From Mya arenaria (taxonomy: Eukaryota > Mollusca > Bivalvia > Myida > Myidae), in the NCBI RefSeq assembly GCF_026914265.1, contig NC_069122.1:32167473-32231472 (forward strand): DNA of 64,000 nt. Reading direction: 5' to 3'. The notes under the pieces were generated by a model, which had not been told where the DNA came from, did not search any database, and worked only from the letters and a program-made list of their open reading frames with translations. This document shows positions 1-64,000 of this stretch, in pieces (position 1 is the first letter of the stretch; each line of letters begins with the position of its first letter). The position numbers and the translations under genes are program-made.

Positions 1-690
1 ATACGAGTCAATCTAGTTATTGCAAGGGTCTTTCATACGCATATGGAAGTTCGGGTTTAAAAAAAGTTCACTGTAAATGGAAAACTTGAAATGAGGTGAA
101 TGAAGTTAATGGTCAAGGGAGCAATACTTCTTTAAAGGGTCAATATGTTCCGAAGTACACCATTTCAAATTCTGGTTATTACCGTTGACACTGTAAGGGG
201 AAGGTTCATGAAACCTGATTTTTAGCGGTTTGACTTAGTTTTGTTTCGGATTCGACTCTCGCGTGATGCCCGTCCGTCGGCAGTGTTTTCAGCGACACAG
301 CCATGCTAACCTTGGCCTTATAACTCAGGATATTTTTTTATTTAAATAGTTCGCTTCTTTTTAAAATGGTAGAATTTGCAGTGAATCTTTTAGTTGCGCA
401 AGCTGTGACTTTGTCGTAAATTGTTCAATTTCTAACCTGACACATTAACGACACTGTCCTTATGTGCCGGGCGCATCAGTATTAGATCAATACAATTACT
501 TGTTTTACCGCCTGTATTGTCTCTCTTGCGCGCGTTACCAACACCAACGTGGGAATCGTACACAGCCCCTAAGAGGACGAGCTTACAACCCCGCACGCGG
601 ACGACCGATCGACGCCAGATATGACACCGAATCCACGCCCCTGTAGGGTTGCCGTGGTGGCCTTTCATTTTCTTGTCTTATTGTTTGTGG
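1..690. other. Unassigned left flank, possibly LINE 5' region
   Basis: No gene is supported here. The stretch 250-660 is more GC-rich than its surroundings and leads directly into the LINE endonuclease frame that becomes recognisable at about 690, so part of it may be the LINE's 5' UTR or start of its ORF. Open frames on both strands at 432-768 overlap each other and resemble nothing I know. Confidence 0.3.
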
Positions 691-2131
691 TTTAACTTCA
701 AAACTAAATATCCCTGAATTTGTTAATCGTATTAAGTCCGTCGATATATTTCTTGTTTCGAAACCCATTGTGACGAGTTTGATTTAATCAACATTGAGGA
801 CTATGATTGTTTTCTTAAGAATCGTTCCCAAAAAAACACTGAAAAAGTCTGGTGGAATAGCTACCTTTATTAAAAAAGATATTTCAAATCATTTCTCAAT
901 AATACCTACAGACTGTGAGTATATACAATGGTTTAAACTTTCAAAAACTGTTTTCACATCTGATAAAGATATAATGTTTGGTGCAGTGTTTGTACCACCG
1001 GGTAGTTCAAAATATTTTAACCAAACATTACTTGATGCTTTTTATACTGAATTAGAACAGTTTAATTGTAATAACAAATATGTGATACTGTTGAGCGATT
1101 TTAATGCTAGAACTTCTAATTGAATGGATATTGCAGATGTAGATCAGCACATTTATTATTATGTAAATATTGACACGTCGGATGTTTTTGATAGTAATTT
1201 GCGAGAAAAGCTTCGAACCAACAATATGAATTTTGAATGTTGTTCTAAAGATGACACTGTAAATCGTCTAGGTAGACAGCTGATTGACTTTTGTCGAACT
1301 AACGACCTTGTTATTATCAATGGCAGAGCTTTCAATGACAAAAGTAGTCATTATACATGCAATGATATATCGGTTATTGACTATGTAATCGAATCGTGCG
1401 ATTCGCTTTCGTTTTTTCAAGATTTTAGTGTAAGTGAATATTGTCCCCTTCTCTCTGATGTTCATTGTTGTCTCAATTTTAAACTAGTCACAGAAAAATT
1501 AAACTCATCTGATAACGATGCAAATGGAGAAAAAATTCGTAAATGGGATTGCGACAAAAAGCAAGAATTTATTACTATAGACGATGCTATGGAGAATCTA
1601 TCTAAAAATGATGGCAATCTAGATAAAACTAATTTATGTGAAATAGTTAATTCTGTTGAAAGTGCCTTAGTGGACTCTTCCAGAACCACATTCGGGGTGT
1701 ATAAAACTTACCCTCATAAAAGTAAGAATACCAGTAGAAATAATAAAGTATGGTTTAATAATGAATGTAGATCATCTAGAAATAAGTTCCATGCCTGTAA
1801 ACGTAGATATAGTCATAGAAAGAACACTTATACAAAACATGATCTTGTCCAGTCATCGAAAACATACAAGGCTATCATTAGAAAATCCGTAGTTGCACAT
1901 AGAAGAGACATGCGGAGAAAAATCCGATGTATGCGTAGTAAGTCTCCTAAAGATTATTGAAATTACATAAACAGTTTAAACACTAGAAATAAGACTGATG
2001 ATGTTAACTTTGATGTATTTTTTGATTTCTTTAAAAGCTTAAATGCTAATAATGTTGATGCGAATGAGCATGTTGAAGCTGAATTTCCAAATATGAGCAT
2101 AGACCATAATCTTAACAATGAAATTACAATT
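690..2131 (+). mobile_element. Non-LTR retrotransposon, 5' part (endonuclease and start of RT ORF)
   Basis: This is the apurinic-type endonuclease half of a LINE ORF2. The frame runs 'GLTSKLNIPEFVNRIKS', then, after two frame changes before position 860, 'SGGIATFIKK', 'VILLSDFNARTSN' (the DFNAR metal-site motif of LINE endonucleases), 'LIDFCRTNDLVIINGRAF', 'SVIDYVIES' (the conserved D/Y near the C-terminal His) and the basic linker that precedes the RT. From 794 to 2131 one frame stays open apart from TGA codons at 1121-1123 and 1958-1960, the latter probably a former TGG. The last residues, NNEITI, are the usual approach to RT motif 0. The copy is inactive. The clade is probably Jockey/CR1-like, which I cannot settle without a tree. 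It is cut at 2131 by the giant insertion and resumes at 31203. Confidence 0.88.
2128..2131 (+). repeat. Target-site duplication AATT, left copy
   Basis: AATT directly before the left TIR tip, matched by AATT at 31199-31202. It is part of the codons ACA ATT of the interrupted LINE. Confidence 0.7.
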
Positions 2132-5100
2132 AACAAACCGCAAAATGAAAAGGGAAAACGCAACTTTCCCTTTTCAGCATGGTAACATTTTTATTCAACA
2201 GAAACCCTTTGTAATGTCCTCAAAGCATTTCTGTAGGATTAGAAATATCTTTGGGAATATTACCAAACACTTCATAGTATAGTATTGAAGAGTTATAGTG
2301 TGGTTTTCAACATTTCTGGTAATATTCCCAAAAGTATCCATAGTATGCCAGGTTTTCTGGGAATATTACCAATTTGATCTTGAAAATTTGGTAACATTAC
2401 CAAAACATTTTGAAAATATTTCCAAACACTTTGTAGTATAGTATTGAAAGTTGTGGTGGGGGTTTTAACATTTGTGGGAACATTCCCAAAATAATCGATA
2501 CTATTCCGAGAGATTTTCTAAAATATTCTTCAACTATGAAAAGTCACAAATATTTGGTAATATTCCCCAAAAAATGTTGAACATTTTCTGCTAGGATTCT
2601 CAATATAATGTCCAGGTTTTCTGGGAATATTACCAATTTGATCTTGAAAATTTGGTAACATTACCAAAACATTTTGAAAATATTTCCAAACACTTTGTAG
2701 TATAGTATTGAAAGTTGTGGTGGGGGTTTTAACATTTGTGGGAACATTCCCAAAATAATCGATACTATTCCGAGAGATTTTCTAAAATATTCTTCAACTA
2801 TGAAAAGTCACAAATATTTGGTAATATTCCCAAAAAAATGTTGAACATTTTCTGCTAGGATTCTGAATATAATGTCCAGGTTTTCTGGGAATATTACCAA
2901 TTTGATCTTGAAAATTTGGTAACATTACCAAAACATTTTGAAAATATTTCCAAACACTTTGTAGAATAGGATTGAAAGTTGTGGTGGGCTTTTTAACATT
3001 TGTGGGAGCATTCCCAAAATAATCCATACTATGCCGAGAGATTTTCTAAAATATTCTTCAACTATGAAAAGTCACAAATATTTGGTAATATTCCCCCAAA
3101 AATGATGAACATTTTCTGCTAGGAATCTGAATATAATGTCCAGGTTTTCTGGGAATATTACCAATTTGATCTTGAAAATTTGGTAACATTACCAAAACAT
3201 TTTGAAAATAATTCCAAACACTTTGTAGTATAGTACTAAAAGTTGTGGTGGGGGTTTCAACATTTTGGGAACATTCCCAACTTCAACATTTGTGGGAACA
3301 TTCCCAAAATAATCAATACTATGCCGAGAGATTTTCTAAAATATTCTTCAACGATGAAAAGTCACAAATATTTGGTAATATTCCCCAAAATAAGTGATGA
3401 ACATTTTCTGCTATAATTCTAAGTATAATGTTCAGGTATTCTGGGAATATTTCCAATTTGATTTTGAAAAGTTGGTAACATTACCAAAACATTTTGAAAA
3501 TATTTCCAAACACTTTGTAATATAGTATCGAAGAGTTATGGTGTGGTTTTCAACATTTCTGGTAATATTCCCAAAAGTATCCATAGTATGTTGAGAGGTT
3601 TTCTAAAATTAATAAAAACTAGGGGTTGTCACAAATATTAGGTAATTTTTCTGAATTATGAACATTTTCGGCTAACATTTAAAATTCGTCTTGGGAATAA
3701 TGTCCAGGTTTTCTGGGAATATTACCAAAGTTAATCTTGAAATTTCTGGTAACATTACCAAAACTTTTCGGGAATATTACCAAACATTTCAAAGTATAGT
3801 ATTTAAAGTTATAGTGGGAGTTTTCACATTTTTGGGAACATTCCCAAAACTATCGATATTATGCCGAGAAATTTTCAAAAATATTCTTCAACTATGAAAA
3901 GTCACAAATATTTGGTAATATTCCCAAAATAAATGATGAACATTTTCTGCTAGGATTCTGAATAAAATGTCCAGGTTTTCTGGGAATATTACCAATTTGA
4001 TCGTGATATTTGGTAACATTACCAAAATTATTTGAGAATATTACCAGATGAACTAAAAACAAACTAATTCAACAAAAAGCCTTTGAAAACTCCACAAATA
4101 GTTTATGTAGGACCAAACAGTTCATAGTATAGTATTGAAAACTGCGGCTTTTCAACATTTTTGAGAACATTCCCAAAATAATCCATATTATGCCGAGAGA
4201 TTTTCTATATCATTCTTAAACTAGAATTGTCACAAATATTTGGTAATATTCCCAAAATGAATTACGAACATTTTCCGTTATCGTTTTCAAATTCATCCTG
4301 AATACAATTATATTATCTTGAAATATTTGGAAACATTACCAAGACTTTTTTGGGCATATCAAAAGATGAATTGAAATAAAATAATCCAAAAGAAAAAGCT
4401 CCACGTGGGCTGCTGTAGGACATGAAACATTCTGGAAATATTACCAAAATCTTCATTGCATAGTATTAAAATTAACAGCAGGTTTTTCAGCATGTTTGTA
4501 ATATTGCCAGAATAATCTAAAGTATGACTAAAATTGTTCTAAACATTTCTAAAACATGCAATATTCGCAAATGTTTGGTAATATTTCCAATAAAAATATA
4601 AACATTTTATAACAAGAGATGTTTGTCAAACATTAATCCCCACCACCCCCTGAGCGCCATGTTGTCAGGATTATTTGAACAATCGAAATATGCATGGACT
4701 TAAATGACAGCTGATTGGTCATTGCCATTGGATGACTTTAAGGCAGTTTAAAGATTATGACCATTCAAAGTGTGAGGATAGTAGACATAGTGTTCAGATG
4801 ATAACATATATTTGCAGATAAAATGTGTCCTCTTAGAAGGAAATAAGTAAATACGACAACATTTTAATGGCGAATATGAGTTATGACCATGACGTTTGAC
4901 TCTAATAAGTGTTGATTGATAGAAAGACATAGATTACATATTCCTGGTTGTTTAAACCTACTAGAATGTTATTTCAGTATTACAGGTATGTCTCTTGTAA
5001 TTTTACAGTTTGACAATAATTATTGTAAATACAAGTGTGGACTTTCGCATATTATGATTTAAAAAAAAACACAGAAAAGAACAGAACAGACGTTTATAAG

Positions 5101-5407
5101 TCATATACATCAGAACATCGTCTAAACACATACACTTAGGTTTTTGATATCAAATGCTTGTACATGGTTAGTGCTATGGTTAAAGACACAAATATGTTTA
5201 CGTAAAGGCAGCAGTATCAGAGGATGAACTAAATTAATAATAATAATAAGTATTATTAGGAACAACATTACGAATACATACTGATTCTTTAACATAATCG
5301 CAGAGCTTAACCAGCTCACATTTATTGACAGAGTTAAATATATTTCTGGGAATATTACCAACTAAATCTTGAAAGGTTTGGTAACATAACCAAAACAATT
5401 CGGGGAT
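2132..5407 (+). repeat. Left terminal inverted repeat of the giant element
   Basis: 3,276 bp, inverted match of 28200-31198. The outer 450 bp is followed by a run of ~264-bp units whose marker 'ACATTTTCTG' or a close variant recurs at about 2581, 2845, 3109, 3401, 3662, 3940 and 4268. The spacings are 264, 264, 292, 261, 278 and 328. The 292 spacing holds a 27-bp local duplication at 3261-3302. Units are dense in near-palindromes of the type GGGAATATTACCA and TTTGGTAACATTACCAAA, so single strands could fold extensively. The inner part, 4650-5407, is single copy within the arm. No gene is evident; open frames here are short and AT-driven. Confidence 0.9.
2147..2175 (+). repeat. Subterminal hairpin, left
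   Basis: GAAAAGGGAAA (2147-2157), a 7-nt spacer, then TTTCCCTTTTC (2165-2175): a perfect 11-bp stem starting 15 bp from the TIR tip. Confidence 0.75.
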
Positions 5408-5514
5408 TCTTCAAACTTTTCCAACTTCCAGTCAACTATACAGTTGAAATCCTTCGTCTATACTTTTTCTCTAGCCCTGATGATCTGGCTCTGGGATACA
5501 TTGCTATGAAAACA

Positions 5515-5607
5515 TCATCTCCTACATGGCTGTAGACGTTGCACATCCCCTGTTTTCTTAAGCTTTAATAACCTCCGAACTAGTCTGCCTTTTCCTGTTT
5601 TACTTGT
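5515..5607 (-). CDS. Gene 1 terminal exon, basic C-terminus
   Basis: Acceptor ATTATTTTTCAG, then 30 codons beginning TSKTGKGRLVRRLLKLKK and ending QPCRR-stop (TGA at 5515-5517). Phase 0, so it joins the phase-0 donor at 5925. Eleven of the 30 residues are Lys or Arg. Confidence 0.55.
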   Translation of the reverse strand, partial: TSKTGKGRLVRRLLKLKKTGDVQRLQPCRR

Positions 5608-7354
5608 CTGAAAAATAATTATAATTGATAAAACATTATCTATGAACTTTTTTTACAAGCAATTAAAATTTAACACGGTGCATAAATATGAACTGGTCTG
5701 CCTTTTCCTGTTTTACTTGTCTGAAAAATAATTATGATTGATAACATATCTATGAACTGTTTTTTTAAGCAATGAAAATTTAACACGGTGCATAAATATG
5801 ATCTATTTGTTTATTGTTCTTTATTATTTAAAAATAATACATGACTTGATGGGGTAACTTAATTGTAAAAAGTACAGTTTTCTGCAGCAAATTTTCCCAT
5901 TTTTGCAGGCAGTTGAATACATACATGTATGGGTTTCTTTGGTGTTGATGTATGAAGTGGCTGTTGTGGTTCCTCTGGACTAACAACAGCCAATGGTTCA
6001 TCGGACTCCTGAATTAAACCGTCATTTTAGTATTGTATCATGACTTTTTTCCCGTTTTACTTCTTTATGTGCAAAATTAAATATAATGTCAAGAGTTTGT
6101 GCCTTCCAAACTTATCATTCTAATAGAGGTTACACAGGGTCACTGCTTATCAACATTTCTGTGATAATGATCTGAAGCAACACATAAGCCACAGTCTTAT
6201 AAATACTCCTGACTGCCCAGCTGGTATTCAATTCCAATGCACATGTTTTAAACGAGCTGTACATCTTATTTTTTAACTTTTTTGTCGTTCATTAAATTTC
6301 ATATGATTCAGTTAACTTGAACTTATAAGTTGAAGAATTAAATTTGTTGTATACCATTATACTTACATAAACAGTTTAGAATGATCTCTATTTGTGGGAT
6401 ATTATATATTTTTAATAATAAGAGCTATCACTAAATGTCATGAATATCCCCACACGCCCAAGTCAACTCATTTTAAATACGACCTCGTATGACAAAATTG
6501 AAGACCGAACACAAGCTATCGCCAGTTAGGCTGATAAAGAAATCATACGAAAAAAAATGACTTAGATGTCCCTTTATCAATTTCAAGAACTGTAAATAGA
6601 ACATTGTGATTTCAGTTTTAACTTATAATTTATCAATTAGTGTAGGCCAATTCTCTATGTATGCAAATATTTACCCCATTCTCAAGATCATTTTGATGCA
6701 AAAACTCACCACAAGCTTAACACTGTATCAGTCAAAACAGTCAAAACAAAGATCATCTGGGAATACACACATTCAACAGCCCAGCAGGATGGCCCACTAA
6801 GTGGTAATTAATTGAATGGTACAATTTCATGGTGATTTCATGGACTGATTAGCCTTTTTCTCAAAATGAGGAGTAAATGGGAGGCAATTTCTCTGAATTG
6901 TAGAGCGCAATGGACTAATTTTTATTTTTCGCCAACTACCTTAGGATAACGGCAATCTACATGCCAATGGTACTTACTAAAATATTAAAATTCTAACCCT
7001 TGTAGAAAATTAGTTTTCAGTTTAACCGCACAAAGGCATATATTTATAAACCTATTGACCACTATACACGAGGTTATGAACATTTGCAATCCTACAGTTA
7101 ATGCCGCTACTGAGCATCAAGCTGATGCTCGGGCTTATCAGTGGAACTAATCTAACATAACTGTAAACTGACCACTTGACCCTTTCCCTGTTGGGAGCTG
7201 TTTGTCTGATTAATTTGAGAGTAATAGCTGTTCTTGTCTTGAGATTTGGGCCATTTTATGTTAGGAGGTTTTTCTTGGTATTTCAACTTTCGCTATCTTG
7301 ATTATTAAAATAATTTTATTACCGAATGCTTTTGTATAAATTTTGTATATCATA

Positions 7355-7413
<59 letters not shown>

Positions 7414-8005
7414 CGGTAGTCCAAAATCCACTATACTGACGTCCATCAAGTATCATTGTGCAATGTTTAAATGACGTCATAAAACAAGTTTGTCATGAAT
7501 GTAACATTTATTACGAAATCATGTATCTTTTAAGTGATTTAAACCATTGATATATATATTAATAACATGTCGATCCGGAATGTCTTATTCAACTGTTGTT
7601 GATGTTTTAAGATATTGATTTCAGTCAGTAAGCGCCTCGTGCGACTTGAGTCGAATTCCATCTCCCTTATCAAAACGCACTACTAAGTTATTACCCTATT
7701 ATAAGATGCTTTAATATACACATATTTTTGCTTTTTCGCAAAGAGAAAATAATATGGAGAAAATATATATTTCTGGAAAAATGCTCTACATACATTGTAT
7801 TACAGAAACATGTAATAAAAGTTCAGTGACTGCTGTGATTAAAAATTTACATCAACTGTGCATGTAGGAGTGCAAACGATCAGAAAAAGTTGGATAATTT
7901 TAAATATTATATTAAAATAAACGTTCAAATATACTGGTATGATATCAAAAGTCCGGGCATAGTGGTTTAAGATACAGTTTTGCTTTGTTGTGATCATTTC
8001 TCATA

Positions 8006-8067
<62 letters not shown>

Positions 8068-11000
8068 GGAAAGCTTCCATGAAGTGTTTATAATGTTTAA
8101 TCACTTTTCTAATGAAGAATGTTCTCACACAACAATGCAAATTAAGAAGAGAAATCATACAAAGAAAACAAACGTTGATTTAACTGTGTCAGTAAAGAAG
8201 ATTTTAATCGCTGTTTCAAAAGCTATATTTTAGGATATTAATTTTCTAGAAAATTACATAAACTAAGATACACAAACATAAAGAGGGCTTATATAATTCA
8301 CATGTAAAGTGGGCAATGATGTTTTTTTGAAATGCATTTTAGCAAAGACCACAATGTCAATGTATCAATAGAAACCTATGAAAGTTCAGTTTCAACATCA
8401 AGGTAATATAGTGCTCAGATTACAAAAAAATAAGTTGTAAGCTGTGTTATAAGTAATAAGAATATCTAAGTACATCAATATATGACCTTATTTTTTGGCA
8501 AATGGTTAAAATATTACATTTCTTTTAATATTACATCTTATGCCCCCATAAAATGGGGGGGGGGGCATATAGATTTGCCCTTGGTCGTCCGTTTGTCTGT
8601 GATTCCGTCTGTAGGTAATATGCCAACTTGTGTTACTTAAAACTCGATTAAATTACCTAAAGTCCAGAAACCTCGGGCGTTATTTAGGTAAGGACGTTTT
8701 GCATCTCGGGTTACGTTTCCCACTGCACTTAGTAGAGTTATTATAATTTAATCAACAAAGTATTTCACCTGAAAACATACGAACCTCAATCCAAGTGATG
8801 ACTTCAGAGTTTACAAAATTTAGACTTTATAATTATGAGACTGTTAGCAATTGGATAATGTTGCTATGATTTAATACGGTTGAATTACGCGTAATCATCC
8901 TAAAGTGAAAAATAGCAATGTATCAAGTTTGCAGTATTCTTTTCTTGTCCAAAAATGCAGCAAAAGAAAGTATTAATTTTCATTTGTTGTGAAAATTGCG
9001 AAAAACATATTCTTTAAATATAACCATATATAACAAACTTCATTATAACTGCATTATTGACACTGTTAGATATACATGTAATACAACATAAATTATTATG
9101 TTTTATAAAACCTAAATATCCATTTCATTCAATTGTACATTTCATTGGGTATAATAGGGTTGATATTGATACTTTTGTAGTAAGTAGACAGCTAACGTTA
9201 TCTTAATGAAAAGTATAAATAAAAATCCCATGTATAAAGTTATTCCGTTCGAAATTAAATCAAACGATAAGACTGAATATATTTTTATTTACTTCAATGT
9301 TTCATTTCTTTGCTATGGAATCAATGATCATGTTTGTTTTTTTTTTCATTTTCATAAATAGTTTAAAACTAGAGTAAATGATATAAATTGCTTTTCTATA
9401 GTCATCGTGAATTTTAGTGCAGAAATCGTACTGAAGATGCTCTCTGATAAATATCCTTCTGACCCCAAAACTAACCAGGGAAGAGTGGTTAATGGGCCCC
9501 TGCTGACAGAAATTGGTTATCTCAATTACATGCATAATAAACACCTAGCTGTGAAGTGAGGCTTCGAAAATGGACCAACATCCAGAAACCTGGCATAAAC
9601 TGCAGGACTGCTTGATATGGGCACATTGAAAATGATCCATGGAATAATCAAAATAATAATGGTAACATGAATCGTATCTTGTTAACCAGTTAGAATGTAC
9701 TTACTCAATGGAATTCATAAACACTTACTAGATAACCAGTTGAAGCTAAAGGCCAAAATGCATTTATGAATATGTGGTAACACGAATGTTATCTGCCGGT
9801 AATTATGTTCCTAATTAAGTGGAATTCGCTAACCATAACTAGATAACCTGTTTATGCAGCTAAAAGGGAAAAAGGTGGCAGTTCCGAGCACTTTGAAGCC
9901 AGTTTTTAGTATTGTGATATTTATCTTACAGAGAACATTTTCTATTAACTAGATAGCTTGATAATTATCGCATAATTAAGTGGTTAACACGAACAACTCG
10001 CAGACGTTAACAGATTATCTGACGGCAGTTATGTCCCACCGTATGTATCAGACACATGAGGCCGATAACCTATGTTAATCATTTTGTTATTGTGTAACTT
10101 GTAAAAGTCAATCTCTGGAATGCTTTGATTGTGCAAACATTAGCTCCTACATCCTTTAAAGAGTCACATCAGTTATAAAAAATGTATAACTAAATAAATA
10201 GTAATAACATGATGATTTCATAAATGTGCATATATACATAATTATTGAAAAAAGTATACCTTTACACGTTTAGTAAACGCATGCAAATAACATTTAATGA
10301 ATGTAAATGTAATACACGTTGTGAATTGAAGAATCACATTTAATCACATATTAAAAAATATTGCATTCCTGAGAGGGCAATAGGAAAACATATCAACAGC
10401 ATAACATAAATAACTGCACCTTGTTATGCTTGTAACGTGGGAGAATACTCCTCGTATTGCTCTTTCAAGAATGCAATACTTGTTTAATAAATACGAGCTA
10501 AATATTTCTGAATCATGTGTTTTTGAATTTCACTACAAAAGCTTCATGTACTAAGTATTTCTTTTTTCTATTTTACATCGATTGAACTGAAAATGTCCAT
10601 CGATTATATCAATTATCCCTCTCAATGACTGAGTCCCGGGTCATAAACAAGTAGGCCAACCGCCTTTATTATGGGACCGTATAAATCAAAGTCGTATTTT
10701 CCTACCGGGATTCAAACCAACGACCTTAATAGTCTGGCACCGAATTAGCCGGGTATAATGCAGGAAAAACAGGAACAAATTGTTCAAAGTTCTGATTATC
10801 AAACACTCAGCCATTTCTTAATTTCAAGTATGCCTCTGAATCACGGTATTGGGTGAATTATAAAAACTCTATAGAGCATTAATGAACAAAATATCACAAT
10901 TATATAATGCGCATTCCATTTACATGAATTCCATGCGCATATAATCAAATAGCGCCTTTGCGCCGATAATAATGTATATGATTAACCGAAGAAAATCGCA

Positions 11001-12712
11001 TGCGTAAAGTAAATACAAATTGCAAAAACATACTCCTGCGTTGGAAATATGAAAAGCCGAAATGTGCTTGAATTTATACTGAAATAGTTCTTTTGTAATT
11101 TTTGAAACTTTGACGTACTTAAATAAATAAAAATGACGAGTCTGAGAACGTCAGTGTAACTGATTTGTTTATTGTGTTTATTAAAGTTCAAAAGCAATGG
11201 CCCTTAAACAACAATCATACTGCAGACACTTAAAACCAAAAGTGAAAGTAAATTGCGCAGTAGACAATTAAATATTTTAAAGTTGAAATAATGCCATTAG
11301 CTAAAAGCACCCGTTCCGTTCTATTGCATACAAATAAAAGTTTTGTAAAAGTCTGTATGACCTTTCGATTTCTACAGATAACAACAGGTAATGAATACTC
11401 CGAAACAATACAACTTTTGACATCCATCTGATAAAGAAATCAGAAGAGGTAGGCAGACATTGAGTTGTGTATAAAATGTAAACAAAATTGCTGATCTAAA
11501 TACACACATTAAGAGTCTAAATCACTCAAACAAACTATAAACGTCACTGGCAGTATACATTTATTAAATAACAAAAAAAATAACAGTTTACCTTTAGGCT
11601 GAAGATAAATTCATCATCAAACTCAAAGATATGCTTTGACAAATCCTGAAAGGTCAAATATTATAATAATTATAGTCTTAAAAAACCATTAACTGTGTTA
11701 AGCATACATCATACATATTCATGTACTTAATACAGTTTGATCAAATATCGTTATATTAGTAAATGGAATTACGTAGCATTATAAAATATAATGTTAATCT
11801 AAATTGAGCATTAAGATAAATTCCATGGTGTATTCAATACAAACATTGCTTTTAATCTGCCTTTACGACATAAAGGTTAACTGCTTTACATAAGTAGAGT
11901 TATTTATATAAGATTATTTGAGTAAAACATGTAAAGTACCTGAGCATTTAAAGAGGTTTCCATTTCCTCAAGGGATATTCCTAACGTGTTGGTTTCTTCA
12001 TCAATGACATCTTCCAAAGAAATGTTTTCTAAAGATATTCCGAGATAATCCATTATTGATTTCAGCTAAATATTGTGGGAATTAGTTTCAATTAACTGAT
12101 AAAGTTCAACAAAATTTAAGCAGACTATCAAAGTTGTGTATCCTAAACAGTTCAGTCAAAATCAATTTTATTTCACATTTTAGTAGTCATATTGATAAAT
12201 CACATTCTGGATTGTTGCTTATTGGTTAATTATATTCCTCCGCAAATTTCTTAATTTCTAGACATTTTCCTTCAATCTTGAAGCTTCGTTTTATGACCTG
12301 CTGATGAGCAGTTATAGGCACTTGAACAACTGTTGCGGATTTCAAGATAAATATTGATCTGATCTTGACACTAATGGGCTTTGCAATTACAAGGGTGATA
12401 TCTGACATCAAGCTGGTGTTACTGAGTGTTTTAACTGGTAAAATAAAACAAAGGTTTTACTATTGACTGATTTTAGCGTCAATCTAGTCCAAACTTATGA
12501 AAATAGGCTCTGGACTGAAAAAATATATATCTGGCAACACATTCAATCATAATAATGTTAGCTTTTGACTAAGCTGACAGTACAGTGACTAAAGCTGAAA
12601 CAAATGACTAATAAGCATGGATAACAAAAACCTTTTCCCCATTTCTTGTCTCATACAGATCGCAATGCAACTGCATAATGTCAAATGTATATGAATGGTC
12701 AAAGGTAACATA
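5515..12712 (-). CDS. Unrecognised multi-exon gene on minus, inside the giant element (gene 1)
   Basis: I recognise no family. Exon-like pieces, 5' to 3' on minus: about 12632-12712 (ending CDLYETRNGEK), about 12226-12434 (SLMSDITLVIAKPISVKIR...), 11940-12065, 11592-11645, then, after a 5.6-kb gap where I saw no clear exon, 5925-6008 and a terminal exon at 5515-5607. Exons 11940-12065, 11592-11645, 5925-6008 and 5515-5607 have good AG acceptors, GT donors where needed, and are all phase 0, so they join in frame. The upstream two do not fit simply: the 12.2-kb piece runs into TAA unless a weak GTCATA donor is used. The protein is acidic in the middle and strongly basic at the C-terminus. Its 3' end lies 107 bp inside the left TIR. 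Element gene or captured host gene are both possible. Confidence 0.5.
5577..5800 (+). repeat. Tandem duplication (~112 bp x 2) including a splice acceptor
   Basis: Units 5577-5689 and 5690-5800 are near identical, both from 'GAACT(A/G)GTCTGCC' to 'CACGGTGCATAAATATG'. Each carries the same minus-strand acceptor TTTTTCAG and start of gene 1's last exon. The second unit (acceptor before 5720) encodes TSKTGKGRPVHIYAPC-stop, ending at 5670-5672, and so offers a different C-terminus. Confidence 0.75.
5810..5825 (-). promoter_or_regulatory. Two polyadenylation signals for gene 1
   Basis: TTTATT on + at 5810-5815 and 5820-5825 reads AATAAA on minus, 35-50 bp after the TAA at 5859. Confidence 0.4.
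5925..6008 (-). CDS. Gene 1 penultimate exon
   Basis: Acceptor TTTAATTCAG, 28 codons (ESDEPLAVVSPEEPQQPL...KKPIH), strong donor GTATGT, phase 0 at both ends. If unspliced, the frame runs on to a TAA at 5859-5861 and meets two AATAAA signals (minus strand, 5820-5825 and 5810-5815), giving a plausible intron-retention 3' end. Confidence 0.6.
6010..7355. other. Intron-like stretch of gene 1
   Basis: No exon I can support. A 13-nt block at about 6707-6719 (minus) sits between a good acceptor and a good donor but is too short to claim. A small hairpin, GAGCATCA/TGATGCTC, lies at about 7113-7131. Confidence 0.4.
7356..7411 (+). repeat. (ATT)n microsatellite
   Basis: About 18 units of TTA, perfect. 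Confidence 0.95.
8006..8063 (+). repeat. (TA)n microsatellite
   Basis: About 28 TA units, perfect. Confidence 0.95.
8540..8620 (+). repeat. Bivalve-type interspersed repeat head
   Basis: A CCCCCAT/ATGGGGG hairpin followed by CATATAGATTTGCCCTTGGTC and a TCCGTTTGTCTG tract. This head is widespread in bivalve genomes by my recollection. A related piece lies at about 27990-28130. Confidence 0.45.
8640..10620. other. Gene-poor stretch with old repeats
   Basis: No supported exon. The block 9480-9550 (TAGGTGTTTATTAT on minus) resembles 20740-20775, so it is a dispersed repeat. The stretch 9680-10060 holds loose internal repeats of GATAACC(A/T)GTT and GGAATTC. Confidence 0.4.
10625..10770 (-). repeat. 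tRNA-derived SINE, minus strand
   Basis: On minus: an A-box-like CCGGCTAATTCGGTG followed by the B box GGTTTGAATCCC (10707-10718), then a body without tRNA acceptor pairing. Pol III box spacing is right for a SINE head. Confidence 0.55.
11592..11645 (-). CDS. Gene 1 internal exon
   Basis: Acceptor CTTTCAG, 18 codons reading DLSKHIFEFDDEFIFSLK, donor GTAAAC. Phase 0 at both ends. Confidence 0.55.
11940..12065 (-). CDS. Gene 1 internal exon
   Basis: Acceptor AATATTTAG, 42 codons beginning LKSIMDYLGISLENISLE, donor GTACTT. Phase 0 at both ends. It holds an internal echo, LGISLEN and LGISLEE, about 22 residues apart. Confidence 0.6.
12226..12434 (-). CDS. Gene 1 exon-like piece with unresolved 3' boundary
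   Basis: Minus frame after acceptor TTTTACCAG reads ...SLMSDITLVIAKPISV... to KKFAEEYN-stop (TAA at about 12226). It is either an alternative terminal exon or spliced at GTCATA near 12288, which would join in phase 0 to the exon at 12065. The latter donor is weak. Confidence 0.4.
12632..12712 (-). CDS. Gene 1 candidate upstream exon
   Basis: Minus frame reads YVTFDHSYTFDIMQLHCD then LYETRNGEK with GT following at 12631. No AG acceptor was found nearby. The frame extends upstream to an ATG near 12763, so it could be a first exon. Its phase does not match the next piece. Confidence 0.3.
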
Positions 12713-12830
12713 TTTTATTATCAGTATAATTGAACACAGGTTATTGTTAATATGAATGCACATTTGTATAGTTTTGGGTCACCGGATCGATTTGTTGATT
12801 TGTTGATTGCCCTTACAGAAGTATGCCAAC

Positions 12831-12905
12831 CCTTCAGGTAGCTCATAGTGGTTAAGCACCTGACTTGCAAGCAGGGGGTTGAGGGTTCGAGTCCCCAGCT
12901 GTTTA
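12831..12905 (+). repeat. tRNA-like sequence, probably a SINE head
   Basis: A-box-like GTAGCTCATAGTGGTTAAG and B box GGTTCGAGTCCCC lie about 50 bp apart, with an anticodon-like loop CTTGCAA (TGC, Ala). The acceptor stem does not pair, so I do not call a functional tRNA. Confidence 0.5.
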
Positions 12906-12909
12906 TAGC

Positions 12910-14800
12910 TGTGTATAACCAGAACTCGTTATGCCCTATATTGTATCAGCCCTACTTAGTTAAAAAGCACCATCTACAATTTTATTTAACAATACGTGTA
13001 CATTATACTCATCTCCCTCTATATATGCACTTGTTTTCTCTTTATTCAACAGCATTGATACTGGTACTGTTAGAATGGGCGCTACCTAAGTAAATATCAA
13101 ACAATATATCTTGTACATGTAAGAACTTAAATTTAATTGAGAACTCAATCCTTCCGTTTGTAATTTCAAAAAAGAAGTCGATTTTAAATCGAAACAATAA
13201 CAGGATAAAACTGTTTTCATCCGTCTGATCGCGTCAATTTGTGGTGTATGCTCCTTTTCATAGTTTCAGACTAAAAGCATGAACATTGATATTGATATAT
13301 GTGTATGTTACACGTGTAACTTATCACAGACACAGCTAATGGAAGTATTAACATCATTATTGTAATTGTTATACGAACGCGTTTTGATGTGCAACACAAT
13401 TTTTTAAATTACTTTATGTACAGCTCAATATCATAAAGCATTAATCATTGAAGGTCATTAATAGCAACTTGATAATGCAGGACGTTATATGTATGCGTGC
13501 GTGTTTGTTCGTCCATCGGTCCATATGTCCGTGCGTATGTTTCTTCTGTCTGTACGTGTTTTTTTATATGGATGTTAAAATGTAGAGTTCCAGACACATA
13601 TCCTTAATCTTGACATTGTTATATTCATATAGACATGAATATACGAGACGACCACGCCGTCAATGGTTGCGACAACAATCAAAAGGATTATGACAACGGT
13701 GATGACAAAATGAACATGATATTGAAGACAAGAACTATTACGAATCTGCTGATAACGATGGAAATAATAATGATAACAATTAATAATAATTTAATGATTA
13801 TCCTTATGATGATGATTAATATTATTATAAGTATTATCACGTCCAAAGAGCATTCAACTTTAGCAATGGTACGTCACATTGCAACGAACAACGGTGTTCA
13901 AAATATTGACACGAAAATATGTAAGAACATGACTTTTAATTTTTTGCCGAAAATTGTTTGGTTAAGTGCAAACAGAATAGAGACATAATAAAATTGGGAC
14001 TTTTGCAATAAAACAAAGTGCCATACCAACTTTAATTACATACATGTACTATTTTTTAAACTACACGATTGTTCCAATTATACTATTAAAGTCCGAAATA
14101 AAATCGATATTATAGTCACATGAAATAGGCGTCTATACGACGTCTAAAGAAACACGGTAACTTTACTGACTATCTAACAGTTAACATTTTAGATTTGCTC
14201 CATTGCAAATCTTCTTCTGTAAAAATAAAGCTTGGCAGATAAACAACTTTTATAAAATACTTCAATAAGTATGATCGAAGAAATATATATCTAAAAGAAA
14301 CTGTTGTTTTCCATTCATTATCAAGATAATAAATTGGCTCCCCGGGAGGCCGCTGACAAGATTATTTCAATATTGTACAAAATTAGCATAGGGACCAGCG
14401 TTTAAAGTAGATGAACCAATGTTAACGTGTATAAGAACTCTTGCACAAGAAAAGATGTTTGATTAATGACTTCATGTATAAGTCTTCAATGTGATCTCAT
14501 GATGACGCAAGTAACATAGATAGTCTTAGTAATCTGTTGCAAACAAAAAGATTGCGTATGCCTTAATATAATAAAACATATGTATTACAATTGCATCACC
14601 GTAAAATCAATATAACAATTCACTAGAGTGACAGGTACATTTGTTTATGTTTCAAGCATTGGTTTTACTAATCATAATAATATTACATTTTGATTCAGTG
14701 CGGCGAGTGCCTTTACTATGGTTAATTTAACGATTCTCATTTTTCGTTGGAAAAATCTAGGAACATACTGAAAGATTAAGATGTTAAGAAAGTGTATAAG
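12910..14800. other. AT-rich stretch without supported gene
   Basis: An ATG-rich open frame at 13635-13988 is low complexity (N, D, I, M from GAT/AAT/ATG runs) and lacks family features. A tract of TCCGT-type short repeats lies at about 13495-13560. Confidence 0.4.
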
Positions 14801-14803
14801 CTT

Positions 14804-15104
14804 TTTCACCAGTCAATTTGTAACCACGCCCCCCTCCCACATATCCGGGGAAATGGGCCGTATTTTTACCTTTCAGGTAGCCCGGTAGTGCCGGGTGAAT
14901 GAGGTGGTTTTGTCTTTGCGCCAAAAATAGCCAGGAATAGTCTTTACTTGGGTGCGGGGGAATTTTGCGAGGATTTTACCACTAGTTTTTTCCCCGAAGG
15001 ACGGGGATCATGGCTGGACCAAAAGTCAAAGTCCCCGCTAATCCACGGACCTGGGAGGAGGGGGGGGGGGGGTTGGGGCGTGGTTACAATTGACTGGTGC
15101 ATTA
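14804..15104. mobile_element. GC-rich MITE, copy 1
   Basis: Terminal inverted repeats CACCAGTCAATTTGTAACCA and TGGTTACAATTGACTGGTG bound a ~300-bp body with GGGG tracts. The same family lies at 47628-47852 and 50359-50580. No coding capacity. Confidence 0.7.
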
Positions 15105-15393
15105 CGTTGATATACAAGTATGCAGTGTCTATGTAAATGAACGTTACCTCCGTATTATTGAATGCAGCAAACGTATGTTTTAGGTACAATCTATGCATTA
15201 CTATTATTTTGTAACCGTAAGTAAACTATATATAATCAGCAGCATAAAATTTCAAGTTTTCGTTTCAGAATTTTATTATATATGTTTTAGATCAATCCAA
15301 TCAGATTAAGAAAACAATGCAACAAATTGTTGTTTTTTTTATATTTCTTTTTTTAGCATCACATTTACACTTTAAGAACTTCTTATTGTTGCG

Positions 15394-18300
15394 TTTTCAT
15401 CATCGTACTGTTATGTTTTGAACATCGTACTGTCCTCTTTTCATCATCGTACTGTCGCGTTTTGACCATCATACTGTCATGTTTTCACCTTCGTACTGTC
15501 ACATTTTCAACACCGTACTGTCATCATGGGACTGTCGCCTTTTTGCCATCGTACTGTCATGTTTCACCAACGCACTATCATGTTTTCACCTTGTAATGTC
15601 ATGTTTTCACCATGGCACTGTCGCCTTTTCGCCATTATACTATTTTGTTTTCACCATCGTACTCTCATGTTTTCACCTTCGTACTGTCATGTTTTCAGCA
15701 TAAGACTGTCACCTTTTCGCCATCGTACAGTCTTGTTTTCACCATTTTACTGCCTTGTTTTTATCAACGTACTATCATGTTTTCACCATCGTACTGTCAT
15801 GTTTTCACCTTCGTACTGTCATGTTTTCAGCATTCGACTGTCTTCTTTTCGCCATCTTACTGTCTTGTGTTCACCATTGTACTGCTGCATTTTTACCATT
15901 TTACTGTCATGTTTTCACCTTCGTACTGTCATGTTTTCTACATGGGACTGTCGCCTTTTCGCCATCGTACTGTCTTGTTTTCACCATCATACTGTCGCCT
16001 TTTAATCATTTTACTGTCATGTTTACACCATCATACTGTCAGGTTTTCACCATCCTGCTTTTATGTTTCACCATCGTAATGTATTTTTTTCATCATGGGA
16101 CTGTCGCCTTTTCGCAATCATTCTGTCTGGTTTTCACCATAGTACTGTCGCGTTTTTACCATTGTTATGTCATATTTTCGCCATCGTACTGTCAATGTTT
16201 TCATCATCGTACCGTCATGTTTTCACCATCGTACTGTCGCGTTTTCACCACTATACTGTCATGTTTTTACCACTTTACTGTCATTGTTTTCATCATCGTA
16301 CCGTAATGTTTACGCCATCGTACTGTCATGTTTCCCCAACGTTCTGTCATGTTTTCACCATGGTTATGTCATGTTTATGACATCGTACTGTCATATTTTC
16401 ACTATCGTTATGCTTGTTTCACCATGTTACTGTTACCTTTTTTGCCATCTTACTTTCATGTTTTCACTAACGCACTGTCAGGTTTTTGTCATGGTAACTA
16501 CATGTTTTCACAATTGTACTGTCATGTTTCTATCATGGTACTGTCATGTTCTCACCATCGTACTGTCATGTTTTCACCATCGTACTGTCATGTATTTTCG
16601 TACTGTCATGTTTTCTACATAGGACTGTCGCCTTTTCGCCATCGTACTGTCTTTTTTCACCATCATACTGTCGCCTTTTCACCATTTTACTGTCAGGTTT
16701 TCACAATTGTACTGTCATGTTTTCACCATCCTGCTTTTATGTTTAACCATCGTAATGTATTTTCTTCATCATGGGACTGCGCCTTTTCGCAATCATTCTG
16801 TCTTGTTTTCACCATAGTACTGTCGCGTTTTTACCATTGTAATGTCATTTTTTCGCCATCGTACTGTCATTGTTTTCATCATCGTACCGTCATGTTTTCA
16901 CCATCGTACTGTCGCGTTTTCACCACTATACTGTCATGTTTTTACCACTTTACTGTCATTGTTTTCATCATCGTACCGTCATGTTTTCGCCATCGTACTG
17001 TCATGTTTTCACCAACGTTCTGTCATGTTTTCACCATGGTTATGTCATGTTTATGCCATGGTACTGTCATATTTTCACTACCGTAATGCCATGTTTTCAC
17101 CATGGTACTGTTACCGTTTTTGCCATCTTACTTTCATGTTTTCACTAACGCACTGTCAGGTTTTTGTCATGGTAATTACATGTTTTCACAATTGAACTGT
17201 CATGTTTCCATCATGGTACTGTCATGTTTTCACCATCTTACTGTCATGTTTTCACCATCGTACTGTCATGTTTTATCGTACTGTCATGTTTTCTACATAG
17301 GACTGTCGCCTTTTCGCCATCGTACTGTCTTTTTTCACCATCATGCTGTCGCCTTTTCACCATTTTACTGTCAGGTTTTCACAATTGTACTGTCATGTTT
17401 TCACCATCCTGCTTTTATATTTCACCATCGTAATTTATTTTCTTCATCATGGGACTGCGCCTTTTCCCAATCATTATGTCTTGTTTTCACCATAGAACTG
17501 TCGCGTTTTTACCATTGCAATGTCATTTTTTCGCTATCGTACTGTTATTCTTTTCATCATCGTACCGTCATGTTTTCACCATCGTACTGTCGCGTTTTCA
17601 CCACTATACCGTCAAGTTTTCACCATCGTACTGTCATTGTTTTCATCATCGTATCGTAATGTTTTCGCCATCGTACTGTCATATTTTCACCAACGTTCTG
17701 TCATGTTTTCACCATGGTTATGTCATGTTTATGCCATCGTACTGTCATATTTTCACTACCGTAATGCCATGTTTTCACCATGGTACTGTTACCTTTTTCG
17801 CCATCTTACTGTCATGTTTTCACTAACGCACTGTCAGGTTTTTGTCATGGTAACTACATGTTTTCACAATTGTACTATGATGTTTCCATCATGGTACTGT
17901 CATGTTTTCACCATCGTACTGTCATGTTTTCACCATCGTACTGTCATGTTTTATCGTACTGTCATGTTTTCTACATAGGTCTGTCGCCTTTTCGCCATCG
18001 TACTGTCTTTTTCACCATCATACTGTCTCCTTTTCACCATTTTACTGTAATGTTTTCACAATTGTACTGTCATGTTTTCACCATCCTGCTTTTATGTTTC
18101 ACCATCGTAATGTATTTTTTTCCATCATGGGACTGCGCCTTTTCGCCATCATTCTGTCTTGTTTTCACCATCGTACTGTCAAGTTTTCATCACGGTTATG
18201 TCATGTTTATGCAATCGTACTGTCTTGTTTTCACTATTGTAATGCCATGTTTTCACCATGGTACTGTTGCCTTTTTGCCATCGTACTGTCATGTTTCACT

Positions 18301-18640
18301 AATGTACTGTCAGGTTTTTGTCATGGTAATGTCATGTTTTCACAATCGTACTGTCATGTTTCCACCATGGTAATGTCATGTACTGTCATGTTTTCACCAT
18401 AGTACTGTCATGTTTTCAACATCGGAATGTCATGTTTTCAGCATGGCACTACTGCCTTTTTTGTCATCTTACTGTTATGTTTTTGTCATTGTACTGTCAT
18501 GTTTTCACTTTCTTACTGTCATGTTTCCATCATGGGTATGTGAGATTTACATCATTGATTGTTTTGTTTTAATAATCGTACTGTCGCGTTTTCACCATCG
18601 TTCTGTCATGTTTTTACCATCATACTATCGCCTTACGGTG
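15394..18640 (+). repeat. 22-bp minisatellite with 677-bp higher-order repeat
   Basis: The monomer is TCATGTTTTCACCATCGTACTG with variants (TTTTCGCCATCGTACTGTCG, TTCATCATGGGACTGTCGCC). About 145 monomers. A rare variant, CACCATCCTGCTTTTAT, recurs at about 16048, 16724, 17402 and 18079, spacings 676, 678 and 677, so blocks of ~31 monomers were duplicated as units. All three + frames are nearly stop-free because 22 is not a multiple of 3 and one 66-bp cycle reads all phases. The many overlapping 'YCHVFTIVLSCFHHRTVMFS'-type frames are therefore not genes. Confidence 0.92.
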
Positions 18641-18924
18641 CGCATGCACATAAAATAATTTGCCCTTCATGTGAAAAAAATATCGGATACGATCACCATC
18701 ATTGTAAATCTCCAATCATAATTGCGTCAAACTTGATGAAAATAATACAGATGTATAAGATACGTCTCGTAAACTCATCGTTCGTTTGAAAAAACTAATG
18801 ATAGCACAGCCCTAAAGCAAATGGCACAGTCTGAAGTAAAATGACGTAACGTCATATTTACTTTATAAAAGCACCTGTCTTTTTATGAATAATAATACTT
18901 CTACAACACTTCCTGCTATTGGAT

Positions 18925-19240
<316 letters not shown>

Positions 19241-19663
19241 TCATCACCTACTACTACCTCTAACTACTTTTAATTCTACTTGCTACTACAAACACCACCA
19301 GCACCACAACCACTTCTATTACTACAACTTCCACTACTATTACTACTCTTGCGATCTCTATTCTGACTATTTGCTTGCTCATGCTGCTATTCTGTAATAC
19401 AACTATTCCATTCGGGATTTAACGTGTTTGAGAACCAAGGCAACCATAGAAACCCGAATATGTCAGTCTTATACGTTGTATTTTTAGAACAAAAACATCT
19501 GAAATAATATTCCACAAGCACAACCTAAAGTTTTTTCCGGGAAACCGACCCTCCGTAGCAAACTTGGTGTAAATATGATGATTATTGAACATCAAATCTA
19601 TGATAACCGAACTATTATTTGGGGTACATTGAATGCTATGTAAAGTAAGTGCAAATGTGCAAC

Positions 19664-19767
<104 letters not shown>

Positions 19768-20060
19768 GCGTATTGTGATTATGAGAATGTTGATTATGAT
19801 AGTTACGATAATGCCACATTGGCGACAACTTTTACAATAATACAAATCACAATGCGACGACGATGACGACAACTAAGATAATGATAACCATATCACGACG
19901 CAACATGACAACAATGATTACAATGATTATGTGATGACCACAACTAAGATAATGATATTTATAGTAGCAATTAGGCAACAACGTCATTTATGCAAATCAT
20001 GATGCAATGATGACGTGAATGGTGCTAACGAGATTATAATGCGTAGTTGCTGTTGTTTTT

Positions 20061-20065
20061 GATGT

Positions 20066-20109
<44 letters not shown>

Positions 20110-20120
20110 GTGATGAAGAT
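20061..20120 (+). repeat. (GAT)n microsatellite
   Basis: About 17 GAT units with two interruptions. Confidence 0.9.
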
Positions 20121-20202
20121 AATGATCTTCGGTTGAAGATATATTTCAAAGACACGCACCCCTGAAACCAACATATTAGCACTTGGAGGGGAAATCTTCT
20201 AT

Positions 20203-20420
20203 GCTCATGCGCACCGGAAGACAATAGAACAATGATTATAACACGACAATACGATGATGACTTCATGACAGTGCGATGATGGAAATACAATTGTACTTCA
20301 ATAAAAACGCGATAGTACGATGATAAAAACACTATAGTGCAATAAAGATTACACGACTGTACGATGATAAATACAAGACAGTACGATGATGAAAACACAA
20401 CAGTACGATGATGAAAACGC
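20203..20420 (-). repeat. Second, inverted patch of the 22-bp minisatellite
   Basis: On minus it reads TTTTCATCATCGTACTGT repeated about nine times with variants. Its end on minus, CTTCCGGTGCGCATGAGCAT, matches the end of the large array on plus, CTTACGGTGCGCATGCACAT (18632-18651). The same tail on both suggests one repeat family in which the tandem part varies in copy number. Confidence 0.75.
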
Positions 20421-20429
20421 GGTGATAAC

Positions 20430-21633
20430 AGCAGACAAAATAATGAAAGAAAATTAACATGCATTAAAAGAAACCATCCTTTTATACTACAGTTATCAAT
20501 TTCCAAGAAAGAGTCTAACATTTGCTAGTAGGGGTCAGTTCCCACCAAACCTGCTCTATCATAGTTTATTACGCTGTTAAACTAGTGACTGGCTGATTTG
20601 ATTATCCATGCTGGTATATAGTAGTAAAGTTATGATAGTTGAAATAATTACTACAGTCCTATGCAGACCGCTGTTTGATCTTACTGCAGGATTCACCAAA
20701 GTTGTGGGATTTATGGAGGATGAATGACTTGCTAACTGAATTGCCAATCTCAATAACACCTATAATAAACACCTAAATTATTTAATCATTCACTTCGTTC
20801 TATCAGATAAATGCTACTCAGTTGCAGTCTGAGGATTGAAAAATGCGTCTCTTTGTAAAGTCAAGTTCTGGTTGACTTGCCGGCAACCATGTACAAGCAC
20901 ATATTACTGAAAATAGAAAACTGGTAAGATAATTATAGCCGTCTCCCCGGCAATCTGTCCATTTCGATTTTTGTGTGAGTGAAATTACAAAATTTTGAGC
21001 GACTCAATAAAACTTCATATATTAATTGATTACGAACAATGAGAGAGAATACGAACGCTATTTAAGTATTTTGAAGTATATTTGCATCATGTTTAATTTT
21101 AATGAAATTGATAAAAATATGTTTTACTTGGACTATTGATGATTGATTTGATTTATTTAATTTAAACACGATTAGCTCAACTCTCATGAGTTATACACAA
21201 ATACACCTTTTCGAAGACGTCATCATATCAGAAAGTTTAAATGGTTTACGGTTAAACAGACATTGTTATCCTTAAATAATTCTTTATATTTCACACAAGT
21301 TAACTACACCATGATATAAATTGGTAAAACATTTCTTAAACGAGGCACTTAATGCACCATAATCAGTTGGCTTTGACACAAAGCCCCTGGGATGTAGATG
21401 GCAATTAAATTTTGGTATTAACTATCCAGCCACCAGAGTGCTAGATCTTAAATTACCCCAATGCCATGCTTATCAAACTGATCACAAGAATTAGTTATAT
21501 ATCATTATGCTGAACAAACTTGCATCGCGTCAGTGTCAGTGGCTAGCAGGGGAAAGTCTTATTTTGCATACGCACTGCCCTCTCCATTCCTAAGTTCACT
21601 GAGCAAGCGCATGCATGTAAAATGTAATTTTCA
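20430..21633. other. Region between core repeats and gene 2
   Basis: Probably holds the promoter or 5' UTR of gene 2. I see no clear core promoter element and no extra exon. Confidence 0.35.
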
Positions 21634-21735
21634 ATGAAGTGGAGTATTGATGGTCATATCTTCCAAACTAAAGAACAAAAATTCAATGGAAGAGTAATCA
21701 AGCATGTTCATTGTGGCGGCATTGGTTGCATTAAG
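21634..21735 (+). CDS. Gene 2 exon 1
   Basis: ATG start, 34 codons to ...HVHCGGIGCIK, donor GTAAAT, phase 0. The first in-frame ATG was taken; an upstream non-coding exon cannot be excluded. Confidence 0.6.
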
Positions 21736-24700
21736 GTAAATACTACTATATTTTTGTTTATTTGTAAAAAGATATGATTCTTATGGTGTTATTGCCTTTA
21801 ACCCTTTGTGAAAGCGGATGCACAGTTTTAAAACAGTTTCTGCCTTCATGAAACAGTGTAAAAAAATACCTTTGGCAAACAATTTTCGCTAAGTTCCACA
21901 TTTGCATTCCTTACACATTTTACTAATTTAAAACATATAATTTATGTTTGGCTTTTCAAACAACATTAGTTTTTATTATCATCTTTCTATCAACAAATTG
22001 CAATGCTATAATTAAACATTTATCAAGTATTATATGAGTTGATATGAGCAATTTGCAACTAAGTTTTGCCACGCATATTTTCCTAGCAAAGTTTATAAAC
22101 GCCTTTTTAAAAATAATAATTATAATAATAATATCATATAAAACTTTTCAGAAGCACTAGTTGTGATGATTATATTTATCTTGTTTAAAATAAATATCTT
22201 TCACAATTTTCCAAAAAACAGGTTTCCTTTGAAGATGATGAAAGCATTCAATGCAAGTTAGAACAGTTTATTTCCGGTACGAAGCCAGGATTCAGGCAAA
22301 GCAGATCCCTGTTCTTGAAATGGTTAGATTTCAAGGTAAATTTGTTCAATGTATGCTCACTTCGCCCATTCTTAATAACTTATAACTTACTTCAGGTCGT
22401 CTAACTATTTATTAGTAAAACATTTTTATAGTAAAAGTAACCTAAGCCTTAATCCCAGGTGCATTGCGACACAAGGTGGTTTACATTTCTGTTACGCTTT
22501 GTGACTCTGGCTCATATACTTATAAAAAAGTGACAGTTGCACTTTCCTAATCACGACTTTTTAAAGTGACACATGGAAGCCGGGCAAATACCAAATAATT
22601 CGTATATTTGTCATGCAGCATTTTTGGCAATATTTTTTTACATAATTGGACTTCATGTTGTTGTTCTGTTTATTTAATTAGCGCAACTAGGTATCTTTTC
22701 TGAAGTTTTTTAATGTTATATTTGTCTAGTTGTTCTTTAGTCATCACTATTTCAATTTATTTAAATCTTTCATGATTTTGAAATGGATCGTCTGTAGCGT
22801 TTGCTATGAATCCATGTCAAACATCCATTTCTTTGTATTTAGATGTATAAAACTAAATTAATATCCGTGGTTTGAGGATTGTTTAATGGTGTTACAAGGA
22901 ATGATAATATTTTAGGCACACCTGTGAACAATCTCTTTGCCCAGATTATCACTACGAGCTGCAATACTTTGTTGTATTTCAGGGATGCGAGATGCAACAT
23001 ATATCCCGATATCAATCACCTCGAAAAGAAGTGCATCGCTAAAACGCGGCAAATAAATGAGGTATAGTAGCCGGATTGCCCATATAGTAATGTTTTAAAT
23101 GTTTTTAATTTGCTGGGAAAATCACACACAATAAGTTGTAAATACAAATATAACAAGCAATTTCTTTTCACACGCGTGAAGACTACATGAGATAAATGCG
23201 AAATTCCATACATTATTATGTTGTTGAATAGTATAAGGGTTTAATTGTAATTGTTTATTTTTCAGTTACAAGGGGATATTCAAAATTTGAAAGAGAAACT
23301 GGTAAATAAAGACAGGCAGATTGCAGATATGCAGGTAATATGCCGTTAAATCTTAAATGCTTAAAATGGTAAATGTTTTAAACTATTTTGATTAATTATT
23401 GACATGTCTTTTTATTGTATCGTAATATTTCCATTTCTGTTAAGAGACCTTGTCGGTGTTCAACTTTTAAAGTAGTGTAAATAAATAAGCATAGGCCCTC
23501 TATTTTGTAACAAGTATTTCATTATATATGAACAACCTTATAAAGAACATAAAAAAGGAAAGCACACATGCTTATCTATAAATATTATTCATAAAATGAA
23601 CATGAATTCTCTGTGAATATACGCCTATACACATTTTTAGAGAGTATTATTTTTTGTACTATTAAAATGTTTATTCAATATTTCCTATGTCGATTTAGAA
23701 AAATATGGCAAATTTTGAGGCCATGAACATATATTTCAGGCAAACCAAAACAGAATGTATGCAGAGAATGATAGTCTAATGCTCAAGAGTGAAAATGGCA
23801 GAACAGACAGCAGCAAGGGCAAGGGCTTCCCTACCAAAGGTACCGTTTTTTACATGGAAATAAATTATATTCAATGAAGCTCGTTATTTCTCATGATTAT
23901 TATGTATATGTGCATGTTTATAGCTTCAACTTAAATAACAAAGTCCACAGCCTCTAACCACATACATAAATGCCGCATCTTATCAACCTAGAAGTAAATG
24001 GGGTACCTATTATGACCATATTCCTTGCATTTGTTTTAGCTCGTCTGTTTAAGAAAGATGAGCTTACATCATGAAAACGTGTTAAAGTTGATATATGTGT
24101 AAGATGATTGACAAGTATATTATAAATCATAGTAAACCAAAGGGTCAACATTCATAACTCATGTAGTTCTTATTACTAATTTGCATTTTGGTAAAATATT
24201 GTTACATCAGCAAACAATGCCAGATTCGATAAGGTTTGTTTGTCTGAAGAAATACAACTTAAAACTAGGCTGAATTCATTTATTACATGTGACTGATAAT
24301 ATTTGATAGACATACTTTTCTCCTACCTCAGATAAGTAGATCCAAAAATTTGGCCATGCAGGAAATTAGTATCTTGCCCTCGGGCAAAGATAAAACAAAG
24401 ACCCGTATGAAATAAAGTTGAACACTGCTATTCCGAACACCGTTTATCCGAATTGATCGCTATTTATTGTTTTTGGTCCCGAATTTACTCCTACTTTGTT
24501 TAACTAAATTTTTAATCTTTAATCCGAAATCGCTAGTCCGAATTAATCGCTATTCCCAAGTAAAAATTACGGGCCCGATTTGGTATTTCACACCTATTTA
24601 TCAATTCTTATTTCGAACCATATCATGTCATAGTTTTTCACACCATACTTCAATTACACTAGGGCATGGGCTTGGGGTGACAATGGAGCACAATTAGCGC

Positions 24701-27282
24701 TTGTTAAAGAATGAAATTGAGCACGCGTATTTTACAATCATTGATGTCAGAAAATTAGCAATTCATTTAGGTGATGTAGTGTGTATATAATTTCTGGTTA
24801 ACACAACATGAATATCAATCGAAAATACGCATTGCTCACTTAACCCGCTACTGAATAATCCGTACTATGTTCCGAATGCATACATGTGCTGTCAATTTGT
24901 TTTAAACGTTTTATGTTTTAATAAAGAAGTAAAAAAAAACCGAATTATTTGTCATTTAGTACATAATAAATCAACAAATATTTTTGTATACGAAATATCA
25001 CTCAAACCGAATGTATCATATTGGTAACGTGTAACCGAAATTGCAATCTTCACGACTTAGTATATCACGTCATCTATTATTCGCGAACGCTGTCAATTTT
25101 ATGAAAGTTGTTAATCCGAAATATCGTTATCCCGAAATATTTTTTGGGTCCCTACGATTTTCAATTAACGGTGTTCAACTGTACTTTTTTATTGTCATAA
25201 AGAGTTCCAGTAAAAATACATTTTTACCTCATTTTGTTAAACTGAGATGGGAGAAAAAGCATGTACCAACTTCAACTTCAACTTCAAAGTTTATTGACAA
25301 ATCGGCATATAACAATACCTTTGGCCATTAAACATATTTAACATTGTACAGACGGCCGAATGATATTTTTTACAACACAATGACATATATAGTTATAAGG
25401 AGTATATGTTTTTAAAGAACATATAGATAGATATTAAGCAAAAGTTAAGAAGCAGGTATATTATCAAGCTGTTCTTGTCTATTTAGCATAGCATGATGAA
25501 TATATTTAGAAACATTTCTAATTGTTTTTGGTTTTTCACACGACATTAACTTAATAAACTTTTGTATAGTCGGGAATGCTACATTTATAAATAGCATACC
25601 ATAGCCGCCCGTATAAGAAAGGTTCGTCCCAACACTCGCTCAGGGTGTTCTGTGAAATCTCAGTAAACCTAGAGTAAACCTCGTTTCCACAAAACACCCG
25701 ACGCACAGGTTGGTAATGAACCTATCTTACGCTCTCGGCCATGTAGGATACTAATAATAACGTTGATACGTAATCGAATTAGCTAAACACTTCCAACTAA
25801 AAAAGAGAAATTGCCAACCGCAAAATTAAGTTAAAGTGTTGTATAGTTCAGTAGTTGTAAAGATTGTATGAAAAAAATAATTGAATTTAAGAAAAACAAC
25901 TTATACATGCTAAATTATTAATGTTTATTTTCCATGATTTCTTTACCAAAGATAACTGGCAAAATCTTATTTTATGTAACAATTATAACTGAGCATAATA
26001 AATGATTTTAGTAATGAACTGAAACTTTCCTACCAGTATTCAAATGAAAACTTGGCAAGTGGCATACATGTATTGCATATCACATTCATGTTGTATGCAA
26101 AATAATAACAATATGCAATATAATACTCAGCCAAATTCATAAATTTGGCAACCCAAGAAATAGTGCAAAAAATCATACATACTTAAGAGCAAAGTGTACT
26201 TTTGCAATTGCTTTAGAGCCCCGGTCCTGTGGTTAGACCATATACTTTAAAATCACGCTGTTGCGGATTCGAATCCCGCCTCCGTCCAGCATATTTTTAT
26301 TATGGTTTCCCCACCTCTGTTTGTTATATGCTTTTCATAAAGTTAATCGTTATTTTAGTACAGCAGGATTCAAAAATATATTTTCAGACAGCAGAAACTG
26401 AAACTTTAGCCGAAGTAGCAGTCCATATGACGGTATGTTCAAGTATAAATACAGAAATATAAAGCCATTTGTCTATTAAAGTATGAAACATTATATAACA
26501 AACCATTTGTCTATTAAAGTATAAGACATTATATAACAAATATACTGAGCTAAAAATGATCATTAATTGGATTTTGGCTGTAATGGCAATATGTATATAT
26601 AGTATACACTGTAATTTTAAGAATACACCACATCTATAAAATCTAGGAAATACTTATATGTTTGGTTCGTCTTCAGGTGGCAGTTGTGGAATATACAAAC
26701 CAGAGTGTGTATATTGGAGAAATGGAGGGAAACATGATGACCTTTGCCCGTCGGCCAGTCGGAAAACTAACAAGTTCTCTCAACGTAAAAAATAAACAGA
26801 GCGTGATTTTGAATCCCTTGGACAAAATGAAAATTAATCGTCGATTTTTAATTGCAAAATTCGAAGGATGTAAGAAAGACAACGTAATACAATTATCGGA
26901 AATTCAGATTCAACTTATAAATCAGTCCGTAGCTTCGTATTGTTCCAAACAAGCTTCAGACATCCAAAACCTCATATATTTGGTATGATCATAAATATCA
27001 GATAACAGTTTGCCTGTACATATCTTTTAAACCTTGTTTTTGTATTTCAGTAAGCTTACATTGTGTTTACATTTTGTAAATATTTGTACATTTTATGATT
27101 GAGTTATTTTTTTATATACTTTTGCTTTGCCTTAAAGCCTATTTTATTTTAGTAAGTAAATAATTCAAGTTTCATTTTTTGAACAGAGAGAATCGGTCAA
27201 TGGCGAAGTCGGGAATCTAGTCTTGGTCTCTCGAGAGCCATTCCAGTATGCTAAGCTCTTACCCTACATAACTCATTATTAA
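21634..27282 (+). CDS. Unrecognised multi-exon gene on plus, inside the giant element (gene 2)
   Basis: Eight exons by eye: 21634-21735, 22222-22335, 22983-23061, 23266-23334, 23740-23839, 26388-26432, 26677-26982, 27187-27282. All have AG acceptors and GT donors; most junctions are phase 0. The product begins MKWSIDGHIFQTKEQKFNGR, has a short coiled-coil-like middle (HLEKKCIAKTRQINE, LQGDIQNLKEKLVNKDRQIA), a ~100-residue block in exon 7 and ends PFQYAKLLPYITHY. I know no family for it. Two joins do not fit: exon 2 (ends phase 0) to exon 3 (open only if entered after 2 nt), and exon 5 (phase 1) to exon 6 (phase 0). Either exons are missing, in the latter case in the repeat-filled intron 23840-26387, or the gene is decayed. 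Its 3' end lies 0.9 kb inside the right TIR, mirroring gene 1. Confidence 0.6.
22222..22335 (+). CDS. Gene 2 exon 2
   Basis: Acceptor CCAAAAAACAG, 38 codons (VSFEDDESIQCKLEQFIS...FLKWLDFK), donor GTAAAT, phase 0 at both ends. Confidence 0.65.
22983..23061 (+). CDS. Gene 2 exon 3
   Basis: Acceptor TTGTATTTCAG. Open reading requires entry after 2 nt: DARCNIYPDINHLEKKCIAK then TRQINE, donor GTATAG. Entering in phase 0 gives a TAA after 19 codons. Confidence 0.5.
23266..23334 (+). CDS. Gene 2 exon 4, coiled coil
   Basis: Acceptor TTATTTTTCAG, 23 codons (LQGDIQNLKEKLVNKDRQIA DMQ) with a hydrophobic heptad, donor GTAATA, phase 0 at both ends. Confidence 0.65.
23740..23839 (+). CDS. Gene 2 exon 5
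   Basis: Acceptor TATATTTCAG, ANQNRMYAENDSLMLKSENG followed by a Ser/Lys/Gly-rich tail, donor GTACCG, ends phase 1. Confidence 0.6.
24411..25181. mobile_element. pogo/Tigger-like MITE nested in the repeat block
   Basis: Ends AGTTGAACACTGCTATTCCG and, on the other strand, CAGTTGAACACCGTTAATTG; TA lies at both flanks. No transposase frame. The interior has degenerate copies of the end sequence (TCCGAATT motifs). Confidence 0.6.
25268..25593 (-). mobile_element. 5'-truncated LINE 3' end, minus strand
   Basis: On minus it ends ...GACAAATCAATAAACTTTGAAG-type sequence: an AATAAA followed by a (TTGAAG)n tail. It is bracketed by GCATGTACC (25259-25267) and GCATACC (25594-25600), a plausible imperfect target duplication, since the family copy at 41117-41126 has this site uninterrupted. 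Confidence 0.6.
26214..26290 (+). repeat. tRNA-like sequence, possible SINE head
   Basis: GTCCTGTGGTTAGACC and B box GGATTCGAATCCCGC in tRNA spacing. The anticodon stem does not pair, so not a functional tRNA. It lies in the intron before exon 6 of gene 2. Confidence 0.4.
26388..26432 (+). CDS. Gene 2 exon 6
   Basis: Acceptor ATATTTTCAG, TAETETLAEVAVHMT, strong donor GTATGT, phase 0 at both ends. Confidence 0.55.
26677..26982 (+). CDS. Gene 2 exon 7
   Basis: Acceptor GTTCGTCTTCAG, 102 codons from VAVVEYTNQSVYIGEMEG to SDIQNLIYL, donor GTATGA, phase 0 at both ends. This is the longest exon of the gene. A beta-rich start followed by a helical end is my inference from composition. Confidence 0.7.
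27187..27282 (+). CDS. Gene 2 terminal exon
   Basis: Acceptor TTTTTTGAACAG, 31 codons (RESVNGEVGNLVLVSREPFQ YAKLLPYITHY) and TAA at 27280-27282. Joins exon 7 in phase 0. Confidence 0.6.
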   Translation, partial: RESVNGEVGNLVLVSREPFQYAKLLPYITHY

Positions 27283-27289
27283 AGTTCTT

Positions 27290-28199
27290 TCTGTGATTTC
27301 TGTGATGGAGTTTTTTTTTATTTATCCACTCCTCTGTGCATAACGACTGACATATTTGAGAAAGTGCCGTCTTTGGTATTCATGAAATATTACATTTATA
27401 CCCTTTATTGTCACTTGATAACAGTTCGAAGGCCATCATGCTTTGGCTCATCTACTCTGTGTTTATTATATTTATTTTTTTTCATTTTTTTTTTCATAAT
27501 TTGATTGTATGAAATACCCCTTCTTACAACAACATTTGTGTCCAGCATAAGCTGACTCAGAGTCTGATATAGTGACATCCTTGTAGGAAATATAAATCCA
27601 CTTTTAAATGTTTGCTATAGGTTGTTTAGCATATACTATAAAGTATTCCGATCAAGAACATGTCTTGTAAATGACGAGAACGAATGATAGAAGTATTATT
27701 ATTTTCTTGAATAGATAACTTTAAGCAGATACTTTAGGTTTATTTTAATGATATGGAAAGAAATATAGAACAATAAAAAAGTATTGAACTTGCTCCATGT
27801 TTACTGATGGAACATTCACCAATTATGTTAATCATGTTCTCGATGACTTTTTTTATTTAAGCATACTTTAAATGTACTGTTCATAACATACACTTAGTTG
27901 TTTGTCATTCACGTTGTGAATAAATTGTTTAAAACTGTATATGTGTTATAACCGAAAAATGTTCAATACTGCTATTCATTTAAATGCCCCAGTCTGAGAG
28001 GCAAATAGATTTCACTTGTCTGTCTGTTCGTCGGTTCATTCAGCTGTCACAAAACATTTTGTCACACGTATCTCCGGCAGTAAATTAGCAAGAGTCGTAA
28101 AACCAGCATGTCTAGTTTTGCATCTTAAGTTCTATTTGTCTGTTGGCTGTTTGTATGTTTGTCAAATAATCATATTTGTATTTCACTTCATCTGGTAAC
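27290..28199. other. 3' flank of gene 2 up to the right TIR
   Basis: No exon. The part 27990-28130 (GAGGCAAATAGATTT, TCTGTCTGTTCGTCGG, GTCACACGTATCTCCGGC) is another copy of the bivalve-type repeat seen at 8540. Confidence 0.45.
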
Positions 28200-31198
28200 A
28201 TCCCCGAATTGTTTTGGTTATGTTACCAAACCTTTCAAGATTTAGTTGGTAATATTCCCAGAAATATATTTAACTCTGTCAATAAATGTGAGCTGGTTAA
28301 GCTCTGCGATTATGTTAAAGAATCAGTATGTATTCGTAATGTTATTCCTAATAATAATTATTATTTTTATAAATTTAGTTCATCCTCTGATACTGCTGCC
28401 TTTACGTTAACATATTTGTGTCTTTAACCATAGCACTAACCATGTACAAGCATTTGATATCAAAAACCTAAGTGTATGTGTTTAGACGATGTTCTGATGT
28501 ATATGACTTATAAACGTCTGTTCTGTTCTTTTCTGTGTTTTTTTTTAAATCATAATATGCGAAAGTCCACACTTGTATTTAAAATAATTATTGTCAAATT
28601 GTAAAATTGCAAGAGACATACCTGTGATACTGAAATAACATTCTAGTAGGTTTAAACAACCAGGAATATGTAATCTATGTCTTTCTATCAATCAACACTT
28701 ATTAGAGTCAAACGTCATGGTCATAACTCATATTCGTCATTAAAATGTTGTCGTATTTACTTATTCCCTTCTAAGAGGACACATTTTATCTGCAAATATA
28801 TGTTATCATCTGAACACGATTGAGCACTATGTCTACTATCCTCACACTTGAATGGTCATAATCTTTAAACTGCCTTAAAGTCATCCAATGGCAATGACCA
28901 ATCAGCTGTCATTTAAGTCCATGCATATTTCGATTGTTCAAATAATCCTGACAACATGGCGCTCAGGGGTTGGTGGGGATTAATGTTTGACAAACATCTC
29001 TTGTTATAAAATGTTTATATTTTTATTGGAAATATTACCAACATTTGCGAATATTGCATGTTTTAGAAATGTTTAGAACAATTTTAGTCATACTTTAGAT
29101 TATTCTGGGAATATTACAAACATGCTGAAAAACCTGCTGTTAATTTTAATACTATGCAATGAAGATTTTGGTAATATTTCCAGAATGTTTCATGTCCTAC
29201 AGCAGCCCACGTGGAGCTTTTTCTTTTGGATTATTTTATTTCAATTCATCTTTTGATATGCCCAAAAAAGTCTTGGTAATGTTTCCAAATATTTCAAGAT
29301 AATATAATTGTATTCAGGATGAATTTGAGAACGATAACGGAAAATGTTCGTAATTCATTTTGGGAATATTACCAAATATTTGTGACAATTCTAGTTTAAG
29401 AATGATATAGAAAATCTCTCGGCATAATATGGATTATTTTGGGAATGTTCTCAAAAATGTTGAAAAGCCCCAGTTTTCTATACTATACTATGAACTGTTT
29501 GGTCTTACATAAACTATTTGTGGAGTTTTCAAAGGCTTTTTGTTGAATTAGTTTGTTTTTAGTTCATCTGGTAATATTCTCAAATAATTTTGGTAATGTT
29601 ACCAAATATCACGATCAAATTGGTAATATTCCCAGAAAACCTGGACATTTTATTCAGAATCCTAGCAGAAAATGTTCATCATTTATTTTGGGAATATTAC
29701 CAAATATTTGTGACTTTTCATAGTTGAAGAATATTTTTGGAAATTTCTCGGCATAATATCGATAGTTTTGGGAATGTTCCCAAAAATGTTAAAACCCCCA
29801 CTATAACTTTAAATACTATACTTTGAAATGTTTGGTAATATTCCCGAAAAGTTTTGGTAATGTTACCAGAAATTTCAAGATTAACTTTGGTAATATTCCC
29901 AGAAAACCTGGACATTAAAAAAAAATGTTCATAATTCAGAAAAATTACCAAATATTTGTGACAACCCCTAGTTTTTATTAATTTTAGAAAACCTCTCAAC
30001 ATACTATGGATACTTTTGGGAATATTACCAGAAATGTTGAAAACCACACCATAACTCTTCGATACTATATTACAAAGTGTTTGGAAATATTTTCAAAATG
30101 TTTTGGTAATGTTACCAACTTTTTAAGATCAAATTGGAAATATTCCCAGAAAACCTGAACATTATACTCAGAATAATAGCAGAAAATGTTCATCACTTAT
30201 TTTGGGGAATATTACCAAATATTTGTGACTTTTCATCGTTGAAGAATATTTTAGAAAATCTCTCGGCATAGTATTGATTATTTTGGGAATGTTCCCACAA
30301 ATGTTGAAGTTGGGAATGTTCCCAAAAATGTTGAAACCCCCACCACAACTTTCAGTACTATACTACACACTAAGTGTTTGGAATTATTTTCAAAATGTTT
30401 TGGTAATGTTACCAAATTTTCAAGATCAAATTGGTAATATTCCCAGAAAACCTGGGCATTATATTCAGATTCCTAGCAGAAAATGTTCATCATTTTTGGG
30501 GAATATTACCAAATATTTGTGACTTTTCATAGTTGAAGAATATTTTAGAAAATCTCTCGGCATAGTATCGATTATTTTGGGAATGTTCCCACAAATGTTA
30601 AAAAGCCCACCACAACTTTCAATACTATTCTACAAAGTGTTTGGAAATATTTTCAAAATGTTTTGGTAATGTTACCAAATTTTCAAGATCAAATTGGTAA
30701 TATTCCCAGAAAACCTGGACATTATATTCAGAATCCTAGCAGAAAATGTTCAACATTTTTTTGGGAATATTACCAAATATTTGTGACTTTTCATAGTTGA
30801 AGAATATTTTAGAAAATCTCTCGGCATAGTATCGATTATTTTGGGAATGTTCCCACAAATGTTAAAACCCCCACCACAACTTTCAATACTATACTAAAAA
30901 GTGTTTGGAAATATTTTCAAAATGTTTTGGTAATGTTACCAAATTTTCAAGATCAAATTGGTAATATTCCCAGAAAACCTGGCATACTATGGATACTTTT
31001 GGGAATATTACCAGAAATGTTGAAAAACACACTATAACTCTTCAATACTATACTATGAAGTGTTTGGTAATATTCCCAAAGATATTTCTAATTCTACAGA
31101 AATGCTTTGAGGACATTACAAAGGGTTTCTGTTGAATAAAAATGTTACCATGCTGAAAAGGGAAAGTTGCGTTTTCCCTTTTCATTTTGCGGTTTGTT
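28200..31198 (-). repeat. Right terminal inverted repeat of the giant element
   Basis: 2,999 bp, reverse complement of 2132-5407. Both arms diverge abruptly at the same inner point, cggggat at 5401-5407 and atccccg at 28200-28206. By eye there are six sub-repeat markers here against seven on the left, so the 277-bp length difference is about one unit. Other differences are scattered substitutions and small indels, for example 8 extra bases near 28822, suggesting a fairly young pair or gene conversion between arms. Confidence 0.9.
31155..31183 (-). repeat. Subterminal hairpin, right
   Basis: Mirror copy of the 11-bp stem and 7-nt loop at 2147-2175, again 15 bp from the element's end. Confidence 0.75.
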
Positions 31199-31202
31199 AA
31201 TT
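31199..31202 (+). repeat. Target-site duplication AATT, right copy
   Basis: AATT directly after the right TIR tip. The LINE frame resumes with GAT AAA ATC right after it, so exactly one of the two AATT copies is extra. Confidence 0.7.
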
Positions 31203-33330
31203 GATAAAATCATTGTTTGTATAAATAAATTAAAGTCTGGCAAGGATACTGGTCTTGATAGGGTATCAAATGAATTTATTAAAGCGTCTTGTGATCTTTT
31301 AATGCCTCTGTACCACAAGTTATTTAACATAGTCTTTGACACGGGTTGTATCCCTGAATCTTGGCTAATTGTCTCCATTAAACCAATTTATAAAAATAAA
31401 GGAGATAAAGATGATCCCAAAACTATAGGCTTATCACAATTCTAAGCTAAAAGTATTTACTGCTGTGTTAAACAATAGGCTTACTAAATACTTAGAATGC
31501 TATAATCTTCTAAATGAAAATCAAGCGGGTTTTAGAAAAAATCACTCTACAGTAGACCACATTTTTGTACTACATACATTAGCGGAAAATTGTAAACGTA
31601 AAAATAAAAAGTTGTTCTGTTGTTTTATTGATTTCCAGAAAGCATTTGACTCGGTAGGGAGAACCGGCCTTTGGAGTAAATTAATGTGTTATAACATAAT
31701 TGGAAAATGTTAACTATTATAAAAAATATGTATAGTGGTATCAAATCTTGTATTTCTGTTAATTTATAAGATGTCAAACTTTTTTCCCTGTTCTAGAGGT
31801 GTACGCCAAGGCGAAAATCTTTCACCGATACTATTTTCTCTGTTTTTAAATGATCTAGAGAATAACTTATTGACAAAAGATGACATAAGTTTAGTCTTAG
31901 CTGATGAAAATTTCGACATATATATAAAACGGATTGTTATATTATATGCTGATGACACAGTACTTTTTGCAAACACAGAGGAGGATCTGACTTCAGTGCT
32001 TAATACTTTTAACGAATATTGCACACAATGGCAATTATATATAAATTTTGACAAAACTAAGATAATGGTATTTGGAGATCGTTTCCGTAGAAAAAGAAAC
32101 TTTATCATAGATAACCACCAAATCGAGGTAGTGGATACATTTTAATATCTTGGAATTCTTTTCTCTTAAATCAGACAGTTTACATCTGCTAAAAACATAT
32201 AGCTGAACAGGCAAGGAAAGGCTTATTTAGTCTATACAGAAAAATAAGAAATCTAGATTTATCCATGGATTACCAACTTAAATTGTTCGATTCAACTATT
32301 CTTCCAATTCTTACTTATGGATGCGAAGTTTGGGGGTACTCAGACGTTGACCTGTTAGAAAAAGTGCATACAGACTTAATGAAAAATTAATTACATGTTA
32401 AACGTAGTACTCCTCATATTATGCTATATGGAGACCTTGGGAGATATCCCATTTCTATTGTTAACAAGAAACGATCATTGGCTTTTGGTATAATATGATA
32501 TCAAATACTGATAAACTTTCTTCGTTGTCTTATAAATTCATGTACTCAGACTATGTTCATAATTCTAAAATGTATAACTGGTTAACATTTGTGAAGTCAA
32601 TTCTAGATGAATGTGGTTTTAACTATGTATGGATAAACCAAATGTTTGATGGTTCTAGAGATATGTTGTTAAAGAAAATAGAATCAAGTCTTCAAAATCA
32701 GTACTCACAAATGGCATAGCAATATCTTTGATTCCAGTAAATGCCTTAACTACCGTATGTACAAACACGAATATAGATATGAACAGTATTTTGATAAATT
32801 GTCACCCTACCTTGTACAACAATTAGTCAATTTAAGAATGTGTAACAATCATCTTCCTATTGAAAACTTAGATGGGCAAATGTCCAACGTAACGATATAA
32901 TTTGCAATGTTTGTAATTCTGGAGAGGTCGCAGACGAATTTCATTACTTATTCATATGTAGTTTTTTTAATCAATTACGAAAAAACAAATTCCAGAGCGA
33001 TTCCAATGAAACACAATTTGTCTTAGTTTCGAATATCTAATGAATGAAAACAATGAACAAACACTCTGTCAATTAGGCAAATTTTTGTCTATTATATTAA
33101 ATCATTTTAAAAAGGCACCCGGCATTCCAAACACACAAAACGTTAGATAATCATAGAAACATGTATCTTCCTTTTGATAAATGTGTACCCACTTTTCCGC
33201 ATTATTTCTTCCTTCTGATAGTAACAACCCACAGCATGGTTATTGTAGTTATTAGTAAACTGTTGTATAACCTTTTATCACATGTACGTATGTGCCAAGT
33301 GTACCAATAAACTTGTAACCTTGTTTCCTT
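31203..33330 (+). mobile_element. Non-LTR retrotransposon, 3' part (RT, C-terminal region, 3' UTR)
   Basis: This continues the LINE cut at 2131. In order: 'DKIIVCINKLKSGKDTGLD' (RT motif 0/1), 'ESWLIVSIKPIYKNKGD', 'NENQAGFRKNHSTVDHIF', 'CCFIDFQKAFDSV' (motif A Asp), 'RGVRQGENLSPILFSLFLND' (motif B), 'ILYADDTVLFAN' (catalytic YADD, about 31941-31976), 'NFDKTKIMVFG', then 'LPILTYGCEVWGY' and a CxxC...HxxxxC segment (ICNVCNSGEVADEFHYLFIC) near 32900 typical of LINE C-termini. At least six frameshifts or stops interrupt it, for example near 31420-31450, 31713-31760, 32145-32200 and 32388. The AATAAA at about 33306, followed by 'CTTGTAACCTTG', probably marks the 3' end near 33330. The element is dead. 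Confidence 0.9.
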
Positions 33331-34139
33331 ATTAATTGAAATTAAGGCACCTGAACCTATTAATTTAAGGAGATGACCATTTCGTCCTAATAGGAAAAAT
33401 CACGATCTTAACTAAATTATTGAATGTAAATTTTTTAGTTCGATTCTCCCGACGAGGATCATATAAATTACTTTCATATTCATGCTGTGATATATTCATA
33501 TCAGTTGTGATATGTACGCGGATATTTGCCACTATGCGATTATGCTTAAATAAGACAACATTTTAATATGGAAAGTTCTTTTTGTTGTGATACAGACTTT
33601 AAAGATGTACTCTTACTCCTAAACAAGTTTCACACAATTCATAATATTGTTTTAATTTTCCTAAAAGGATGAGTGAATATCGAAAACAATGGTTATAATG
33701 ATAGATACCGAGTTTAATTTGAAAGAAATGTGCATAAAACACAGTATTTCTACCTTATGAAACTATAGTACATCACAGTAAATCTTTTAGCATTCACCAA
33801 TCATTTAATATTTTTGCGGTTTCAGCTATTAAATACACGGTATCAACTTTGTTATCAGTAAAAACTATTTTCCATAAATCAATTTTTAGTAAGAAGTCAA
33901 AGGTTTATCACTCAAAATTAATGTTTGTTATACATTTGTATGTATTGATTTGAGTGTCACTTTAAATACTGTGCATTAAGCACCAAACAATACAAAGAGG
34001 TAATCATACCGTTGACTACACTCGTCCGTCAGTCAAAGAGCAGAATCTAATATCTATTTAGGCCTGACCACTTGTCATGTTGCAATGAATATGTTATTGT
34101 TTGTCTTTAAGAATCGTTATTTTGACACGTGAGTAGTCT
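33331..34139. other. Intergenic, nothing recognised
   Basis: AT-rich sequence after the LINE 3' end. No exon or repeat I can support. Confidence 0.4.
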
Positions 34140-34510
34140 TTAAAGCTGCACTTTCACAGATTGACCATTTTGACAACTTTTTATTTTTATTGTTTTTTCT
34201 TTGAATAAACCAATTTTTGCGTAAATATCTGGAAACCAGTGATATAAATCGTGGAATACGGATCGACGTTTTTAACATTTACGTTCGAAAATTGAAGTTT
34301 TATGGCTAAAGCGTTACTAACGCTATAAGAAAAATGAGTTTTTCGGCATAAAAAAACAATTTTCGAACGTAAATATGTAGAACTGCTATCTGATCTTTTG
34401 TCAGCAGTCTTATATCACTGGTTTACAGACATTTACACAAAAAATGGCTCAATCTAAGACAAAACAATAAAAGTTGTCAAAACGGTCCATCTGTAAGAGT
34501 GCAGCTTTAA
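34140..34510. mobile_element. TTAA-flanked MITE, copy 1
   Basis: TTAA + AGCTGCACTTTCACAGATTG ... CATCTGTAAGAGTGCAGCT + TTAA. The palindromic interior contains 'GTAAATATCTGGAAACCAGT' and 'TTTTTCGGCAT'-type segments shared by the other copies. Non-coding. TTAA flanks point to piggyBac- or Kolobok-type mobilisation. Confidence 0.8.
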
Positions 34511-34979
34511 CATCTTTTTTAAAAGTTCAACATATTCGTATGACGAATCCAACGCCACGGTGGCAGTCATGCCTGCAACAAGACAACAAACAACAACAAA
34601 TTAGGAGGCAACAACAGCAGCAACAATCAATGCATGTATTCTTCCATATTGCTTCAGTTTCTCATACGTACATATTTGTCCAGCAGTTATATATTTTCAA
34701 GTTATGTTCAAGCGAGTTACATACAAACATTAAATGCAACAAGAACTAAAATTTCTTACTTGTCAATTTTGCATGTTTGTTTTCTCGAAATATGCAGTAA
34801 ATATATTCACAACAATAATTAAAACTGATGTTTTAATGTTTTAATCGTGACTGTGTAATAATTATAGGTAAAAGGTAATTTAATTATTTACGTAACTATC
34901 TGCATTTTTCTTGCTTGTAAACATGCGACGTTCCTCGCGTAGTGCAGTACTACGCATATATTTTCGTATAAATAAAGTA

Positions 34980-35154
34980 CTGTCGGAACTCGTTGGCTCG
35001 AACCCTTAGGGACCGGCGAAAATACCTCGAGCCTCGGAAAATTCGAGCCAAGCAGGAATGCTAACATTCAGTCTAAAGAAGTCGGTCCTTAACATCGAGT
35101 TCCAGCCAAAGAGGAATTCGAGCCAAGCGAGTCCGAGCCAACGGGGTAAGACTG
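34980..35154. mobile_element. pogo/Tigger-like MITE, short form, copy 1
   Basis: TA-flanked; ends CTGTCGGAACTCGTTGGCTC and GAGCCAACGGGGTAAGACTG (inverted). 175 bp, non-coding. Confidence 0.7.
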
Positions 35155-35156
35155 TA

Positions 35157-37960
35157 TAGATTAGTGTGCATAAAGTCACAGAGGCATGTTGCGTTGTTTT
35201 GACACGGCACGGCTCTATGGGACGACATTTGACTTCCATTTCACCTGTATCGTGATAGATATAAGGTTTCTCTTAGGCAAACGTGTTGAATTGATGATGC
35301 AATAACGGGATAATGCATTTTCGGTGCAATTAGCGGGTAGTTGGTTCGTTGAGTAACATGTTTGAAATTTGTTCTCGGTAAAACTGTACATTTTCTTAAA
35401 GATTGGCACTAACTCTACAAGGAAAGTCCAAAAATGTGGAGTTTAGTTAAGATTTGACAAAGTTATGGCCTCTTGAACAGGGTCATGTCGGCAAATATAT
35501 GGAAATTCAGGGTTATGTTGTCACCCTTTACAAAGATAATTAAAAAAAAAATCAAAAACATTTTTTTTGCCAGTTATCACAAGTTACAGTTATCACATCA
35601 TATTCTTACTAAAAACGTTTTAAAAAACGGGCGGGGGCGTGGTGTGTCAAACTGTGCATTAAGTAACTTCTTCGTGAATTAGTAACCTAAAGAAGCGGAG
35701 CCTAGTGATGCGACTGTGATTTCTTATTTACGTAGAACTTACTCAATAAATTCTTACCAACTTAATAAGCCCATCCCAAAATGCATCAGCTTTAAATTTT
35801 GCCAATGTGCCTGCCAGAAAGACCTATCAATATTTGCGTGTCCCTTCCCCCTCCTCCCCGTTGACACTGAAACTGCGCCTTTGCGTATGTAAACGGTAGG
35901 CGTGGCTACATGCGCAGTTATAGTATTTAACTTAATCATGAAGAGTCGTCTTCAGTAATTTGGAGCGATTCTTCACAAATAAGAAACTAAACATTTTTAA
36001 AAAAGCTAGCATCTCTGATTGGCTGAAAATAAAGGGCAAACACTAATAACCTTTATTGCAAATGCTTAACATGATCTTTATAGGTATTACTCTGTGGCCG
36101 CTTCAATAAACATCTAAGTCTTGACTTAAAGATGAAAGGGACATCCGGCTGTTTTGATTTGCCTTTACGAGAGAAAAAACACTTTGAGTTTACCCCTTGG
36201 ATTAGCCGAACTCCGGACGCGTCAATCCGAAACCCAACTCTTGGAATATAGGTTACTAGTTCACTTTTTGTTTTCTTTCTTCGAAATGCACGATGAAGCA
36301 AGTCACACTTCATACATAGCTTATTTTATTTACGTAACATTGATTTCATAAACCAACTGTGCCAAAACTTATCTTTACATTAATGTATGTCATGTAAAAT
36401 GTGTTATTGTTGTTTCGTACAGCAAGGAAGTCCAACACAACCAAGAGTACACACTCTTGTTAACCACGTGTGCTTTTTATTATTTTTATTATTATTAAAG
36501 GTATTATCGCGCCTAGTTGACTTAAAATCTCTATATAGCTTTTGTGGACCCCCCCCCCCCTCAAAAAAACAAACCAAAAAAACACAACAATAGACACAAA
36601 AACAACAACATCATCAATAACAACAACAACAACAAATGTCGTCACAATGACAGAACACATGGAACCTCTAGTTCGTGCTTAGTTAGTAGGGAAATTATAT
36701 GCATTTGGTGTTGTCTAAAATCCTCTATTTTTAAAAACAAAATGTTTGCATGGAGTGTAAATTTATCAGGTATCATCCAATCAGGCAAATAGTGGCAAGA
36801 ACGTTAGACATTGCCAGGAAAGTGAAGCCGTACTCCTATTTCTGACAAAGGACTATCAATTCTGCTAATTACTTAATTACGGAACAAAACAACCACTAAG
36901 CACTCTTAATAGGCAGTCATGAAAAGTAAAACAATACCTTGTGGTACATAATTATACTTTCTGCAATTTGTAATATTTAACTATGATACCAAATATCAAC
37001 ACTGTAATTAGATTAGCTGTAGAGCGCATGTCGATGCCACGACTTTCCTAGTACATAGAAAGTCTATAATCCATACAGTATCTGCGTTAAAATATCTATA
37101 CTCAGTACATTACCACTGCAAAATTAAACGATAAATTCTCAGATATTAATTAGAAGTTTTAATATTCTTTTGTAACAGAGAAACTAAATGTTAAAGAAAC
37201 TACTACATTTAGATCATTGTTTTTTGACGTTACAAGTCAAATTATTAAAATAGTTTTGTTAAAACCCTTCCTTTGCCCGAGGGCTATCTACTTACCTGCA
37301 GTTTACAAATGTTTTAAAGCCAAGCACCACAGTTCTGTTAATGTCTGTAGACCTGGACATGTCCATACTCGTTTACTGATACTTTATTGTGACAAATGTA
37401 GGTTATTTGTAACAAAACAGGTAAAATCTTTACCGTTCCTATACAAATACCATTGTTTACGTCTCATTTGGGCTACTATATAATATATACGAAGTACGGT
37501 GATCCTCCGTGGTTAAACAACCAATAGGTCTCTTCACAAAGAGCTAGGGTATCGCACGCGTAGATCTTGTATCTCTCTCTGTTTCTTCAAGTATTCCAAC
37601 GTCTGGATTTGACTGCAAATTGCTTAAACTTTTATCTCATGTCACTTATGTCATTTAAGCACAATTTTAGTCGTGATGGCGTCACGGCGTGGTTAAGGCA
37701 TAATACCAATCTAACTTGTTTATTGAATAACACTCCTCACACTGATATATTTTCGTACACATGCTTAAAAATCTGATAAGTTGAACCTGTTTAATACATT
37801 GTGAAGCGTGTACACATTTGCAAGAATGGTATTAATTAAATATGAGTAGTAGTTAAATATGATAAGGTTAAACGATGATACTGATGGTGGTGTGAGTAGG
37901 TTGATAGATATATAATCGACATCTGTTTCAACAAAGCTTAAGTGATTGAAATTTCAAACC
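35157..37960. other. Intergenic, nothing recognised
   Basis: Short open frames on both strands without family features. A poly-C tract (36550-36560) is followed by A/C-rich simple sequence to about 36640. Confidence 0.4.
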
Positions 37961-37963
37961 TGG

Positions 37964-38024
37964 ATTAAGTGGCCACCTGTCTAAGGCAGCCACTTTGACC
38001 TTTTCCCAAAGGTGGCCGCTTAAT
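37964..38024. repeat. Short inverted-repeat element
   Basis: ATTAAGTGGCCACCT (37964-37978) and AGGTGGCCGCTTAAT (38010-38024), one mismatch in a 15-bp stem around a 31-bp loop. Resembles ends of TA-type MITEs. Confidence 0.45.
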
Positions 38025-38029
38025 GCAGT

Positions 38030-39558
38030 GTTTACAGTAATATGCAAATAGAAACTAAAGCAAAAGCTGTACTATGTTTAAATAATCCAGTACAATGTAA
38101 AATTAGCAAGTGTTCACAAATAATTATTAGAAAAACAGAACAACCAATTGGTTACTTTAACATTGTGGATGTATTGACCAGTTAAAGCAACATTGGTAAC
38201 ATTACGTGATAATAAACCAATCACAACTCCACAGCCGTAATTAATTTTCAATCGCGTTTTAAACGCTAAAGAGAAGTGTGGTATTCAAAGACGATATTGG
38301 AGCAAATATCAACATTTGCTGAAGGGTTCCAGCTTTTGGTATTTTTGTTTAACACTCCTTATGATTTGCCACACTTTATTTTCGTTATTAATAAAGTGCA
38401 TTTTACGAACCATGAGCGAGTCACTTTAAAGTCTGGAAGCAAAAATACTATACTTAAACTATCCCATCAAAACATTTCTTAAACATATACCATCTCTTAA
38501 GGATGTTAATTAGGACAGGTTATAAAGTCACCATTATAATGTGTCTTTATCCATTTACTCTCGACGATTCATGCATTTATATTTTAATTATAAACAATCA
38601 ACATATGTTATGTACCATGAAATATGTTGAATTCCTATATATATTCAAACAGCTTAAACGAGAGGAAAAATGCGATAAATCCTTAAATATTTTTTTTTAA
38701 ATACTTTCAATATGCCTTTCCTCCCTAATGTGCAAATCAAGTTGAATTACAAAACAAGTGTAGTTTGCCATTAAAAGAGCAAAACATGGATTTGTGCCAA
38801 ACTCAGAAAGATAAAGTCACTTAATTTTTAATAGTGTAACTTTTTTAATTTAAAAGATAATCATCTAAAATTTTCACAACTGACTCGTCATATATGTTTT
38901 AATCAGAAACTGCAATAACCACAAAATCAAGAAATTGTAACAGAATGAACAAATCCTCATCCCGATCCAAATACATGTATATACATAATTATATATTATG
39001 TTAATGAAATTGATGGTCTGACTATGCACTTTGTTGCTACACGTCAATAAAAGTTCTGTTCTGTAGATTTATATCAAAGGGAAATAATTATTATGCTTTA
39101 TTTAATACACTTAAGTGCTTTAAAATAGTGAGTTTATCGAAATACATAATTTCACTGTTTCTTTCTTTATTTCTTAAAATATGAACTTAAAAGCACATAT
39201 AACAAGGACTAAAATGCAATGACTTCATTTCCGGTAAGACGTCATTTGGCTAAAATTCTACGCATATACATATTTTGGCTAACTTTGACCTAAGAGTTAT
39301 CCAGTTTTATACAAATGGCGGCTGTCTACTTGCTATTATGTGTTTTGAACTTATTATAGTATCAAAATAAATATCGGCTGGTTTAACCATTGTGTTTTGA
39401 TAAATTGTGGCCAGGACTACGTTAAAAACGAGAGAAAAAGTGTGGCATGTGATGTTTTTAGCAATTATTCTTTCGAGGGCGTTTTACACATATATTTAGT
39501 TTAAGTTCAAACATATTTTATTCAACATATATATTAAGAAGTGCAAAACTGTGTCATA
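38030..39558. other. Intergenic, nothing recognised
   Basis: AT-rich. I looked on minus for a last SLC28 exon and found none. Confidence 0.4.
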
Positions 39559-39732
39559 CAGTGGAACCCCGTTAGCTCGAACTCCCAGGGACCAGCGAAA
39601 ATACATCGAGCCTCGGAAAATTTGAACCAAGCGGGAAAGCGTACATTAAGTTTTAATAAATCGGTCCTTTACATACATTTCGAGGCAAGAACTATTCGGG
39701 CCTAGCGATTTCGAGCCAACGGGGTTCGACTG
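39559..39732. mobile_element. pogo/Tigger-like MITE, short form, copy 2
   Basis: TA-flanked; ends CAGTGGAACCCCGTTAGCTC and GAGCCAACGGGGTTCGACTG (inverted). Same internal order as 34980-35154. Confidence 0.75.
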
Positions 39733-39944
39733 TATTTCTTTATATATGATATGTTCAGGCGGATTATAAAACGAAAGCAGAACCATCATTTTTTATCTCC
39801 AGTATATATATCCTCTCGCATATTTCTAATGTTGCACATTGAAAGTTGTTTAATCGATCGTTTTAAAGAACAAAGAAATGTTGGATTCGTGGTTTTTTTT
39901 CCACCTTGTAATTGAGTACTACACGATAACATATCCGCTAGCAG

Positions 39945-40200
39945 ATTTAGACAGGGGCGCATCCGGCGCGCGCCCCCATTAAAATGGTTTTGTTTTTATG
40001 TCAATATCCGTGAAACAATATGAAAAGAATGCACGTGAATGGCCTTGAATGAACTGTTTCCTACAATACTAGCTTAATTTATTATAGCGGATACTCATTA
40101 AACCCTTTATTTTTTCGTATTTTTGGAAAAGGAGCGTATTTCTTGTTTGCGCTCCAAAACCGCGCCCCCTCTAACGCAAAATCCTAAATCCGTCCCTGAT
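39945..40200. mobile_element. GC-tract interspersed repeat
   Basis: Starts AGATTTAGACAGGGGCGC and ends GCGCCCCCTCTAACGCAAAA then TCCTAAATCCGTCCCTG, a loose inverted pair. A truncated relative seems to start at 56412 (CTAGCGGATCCAGAAAGAGG, poly-C). Confidence 0.35.
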
Positions 40201-40236
40201 ATTTGACATAACAAAGAATAAAACTGCTACACGTAC

Positions 40237-40408
40237 CAGCTATACAGGCGGTGAGGAAGCATGCTACATTGCCACAGATCATTGCCCGGACAACCATTTT
40301 TGTCAGATCACTCCGTCGACTTGGCGCCAAGCTCCCTAAACCCCACAAAGTGAAGCCAAAGTTGGCGAAACCGCACAGGGCGTACGTGGATATGATCTCG
40401 GATTTCTC
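40237..40408 (-). CDS. SLC28: SLC28 exon with 'TYALCGFAN' signature
   Basis: 172 nt, acceptor GTATTTTAG, donor GTACGT. Reads EKSEIISTYALCGFANFGFT then LWGLGSLAPSRRSDLTKMVV and RAMICGNVACFLTACIAG. Starts phase 0, ends phase 1. Confidence 0.9.
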
Positions 40409-43400
40409 CTAAAATACACCAAGACAGTATTGATCATGTACTAGGGCACATATTCACAGTTTATTTCCCACTTTTTGAAAAATAGAGTTGTTTTGGCCAA
40501 AAGGGAAAAATACTTACATGATTCATTTAATGTTAAACTTGTTTTCAAACCTTTTATTCAACAAACCTATCGACCTATTTATAAATGGTCTTATATTGCT
40601 GCATTTGCTAAATAAATTAGAGATTAATGCTCCTTCAGAAAGGGGGAGGGGTACCTGGGTAAGGGGAATATATATTTTTCCCACCTCAGATAATTAGATC
40701 CAATAATTTAACCATGCTAGAAATTCTTATCTTGCCCACGGGCGAAGATAAAATGCCCGTATGGAACCCCTTTTTAATTGTCGCCACATTGTAATTACCT
40801 CCCTTTTTGAAAACAGTCGTCTGTAGCACCATAGAAGCCTTGTCTTGTGGCAATAATTAGAATGCTTATTAACTTCTTCTCGCTTCAAATGTCACCATAA
40901 AAAAAATTCACGCATAAATCAAGAAATAATTCTCCACTCTCCTCCGAACTATTTGAAGACCGATTTGACAAGTAACATAACCTGAATCACTGCGAGCATA
41001 TCCATGACAACCACTAATTATCAAATATCCATACGCATTAATGTTCACTACGCACAAAAAAGTTCCAGCAAAAAATACATTTTTACACAATTTTGTTTAA
41101 CTGAGGTAGGAGAAAAAGCATCTACCATAGCCGCTCGTGTAAGATAGGTTCACCCCAACCCTCGCGCAGGGTGTTTTGCGGTAACTCGGTAAACCTCGTT
41201 TCCGCAAAACACCCTTCGCTCGAGTCGGGATGAACCTATCTTACACTCTCGGCCATAAAAGATACTTCTAATCCTCTTTTCTGGAGGTGAATGTGGCCGA
41301 ATATTTACTAACGTCTTAAGTCTAAGTTTAAAACGTACACAAATATCTGAATATATTAATATGATCTATAACAGATGTATAAATAATTGTAGAACCATTT
41401 AATTGTTCCATATACAGACAAAAACATAAGTGTTCTTCTAATAGCAAATGTTACATAAAGTTAACAATTGCACTTTTGAATTTGATTCTTAAACACAGAC
41501 CCAAGACTTAACTGGAAATGGGTCATTGTATAACTAAACTCTCCAGCAATTTTTTACAAATTTTGTCTTTTGAGGACAACATTGCAACATTTACCTAGAT
41601 AAAACCTCCTTTTATAGACGTGTCGAGTATATGTTAAGGACTACATTGCCACACTTACCGAGATAAAACCTCCTTTTCAGACGTGTCGAGTATATGTTAA
41701 GGACTACATTGCCACACTTACCGAGATAAAACCTCCTTTTCAGACGTGTCGAGTATATGTTAAGGACTACATTGCCACACTTACCTAGATAAAACCTCCT
41801 TTTATAGACGTGTCGAGTATATGTTAAGGACTACATTGCCACACTTACCGAGATAAAACCTCCTTTTCAGACGTGTCGAGTATATGTTAAGGACTACATT
41901 GCCACACTTACCGATATAAAACCTCCTTCACAGATGTGCCCGATAATGTTAAGGACTACATTGCCACACTTACCGAGATAATTATTCCTTGTTAGTCTTC
42001 TCCAGTAATGTTAAGGACTCCAAAGCCACTTTTAGCAAGATAAATCCTCCTAACACGTGCCCAGTAATTTAAACGACTACATAGACACTCTAACTGAGAT
42101 CAATCCTCCTTCTTAGACGTGCTCAGTAATGTTAAGGACTACAAAGCCACTCTTAGCGAGATAAATCCTCCTAAGACGTGCTCAGTAATGTTAAGGACTA
42201 CAAAGCCACTCTTAGCGAGATAAATCCTCCTAAGACGTGCTCAGTAATGTTAAGGACTACAAAGCCACTCTTAGCGAGATAAATCCTCCTAAGACGTGCT
42301 CAGTAATGTTAAGGACTACAAAGCCACTCTTAGCGAGATAAATCCTCCTAAGACGTGCCTAGTAATTTCAAAGACTACATAGCCAGTCTTAGCGAGATGA
42401 ATCCTCCTAAGACGTAACTAGTAATGTTAAGGACTTCATAACCACTCTTGCCGAGATAAATCCTCCTGCTAAGACTTCTCTAGTTATGTTAAGAACTACA
42501 AAGCCATTCTCACCGAGATGAATCCTCCTTCTAAGACTTTCCCAGTAGTGTTAAGGCATAAAAAGCGTTCTTACCGAGATAAATCCTCCCGCTAAATTCT
42601 CCAGTAATGTTAAGGACTACATTGCCCTTGTCCCAGAACCAGTCCGTTGTGTTGTGGAAGGTCGTGTAGTTACTCAAGGCTTGTCTGTTTTCTATCAAAA
42701 CCTTCAGGTTACCGTAAGCTATAAACTCGTAGGTGAACGTTTTTACGCCTGAAATGTAAATAAAAACATTGGCTTATGTATATAAACTGCTCTTAGTAAA
42801 TGTTGTTGTTTTTTAGAAAATATTTTATTTAAGTTGAGAAAACAGAAATTTCCGTTGACAGAAAACAGTAGAAACTAAATTATTGTATTTTTTCGTAACT
42901 GACGAGAATGCAGTTAGAAAATACATTTGCCGTAAAAGGAAAGACTGACATGTGATGTATAAACTAAAAGCTACACTCTCATAGATTGACTGACACTTTT
43001 TTTGTTTTGGAATGAGCCAATTTTTGCGTTAATGTCTGTTAATCAGTGACATTAGACTGTTGACCAAAGAGCAGATCGCAGTTTTTATATTTACGTTTGA
43101 ATATTAATGTTTTATGGTTAAAAGCATTACTAACACTTGAAACATGAAACTTTTGGCCGTTTACCACTCAATTTGGTTTGTTCTATTGTGTTTTATCTTA
43201 TATGATTGAATTGAAAGCAATGATGCCAAAATTCAGCTGATTCTGAGACATTTTGTTGAAAAAACAACCCTGTCCATTTGTGATAGCGCAGCTTTAAATA
43301 CAACCTTTAGTCTATTTTTTTGCTAAAGTTTAACATTCAAGGTTTTCCTCACCTATTAATTCCGCCACTTTCCGACAGTCTCCGGTTTCAACGCCCATGA

Positions 43401-43437
43401 AAAAGGAGACGGGAAACAACACGTACGATGTTATAAG
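40237..43437 (-). CDS. SLC28: Concentrative nucleoside transporter, partial gene (three exons)
   Basis: Sodium- or proton-coupled uptake of nucleosides across the plasma membrane; SLC28/CNT family. Exons 5' to 3' on minus: 43353-43437, 42575-42748, 40237-40408. The protein pieces LITSYVLFPVSFFMGVETGD, VKTFTYEFIAYGNLKVLIEN and EKSEIISTYALCGFANFGFT match the conserved CNT core: the 'NEFVAY' segment (here TYEFIAY, with the usual Asn replaced by Tyr) and the signature 'RSEIIATYALCGFAN'. Only about 140 of ~600-700 residues are present. The exons before LITSY and after ACIAG were not found, so the rest lies outside, is missed, or is lost. Exon 2 to exon 3 does not keep frame with the nearest donor (see the minisatellite entry), so this copy may be a pseudogene. 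Confidence 0.85.
40668..41258. mobile_element. Repeat family copy 2 (compare 24312-25743)
   Basis: Left end TTTTTCCCACCTCAGATAAT, right marker CTGAGGTAGGAGAAAAAGCA (41101-41120), then the palindromic unit CCGCTCGTGTAAGATAGGTT ... AACCTATCTTACACTCTCGG (41129-41254). Lies in the SLC28 intron between exons 2 and 3. Confidence 0.65.
41568..42625 (-). repeat. Minisatellite derived from an SLC28 exon/intron junction
   Basis: About 17 units. Anchor 'AATGTTAAGGAC' on + recurs every 63 bp between 41631 and 41945 and mainly every 59 bp (some 62-63) between 42008 and 42607. On minus a unit reads ...AATGTAGTCCTTAACAT...GGAGGATTTATCTCG GTAAG..., that is, the end of the SLC28 exon with its 5' splice site. 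Units far from the exon keep a strong donor (CTCG|GTAAGTG, 41640-41990). Most units near it read CTCG|CTAAGAG and have lost the GT. Confidence 0.85.
42575..42748 (-). CDS. SLC28: SLC28 exon with 'EFIAY' core; 3' end inside minisatellite
   Basis: Acceptor TTTACATTTCAG. Reads VKTFTYEFIAYGNLKVLIEN, RQALSNYTTFHNTTDWFWDK, GNVVLNITGEFSG. The last ~50 nt are the first unit of the tandem array. Using its GTAAGA donor (before 42574) leaves phase 1, but the next exon needs phase 0. The second array unit reads LNTTGKVLEGGFIS in the right phase, which is what the family would predict, so the nearest unit seems to have lost 2 nt. Confidence 0.75.
42964..43297. mobile_element. TTAA-flanked MITE, copy 2
   Basis: Left end AAAGCTACACTCTCATAGAT, right end ATAGCGCAGCT before TTAA (43294-43297). 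Diverged member of the 34140-34510 family, in an SLC28 intron. Confidence 0.7.
43353..43437 (-). CDS. SLC28: SLC28 exon, TM segment and 'GV..GDC' loop
   Basis: 85 nt, acceptor AAGCTTTTCAG-like (TTTTCAG), donor GTGAGG. LITSYVLFPVSFFMGVETGD then CRKVAELIG, ending phase 1 and joining 42748 in frame (G|GC GTA). Confidence 0.85.
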
Positions 43438-43833
43438 CTGAAAACTAGTTTGGGTTTTATATTGCTTCACAAACTGTGTATTCGTTGTGAAAGAAAACTA
43501 AAAACCAGTTTTATCGTTTGTTATACGAAACTTTCGAAACCTCCTCCAAAGGCGGTTTCGTCAGTTCGTTCTATCCGAAAACTAGCCAATTTTTAAAAAG
43601 CAAAATGTCAGACAGTCATCCAAACGTGTGTTGAAATACTATTTAGTTAAGAGAGTCAAACGACCATCTGCGGTATCATTGTTTTGATTTTTTTTGGAAA
43701 AATGGCTATTTGCTGAAGCTTCATAGTTTTGTTGAAGCCAGTGTACACTAAATCATGCATTTGTGGCAATAATACACTTCACTGGCAATCAATTTAAACT
43801 TAGCAATACAAAATGCATGTTCAAACACTACAA

Positions 43834-44292
43834 GTGTGTGTATACCACGTGATAATTTACGTCATAAATGCTACGTCGGAAGGCAATATTTTGCTTCGAA
43901 TGAAGACTTAAAACAAGAATAACATGAAACATAGCGCAGTCTACGCCTCTTAAGGAGGTCCGCCTTCGTTATTTTACCAGAGTTTGATTGGGAGTTTAGT
44001 TTCTTCAAACACTTCGACAAACCTTTTCACAATACGGCCGTCTGACGGAGCAATGTCAAAACATTATTTTGGAAACAGGTTTGTCGAAGTGTTTGATTAA
44101 ACTATTTACCTTATCAAACTTCGGTAATAAAACAAAGGCGGGGCTCTGTAAGCGGCATGGACTGCCCTTAATTTTATTTGAAATGGTGTAGTAAAAGAAA
44201 AGTTATCTATGATTTAAGTCTTAATTTTAAGCAAATTATTGCCTTCCGACGTAGGATATATGACGTCATTTATCACGTGGTATACACACACT
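43834..44292. mobile_element. Foldback MITE with ~200-bp arms
   Basis: Arms match almost end to end: AGTGTGTGTATACCACGTGA / TCACGTGGTATACACACACT outermost, then ACGTCGGAAGGCAATA, then AAACACTTCGACAAACC / GGTTTGTCGAAGTGTTT near the centre (about 44009 and 44080). Non-coding. Confidence 0.75.
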
Positions 44293-44299
44293 GTCAGAA

Positions 44300-44880
44300 A
44301 CTGATTATCTATTTTAAAAGAAAGCATAAATAAAACGGCTACGTTGAATCATTTAATGCCCTGTAACACACCTCAGATCTATGGTGGAACTTTTTTATTA
44401 AAAAAAAAAAAACAACAAAAAACAACAAAACAGCATTTATTTAATACGGGCTTGAAGACAAACGCAAAGCGAATGTGAACCAAAAAAGCTCGTCATACAT
44501 TGTTCATATAAAGCGCGTGCATGCCGGCAAGCAAATTGTACATGTTTAAGGCGGGGTTTGACCTCCGTTAACCAATGAAAATCAATACGGAAATACCCGA
44601 GGTACATGTACAATCCACCTTCGGCACTTCCATGAAAGGAGTGGAGAACACATAGTATGAATACACGTCTAAAGAGTACTTCTTTTGACCGGAAATTATA
44701 TTTAATAACTCTGCAATAATAATACAAAACGAACAGGGTTTGTCATAAGAATTGTGTTTTTTTTACCCCACATCTTAAAAAATACCGTTTAAACTGGATA
44801 TCTAAATAATTTGGTTAAATGTATTTGTGCGCATTTTACGACAGCTGATGTAAACAATGATTTGCATATAGGCACATTGC
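44300..44880. other. Unassigned stretch before the putative gene at 44933
   Basis: A 96-codon minus frame (44437-44727) shows no family feature. I treat it as chance. Confidence 0.35.
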
Positions 44881-44882
44881 AG

Positions 44883-44896
44883 GTGCACGTGACGTC
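44883..44896 (+). promoter_or_regulatory. E-box/CRE-like motif
   Basis: GTGCACGTGACGTC combines CACGTG and TGACGTC, 37 bp before the ATG at 44933. Candidate proximal promoter. Confidence 0.4.
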
Positions 44897-44932
44897 TTCC
44901 TTCAATGTGTACATTATATTGAAACTTTCATC

Positions 44933-47900
44933 ATGATGCAATATTACGGATTTAACGTTGCTTTCACGGTGAGTTGTACTAAGAATTATACTTGTTATTG
45001 TAAATTCAATCGTTCATACGTTGCTGTCTGGACACCATAATGACATAACGTTGGTTTTTACGGATAATGAACAAGTTGATGCAATCGGTATCCAATTATG
45101 ACCTTCAGGTCATAACTTATGACTCATCACTATACATGCCAAACTAACTGTTAACTGTGCGATTGTGTATTTCGTTTATTGTATTGTAAAATTAAAGTAT
45201 TGAATAGAAATGTTAAAACTTAAGTAGTGAAAACTAAATCTAAAAAATTATTCATTTTTCATTAAAAACCATAGTGCAGGCTTATGGTAAACCTGAGAAG
45301 AAAAGTGAGCCTGGTGTGGGGCTCAGTCTCACGACCGCAGGAACACTACAGTAGCACGGCGCTCTTGCCAACTGAGTTAAATGGGCAGCTGGTTTCAACT
45401 CACACAGACTAGACTCGTCCGCCCAGGCATTAAAGGGGCTGTCTCACAGATGATAAAATAGCGGAAAAAAAGAAAATTGTCGAAGAATATCATAAATTTG
45501 GCATCAATGTGTACAATGCATTGAAACTTACTGAAGTATCACATAGTTTACAATTTATTTAAGTTCAGGAGATATTTCATATTTATCCATTAAAAAAGAT
45601 TACCAGATAGAATTCATTCCTTATGCGTGATTAGCTAGTCGGTGTCCTGAGATTCGTTACAGAATAAACTGTTTTTGGTGCTTATAGATCTGTGACACGG
45701 TCCCTTTAACCATTTAGGCCGACATATAGGCACTTCTGCTCTTTTACTACTGCCACGATTGTTGGTAACCTGAGTGTAATTATGCCCAGTGAGGTGATTT
45801 AACACAACACTGCAGCCGGAACTCTATATAGCTACTCAGAGCTAACTCGGGAGCTTGTCCTAACCCAAACACTCTTCAACCCAGTTTAAAAATTAAAAAT
45901 GTTTATTGAATTAAAAATTTTGTCATGGCAGAGTGGGGCAGATGACTCGCGAATATTTTAAGCGATAAAGATGTATGAATGAAATTACAGAGAAAACACT
46001 TCAGCATAAATAATGAAATCAAATGTTTAGTAATTCATAATTTGTTATAGAGGGGAGGGTTCGGGAGGGGTTTCCCCTCCCGACAACCATCAAATTTGGC
46101 ATGTTTGACCTGGTTTCAACAAGCATTATAATGTGAGTATTATATATTATGAACCCAGGGGAGGTTTCAGCATAAAAGGCAGTGTTTCTTTTTGGCAGAA
46201 TTACATGATAACACATGATAACACTAGAGCTACAGTGTCTTACTGGTGATTTTTTTACAAAGGTTTTCAGAAGGATACCAGGTACCTTTAGGCGAGATAA
46301 AATGTATTGACATGTCGTGCTTAAACTGGCACATATTTCCGCACAGAATTTCTTTAAGTTAACCTCTTTTCAAAATTATTCAGCTGAAGGCATGTATAAG
46401 CATGCAAGACAGTTTTAGACAAACTCTTTCCTACAAAGTAAAAAATGACAGTTAAGTTATCAATTATGTAAATGGGAGGGGTTTCCCGTCCCGACAAGCA
46501 ATGTTTAGTTCAGCACAAAAACAGTGGCGGTTTTTCCAATATCTTTCAGAACGTTTTTAACTTGCTTGTAGATCAGTGATTTTTCTTCATGCAGTGTGCA
46601 ATTTACTCTTCATAACAGCTGTTTTGACTTGAGATAGAATATGGTCGAGAAATATTTTCTTCTCAATTTGTTCTTAAAACACAGTCTATATGAATTACTT
46701 AAAAAGGGATATTGTTTATATAAAATTAACAAGACATACAATGCCAGCTCTAATATAGTAAAGCATAGGCATAGCAAAATTTAAAACATTTTTATTATAT
46801 ATGCTTTGTGGTGATTTATAGACATTTATAATCAATAAAACAATCTTTCACTGTTTCAGACATATTGAGATAGATAGATAGATTTAAGGAATGCACATAC
46901 ATGGACATTTAACATAAACAACATGTATAGTAAATAACATTATACATACATGATATTATCAATAGCCATGACAGGCACACCGAACCAAGGATGACACAAA
47001 AAAGAGAAAACTCTTATTTCCATTGTGGTCCATTGAGAATTTTTTTACTGTTTGAAATTTCAGCCGGCTCTCAAATAAATATTGAATCCCATCAATTTAA
47101 ACTGGTAGGCCAGAGATATGTTAATTGAGTATGTTGTATATACTTTAAGGGTGTCAATGAGTGTATGTTTGGGTAGGTGTTGTGTTATTTTCCTTTCTTA
47201 TTTTAAACAGACCCAGGAGGAAATGATGATGAACCAGCCAGACAGCCCGCCTGCCACCCCGCCGAGCTGTACTTGGTGTATGCCAACATGCCGACATGCT
47301 AAAATTTGTTAGCACTTCAAGATCATATAATGGAAAGTTGTATCCAAACTGAAGTATGAAGTGAGTAAGTTTGGTCATATTAGCCCATTGATACTTTTGT
47401 TCCATTCCTAAGTTAATTTCTTTCATGTTGTTTGTCAATCATTTCTGGTTCTGCTTTGATAATAATATTATTTTCTAATGAAACTGCTGACTTAGTCTTT
47501 GGTCTGTATTGTGCATCTATTTGCACATTTTGTTTGCTCTTTTAAGCAAACATTACATTAATTGCAGATTCTATAAGCAATTAATCAAAACTTACTACAC
47601 ATTTGATGCAGAATGATGTTTTATTTTTGCACCAGCCAATTATAACCACGCCCCCCAGGTCCGGGGAATAGCCGGTACGAACTGATGGTTAAACCCCGGC
47701 CAAATCCCCCGCACCTCACCTACATTTGGCGCTATGGCAAAACCACCGCGGTAACCCGGCCCTGCGGGGCCACCTGGAAAGTTAAAAGCCCTTTTCCCCG
47801 ATAAACCCCCAGACCTGGGGGAGGGGCGTGGGTACAATTGACTGAAGCATTAGTGTGCATATGATTTTCAGCTTATGAACAAGAAAACATCTACTTTAAC

Positions 47901-48612
47901 AATCACAGCAACACAATGAGATCCCTATTTTAAAGAAATAATGCCACCTTTCATTAATTCATTAATCAATTATATCAATCATTCATATATATTCATTAAT
48001 TCATTCATTTATTCAGTTTATACATTGAAAAACTTGACATTTCTCAAGGCAAAAGAAATAAAAAGTGAGCCGCTTTCATAAAGATTAGAGCCTTTTCCCT
48101 TCATGCATTAAAAATCAACCTTAATACATTATAAATGTCTTAAACACCATAATTTATTGCTTATTTCAATAGCCAGCCTGGTTGCTGTAGCCACAGAGGA
48201 ATTTTCAAGGACAAGAACCAGTGCTGGTCAAAATGTGGTCTCGTGTGGTTTTCCATTCCGGCTCTCGGCAAGGATTTCCCAGAAAGGAATACCGTCTCCA
48301 AGTAAGAAGAAATTCTAAGCATGTCTGGTTTTAATGCTTTCAAAATACATCTGGGTACTCAATAAGATGAGATTAACCTTTGAGTTGTTAAAAACTGATG
48401 CAAAATGTCCAAAAGACTATATATTTCATAAAATTTGTCCTGAAAATTCTTGAATTAATGAACTTTTCTGCATATTTATCACATTTATGACTACATAAAA
48501 GGTTGTGTATGCCTCAAATGAGTGTTTACAGGCCTTTTTCAAACTTTAACAGAAGTGGCAGATAGTTTTATTAGTGTAAAACATTGCTTTTGTGTCTTGC
48601 TTGCAGATCATG
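44933..48612 (+). CDS. Putative small spliced gene of unknown function
   Basis: Exons by eye: 44933-44968 (MMQYYGFNVAFT, donor GTGAGT), 47211-47275 (TQEEMMMNQPDSPPATPPSC T, donor GTGTAT), 48173-48301 (CQPGCCSHRGIFKDKNQCWS, KCGLVWFSIPALGKDFPERN TVS, donor GTAAGA), and 48607 onward, where the frame stops almost at once (TGA at 48611-48613). Phases agree throughout (0, 2, 2). The predicted product is 78 residues, Pro-rich then Cys-rich (CTCQPGCC) with a short hydrophobic patch. Unknown to me. The long first intron holds two repeats. An alternative frame is open across the last two exons (see findings), so the true product may differ. Confidence 0.4.
45270..45400 (-). repeat. tRNA-derived SINE, copy 1 (minus)
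   Basis: On minus: A box TAACTCAGTTGGCAAGAGCG and B-box-like CGTGAGACTGAGCCCC, then CACACCAGGCTCA. Same family as 54610-54745. Confidence 0.7.
45430..45709. mobile_element. TTAA-flanked MITE of a second family
   Basis: TTAA + AGGGGCTGTCTCACAGATGA ... ATAGATCTGTGACACGGTCCCT + TTAA. Different interior from the 34140 family. Confidence 0.7.
45715..47210. other. Intron-like or intergenic stretch
   Basis: No exon or element supported. Confidence 0.35.
47628..47852. mobile_element. GC-rich MITE, copy 2
   Basis: Ends TGCACCAGCCAATTATAACC and GGGTACAATTGACTGAAGCA, with GGCC/CCGG-rich body. The minus open frame here is not a gene. Confidence 0.65.
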
Positions 48613-48719
48613 ATGTGCCAATAAGCTCCAGTTTGCTGCGGCTTTTTCCCCCGGCGGTAGTCCTGCAATCCGAATCCAGGAGATGCAGCTCTGAATCCAA
48701 TATTTCGAAAGAATGAAGA

Positions 48720-50358
48720 TGTTAGTCAACTCTGTAGTACTTGTTTGTGTGTAAATGATTCCAAAGAGTGAGATTTATAGCAAATAAGCAACTTATAGAC
48801 AATGGTGAAGTGTTGTACTCTGAATTTAATGCCAAATCTAGCCTTCAAAACAGATACTTAAAGTAAAAAGTTTTTAAAAATGGACATAATAATGCTATCT
48901 CTGCATTTTCTACATCATGTAGCCACCTCAATAATAAAACACTAGCAGTTGTCATGAATCTTTCAGTTTTAGTGTGTTTTTTCCATTTCCTTTGTTGCGC
49001 CATTTGTCCCAGAAGCAAACAATTTGGCATATAGTGGTGTTTAGACTGTCTATAAACACATGATCACTAAATTTCTTTTGTGAAACTGAACAGTTCTGTA
49101 ACCTTTGTATATAAGTGGACCAGAAAAACAAAATTTTAACAAGTTGAAGCATTTCAGTTTGGCTCTATGTCATTTTTTATATAAAACACAAAGCCGATGA
49201 AGTGGAAAAACCTTATTTTTCTTAGAAAAAAAAACTTAAAAGAGTAGGCAGGCCATTCTTTGTGGTCTGTTCTATAGACACTATTTAAAGCTACAAGGAA
49301 AACTTTACTTTGTCAAATTATTCCAATGCATAAGGAAATAATGGCTCTTTAAAGGTTTGCGGCTTACCATTTGAGGGAAATGGCTGTTTCTGCTTTCTTA
49401 TGAAAATACCACAGGTGCTAATACTTGTCTCATTCATTTAGTGTTTAATATATCATTGCCAAACTTTCAGTATGTGTTGCATATAGCCTTAAGTTGAACT
49501 ATAGGAGTTTTGAAGTCTGTTTCTGAAAAAATGTTGCTTAAATAGGCTCAAGACCAGAGTTATCTGCCCCCCGTTGACCAAGATCCGGATGTGAATATAG
49601 AAAAAGAGTGCTTGTGTTCAAGTATCAATATTTTATTAAATTTGAATGAAAGAGAAGAAACAGGTGGCCTTTTTGCATAGAGCTTAACATAATTTGACAC
49701 TGTATTGCAAAAACTGATAGTTTTCAGTGTAAAAATTGGAAAAATCATTGCCTGTGGAACTTTGTAAATTGGTTGTTTGTAGCCTTATTCCGTCTTGACC
49801 TCAGGGTCATGTCTTACTACTCAATTTTGTGAGAAAACGCAATAGTCCACCCTTTGTTTTCTTGTTATTAAATTTTGTGTCTTGGATTGTTCTACAGCAG
49901 CCAGTTACTTGTTTTTCAAAATTATCAGACAAACATGATACTAGATGTATACTGTCTTGTTTGGAATTCTTGCCCTTATTCAGTATTGGTTCAATCAAAG
50001 CAGTATTTATTTGAACTGCCTCTAGGTTAAAGTGTGATAAAATTCATAAGATGTCAAATACATAATTATATAAGATTCACAATTCTTTGAAGGAATGAAC
50101 TCCTGCTAACATGTCTTATGAAAAATTATGGACAAATACAGAACCTAATCCTAATAGTTTTTCTCCAGAATTATCAAAGGGGTCACTCTTAACAAAGATC
50201 TAGTATAAACTTAATAATAATTTCTTTAGTTTAACAATGTTATAAAATCTTGAAAGGCCATAGGCAGGTAGTTCTGACGTTCATACCCTTCAAAACCTTT
50301 GACAAGAGGCATGTCTATCAAATATAATTATGAATTACTGGTGTAAATAGGTAGTAGG
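48720..50358. other. No supported feature
   Basis: Short frames on both strands only. Confidence 0.35.
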
Positions 50359-50580
50359 TAATGCACATGTCAATTGTAATCACCACCACCTCCGTCTGGG
50401 GGTATACTGGGTGTGAATGCGGTGGTTTTGTCTTACCTATGGTATGTTGGATGCGGGGGAATTTGGCAGGGAGTTTAGTTCAGGATCAGTTCAGGGAATT
50501 TAACCTGGGGTAGGCTGGACCAAAAGTCAAAAGTCCCCGGACCTGGGGGCGGGATGTTGTTACAACTGACTGGTGCATTA
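50359..50580. mobile_element. GC-rich MITE, copy 3
   Basis: Bounded by TAATGCAC (50359) and GTGCATTA (50573-50580); body shares GGACCAAAAGTCAAAAGTCC-type sequence with 14804-15104. Confidence 0.65.
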
Positions 50581-51089
50581 TGCTATTCATTTTGTTGCCC
50601 ACTCTTTTGTTTTTCTTTGATAATCCATTGCACACAACTATAGATCAGGATCTCAAATACTATATATGTTGAAAATTGACAACTTTTGACATCAATGTTT
50701 TAGTTATAGTTATGAATAAAGAGCGTTCATTCATTGCTTTCTTATCAAATCACAATCATAAGTGTTAGCAAAGCACACCACTTTGTGCAGTAATGTTTAA
50801 TGCGGTGGCTCCTCTTTCAACCAAGCACTTGGGCTGTTGGTAGATAACCATTTCCCTAGTTTCCTCCCTGTCTGGTCACCTGTTTGAAAATTAAAACATT
50901 GATAATATATAATAATGACAAAACTTGAAAGTATTGTACACTATGTTTATACATTTGCTGAATTAAATGAATAAGCTAAGGAAATGTACATTCAAAACAA
51001 AAGGGCCAGCATGGCCCTTAATTGGTCACCTGATTAAAATGACCATGAACAAGTCAGTCAGGTAACAACTGGTTATGAAAGGTGTTGCT

Positions 51090-51600
51090 ATTTGCTTAGC
51101 AGGTTAGTGGTTGCTGTGTTATTTGATGGTTGATAAGGACTCCTCAAAGAAGGCTGCTCTTTGTTAACAGAAATGAGAAGTATGGTAATCTGGTTGTTCC
51201 CATGGTCAATGGATGTTACGGTAATGAACCAGAATGTTGCTATGGAAGTAAATGATTACTAAGGAAGTAATTGGTTGTTATGGATGTTGGCTGTTGCTCA
51301 GGAAAAAAGTGGTTGCTAAATAAGGCATTGGTGCCTATAAAGGTAGTTAATGGATGCGTTGGAAGGAATTGGATGCTAAGGAAGTCATTGGTTGAATGGG
51401 GATTCATTTGTTGCTATGGATGATGGTAGTTGCTAAGGCAATCATTGGTTGATAAAGAAGCCAAGGATTGTTTAGGAAGTCATCATTTTTTATGGAAGTC
51501 ATTGGCTGCTGTAAATGAAGTATTTGATAAGGATGTCCTTGGTTGCTTATAAAGTGGTTGTTAAGGAAGACATTGTGAGTTTGGATTGTAGTCACTAAGT
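51090..51600 (+). repeat. Degenerate short tandem repeat
   Basis: Repeated variants of GGTTGCTAAGGAAGTCATTG at intervals of about 24 bp or multiples. Strongly diverged. Confidence 0.6.
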
Positions 51601-51609
51601 TAAACAAGT

Positions 51610-52328
51610 GGGTTCCTTAAGGGTACTACGAGGTCTACGATTTCCTCAACAAGGCAAAACCTTGCTTAACATACTGCCAAAAGGTGATTATTATATTGTT
51701 GTAACAACTTGTTTCATAATCTTTGAAACTAAATACCTTTTAGTTTAGACATCAGTTTCTAAGGAATTCATACATTACTGCAGAAGTCATTGCCTGATTT
51801 GAATGTGTATCAATTTTTGTTCTAGAAGTCTATCAGTAACAGGGGAACTCTGGTTGGGACAACTTTGACCCCAAGGACGAAACTTGAACAACATTCATAA
51901 AAAAACACTTAACAACAATCAGTGATTTTTATGAATTCTTGTTACTGCCTGTACAATGTACCTCGCAAATTCGGTAAAAAGTCAACTTTGGGAAAAATAC
52001 AAAATCAGGCCAAAATTGCTTATATATGGCAAATATACATTTTTTAACTTTTTTATGCATACCTTATGCTGTGAAAGAGTAAGACTTGTCAAGATTTTGT
52101 TTATATTTCAAGAAATTCATTGCTATTTTAATCCAGAATGTAATGTATTTTTTTTTTAATTTTGGGGAAAATGGAGTTTTTCACAATAAAAAAAATCACT
52201 GACAATGAACTACAAACTCCAACATATAAACTCCACATACACAAAAACAAATTGATTACATATATAAATTACTGAATATTCACATGGTCTTATGATATTA
52301 TTGATGAATATTATAATGTTATTTTTAG
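51610..52328. other. No supported feature
   Basis: AT-rich, no element or exon recognised. Confidence 0.35.
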
Positions 52329-52417
52329 ATAACAGTTACGGGTAGTAGTAATGAAGAATACCAGATTACAAAATCAAAGTGGAAATTGGAACTATTAGAG
52401 AATCACTTTATTTGTGG
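52329..52417 (+). CDS. Isolated exon-like segment
   Basis: Acceptor TTATTTTTAG, 29 open codons (ITVTGSSNEEYQITKSKWKL ELLENHFIC), donor GTAGGT, ends phase 2. No neighbour joins it convincingly. Unknown family. Confidence 0.3.
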
Positions 52418-53330
52418 GTAGGTCACTTAAATATTCATTGAGGTGAAAAGAAATTACCATATGATGTATTGCATATGTTTAACCGCTGTTGCACAATCAT
52501 CATTTCCAAGTGACTGTCTTCATGTCCAGTACTAGCTTACAAAATCCCTTTTTAGATAGTCAAAGACTTCATCTGATGCATCTTAAAAAGGAAGAATACA
52601 ACACAATCATGAACACAATAAATGCAAATAATGTTGGGTATGCTTTAAACATGTTTCAAATGCAAAACATCTTGGCAATTATTTCTAGAGCAATCTAAAT
52701 GTCCTACATGAGATTTATTCTCTTATGAAAAAGTAATGTTTATGTACAAGCCAAATATACTAGAAATGTGTCAAGTGGACATTAAGTCTTGTGTTGCTTG
52801 GTGAATTGCATATACTGTGAATGAACATAATTAACAAAAAAAAAACAGGGATTTCTCATAATATGACAAAGTTTTTTTACCAAGTTTGGTAAAGATTATT
52901 GAGCCATACAATGTTTTTATCTGGACTGCATTGTCTTTTATTCTGGGCAGCATAATATGGAAATCCAGGCCATGTATACATCTGGGTTTTATCTGTAATG
53001 GACCACATTTTCCAAAATGTATGTAGGCAAATGAGTTACATGGAAATAAAAACTATCTATACATAATAATAAGTGATTTGTATACATGTGTTTACCTTGG
53101 TATTATATACCCATAGATATATTATATGACATAATATTGGGTTAATACAAAAAAAATGAAATAATATATAATTAGGTTAATGATAAATCAAGCAAATTTA
53201 AACTAACACAAACAATTATATGTATATATTTACATTATTTCACAGTAAAATATAATAGAAATTTATAAACATTGGCATAATGCTTAAATCAGGTATCTAT
53301 TTCAAGGCTGTTGTCATTAAATCATAAAAT

Positions 53331-53686
53331 TTAAAGCTGCACTCTCACAGATATACCATTTTTACAACTTTTTTATTTTTTTGTCTTGGAAAGAGCAAAT
53401 TTTTGCATAAATATCTGCAAACCAATGATATATGATTGCTGCCAAAAAATCAGATCGTAGATTTCCATATTTCCGTTCGAAAATTAATGTTTTATGGCTT
53501 AAACCGCTACTAATGGTTTAAGAAAAATGCATAAAACATTACTTTTTAAACTTAAATATAAAAATCTGCTATCTAATTATTTGTCAGCTGTCTTAAATAA
53601 CTGATTTCCATGGATTTTCGCAAAAATTGCCTCATTCCAAGACAAAAAATTGTCAAAACGTTCAATCTGTGAGAGTGCACCTTTAA
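53331..53686. mobile_element. TTAA-flanked MITE, copy 3
   Basis: TTAA + AGCTGCACTCTCACAGATAT ... CAATCTGTGAGAGTGCACCT + TTAA (53683-53686). Confidence 0.8.
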
Positions 53687-53839
53687 GGTCAAAACTAGTA
53701 AATGGAACTTTAAACAATAAACTTAAAAACCATGACTTATGGTACAAGTATTTCCACATCGGAGCGGCTGGTTCTTACACACTGACAGTGACACACAATA
53801 CACTCCACTCCTCTCCATTAACCCTTTATATATATTTTA

Positions 53840-54586
53840 CAGTCGAAACTCGTTGGCTCGATATCTCATGGCTCGATATCCTCGTTGGCTTGAACCAGTT
53901 CAAAAGAACCGATTTTGTTTAGCTCTTTGTTCATATAAAATTTGATCGGATGGCTCGATATATTGAGGGTCGATATTTCTCCACGCTCGAAGTCATTTTC
54001 GCGGTTCCAAGTAAGAATTTCACAATTTTGTTTGCTTGGGTCGATGTCATTTTCGCGGGTTCAGGTAAGAACCTCACACCTTGATTTCTTTTGTTGGCTT
54101 CATTTAGCACACGGCGCTAATCGATAAAAATTAATTCAATTTATTATAATTATTATCAAATTTGAATGACTTAACAGTTTAAATAAACATGCCATCACTT
54201 TATCTAAGTTCTTTCCCTAATTGTTATACATGTATAAATTTCAATGCATCCTGATATAACTAATAAGCTATGTTTTTGCTACCCACTGTTTATAATTACT
54301 TGTTTGTTGTTTTCGCATAATTTTTATAATTAATAAAAACAATCAAATAATATTTTCTAAGTATCGAATAAGTGATGTTACGAACTTTACGACGTGTAAC
54401 TATGTCCAATTAATACTCTTCTCTTGCGGAGATAGCATAGCCAATAACAAACGAGGTAAACAAGACGTTTTGTAACGAATAATGAAACAAATAACATTCT
54501 GTAAGCAATCCCGCTTGGCTCGATATTCTCGAGGCTCGAAGTATTTTGGCTGGTCCCTAGAATATCGAGCCATCGAGTTTCGACTG
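53840..54586. mobile_element. pogo/Tigger-like MITE, long form
   Basis: TA-flanked; ends CAGTCGAAACTCGTTGGCTC and ATCGAGCCATCGAGTTTCGA CTG (inverted). 747 bp, with repeated GGCTCGATAT motifs near the left end. No transposase frame. Confidence 0.75.
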
Positions 54587-54609
54587 TAGTTTAAAGCTGA
54601 CGGAGGCAC

Positions 54610-54745
54610 TCCTGCCATGTACCGCTGCCACCATTTAAGTAAACCTGGGAGGAGAAGTGCCCCAGTGTGGAGCTTGAACCAACAACAACTGCTGGAACAC
54701 TATCATGGCGCTGTAACCAACTGAGCTAACTGAACGGCTGGTTCT
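54610..54745 (-). repeat. tRNA-derived SINE, copy 2 (minus)
   Basis: On minus: GTTAGCTCAGTTGGTTACAG (A box), then GGTTCAAGCTCCACAC (B box), then CTTCTCCTCCCAGGTTTAC. Same layout as 45270-45400, directly after the long pogo-like MITE. Confidence 0.7.
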
Positions 54746-55216
54746 CATCGACAGGATCTACATCTACAATAACTTTACAATGTACATGAATACATAGATA
54801 ACTAAAGTATGAATACAATGTATTCATGTACATTGTAAAGTTGATGTCTACTGTTCTACTTTAAAAGACACATGCATGTACCCCAAAATTAGTTTTGACA
54901 GGCATGACTCACTAATGCCTGTTGTGAGCTTGTTCCTAGCTGCGATCAAGATATTTCTGTCTGAAAATGACATTGAATACACTCTAAAGCCTAAAAGGCT
55001 GTAAAATATACATTCAGCATCTTGAAAAGCAACTATCTTAAATAAATTAAAATATTAGGATACAGAATGATGTGAAAGAGACTTATCGCTGCATTGTTGG
55101 ATTGTTTTGACAACTGTTTTATTTTTTGTCTTTATACAAGCCAATAAATGCATAAGTGCAAGAAAAACAGTGACACAAGACTGCTTAAAAAACATTGGAT
55201 TGCATATATATTTTAG

Positions 55217-55579
55217 TTAAAGCTTCACTATCACAGATATACCATTTTTACAACTTTTTTATTTTTTGTCTTGGAAAGAGCAAATTTTTGTATAAATATC
55301 TGCAAACCAATGATATAGGATTGCTTACGAAAAACCAGATCATAGATTTTCATATTTCCGTTTGAAAATTAATGTTTTATGGCTAAAACCGTTAATAAAC
55401 GTTTTAGAAAAATGAACAAAACATCAATTTTTGAACTGGTATATATAAAAATCTGCGATCTATATTTGTCAGCAGTCTTATATAACTGGTTTCCATGGAT
55501 TTTCGCCAAAATTAGTACATTCCAAGACAAAACATAAAAAAGTTGCCAAAATGTTCAATCTGTGAGAGTGCAGCTTTAA
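55217..55579. mobile_element. TTAA-flanked MITE, copy 4
   Basis: TTAA (55217-55220) + AGCTTCACTATCACAGATAT ... CTGTGAGAGTGCAGCT + TTAA (55576-55579). Closest to copy 3. Confidence 0.8.
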
Positions 55580-55804
55580 GAAAATGATGTTTTATGCATT
55601 TTTCTTCCAACTGTTAGTAGCACTTTTAGCCATAAAACATTTTTTTAACGGAATATGTAAATCTGCGATCTGATCTTTTGTCAGCAGGCTTATATCACTT
55701 ATTTGCATATATTTACACAGAAACTGGCTCATTCAAACTCCAAGACAAAAATAAAACAAATAACCAAGTTGTCAAAATACATGTATATGAGAGTGCAGCT
55801 TTAA
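55580..55804. mobile_element. TTAA-flanked MITE, partial copy 5
   Basis: Right half only, starting ATGATGTTTTATGCATTTTTC and ending GAGAGTGCAGCT + TTAA (55801-55804). It shares the boundary TTAA with copy 4, so the two abut head to tail. Confidence 0.7.
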
Positions 55805-56162
55805 GGAGTACTTCGTTATATCAATAAAATATACTCGTTAAACTGTCAATTGTTTACGTATCTACATAAATTCAATTACCTTTTGAACTAGAAAGTGTTA
55901 TATTTTCAAAGAAAATAGCCATATACCTCTGTTCAGTGTCGGTCAAATTCGATGTTTTGAATACCTCTAGCGCGTGCTAAATACTAAATGACGCAATGTT
56001 TTGGACTGGTCTTCATTTTCTTCGATACAGGCACAACCGAGCGTAAATATTAAGCGAGAAAGTCTAGTGGAATGATGCAGGGTTCACTGGGTTTGTTTAC
56101 AAAAAATTCAAGCATCCGGTTAAGAAGACGACAAATAAGAATGGTATTAAGTTGGTAGAATG

Positions 56163-57350
56163 GAACTCCTTCCTGATTCCTGCACATGTAAGTTGTAAGT
56201 ATTGACTATATCGGGATACCATACAGGACACTCAAGTGTTATTTTATATTTTCTTAGTTATCATGCAAATGAAAATAATCACTATCATTTAAAAGTTATT
56301 CAGGGATAGTTGCAAATGGTTTGTTTACATTAATTAGTTTTATGAATTTAATTGAATACACAAATTTTTATTAGAGCTTTGCACCAAATTAAATTCAGAT
56401 CATTTTACGGGAGTAACCCACACTAGCGGATCCAGAAAGAGGGTGGGACCCCCCCCCCAAAAAAAAAAAAAAGAAATAAAATATTCTGTAAAGAATCTCA
56501 GGACAATTATTCAAAAATTCTTTTGATCTTTGATATCATAATGGTTAAAAAAAATTACCAAAATGCAAAATGTAAAAAAAAATATCAAGTCAGAGAATGG
56601 GTTGGAACCGGTGTCGCCAAAATTGCAGTCCAGTTTTGTATCCACTGTGCTATGAAGGCTTATCCTAAACAGTTGGAATATTTTATCTTTATACCTAACT
56701 TGTAATATATTGGCGATTTTTTTTATTGTAAATTATGTGGTACTTTAGTTAGTAAGTTTTAATGCATTATACACATAGATACCAAGTTTATGTCAGTTTT
56801 CGTCAATTTTCTTTTTTCCGCTATTTCATTAAACAGATTACAGCCCCTTTTAAACAAGTCTTTGGGAGGAACTGTTGGGGATTGTTATTAAAGCTGCATT
56901 TTCACAGATTTACCATTCTGACAACTTTTTTTTCATCATGGAATGAATCATGCAATGTAAGTGCATAAATTATGTCTGCGAACCATGATTTAAAACTGCT
57001 GAAAAAATATCAGATAGCTGTTTTTCATATGTACGTTCATAATTGTTGTTCTGTGACTTAAATTTGAACACTTTCAGAAAAATGAAATAATAAGCAGATT
57101 TCTCAATATATGACATCTGTTTTATTGTTAGCAATTAAAGGCATTGATTCTCTGAGATAATAATAATGTTAAAACAGTCAATCTGTGAGAGTGCAGCTTT
57201 AAGACTCATTTTTCCTAAGATCAGCCAAGTTAGTGTTATAGCTAATTTTAGCTTAAAAGTAGGTGAATTTTATATTTATTTCAGACCAGATACTCTTGAG
57301 GGACCAATTTAAGGGCAAACAGACAAACGTTTTGATGCAAAGAAAGCATT
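56163..57350 (+). CDS. Possible two-exon micro-ORF
   Basis: ATG near 56160 in MELLPDSCT followed by a strong GTAAGT donor, and an acceptor TTTATTTCAG before 57282 opening YQILLRDQFKGKQTNVLMQR KHWI-stop. The join is in phase (1 + 2) and gives about 34 residues. Could equally be a long non-coding RNA. The first exon is only ~30 nt, so chance is likely enough to keep confidence low. Confidence 0.2.
56888..57202. mobile_element. TTAA-flanked MITE, copy 6
   Basis: TTAA + AGCTGCATTTTCACAGATTT ... CAATCTGTGAGAGTGCAGCT + TTAA (57199-57202). More diverged inside. Confidence 0.75.
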
Positions 57351-57663
57351 GGATTTGAAAGGTAGATTTTTAACACATATTTACATGTACTCAATGTCAT
57401 TTACTAGTATAACATAATGTATTCAAGTATAAGATATTTCAAGTATTTGGTCAGGTTGTTAGGTTTAATTAAAACTGTTAAGCAAATAAATGAAAGTCCA
57501 TGCAATTTTGCATGCACATGTTTGTTGCATGCAGATTTTACTCAGATGGCATAGGGTACAGTTACTCTTGTAACTTGCTTAAAATAAATGCAAATAATTC
57601 TGCATGTGTCTGAAGTCATGTTTTATTTTTCTCTACAAATTGTTTTAAAAAATGCAATTGTTT

Positions 57664-57815
57664 GATTTCCTTTCTTATGTGTTATGCATTGCAGTTCCCA
57701 TGGAGAAGAAAAATGGAGAGATTCTAAAAGTATGAAGATGATTTCCTTTCTTATGTGTTATGCATTGCAGTTCCCATGGAGAAGAAAAATGGAGAGATTC
57801 TAAAAGTCTGAAGAT
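57664..57815 (+). repeat. 76-bp tandem duplication with a splice acceptor
   Basis: Two near-identical units start at 57664 and 57740, each carrying TTATGCATTGCAG followed by TTCCCATGGAGAAGAAAAAT and TCTAAAAGT. One substitution (TATGAAG/TCTGAAG) is visible. Confidence 0.85.
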
Positions 57816-57849
57816 ACTCCTGTGTATAATGAGGAAATCTTGTCAGTGA

Positions 57850-60110
57850 ATGGTTAGTTCTCTTTGGATTAATTCTATGTATAACAATATAAATATGAGG
57901 TAAGCCAAGAAATGAGAATTAACATAATTATTCTGTTCAAACATACATTGACATATTAAATATAAAGACATATGTATGATTTGTCTCTGCTATTATACTC
58001 CTACCACTTGATGGTTAGGGTTCATTTGGACAAGTCTTCTTTTATCCATAATTCCAAATGCTTTTGAGATTTCTAACACATATTAAATATGTTGAGAAGT
58101 GCTGTGCAAAAAAAAAATTGTTTATGGTATTTTAGAGTTATTGGTCTTTGATTATTTTTCTTTCACTTTTCTATGTTTTTGAGGTATTAACTTCAAACTT
58201 CATGCACATATTGGACGTGATAAGAAAAATAGCTGTGCATATGAATCATTAAATTGTGTATGGTAGTCAAAGAATTGTAAACCTTTGATTATTATCTTTA
58301 TATTTTTTTTTCTTCTCTTCATAACTTTTTTTCATTTTTTTACTTTAATTTAACAAAACACTATTCTGTTTTTGGTATATTAAGGATTATGTTTATTTTG
58401 TGCTTGGCAGTTTTAAAATTATTGCCTAATTGGTTACTGTATGCTTAAAAGCAAACATCACTCTCAGTGAAACCTCTTATTAAAATAGGTGATAGCTGTA
58501 GTTTTTCATGGAAACAAGTGTTTGACAGTATGAGTCAGTTTTAGTAGCAATATATTATGTACATTTAAGGTATAAGTTCTCTTTTGCTAATTGTTCAGTT
58601 GTTTTTCAGTTGTTGCAATTGTGGACCAGGCCAGAGTTGTACTAAACCAACTAAGACACAATGAGATACAGGAATGACACAATGAGAAACAGGAAACAGG
58701 AAAGTGATGACTGATCGCCACCTGTTACAAATTCATCTAGGTACAGTTTTTATTCCAGATTTGATACAACTGTAAACTGTTTTATGCATGCTATGATTAT
58801 GTTCATCATGTTTGTTTAAGACCGTGATGATGAGGACTAATCTATTGATGATCCCTTGCCAAAAGACAAAGTGGATACAGTAATTGTGTAATTGTGCACG
58901 TGTGTGTGCTTGTGCACGGAATGTAATCTTCAGCATAAATCCCCCAGGTATTAACTTCAAACTTCATATACAGATAGATCCCTATTGAGAAGAAGTGCAG
59001 TGTTAAGGGACCATAACTCTGTTTACAGTTCTTTTTGTAATAACCCTTTGTTATATTTCATACTGAGTTTTTGTCTGCAGCAGAACTTGAAAAGTCTTTG
59101 AGGTGTTGATCTCAAACTTATCTCAAATATGTACAGATAGATCTTATTTAGCAGAGGTGCAGTGCACAGAAACCATAACTCAAGATTTTTTTTGTAGTAG
59201 TTGCCCTTTGTTAGTTTTCAATGTTATCCTTTGTTGTAATGCACAGTTGTGATCATGCTCAAATATGCTCATTCACATTAAAATTAATTGTCCAGGTTCA
59301 AATCCTGTAATAGAAACAATTATTTTCTTTCTGTATTTAGCAAAGTTTATATGAACTATCTATCAATGTAAAATAAACTAAGATTTGTGTGTTTTTATCG
59401 TTTCTTATTTATTTGTATATTTTTTGTTACATATTTTTATGTGCATATATATAAAATCTATATCACAAAAAGTGTGGCTAATTTTTAATATTAAGATATA
59501 ATATGTATAAGAACTATCATATTTCAAAATCAACCATAGAGCTGTTGCAAGATAGATAATAACTTAATGTATCTGATGAACAATAATGGGATTTTGGGAT
59601 GCCAGCAATAACTTTTCAAGGTGAAAATATGTTCTTGTCATTGATTTTACATATAAGTAATCAGTATGCAAAGCCCTTTCAAATGATACTTATATGGGGT
59701 AACTATCAAATTTTAACATTGAAGCCAATGGCACAAATGAATGAAAAGCTCCTTAATAGTTCAATATTTGAAGCCAACAATGGAACTGTGTTTATGTATT
59801 GCTTAATGTTCCTTTTTCTTTCAGAAAACTCCCCACATCCAACAAGAGACAGTCTGACTTCAAAATCTTCATTGAAGGCAACTTAATGGACAAGACATCC
59901 GTCACATAAAGATTCACTAAAATTTGAATGATATACCAATTTTAACTTTTAACAGACAAATACATTATAGATTTGAAAATAGATTACCCTTAAAAAAGTT
60001 GGATGATTAACATTTACCTCAACACAGTACAAAGTGCTCATGTTGAACTATTGTGATTGATCATAGTCTGTCCTTCATTTTTATTAACAGTTTCATACAG
60101 TGTTAATACT
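57850..60110. other. Diffuse repeats, no supported gene
   Basis: Blocks at about 58180, 58945 and 59100 repeat 'GAGGTATTAACTTCAAACTT' and 'GGACCATAACTC'-like sequence, a diverged interspersed family. The piece 59824-59886 after TTTCTTTCAG (ENSPHPTRDSLTSKSSLKAT-stop) is exon-like but isolated. Confidence 0.35.
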
Positions 60111-60124
60111 TATGGGGACTCATT

Positions 60125-61250
60125 TTTAGCTCAATTTTTCGAAGAATATGGAGAGCTATACTACTCACTCAAGCGTCGGCGTCGGCGTCACCCCTTGATT
60201 AAGGGTTTGCGTGCAAGCACAAATAGGTTAATATCTCAGCAACTACTTGAGGTATTGCATTGAGACTTTATACAATGGTACTCAACCATCCAACCTACTT
60301 AATTAACCAAGTTTGATAACTCTACTTTGCATTTAATGCCAATAATAGGCCTTTAATATTTGACTTAGAAATTCTGGTTAAGGTTTTGCATGCAAACACA
60401 CATAGGTTAATATCTCAGCAACTACTTGAGGTATTGCATTGAGACTTGATACAATGGTACTCAACCATCCAACCTACTTATTTAAACAAGTAAGATAACT
60501 CTAGTTTGCATTTAATGTAAATAGTAGGCCTTTATTATTTGACTTAGAAATTCTGGTTAAGGTTTTGCATGCAAGCACACATAGGTTAATATCTCAGTAA
60601 CTGCTTGAGGTATTGCATTGAGACTTGATACAATGGTACTCAACCATCCAACCTACTTATTTAAACAAGTAAGATAACTCTAGTTTGCATTTAATGTAAA
60701 TAATAGGCCTTTATTATTTGACTTAGAAATTCTGGTTAAGGTTTTGCATGCAAGCACACATAGGTTAATATCTCAGCAACTGCTTGAGGTATTGCATTGA
60801 GACTTGATACAATGGTACTCAACCATCCAACCTACTTAATTTTCCAAGTTATATAACTATAGTTTGCATTTAATGCAAATACTTGCGTTTATTATTTCAC
60901 TCAGAAATTATGGTTAAGGTTTTGCATGTAAGCACACATAGGTTAATATCTCAGCAACTACTGGATGAATTGCATTGAGACTTTATACAACCACCCAACC
61001 TAATTAAATAATCAAGCTAGATAAAAATTCTGGTTAAAATTTTGCATGTAACCACATTTATGTTAATATCTCCGCACATCATGTATTGCATTGAAATCTA
61101 ATCTAACAGTGATCCATGCATGTTTCGCCAAAACTTTTCCATCCTTACACTGAAAAGCAGCGGAATAGTCGAGAGCGCTGTCTCTGTGACAGCTCTTGTC
61201 TCTTTGGTCTTTATTCATACTGGCCAGAATATGTTTACCAAAAAAATCTT
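60125..61250 (+). mobile_element. Non-autonomous element with 179-bp internal tandem repeats
   Basis: Starts GCTCAATTTTTCGAAGAATA and GCGTCGGCGTCGGCGTCACC, ends GGAATAGTCGAGAGCGCTGT and GTGACAGCTCTTGTCTC. I recognise both ends as a common mollusc repeat. Inside, GGTTAATATCTCAG recurs at 60226, 60405, 60584, 60763 and 60941 (periods 179, 179, 179, 178), with a shortened sixth unit at 61061. Confidence 0.75.
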
Positions 61251-61259
61251 AGTAGAGAT

Positions 61260-62880
61260 TGATAACTGTTCAGGTTGGACAAAAAGCATGTAGGTTGTTT
61301 GTTCTAATAATATAAACTGTAAATGCTTCAGAAACTATATATTTAATTTTCATGATATTTGTCAGTATTTATTCTCGTCAACATTTAAATAATATTAGGT
61401 GAAACTTGTTTATTGGTCAAAATGTGTTTGATTAGAGTGGCCTCAAGTTCCACTTTATATGAATGAAATTTGGTCAAGTTTTAGAAAAAAACTATGTTCT
61501 AGTTTTATAGGCCATATTCTCTTCCCAAGCTTTCCTTAAAGAATGAATGTAGGTAATATGAAACAGAAGTCACTAAGTCAAGTATTAAAAACCTTAAAAA
61601 TTGCTATTCATAGAGGTATCGTTTCCTCATCATAAATCACAACTTGGCCAGCAAGACTTTTCAACAAATAAGGCATAACATGTAAAAAGTTAATAATTAG
61701 GCACATATTTTAGTGAATAAAATCTTGTGAACATATTATTGAAACAAATAATGTGTCTGGTTCTAAGGTGAGCAATAAAGCACATTGCTTAGTAACAATT
61801 GAGCTAGCTCATTATTAAAAGTTTGTTTTAAACTTGAATTAAATGAATGCAAATCATATATTATTATTTTTAATCTATATTTTTTTAGTTACCTTGTTCT
61901 GTTGTTAATTTCCATACTGACTTGGTCAATTATGGCTAATTGTCTAATTATATTTTAACTTCTAACCTAAATGTTTCATTGTACTTTTGAGTGTTCTGTT
62001 AACTATATTGCACATTACCCTATATGACAGTATAAATTCAATAAAACCATGGTTATTAAGTTCCATACATATTGGAGCACATGGTAAGCCTCTAGAAATG
62101 TCACTTCTTAAACCTAGATTCTTGATCTGTTCGCCACATTGTTTTGTTATTTTTTTTGTTTATAAAAACAAATGATTGTTTAATGTCAAGGAAACCTTTT
62201 TTAAAGTTAAAATGTAGATGTACATAGATAACTGTCAAATATTATTTACCATTTAATAACAGTCTAAAGGCAAAATTTCCATTCATTTTTATATTTGAAA
62301 TTCAGATTCTTAGGATTAAATTTACTAATGTTCTGTTCATGTTCAAAATAGATACAGTTATGGTAAATGCATAGTCTTGTTTGTTTATAACATAGACAAC
62401 CATGTCTTTTGGTTGTCCTGGTCTCCTGTCCTGTTATGTGAATTGGGTTTTTTGGACATCTTCGATATTGTAGGTCCAATTCTAGTGTCTAGCTGGACGA
62501 GTATTTAGCCTAGGGAGACCTTAGTTTGGGTTATCATGTTGGATATGTCTAAATGTTGGCATGTCGGGAAATGACAATTTTAGGCTATGACAATTTAAAA
62601 ATGTAGACGTTGCTGGGCAAGGCTCCACACCCAAGTGACTGTCGCATTATATTCTTGAAAAAATGCCTTGGGCTTTTGGTTTGTTATGAATTTTGCGAGT
62701 CTGGCAAATATCTGCATTATAAAATTCATACAGGTGACAGAGAAAAAGGTCAATTTTCAATGATTTCAAAAGATTTATTCATAAATGAATACAGAGAACA
62801 AGGTTAATTGATTTGACAGAGGATTGATGCAGAGCTTCAAAAATTAAGGAGACAATTTCAGAAAAATGCACATAAATGAT
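61260..62880. other. No supported feature
   Basis: AT-rich. Short frames only. Confidence 0.35.
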
Positions 62881-62919
62881 TTTTTGTTTATTTGTGATGT
62901 TTGATAAGTGCTGTGTGTC

Positions 62920-63520
62920 GATTTTTATTTAATTTCATTTTACCCCCCAAATCACACTTCACACAATACATGGTTTCTACACTTTAGGTTTGTTATACTG
63001 TATTATAGTATCTATTGAATACAGTAAAATTTCTGGTCATTGTATTGCAAAATTCGTGCTAATAATTTGCAATTTCAGAAATTCTCATTTTTATTTAATT
63101 TTTCAAACATTTTCCCCAAAATTCACATTTCACAAAATTACATAGTTTCTTTACTTTTGATATATTAAACTGTAATATTTATGAAATACAGTAATTCTGG
63201 TCATGCAATATTTGAAAAAGTTATTGGCAAATTCCAGAAATTCTCATTTCCATTTAATTTTTCATACATTTTACCCCGAAAATCATATTTAAAAAAAAAC
63301 AACTGTGTTTCTATATTTTTTATATATAATAATGTTAAATGATATATATTAGCTGCAGTAGTTCTGGTGTTTTTATTGCAAAATAAGGCAAAGTTATTGG
63401 CAAAATTCATAAATTGTCATTTTCATTTAATTTTTCCAACATTTTACCCCAAAAATCATTTTTTGCGCCATATAATTGTTCTATGATTTAAGTATATTAA
63501 ATATGTTGCCTGATATGACA
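62920..63520 (+). repeat. Diverged ~165-bp tandem repeat
   Basis: Four units starting near 62922, 63087, 63242 and 63419, each TTTAATTTTTC(A/C)AACATTTTACCCC then AAATCA... and ending CAGAAATTCTCATTT. Periods 155-177. Confidence 0.7.
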
Positions 63521-63589
63521 TAAATTCATCAAAATTATTTTTGTGCAGTTTTCTCCATTTTTTGTTCAAAAATCTCCGTTTATATACAT

Positions 63590-64000
63590 TGAATAGAGAA
63601 CAGAGGTGTTGAAGCACTGCTTCAACACCTCTGAGAATGAGTATAGTATAGTGCACGCTACCACAATGTATATAGACTATAACACAGGTTCAAATTTACA
63701 GATAGAGAATAGTGCACGCCACCACAATGTATATAGACTATAACAGAGGAATTGATGTAAAGTTTCAAAATCTCTGGTTGATACATTGCATAGAGAACAG
63801 GGGTGTTGAAGAACACCTCTGAAAATGAATAGAGTATAGTGCACGCTTCCACAATGTATATAGACTATAACAGAGGAGTTGAAGTAAATCTTCAAAATCT
63901 CTGGCTGTATACATTGTATAGAGAACAGGGGTGTTGAAGCACTGCTTCAACACCTCTTGACAATGAATAGAGTATAGTGCACGCTTCCACAATGTATATA
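63590..64000 (+). repeat. Tandem array with perfect palindrome, cut by window end
   Basis: GAGAACAG(A/G)GGTGTTGAAG recurs at about 63596, 63793 and 63921; GTGCACGC..CCACAATGTATATA recurs at 63651, 63714, 63839 and 63978. Unit lengths vary (63-197 bp) because pieces are missing from some units. Open minus frames here are repeat artefacts. Confidence 0.8.
63603..63631. repeat. Perfect 14-bp palindrome
   Basis: GAGGTGTTGAAGCA, centre C, TGCTTCAACACCTC. A second near-perfect copy lies at about 63928-63956. Confidence 0.85.

Follow-up and report, generated by a model that had tools for sequence, protein, structure and literature searches.

What is the 29-kb insert that splits a LINE reading frame on contig NC_069122.1 of Mya arenaria, and which enzyme could have moved it? 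The window, by which we mean the whole 64,000-nucleotide (nt) stretch analyzed, carries the two LINE parts (RVT_1 in the right part, 1.4e-32) and the insert between them; feature coordinates are collected in Table 1. Excising positions 2132-31202, that is the insert and one AATT, fused the left frame ...NNEITI to the right frame DKIIV..., and the frame closure proposed in an earlier note on this DNA was thus borne out. LINE relatives keep this spacing at the protein level, which is not a comparison of DNA copies of the same LINE: among the matches listed (of 220), the join was spanned in 120/120, the interval that starts at the T of EIT and runs 12 residues beyond the join was free of gaps in 120/120, and gaps lay just upstream in 3/120. 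The interrupted LINE copy itself bears stops and frameshifts, and frame closure alone is therefore insufficient as proof. A TTAA duplication (2130-2133 and 31197-31200) also fits the bare sequence; it is ruled out by the LINE frame and because the duplications at other copies differ. The frame, the LINE relatives and the duplications of the family support the original proposal that a transposon entered a LINE, that 4 bp were duplicated, and that the empty site can still be read. The earlier span of 2128-31202 was correct in placing AATT on both sides and included both AATT copies; the exact element is 2132-31198.

Table 1. Features of the element and of the interrupted LINE in the window
Feature	Position	Strand	Remarks
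Whole element	2132..31198	.	29,067 bp; non-autonomous member; tips recur; colinear with 6/6 other members
Left target-site duplication, AATT	2128..2131	.	Sequence reading, family comparison
Right target-site duplication, AATT	31199..31202	.	Sequence reading, family comparison
Left arm, terminal inverted repeat	2132..5404	+	264-bp tandem units; 33 palindromic 12-mers GGNAANATTNCC
Right arm	28203..31198	-	30 palindromic 12-mers
Subterminal hairpin	2147..2175	+	11-bp stem GAAAAGGGAAA/TTTCCCTTTTC, 7-nt loop; adjoins tip
Right-tip subterminal hairpin	31155..31183	-	Mirror of left tip
Array, 22-bp unit	15393..18626	+	Inverted relic of array at 20232-20418
LINE ORF, 5' part	803..2131	+	Two stops; frame joined across insert
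LINE, 3' part	31203..33340	+	RVT_1 at ~31438-32157
Truncated DUF7869-gene exon (P0126 residues 83-149)	5404..5604	-	tblastn; two stops; stops at arm edge
Upstream exon remnant, DUF7869 gene (P0126 residues 54-82)	5922..6008	-	tblastn
Spliced second gene	21634..27282	+	Putative; probably out of frame in window copy
Second-gene exons	21634-21735, 22222-22335, 22983-23061, 23266-23334, 23740-23839, 26388-26432, 26677-26982, 27187-27282	+	
Candidate exon pair (11592-11645, 11944-12065)	11592..12065	-	Weak; low divergence among members, intervening stretch equally low

The inverted arms of about 3 kb described previously are present: 2132-5404 and 28203-31198 are 97.3% identical over 2811 aligned columns in inverted orientation, with one additional 264-bp unit in the left arm. 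The palindromic 12-mer GGNAANATTNCC is almost confined to them (63 of its 64 copies in the window, 33 left and 30 right), and a left arm shuffled by mononucleotides contained a mean of 0.01 copies. When one mismatch was allowed, GGTAATATTCCC was found 41 times versus 0.27 expected. The element tips are AACAAACC, and the tip that is constant across the family is AACAAACCGC.

Further loci with the same tips, by which the earlier note had proposed to check its reading, were plentiful. The 39-bp tip, with at most 3 mismatches, occurred 151 times in the genome (78 forward, 73 reverse), and its reversed control 0 times. Tip pairs were defined as inverted pairs among the matches listed from the genome tip searches. 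There were 39 such listed pairs, 4.4 to 39.8 kb long with a median of 27,467 bp, and 34/39 measured 20-32 kb. Tips were identical over 10 nt in 39/39 pairs and over 20 nt in 9/9. An exact 4-bp target duplication, differing in sequence between loci, flanked 33/39 pairs versus 40/1482 mispaired control flanks; we therefore conclude that these loci form a transposon family. The remaining six pairs had one mismatch (3 pairs) or more (3 pairs), and C8:45044031, a pair with one mismatch, showed an exact 6-bp repeat. The A/T share of the exact duplications was 89%, compared to 67% in the window, with a lean toward AWWT (A at position 1 in 18/33, T at position 4 in 22/33). TTAA made up 2/33 of them, unlike what defines piggyBac, Kolobok and Sola3. 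Terminal inverted repeats with fixed tips and a short duplication of fixed length are both features of DDE/D cut-and-paste transposons, and the family behaves like a DDE cut-and-paste transposon. Tip searches in other genome-contig and viral-contig collections gave no lead.

The pairs are not all independent, because two C7 loci (C7:60031952-60055386 and C7:71342832-71366179) have one right flank in common. Their left flanks differ, a pattern that ectopic recombination or a duplication could produce; one locus has an exact duplication and the other one with a mismatch.

The earlier note saw no transposase in the window. Six-frame Pfam scans of the window covered 5400-15390 and 19300-28200, with the arrays (15390-19300) and the arms lying outside. 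In these frames a complete transposase was sought and only below-cut-off matches were obtained, with no viral gene above the Pfam cut-off and no integrase or rve domain. We compared the window element with six other copies, three of these six in part, and all seven members were colinear. The C5 copy contains extra DNA: 7.2 kb beside the left arm, 6.05 kb in the intron of a second gene, and 1.2 kb more, which is mostly common to C11. The minus strand of the 7.2-kb stretch carries a spliced gene with the domain DUF7869 (PF25273; 2.5e-26 and 6.6e-29). The joined exons correspond to P0126, an annotated Mya protein (93% over 91% of these exons), the gene models differing in places.

Remnants of this gene were detected by tblastn with P0126 in all other members. 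Residues 54-149 were present in 6/6 non-C5 members, the match in each stopping with residue 149 at the arm's inner edge, and beyond residue 149 there was no match at E 0.01 in 6/6. Two identical stops in one frame were found in 4/6 (window, C7a, C11, C9); in C16 and C8, stops lie at the same places and the alignments are split. Because the remnants end alike, the window lineage appears to stem from one shared deletion and to have then multiplied without catalytic exons of its own. A deletion rather than an insertion is indicated because the early exons are colinear in 7/7 members and, in six, stop at one and the same codon. The transposase was missed from the sequence alone because internal sequence has been deleted from the window copy; the C5 copy still shows a recognizable gene. 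A further locus, C9:19097364, showed 76% in the query exon with one stop; it stands behind a family tip carrying 3 edits, and its arm is ~92% similar to the C5 arm.

The predicted fold of DUF7869 fits an RNase H-fold/DDE-like enzyme. Residues D324, D408, and E447 are conserved, E447 and D450 both in 42/42, and by this alignment a DDD triad through the invariant D450 is possible. No hAT or MULE chain is present in the VIA-align list, an absence that excludes neither. The domain occurs in 77 proteins from bivalves, lancelets, sea urchins, corals, and metagenomes; Saccostrea, Pinctada, Mercenaria, and Branchiostoma have DUF7869 genes (P0128-P0130, P0137). An NCBIfam scan of six DUF7869 proteins and a PDB sequence search with the DUF7869 alignment A3 gave no lead. 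DUF7869 is probably a transposase of giant elements.

DUF7869 also resides in a second family. The C5 DUF7869 exon yielded 31 match rows in the genome, which by nearby marks were assigned to family 2 (12 rows), to family 1, that of the window (3 rows, two loci), or to neither (16 rows). Two near-identical C16 loci (99.9% over 14 kb) have 9 sites of the palindrome GTTCGGACGACCGAAC adjoining the gene. When the genome was scanned with GTTCGGACGACCGAAC plus its flanking sequence, 96 places matched (48 on each strand; control 0), and these cluster near DUF7869 rows. Inverted cluster pairs surround the gene at three C9 places, at C16:41.93-41.97 Mb, and at C17:20.95-21.01 Mb; clusters are one-sided at C16:41.26 and C5:52.22 Mb, and pairs without a gene row inside lie at C5:16.78 and C17:22.30 Mb. 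When 16 arm ends were aligned, 12 had the end ...GACGAGCTT in common, 1 agreed only to GACGAGC, 1 stopped earlier, and 2 (C17 left clusters) did not align; several ends are mutual copies. Because 12/16 arm ends have the same end, we read the family-2 tip, inward, as AAGCTCGTCC. A hairpin, GGGATCG..CGATCCC, starts from tip position 21, and the tip core occurs 36 times in the genome (control 0).

For the family-2 duplications, four candidate element starts were tried on 7 new pairs, and the start AAGCTCG was chosen. With this start, exact 4-bp duplications (ACCT, ATAT, ATAC, GTAT, CAAC, CTAA) were found in 6/7 new pairs versus 0/42 mispaired ones. This corresponds to 5/6 independent places, because one region accounts for both C10 loci, in opposite orientations. 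Of two pairs taken from earlier data, the C9 one, set within a TA repeat, gives no information, and the C16 one is without a duplication. Families 1 and 2 thus differ in palindrome and agree in domain, AA..TT tip form, hairpin, and length of duplication.

The C10 loci (C10:6005706-6009050 and C10:8170290-8173635) are 3.3-kb family-2 elements 2 Mb apart with mutually reverse-complementary flanks, representing either one insertion duplicated inversely or an assembly duplicate. At C17:2966311-3009744, a 43-kb DUF7869 element has the variant tip GCTCC (2 mismatches), the duplication CTAA, and a gene row at 3005157.

We consider it highly probable that the window contains a non-autonomous copy of a giant Mya arenaria family with DUF7869 as its DDE transposase, and that such copies arose by a shared deletion and spread in trans. 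From what is established, namely the tips, the long palindrome-filled arms, the hairpin, the duplications, the DUF7869 gene copy, the remnants, and the predicted fold, we infer binding, cutting, trans-mobilization, and a role of the palindromes as follows. The transposase would be made by the rare gene-bearing copies. The DUF7869 protein would bind the tip, the hairpin, and the palindromes of both arms, with GGGAATATTACC and GTTCGGACGACCGAAC as candidate sites for it or for the second-gene protein. It would then pair the ends, excise the element, and reinsert it in A/T-rich DNA by cuts staggered by 4 bp; having dozens of sites in each arm may help to find and hold ends that are 20-40 kb apart. 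Window-type copies would have lost the catalytic exons by one shared deletion at the arm edge and would have spread in trans afterward.

Several known systems resemble these elements in part. Foldback (FB) and Galileo elements also have long, internally repetitive inverted arms and many non-autonomous copies; their duplications are 9 bp (FB, MULE-type transposase) and 7 bp (Galileo, P-type), in contrast to the 4-bp duplication and DUF7869 gene found here. Spm/En-type elements, which have arrays of transposase-binding 12-mers, 3-bp duplications, and CACTA tips, likewise carry a short motif in many copies and both orientations near their ends, whereas the arrays here fill 3 kb and the motif is palindromic. 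Large size and inverted ends are common to Teratorn and Polinton, which have TTAA or 6-bp duplications and viral genes; here, no viral gene was found above the Pfam cut-off in the frames scanned. The Chapaev- or Ginger-type candidates named earlier found no support. Only the 4-bp duplication is in common: Chapaev tips are CAC.., and Ginger has TGT..ACA tips and an rve integrase, whereas the tips here are AACAAACC, with no transposase or integrase above the Pfam cut-off in the window frames scanned.

By its duplication, the family is nearest to Sola2, which has a DDD catalytic triad. It could be an unrecognized Sola branch; that it belongs to a superfamily already named, with Sola2 as the likeliest, is a tentative reading that we think rather unlikely, and one compatible with our main explanation. 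A 4-bp A/T-rich duplication is common to both, as a DDE/D enzyme would be, and the invariant D450 would permit a DDD triad. The accessible part of PMC3627910 gives AWWT 4-bp duplications for Sola2, toward which those of family 1 lean only. According to the accessible part of PMC10294476, the curated Sola1 elements of bivalves have a mean length of 5.4 kb and rank among the longest in that set, in contrast to the 27 kb found here. Long palindrome arms are unmentioned in the parts of the Sola descriptions available to us, and the comparison is one by description, not by transposase sequence. No element of this kind was seen in the accessible part of a giant-transposon review, which counts Helitrons, Polintons, and Teratorn as large DNA transposons (PMC6431247), and no prior description was found in the openly licensed literature. 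We are evenly divided over the wider proposal that DUF7869 is the transposase of an undescribed animal superfamily reaching ~40 kb, with AWWT-leaning 4-bp duplications, in which the palindromes particular to each family, beside a terminal hairpin, would serve as an assembly platform holding the distant ends.

It is improbable that the DUF7869 gene travels as a passenger, or belongs to an unrelated element nested here, and that the real transposase comes from another family in trans. The absence of the catalytic exons from most copies and the presence of only two close loci for family 1 would agree with a passenger, and an insertion might in principle account for the extra 7.2 kb of C5. However, this would leave the early exons colinear in 7/7 members with a break at one codon in the six lacking the rest, and DUF7869 also lies inside a second family with another palindrome and an equal duplication length and has a DDE-like predicted fold. 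An inverted segmental duplication or assembly artefact instead of a transposon, for which the 4.4-kb locus C7:63179805 with its mutually inverted flanks could be cited, has practically no chance against constant tips, direct duplications at 33/39 loci, and a LINE frame that closes. An assembly join at the window arms is very unlikely because 38 other tip pairs exist. In that 4.4-kb pair, L109 (C7:63179305-63184721), the arms together with ~420 bp of flank make up an inverted duplication (99.3%); it is among the pairs failing the duplication test, and its head-to-head palindrome either is a genuine product of a hairpin or stems from the assembly.

The DDE transposase reading offers a possible role for DUF7869, so far a Pfam domain of unknown function, and accounts for very large homogeneous repeats that ORF-based annotation would tend to overlook. 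Such annotation is likely to overlook the family because the six non-C5 copies encode no complete transposase. The bivalve survey mentioned above relied, according to its accessible part, on profiles of 17 known superfamilies and on single ORFs of at least 300 aa (PMC10294476) and is likely to overlook DUF7869 because the gene is spliced and in few copies. In the transmissible cancer of M. arenaria, five DNA transposons are reported to be amplified in one sub-lineage versus the other (PMC10663159, accessible part), and the homogeneous 27-kb family is a candidate, testable source of rearrangements there.

The element also contains the putative second gene. Its junctions are GT-AG, and exons 1-2 are out of phase with exon 3. 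From exon 3 onward, the phases join only if exon 6 starts at 26395. Because relatives indicate 26388 and exon 5 has one extra base (in the window, C16, C9, and C7a compared to C5 and C11), the gene is probably out of frame in the window copy. All relatives found (5/5 matches) are Mya arenaria proteins. Variation was lower in 7/9 exon blocks than in all nine intron blocks, with blocks 23266-23334 and 26388-26432 varying more. A coiled-coil look suggests that the product might be a DNA-binding partner for the palindromes. An AF2 model of the relative P0001 (pLDDT 38) and a PDB sequence search with the second gene gave no lead. ORFs lie at L039:6426-6920 and 7695-7967 within the 6.05-kb stretch peculiar to C5 among the seven members; Pfam gave nothing above cut-off for the ORFs of this stretch and no support for the ParB-like look of its 164-aa ORF. 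The best windows of a codon-position scan across the 7 members were microsatellites, and Rfam and tRNA scans gave no lead. The central 3.2-kb array of 22-bp units (15393-18626) and its relic (20232-20418) are highly variable between members. To the right of the element, tandem arrays with 59-bp and 179-bp units are located at 41573-42626 and 60199-60990.
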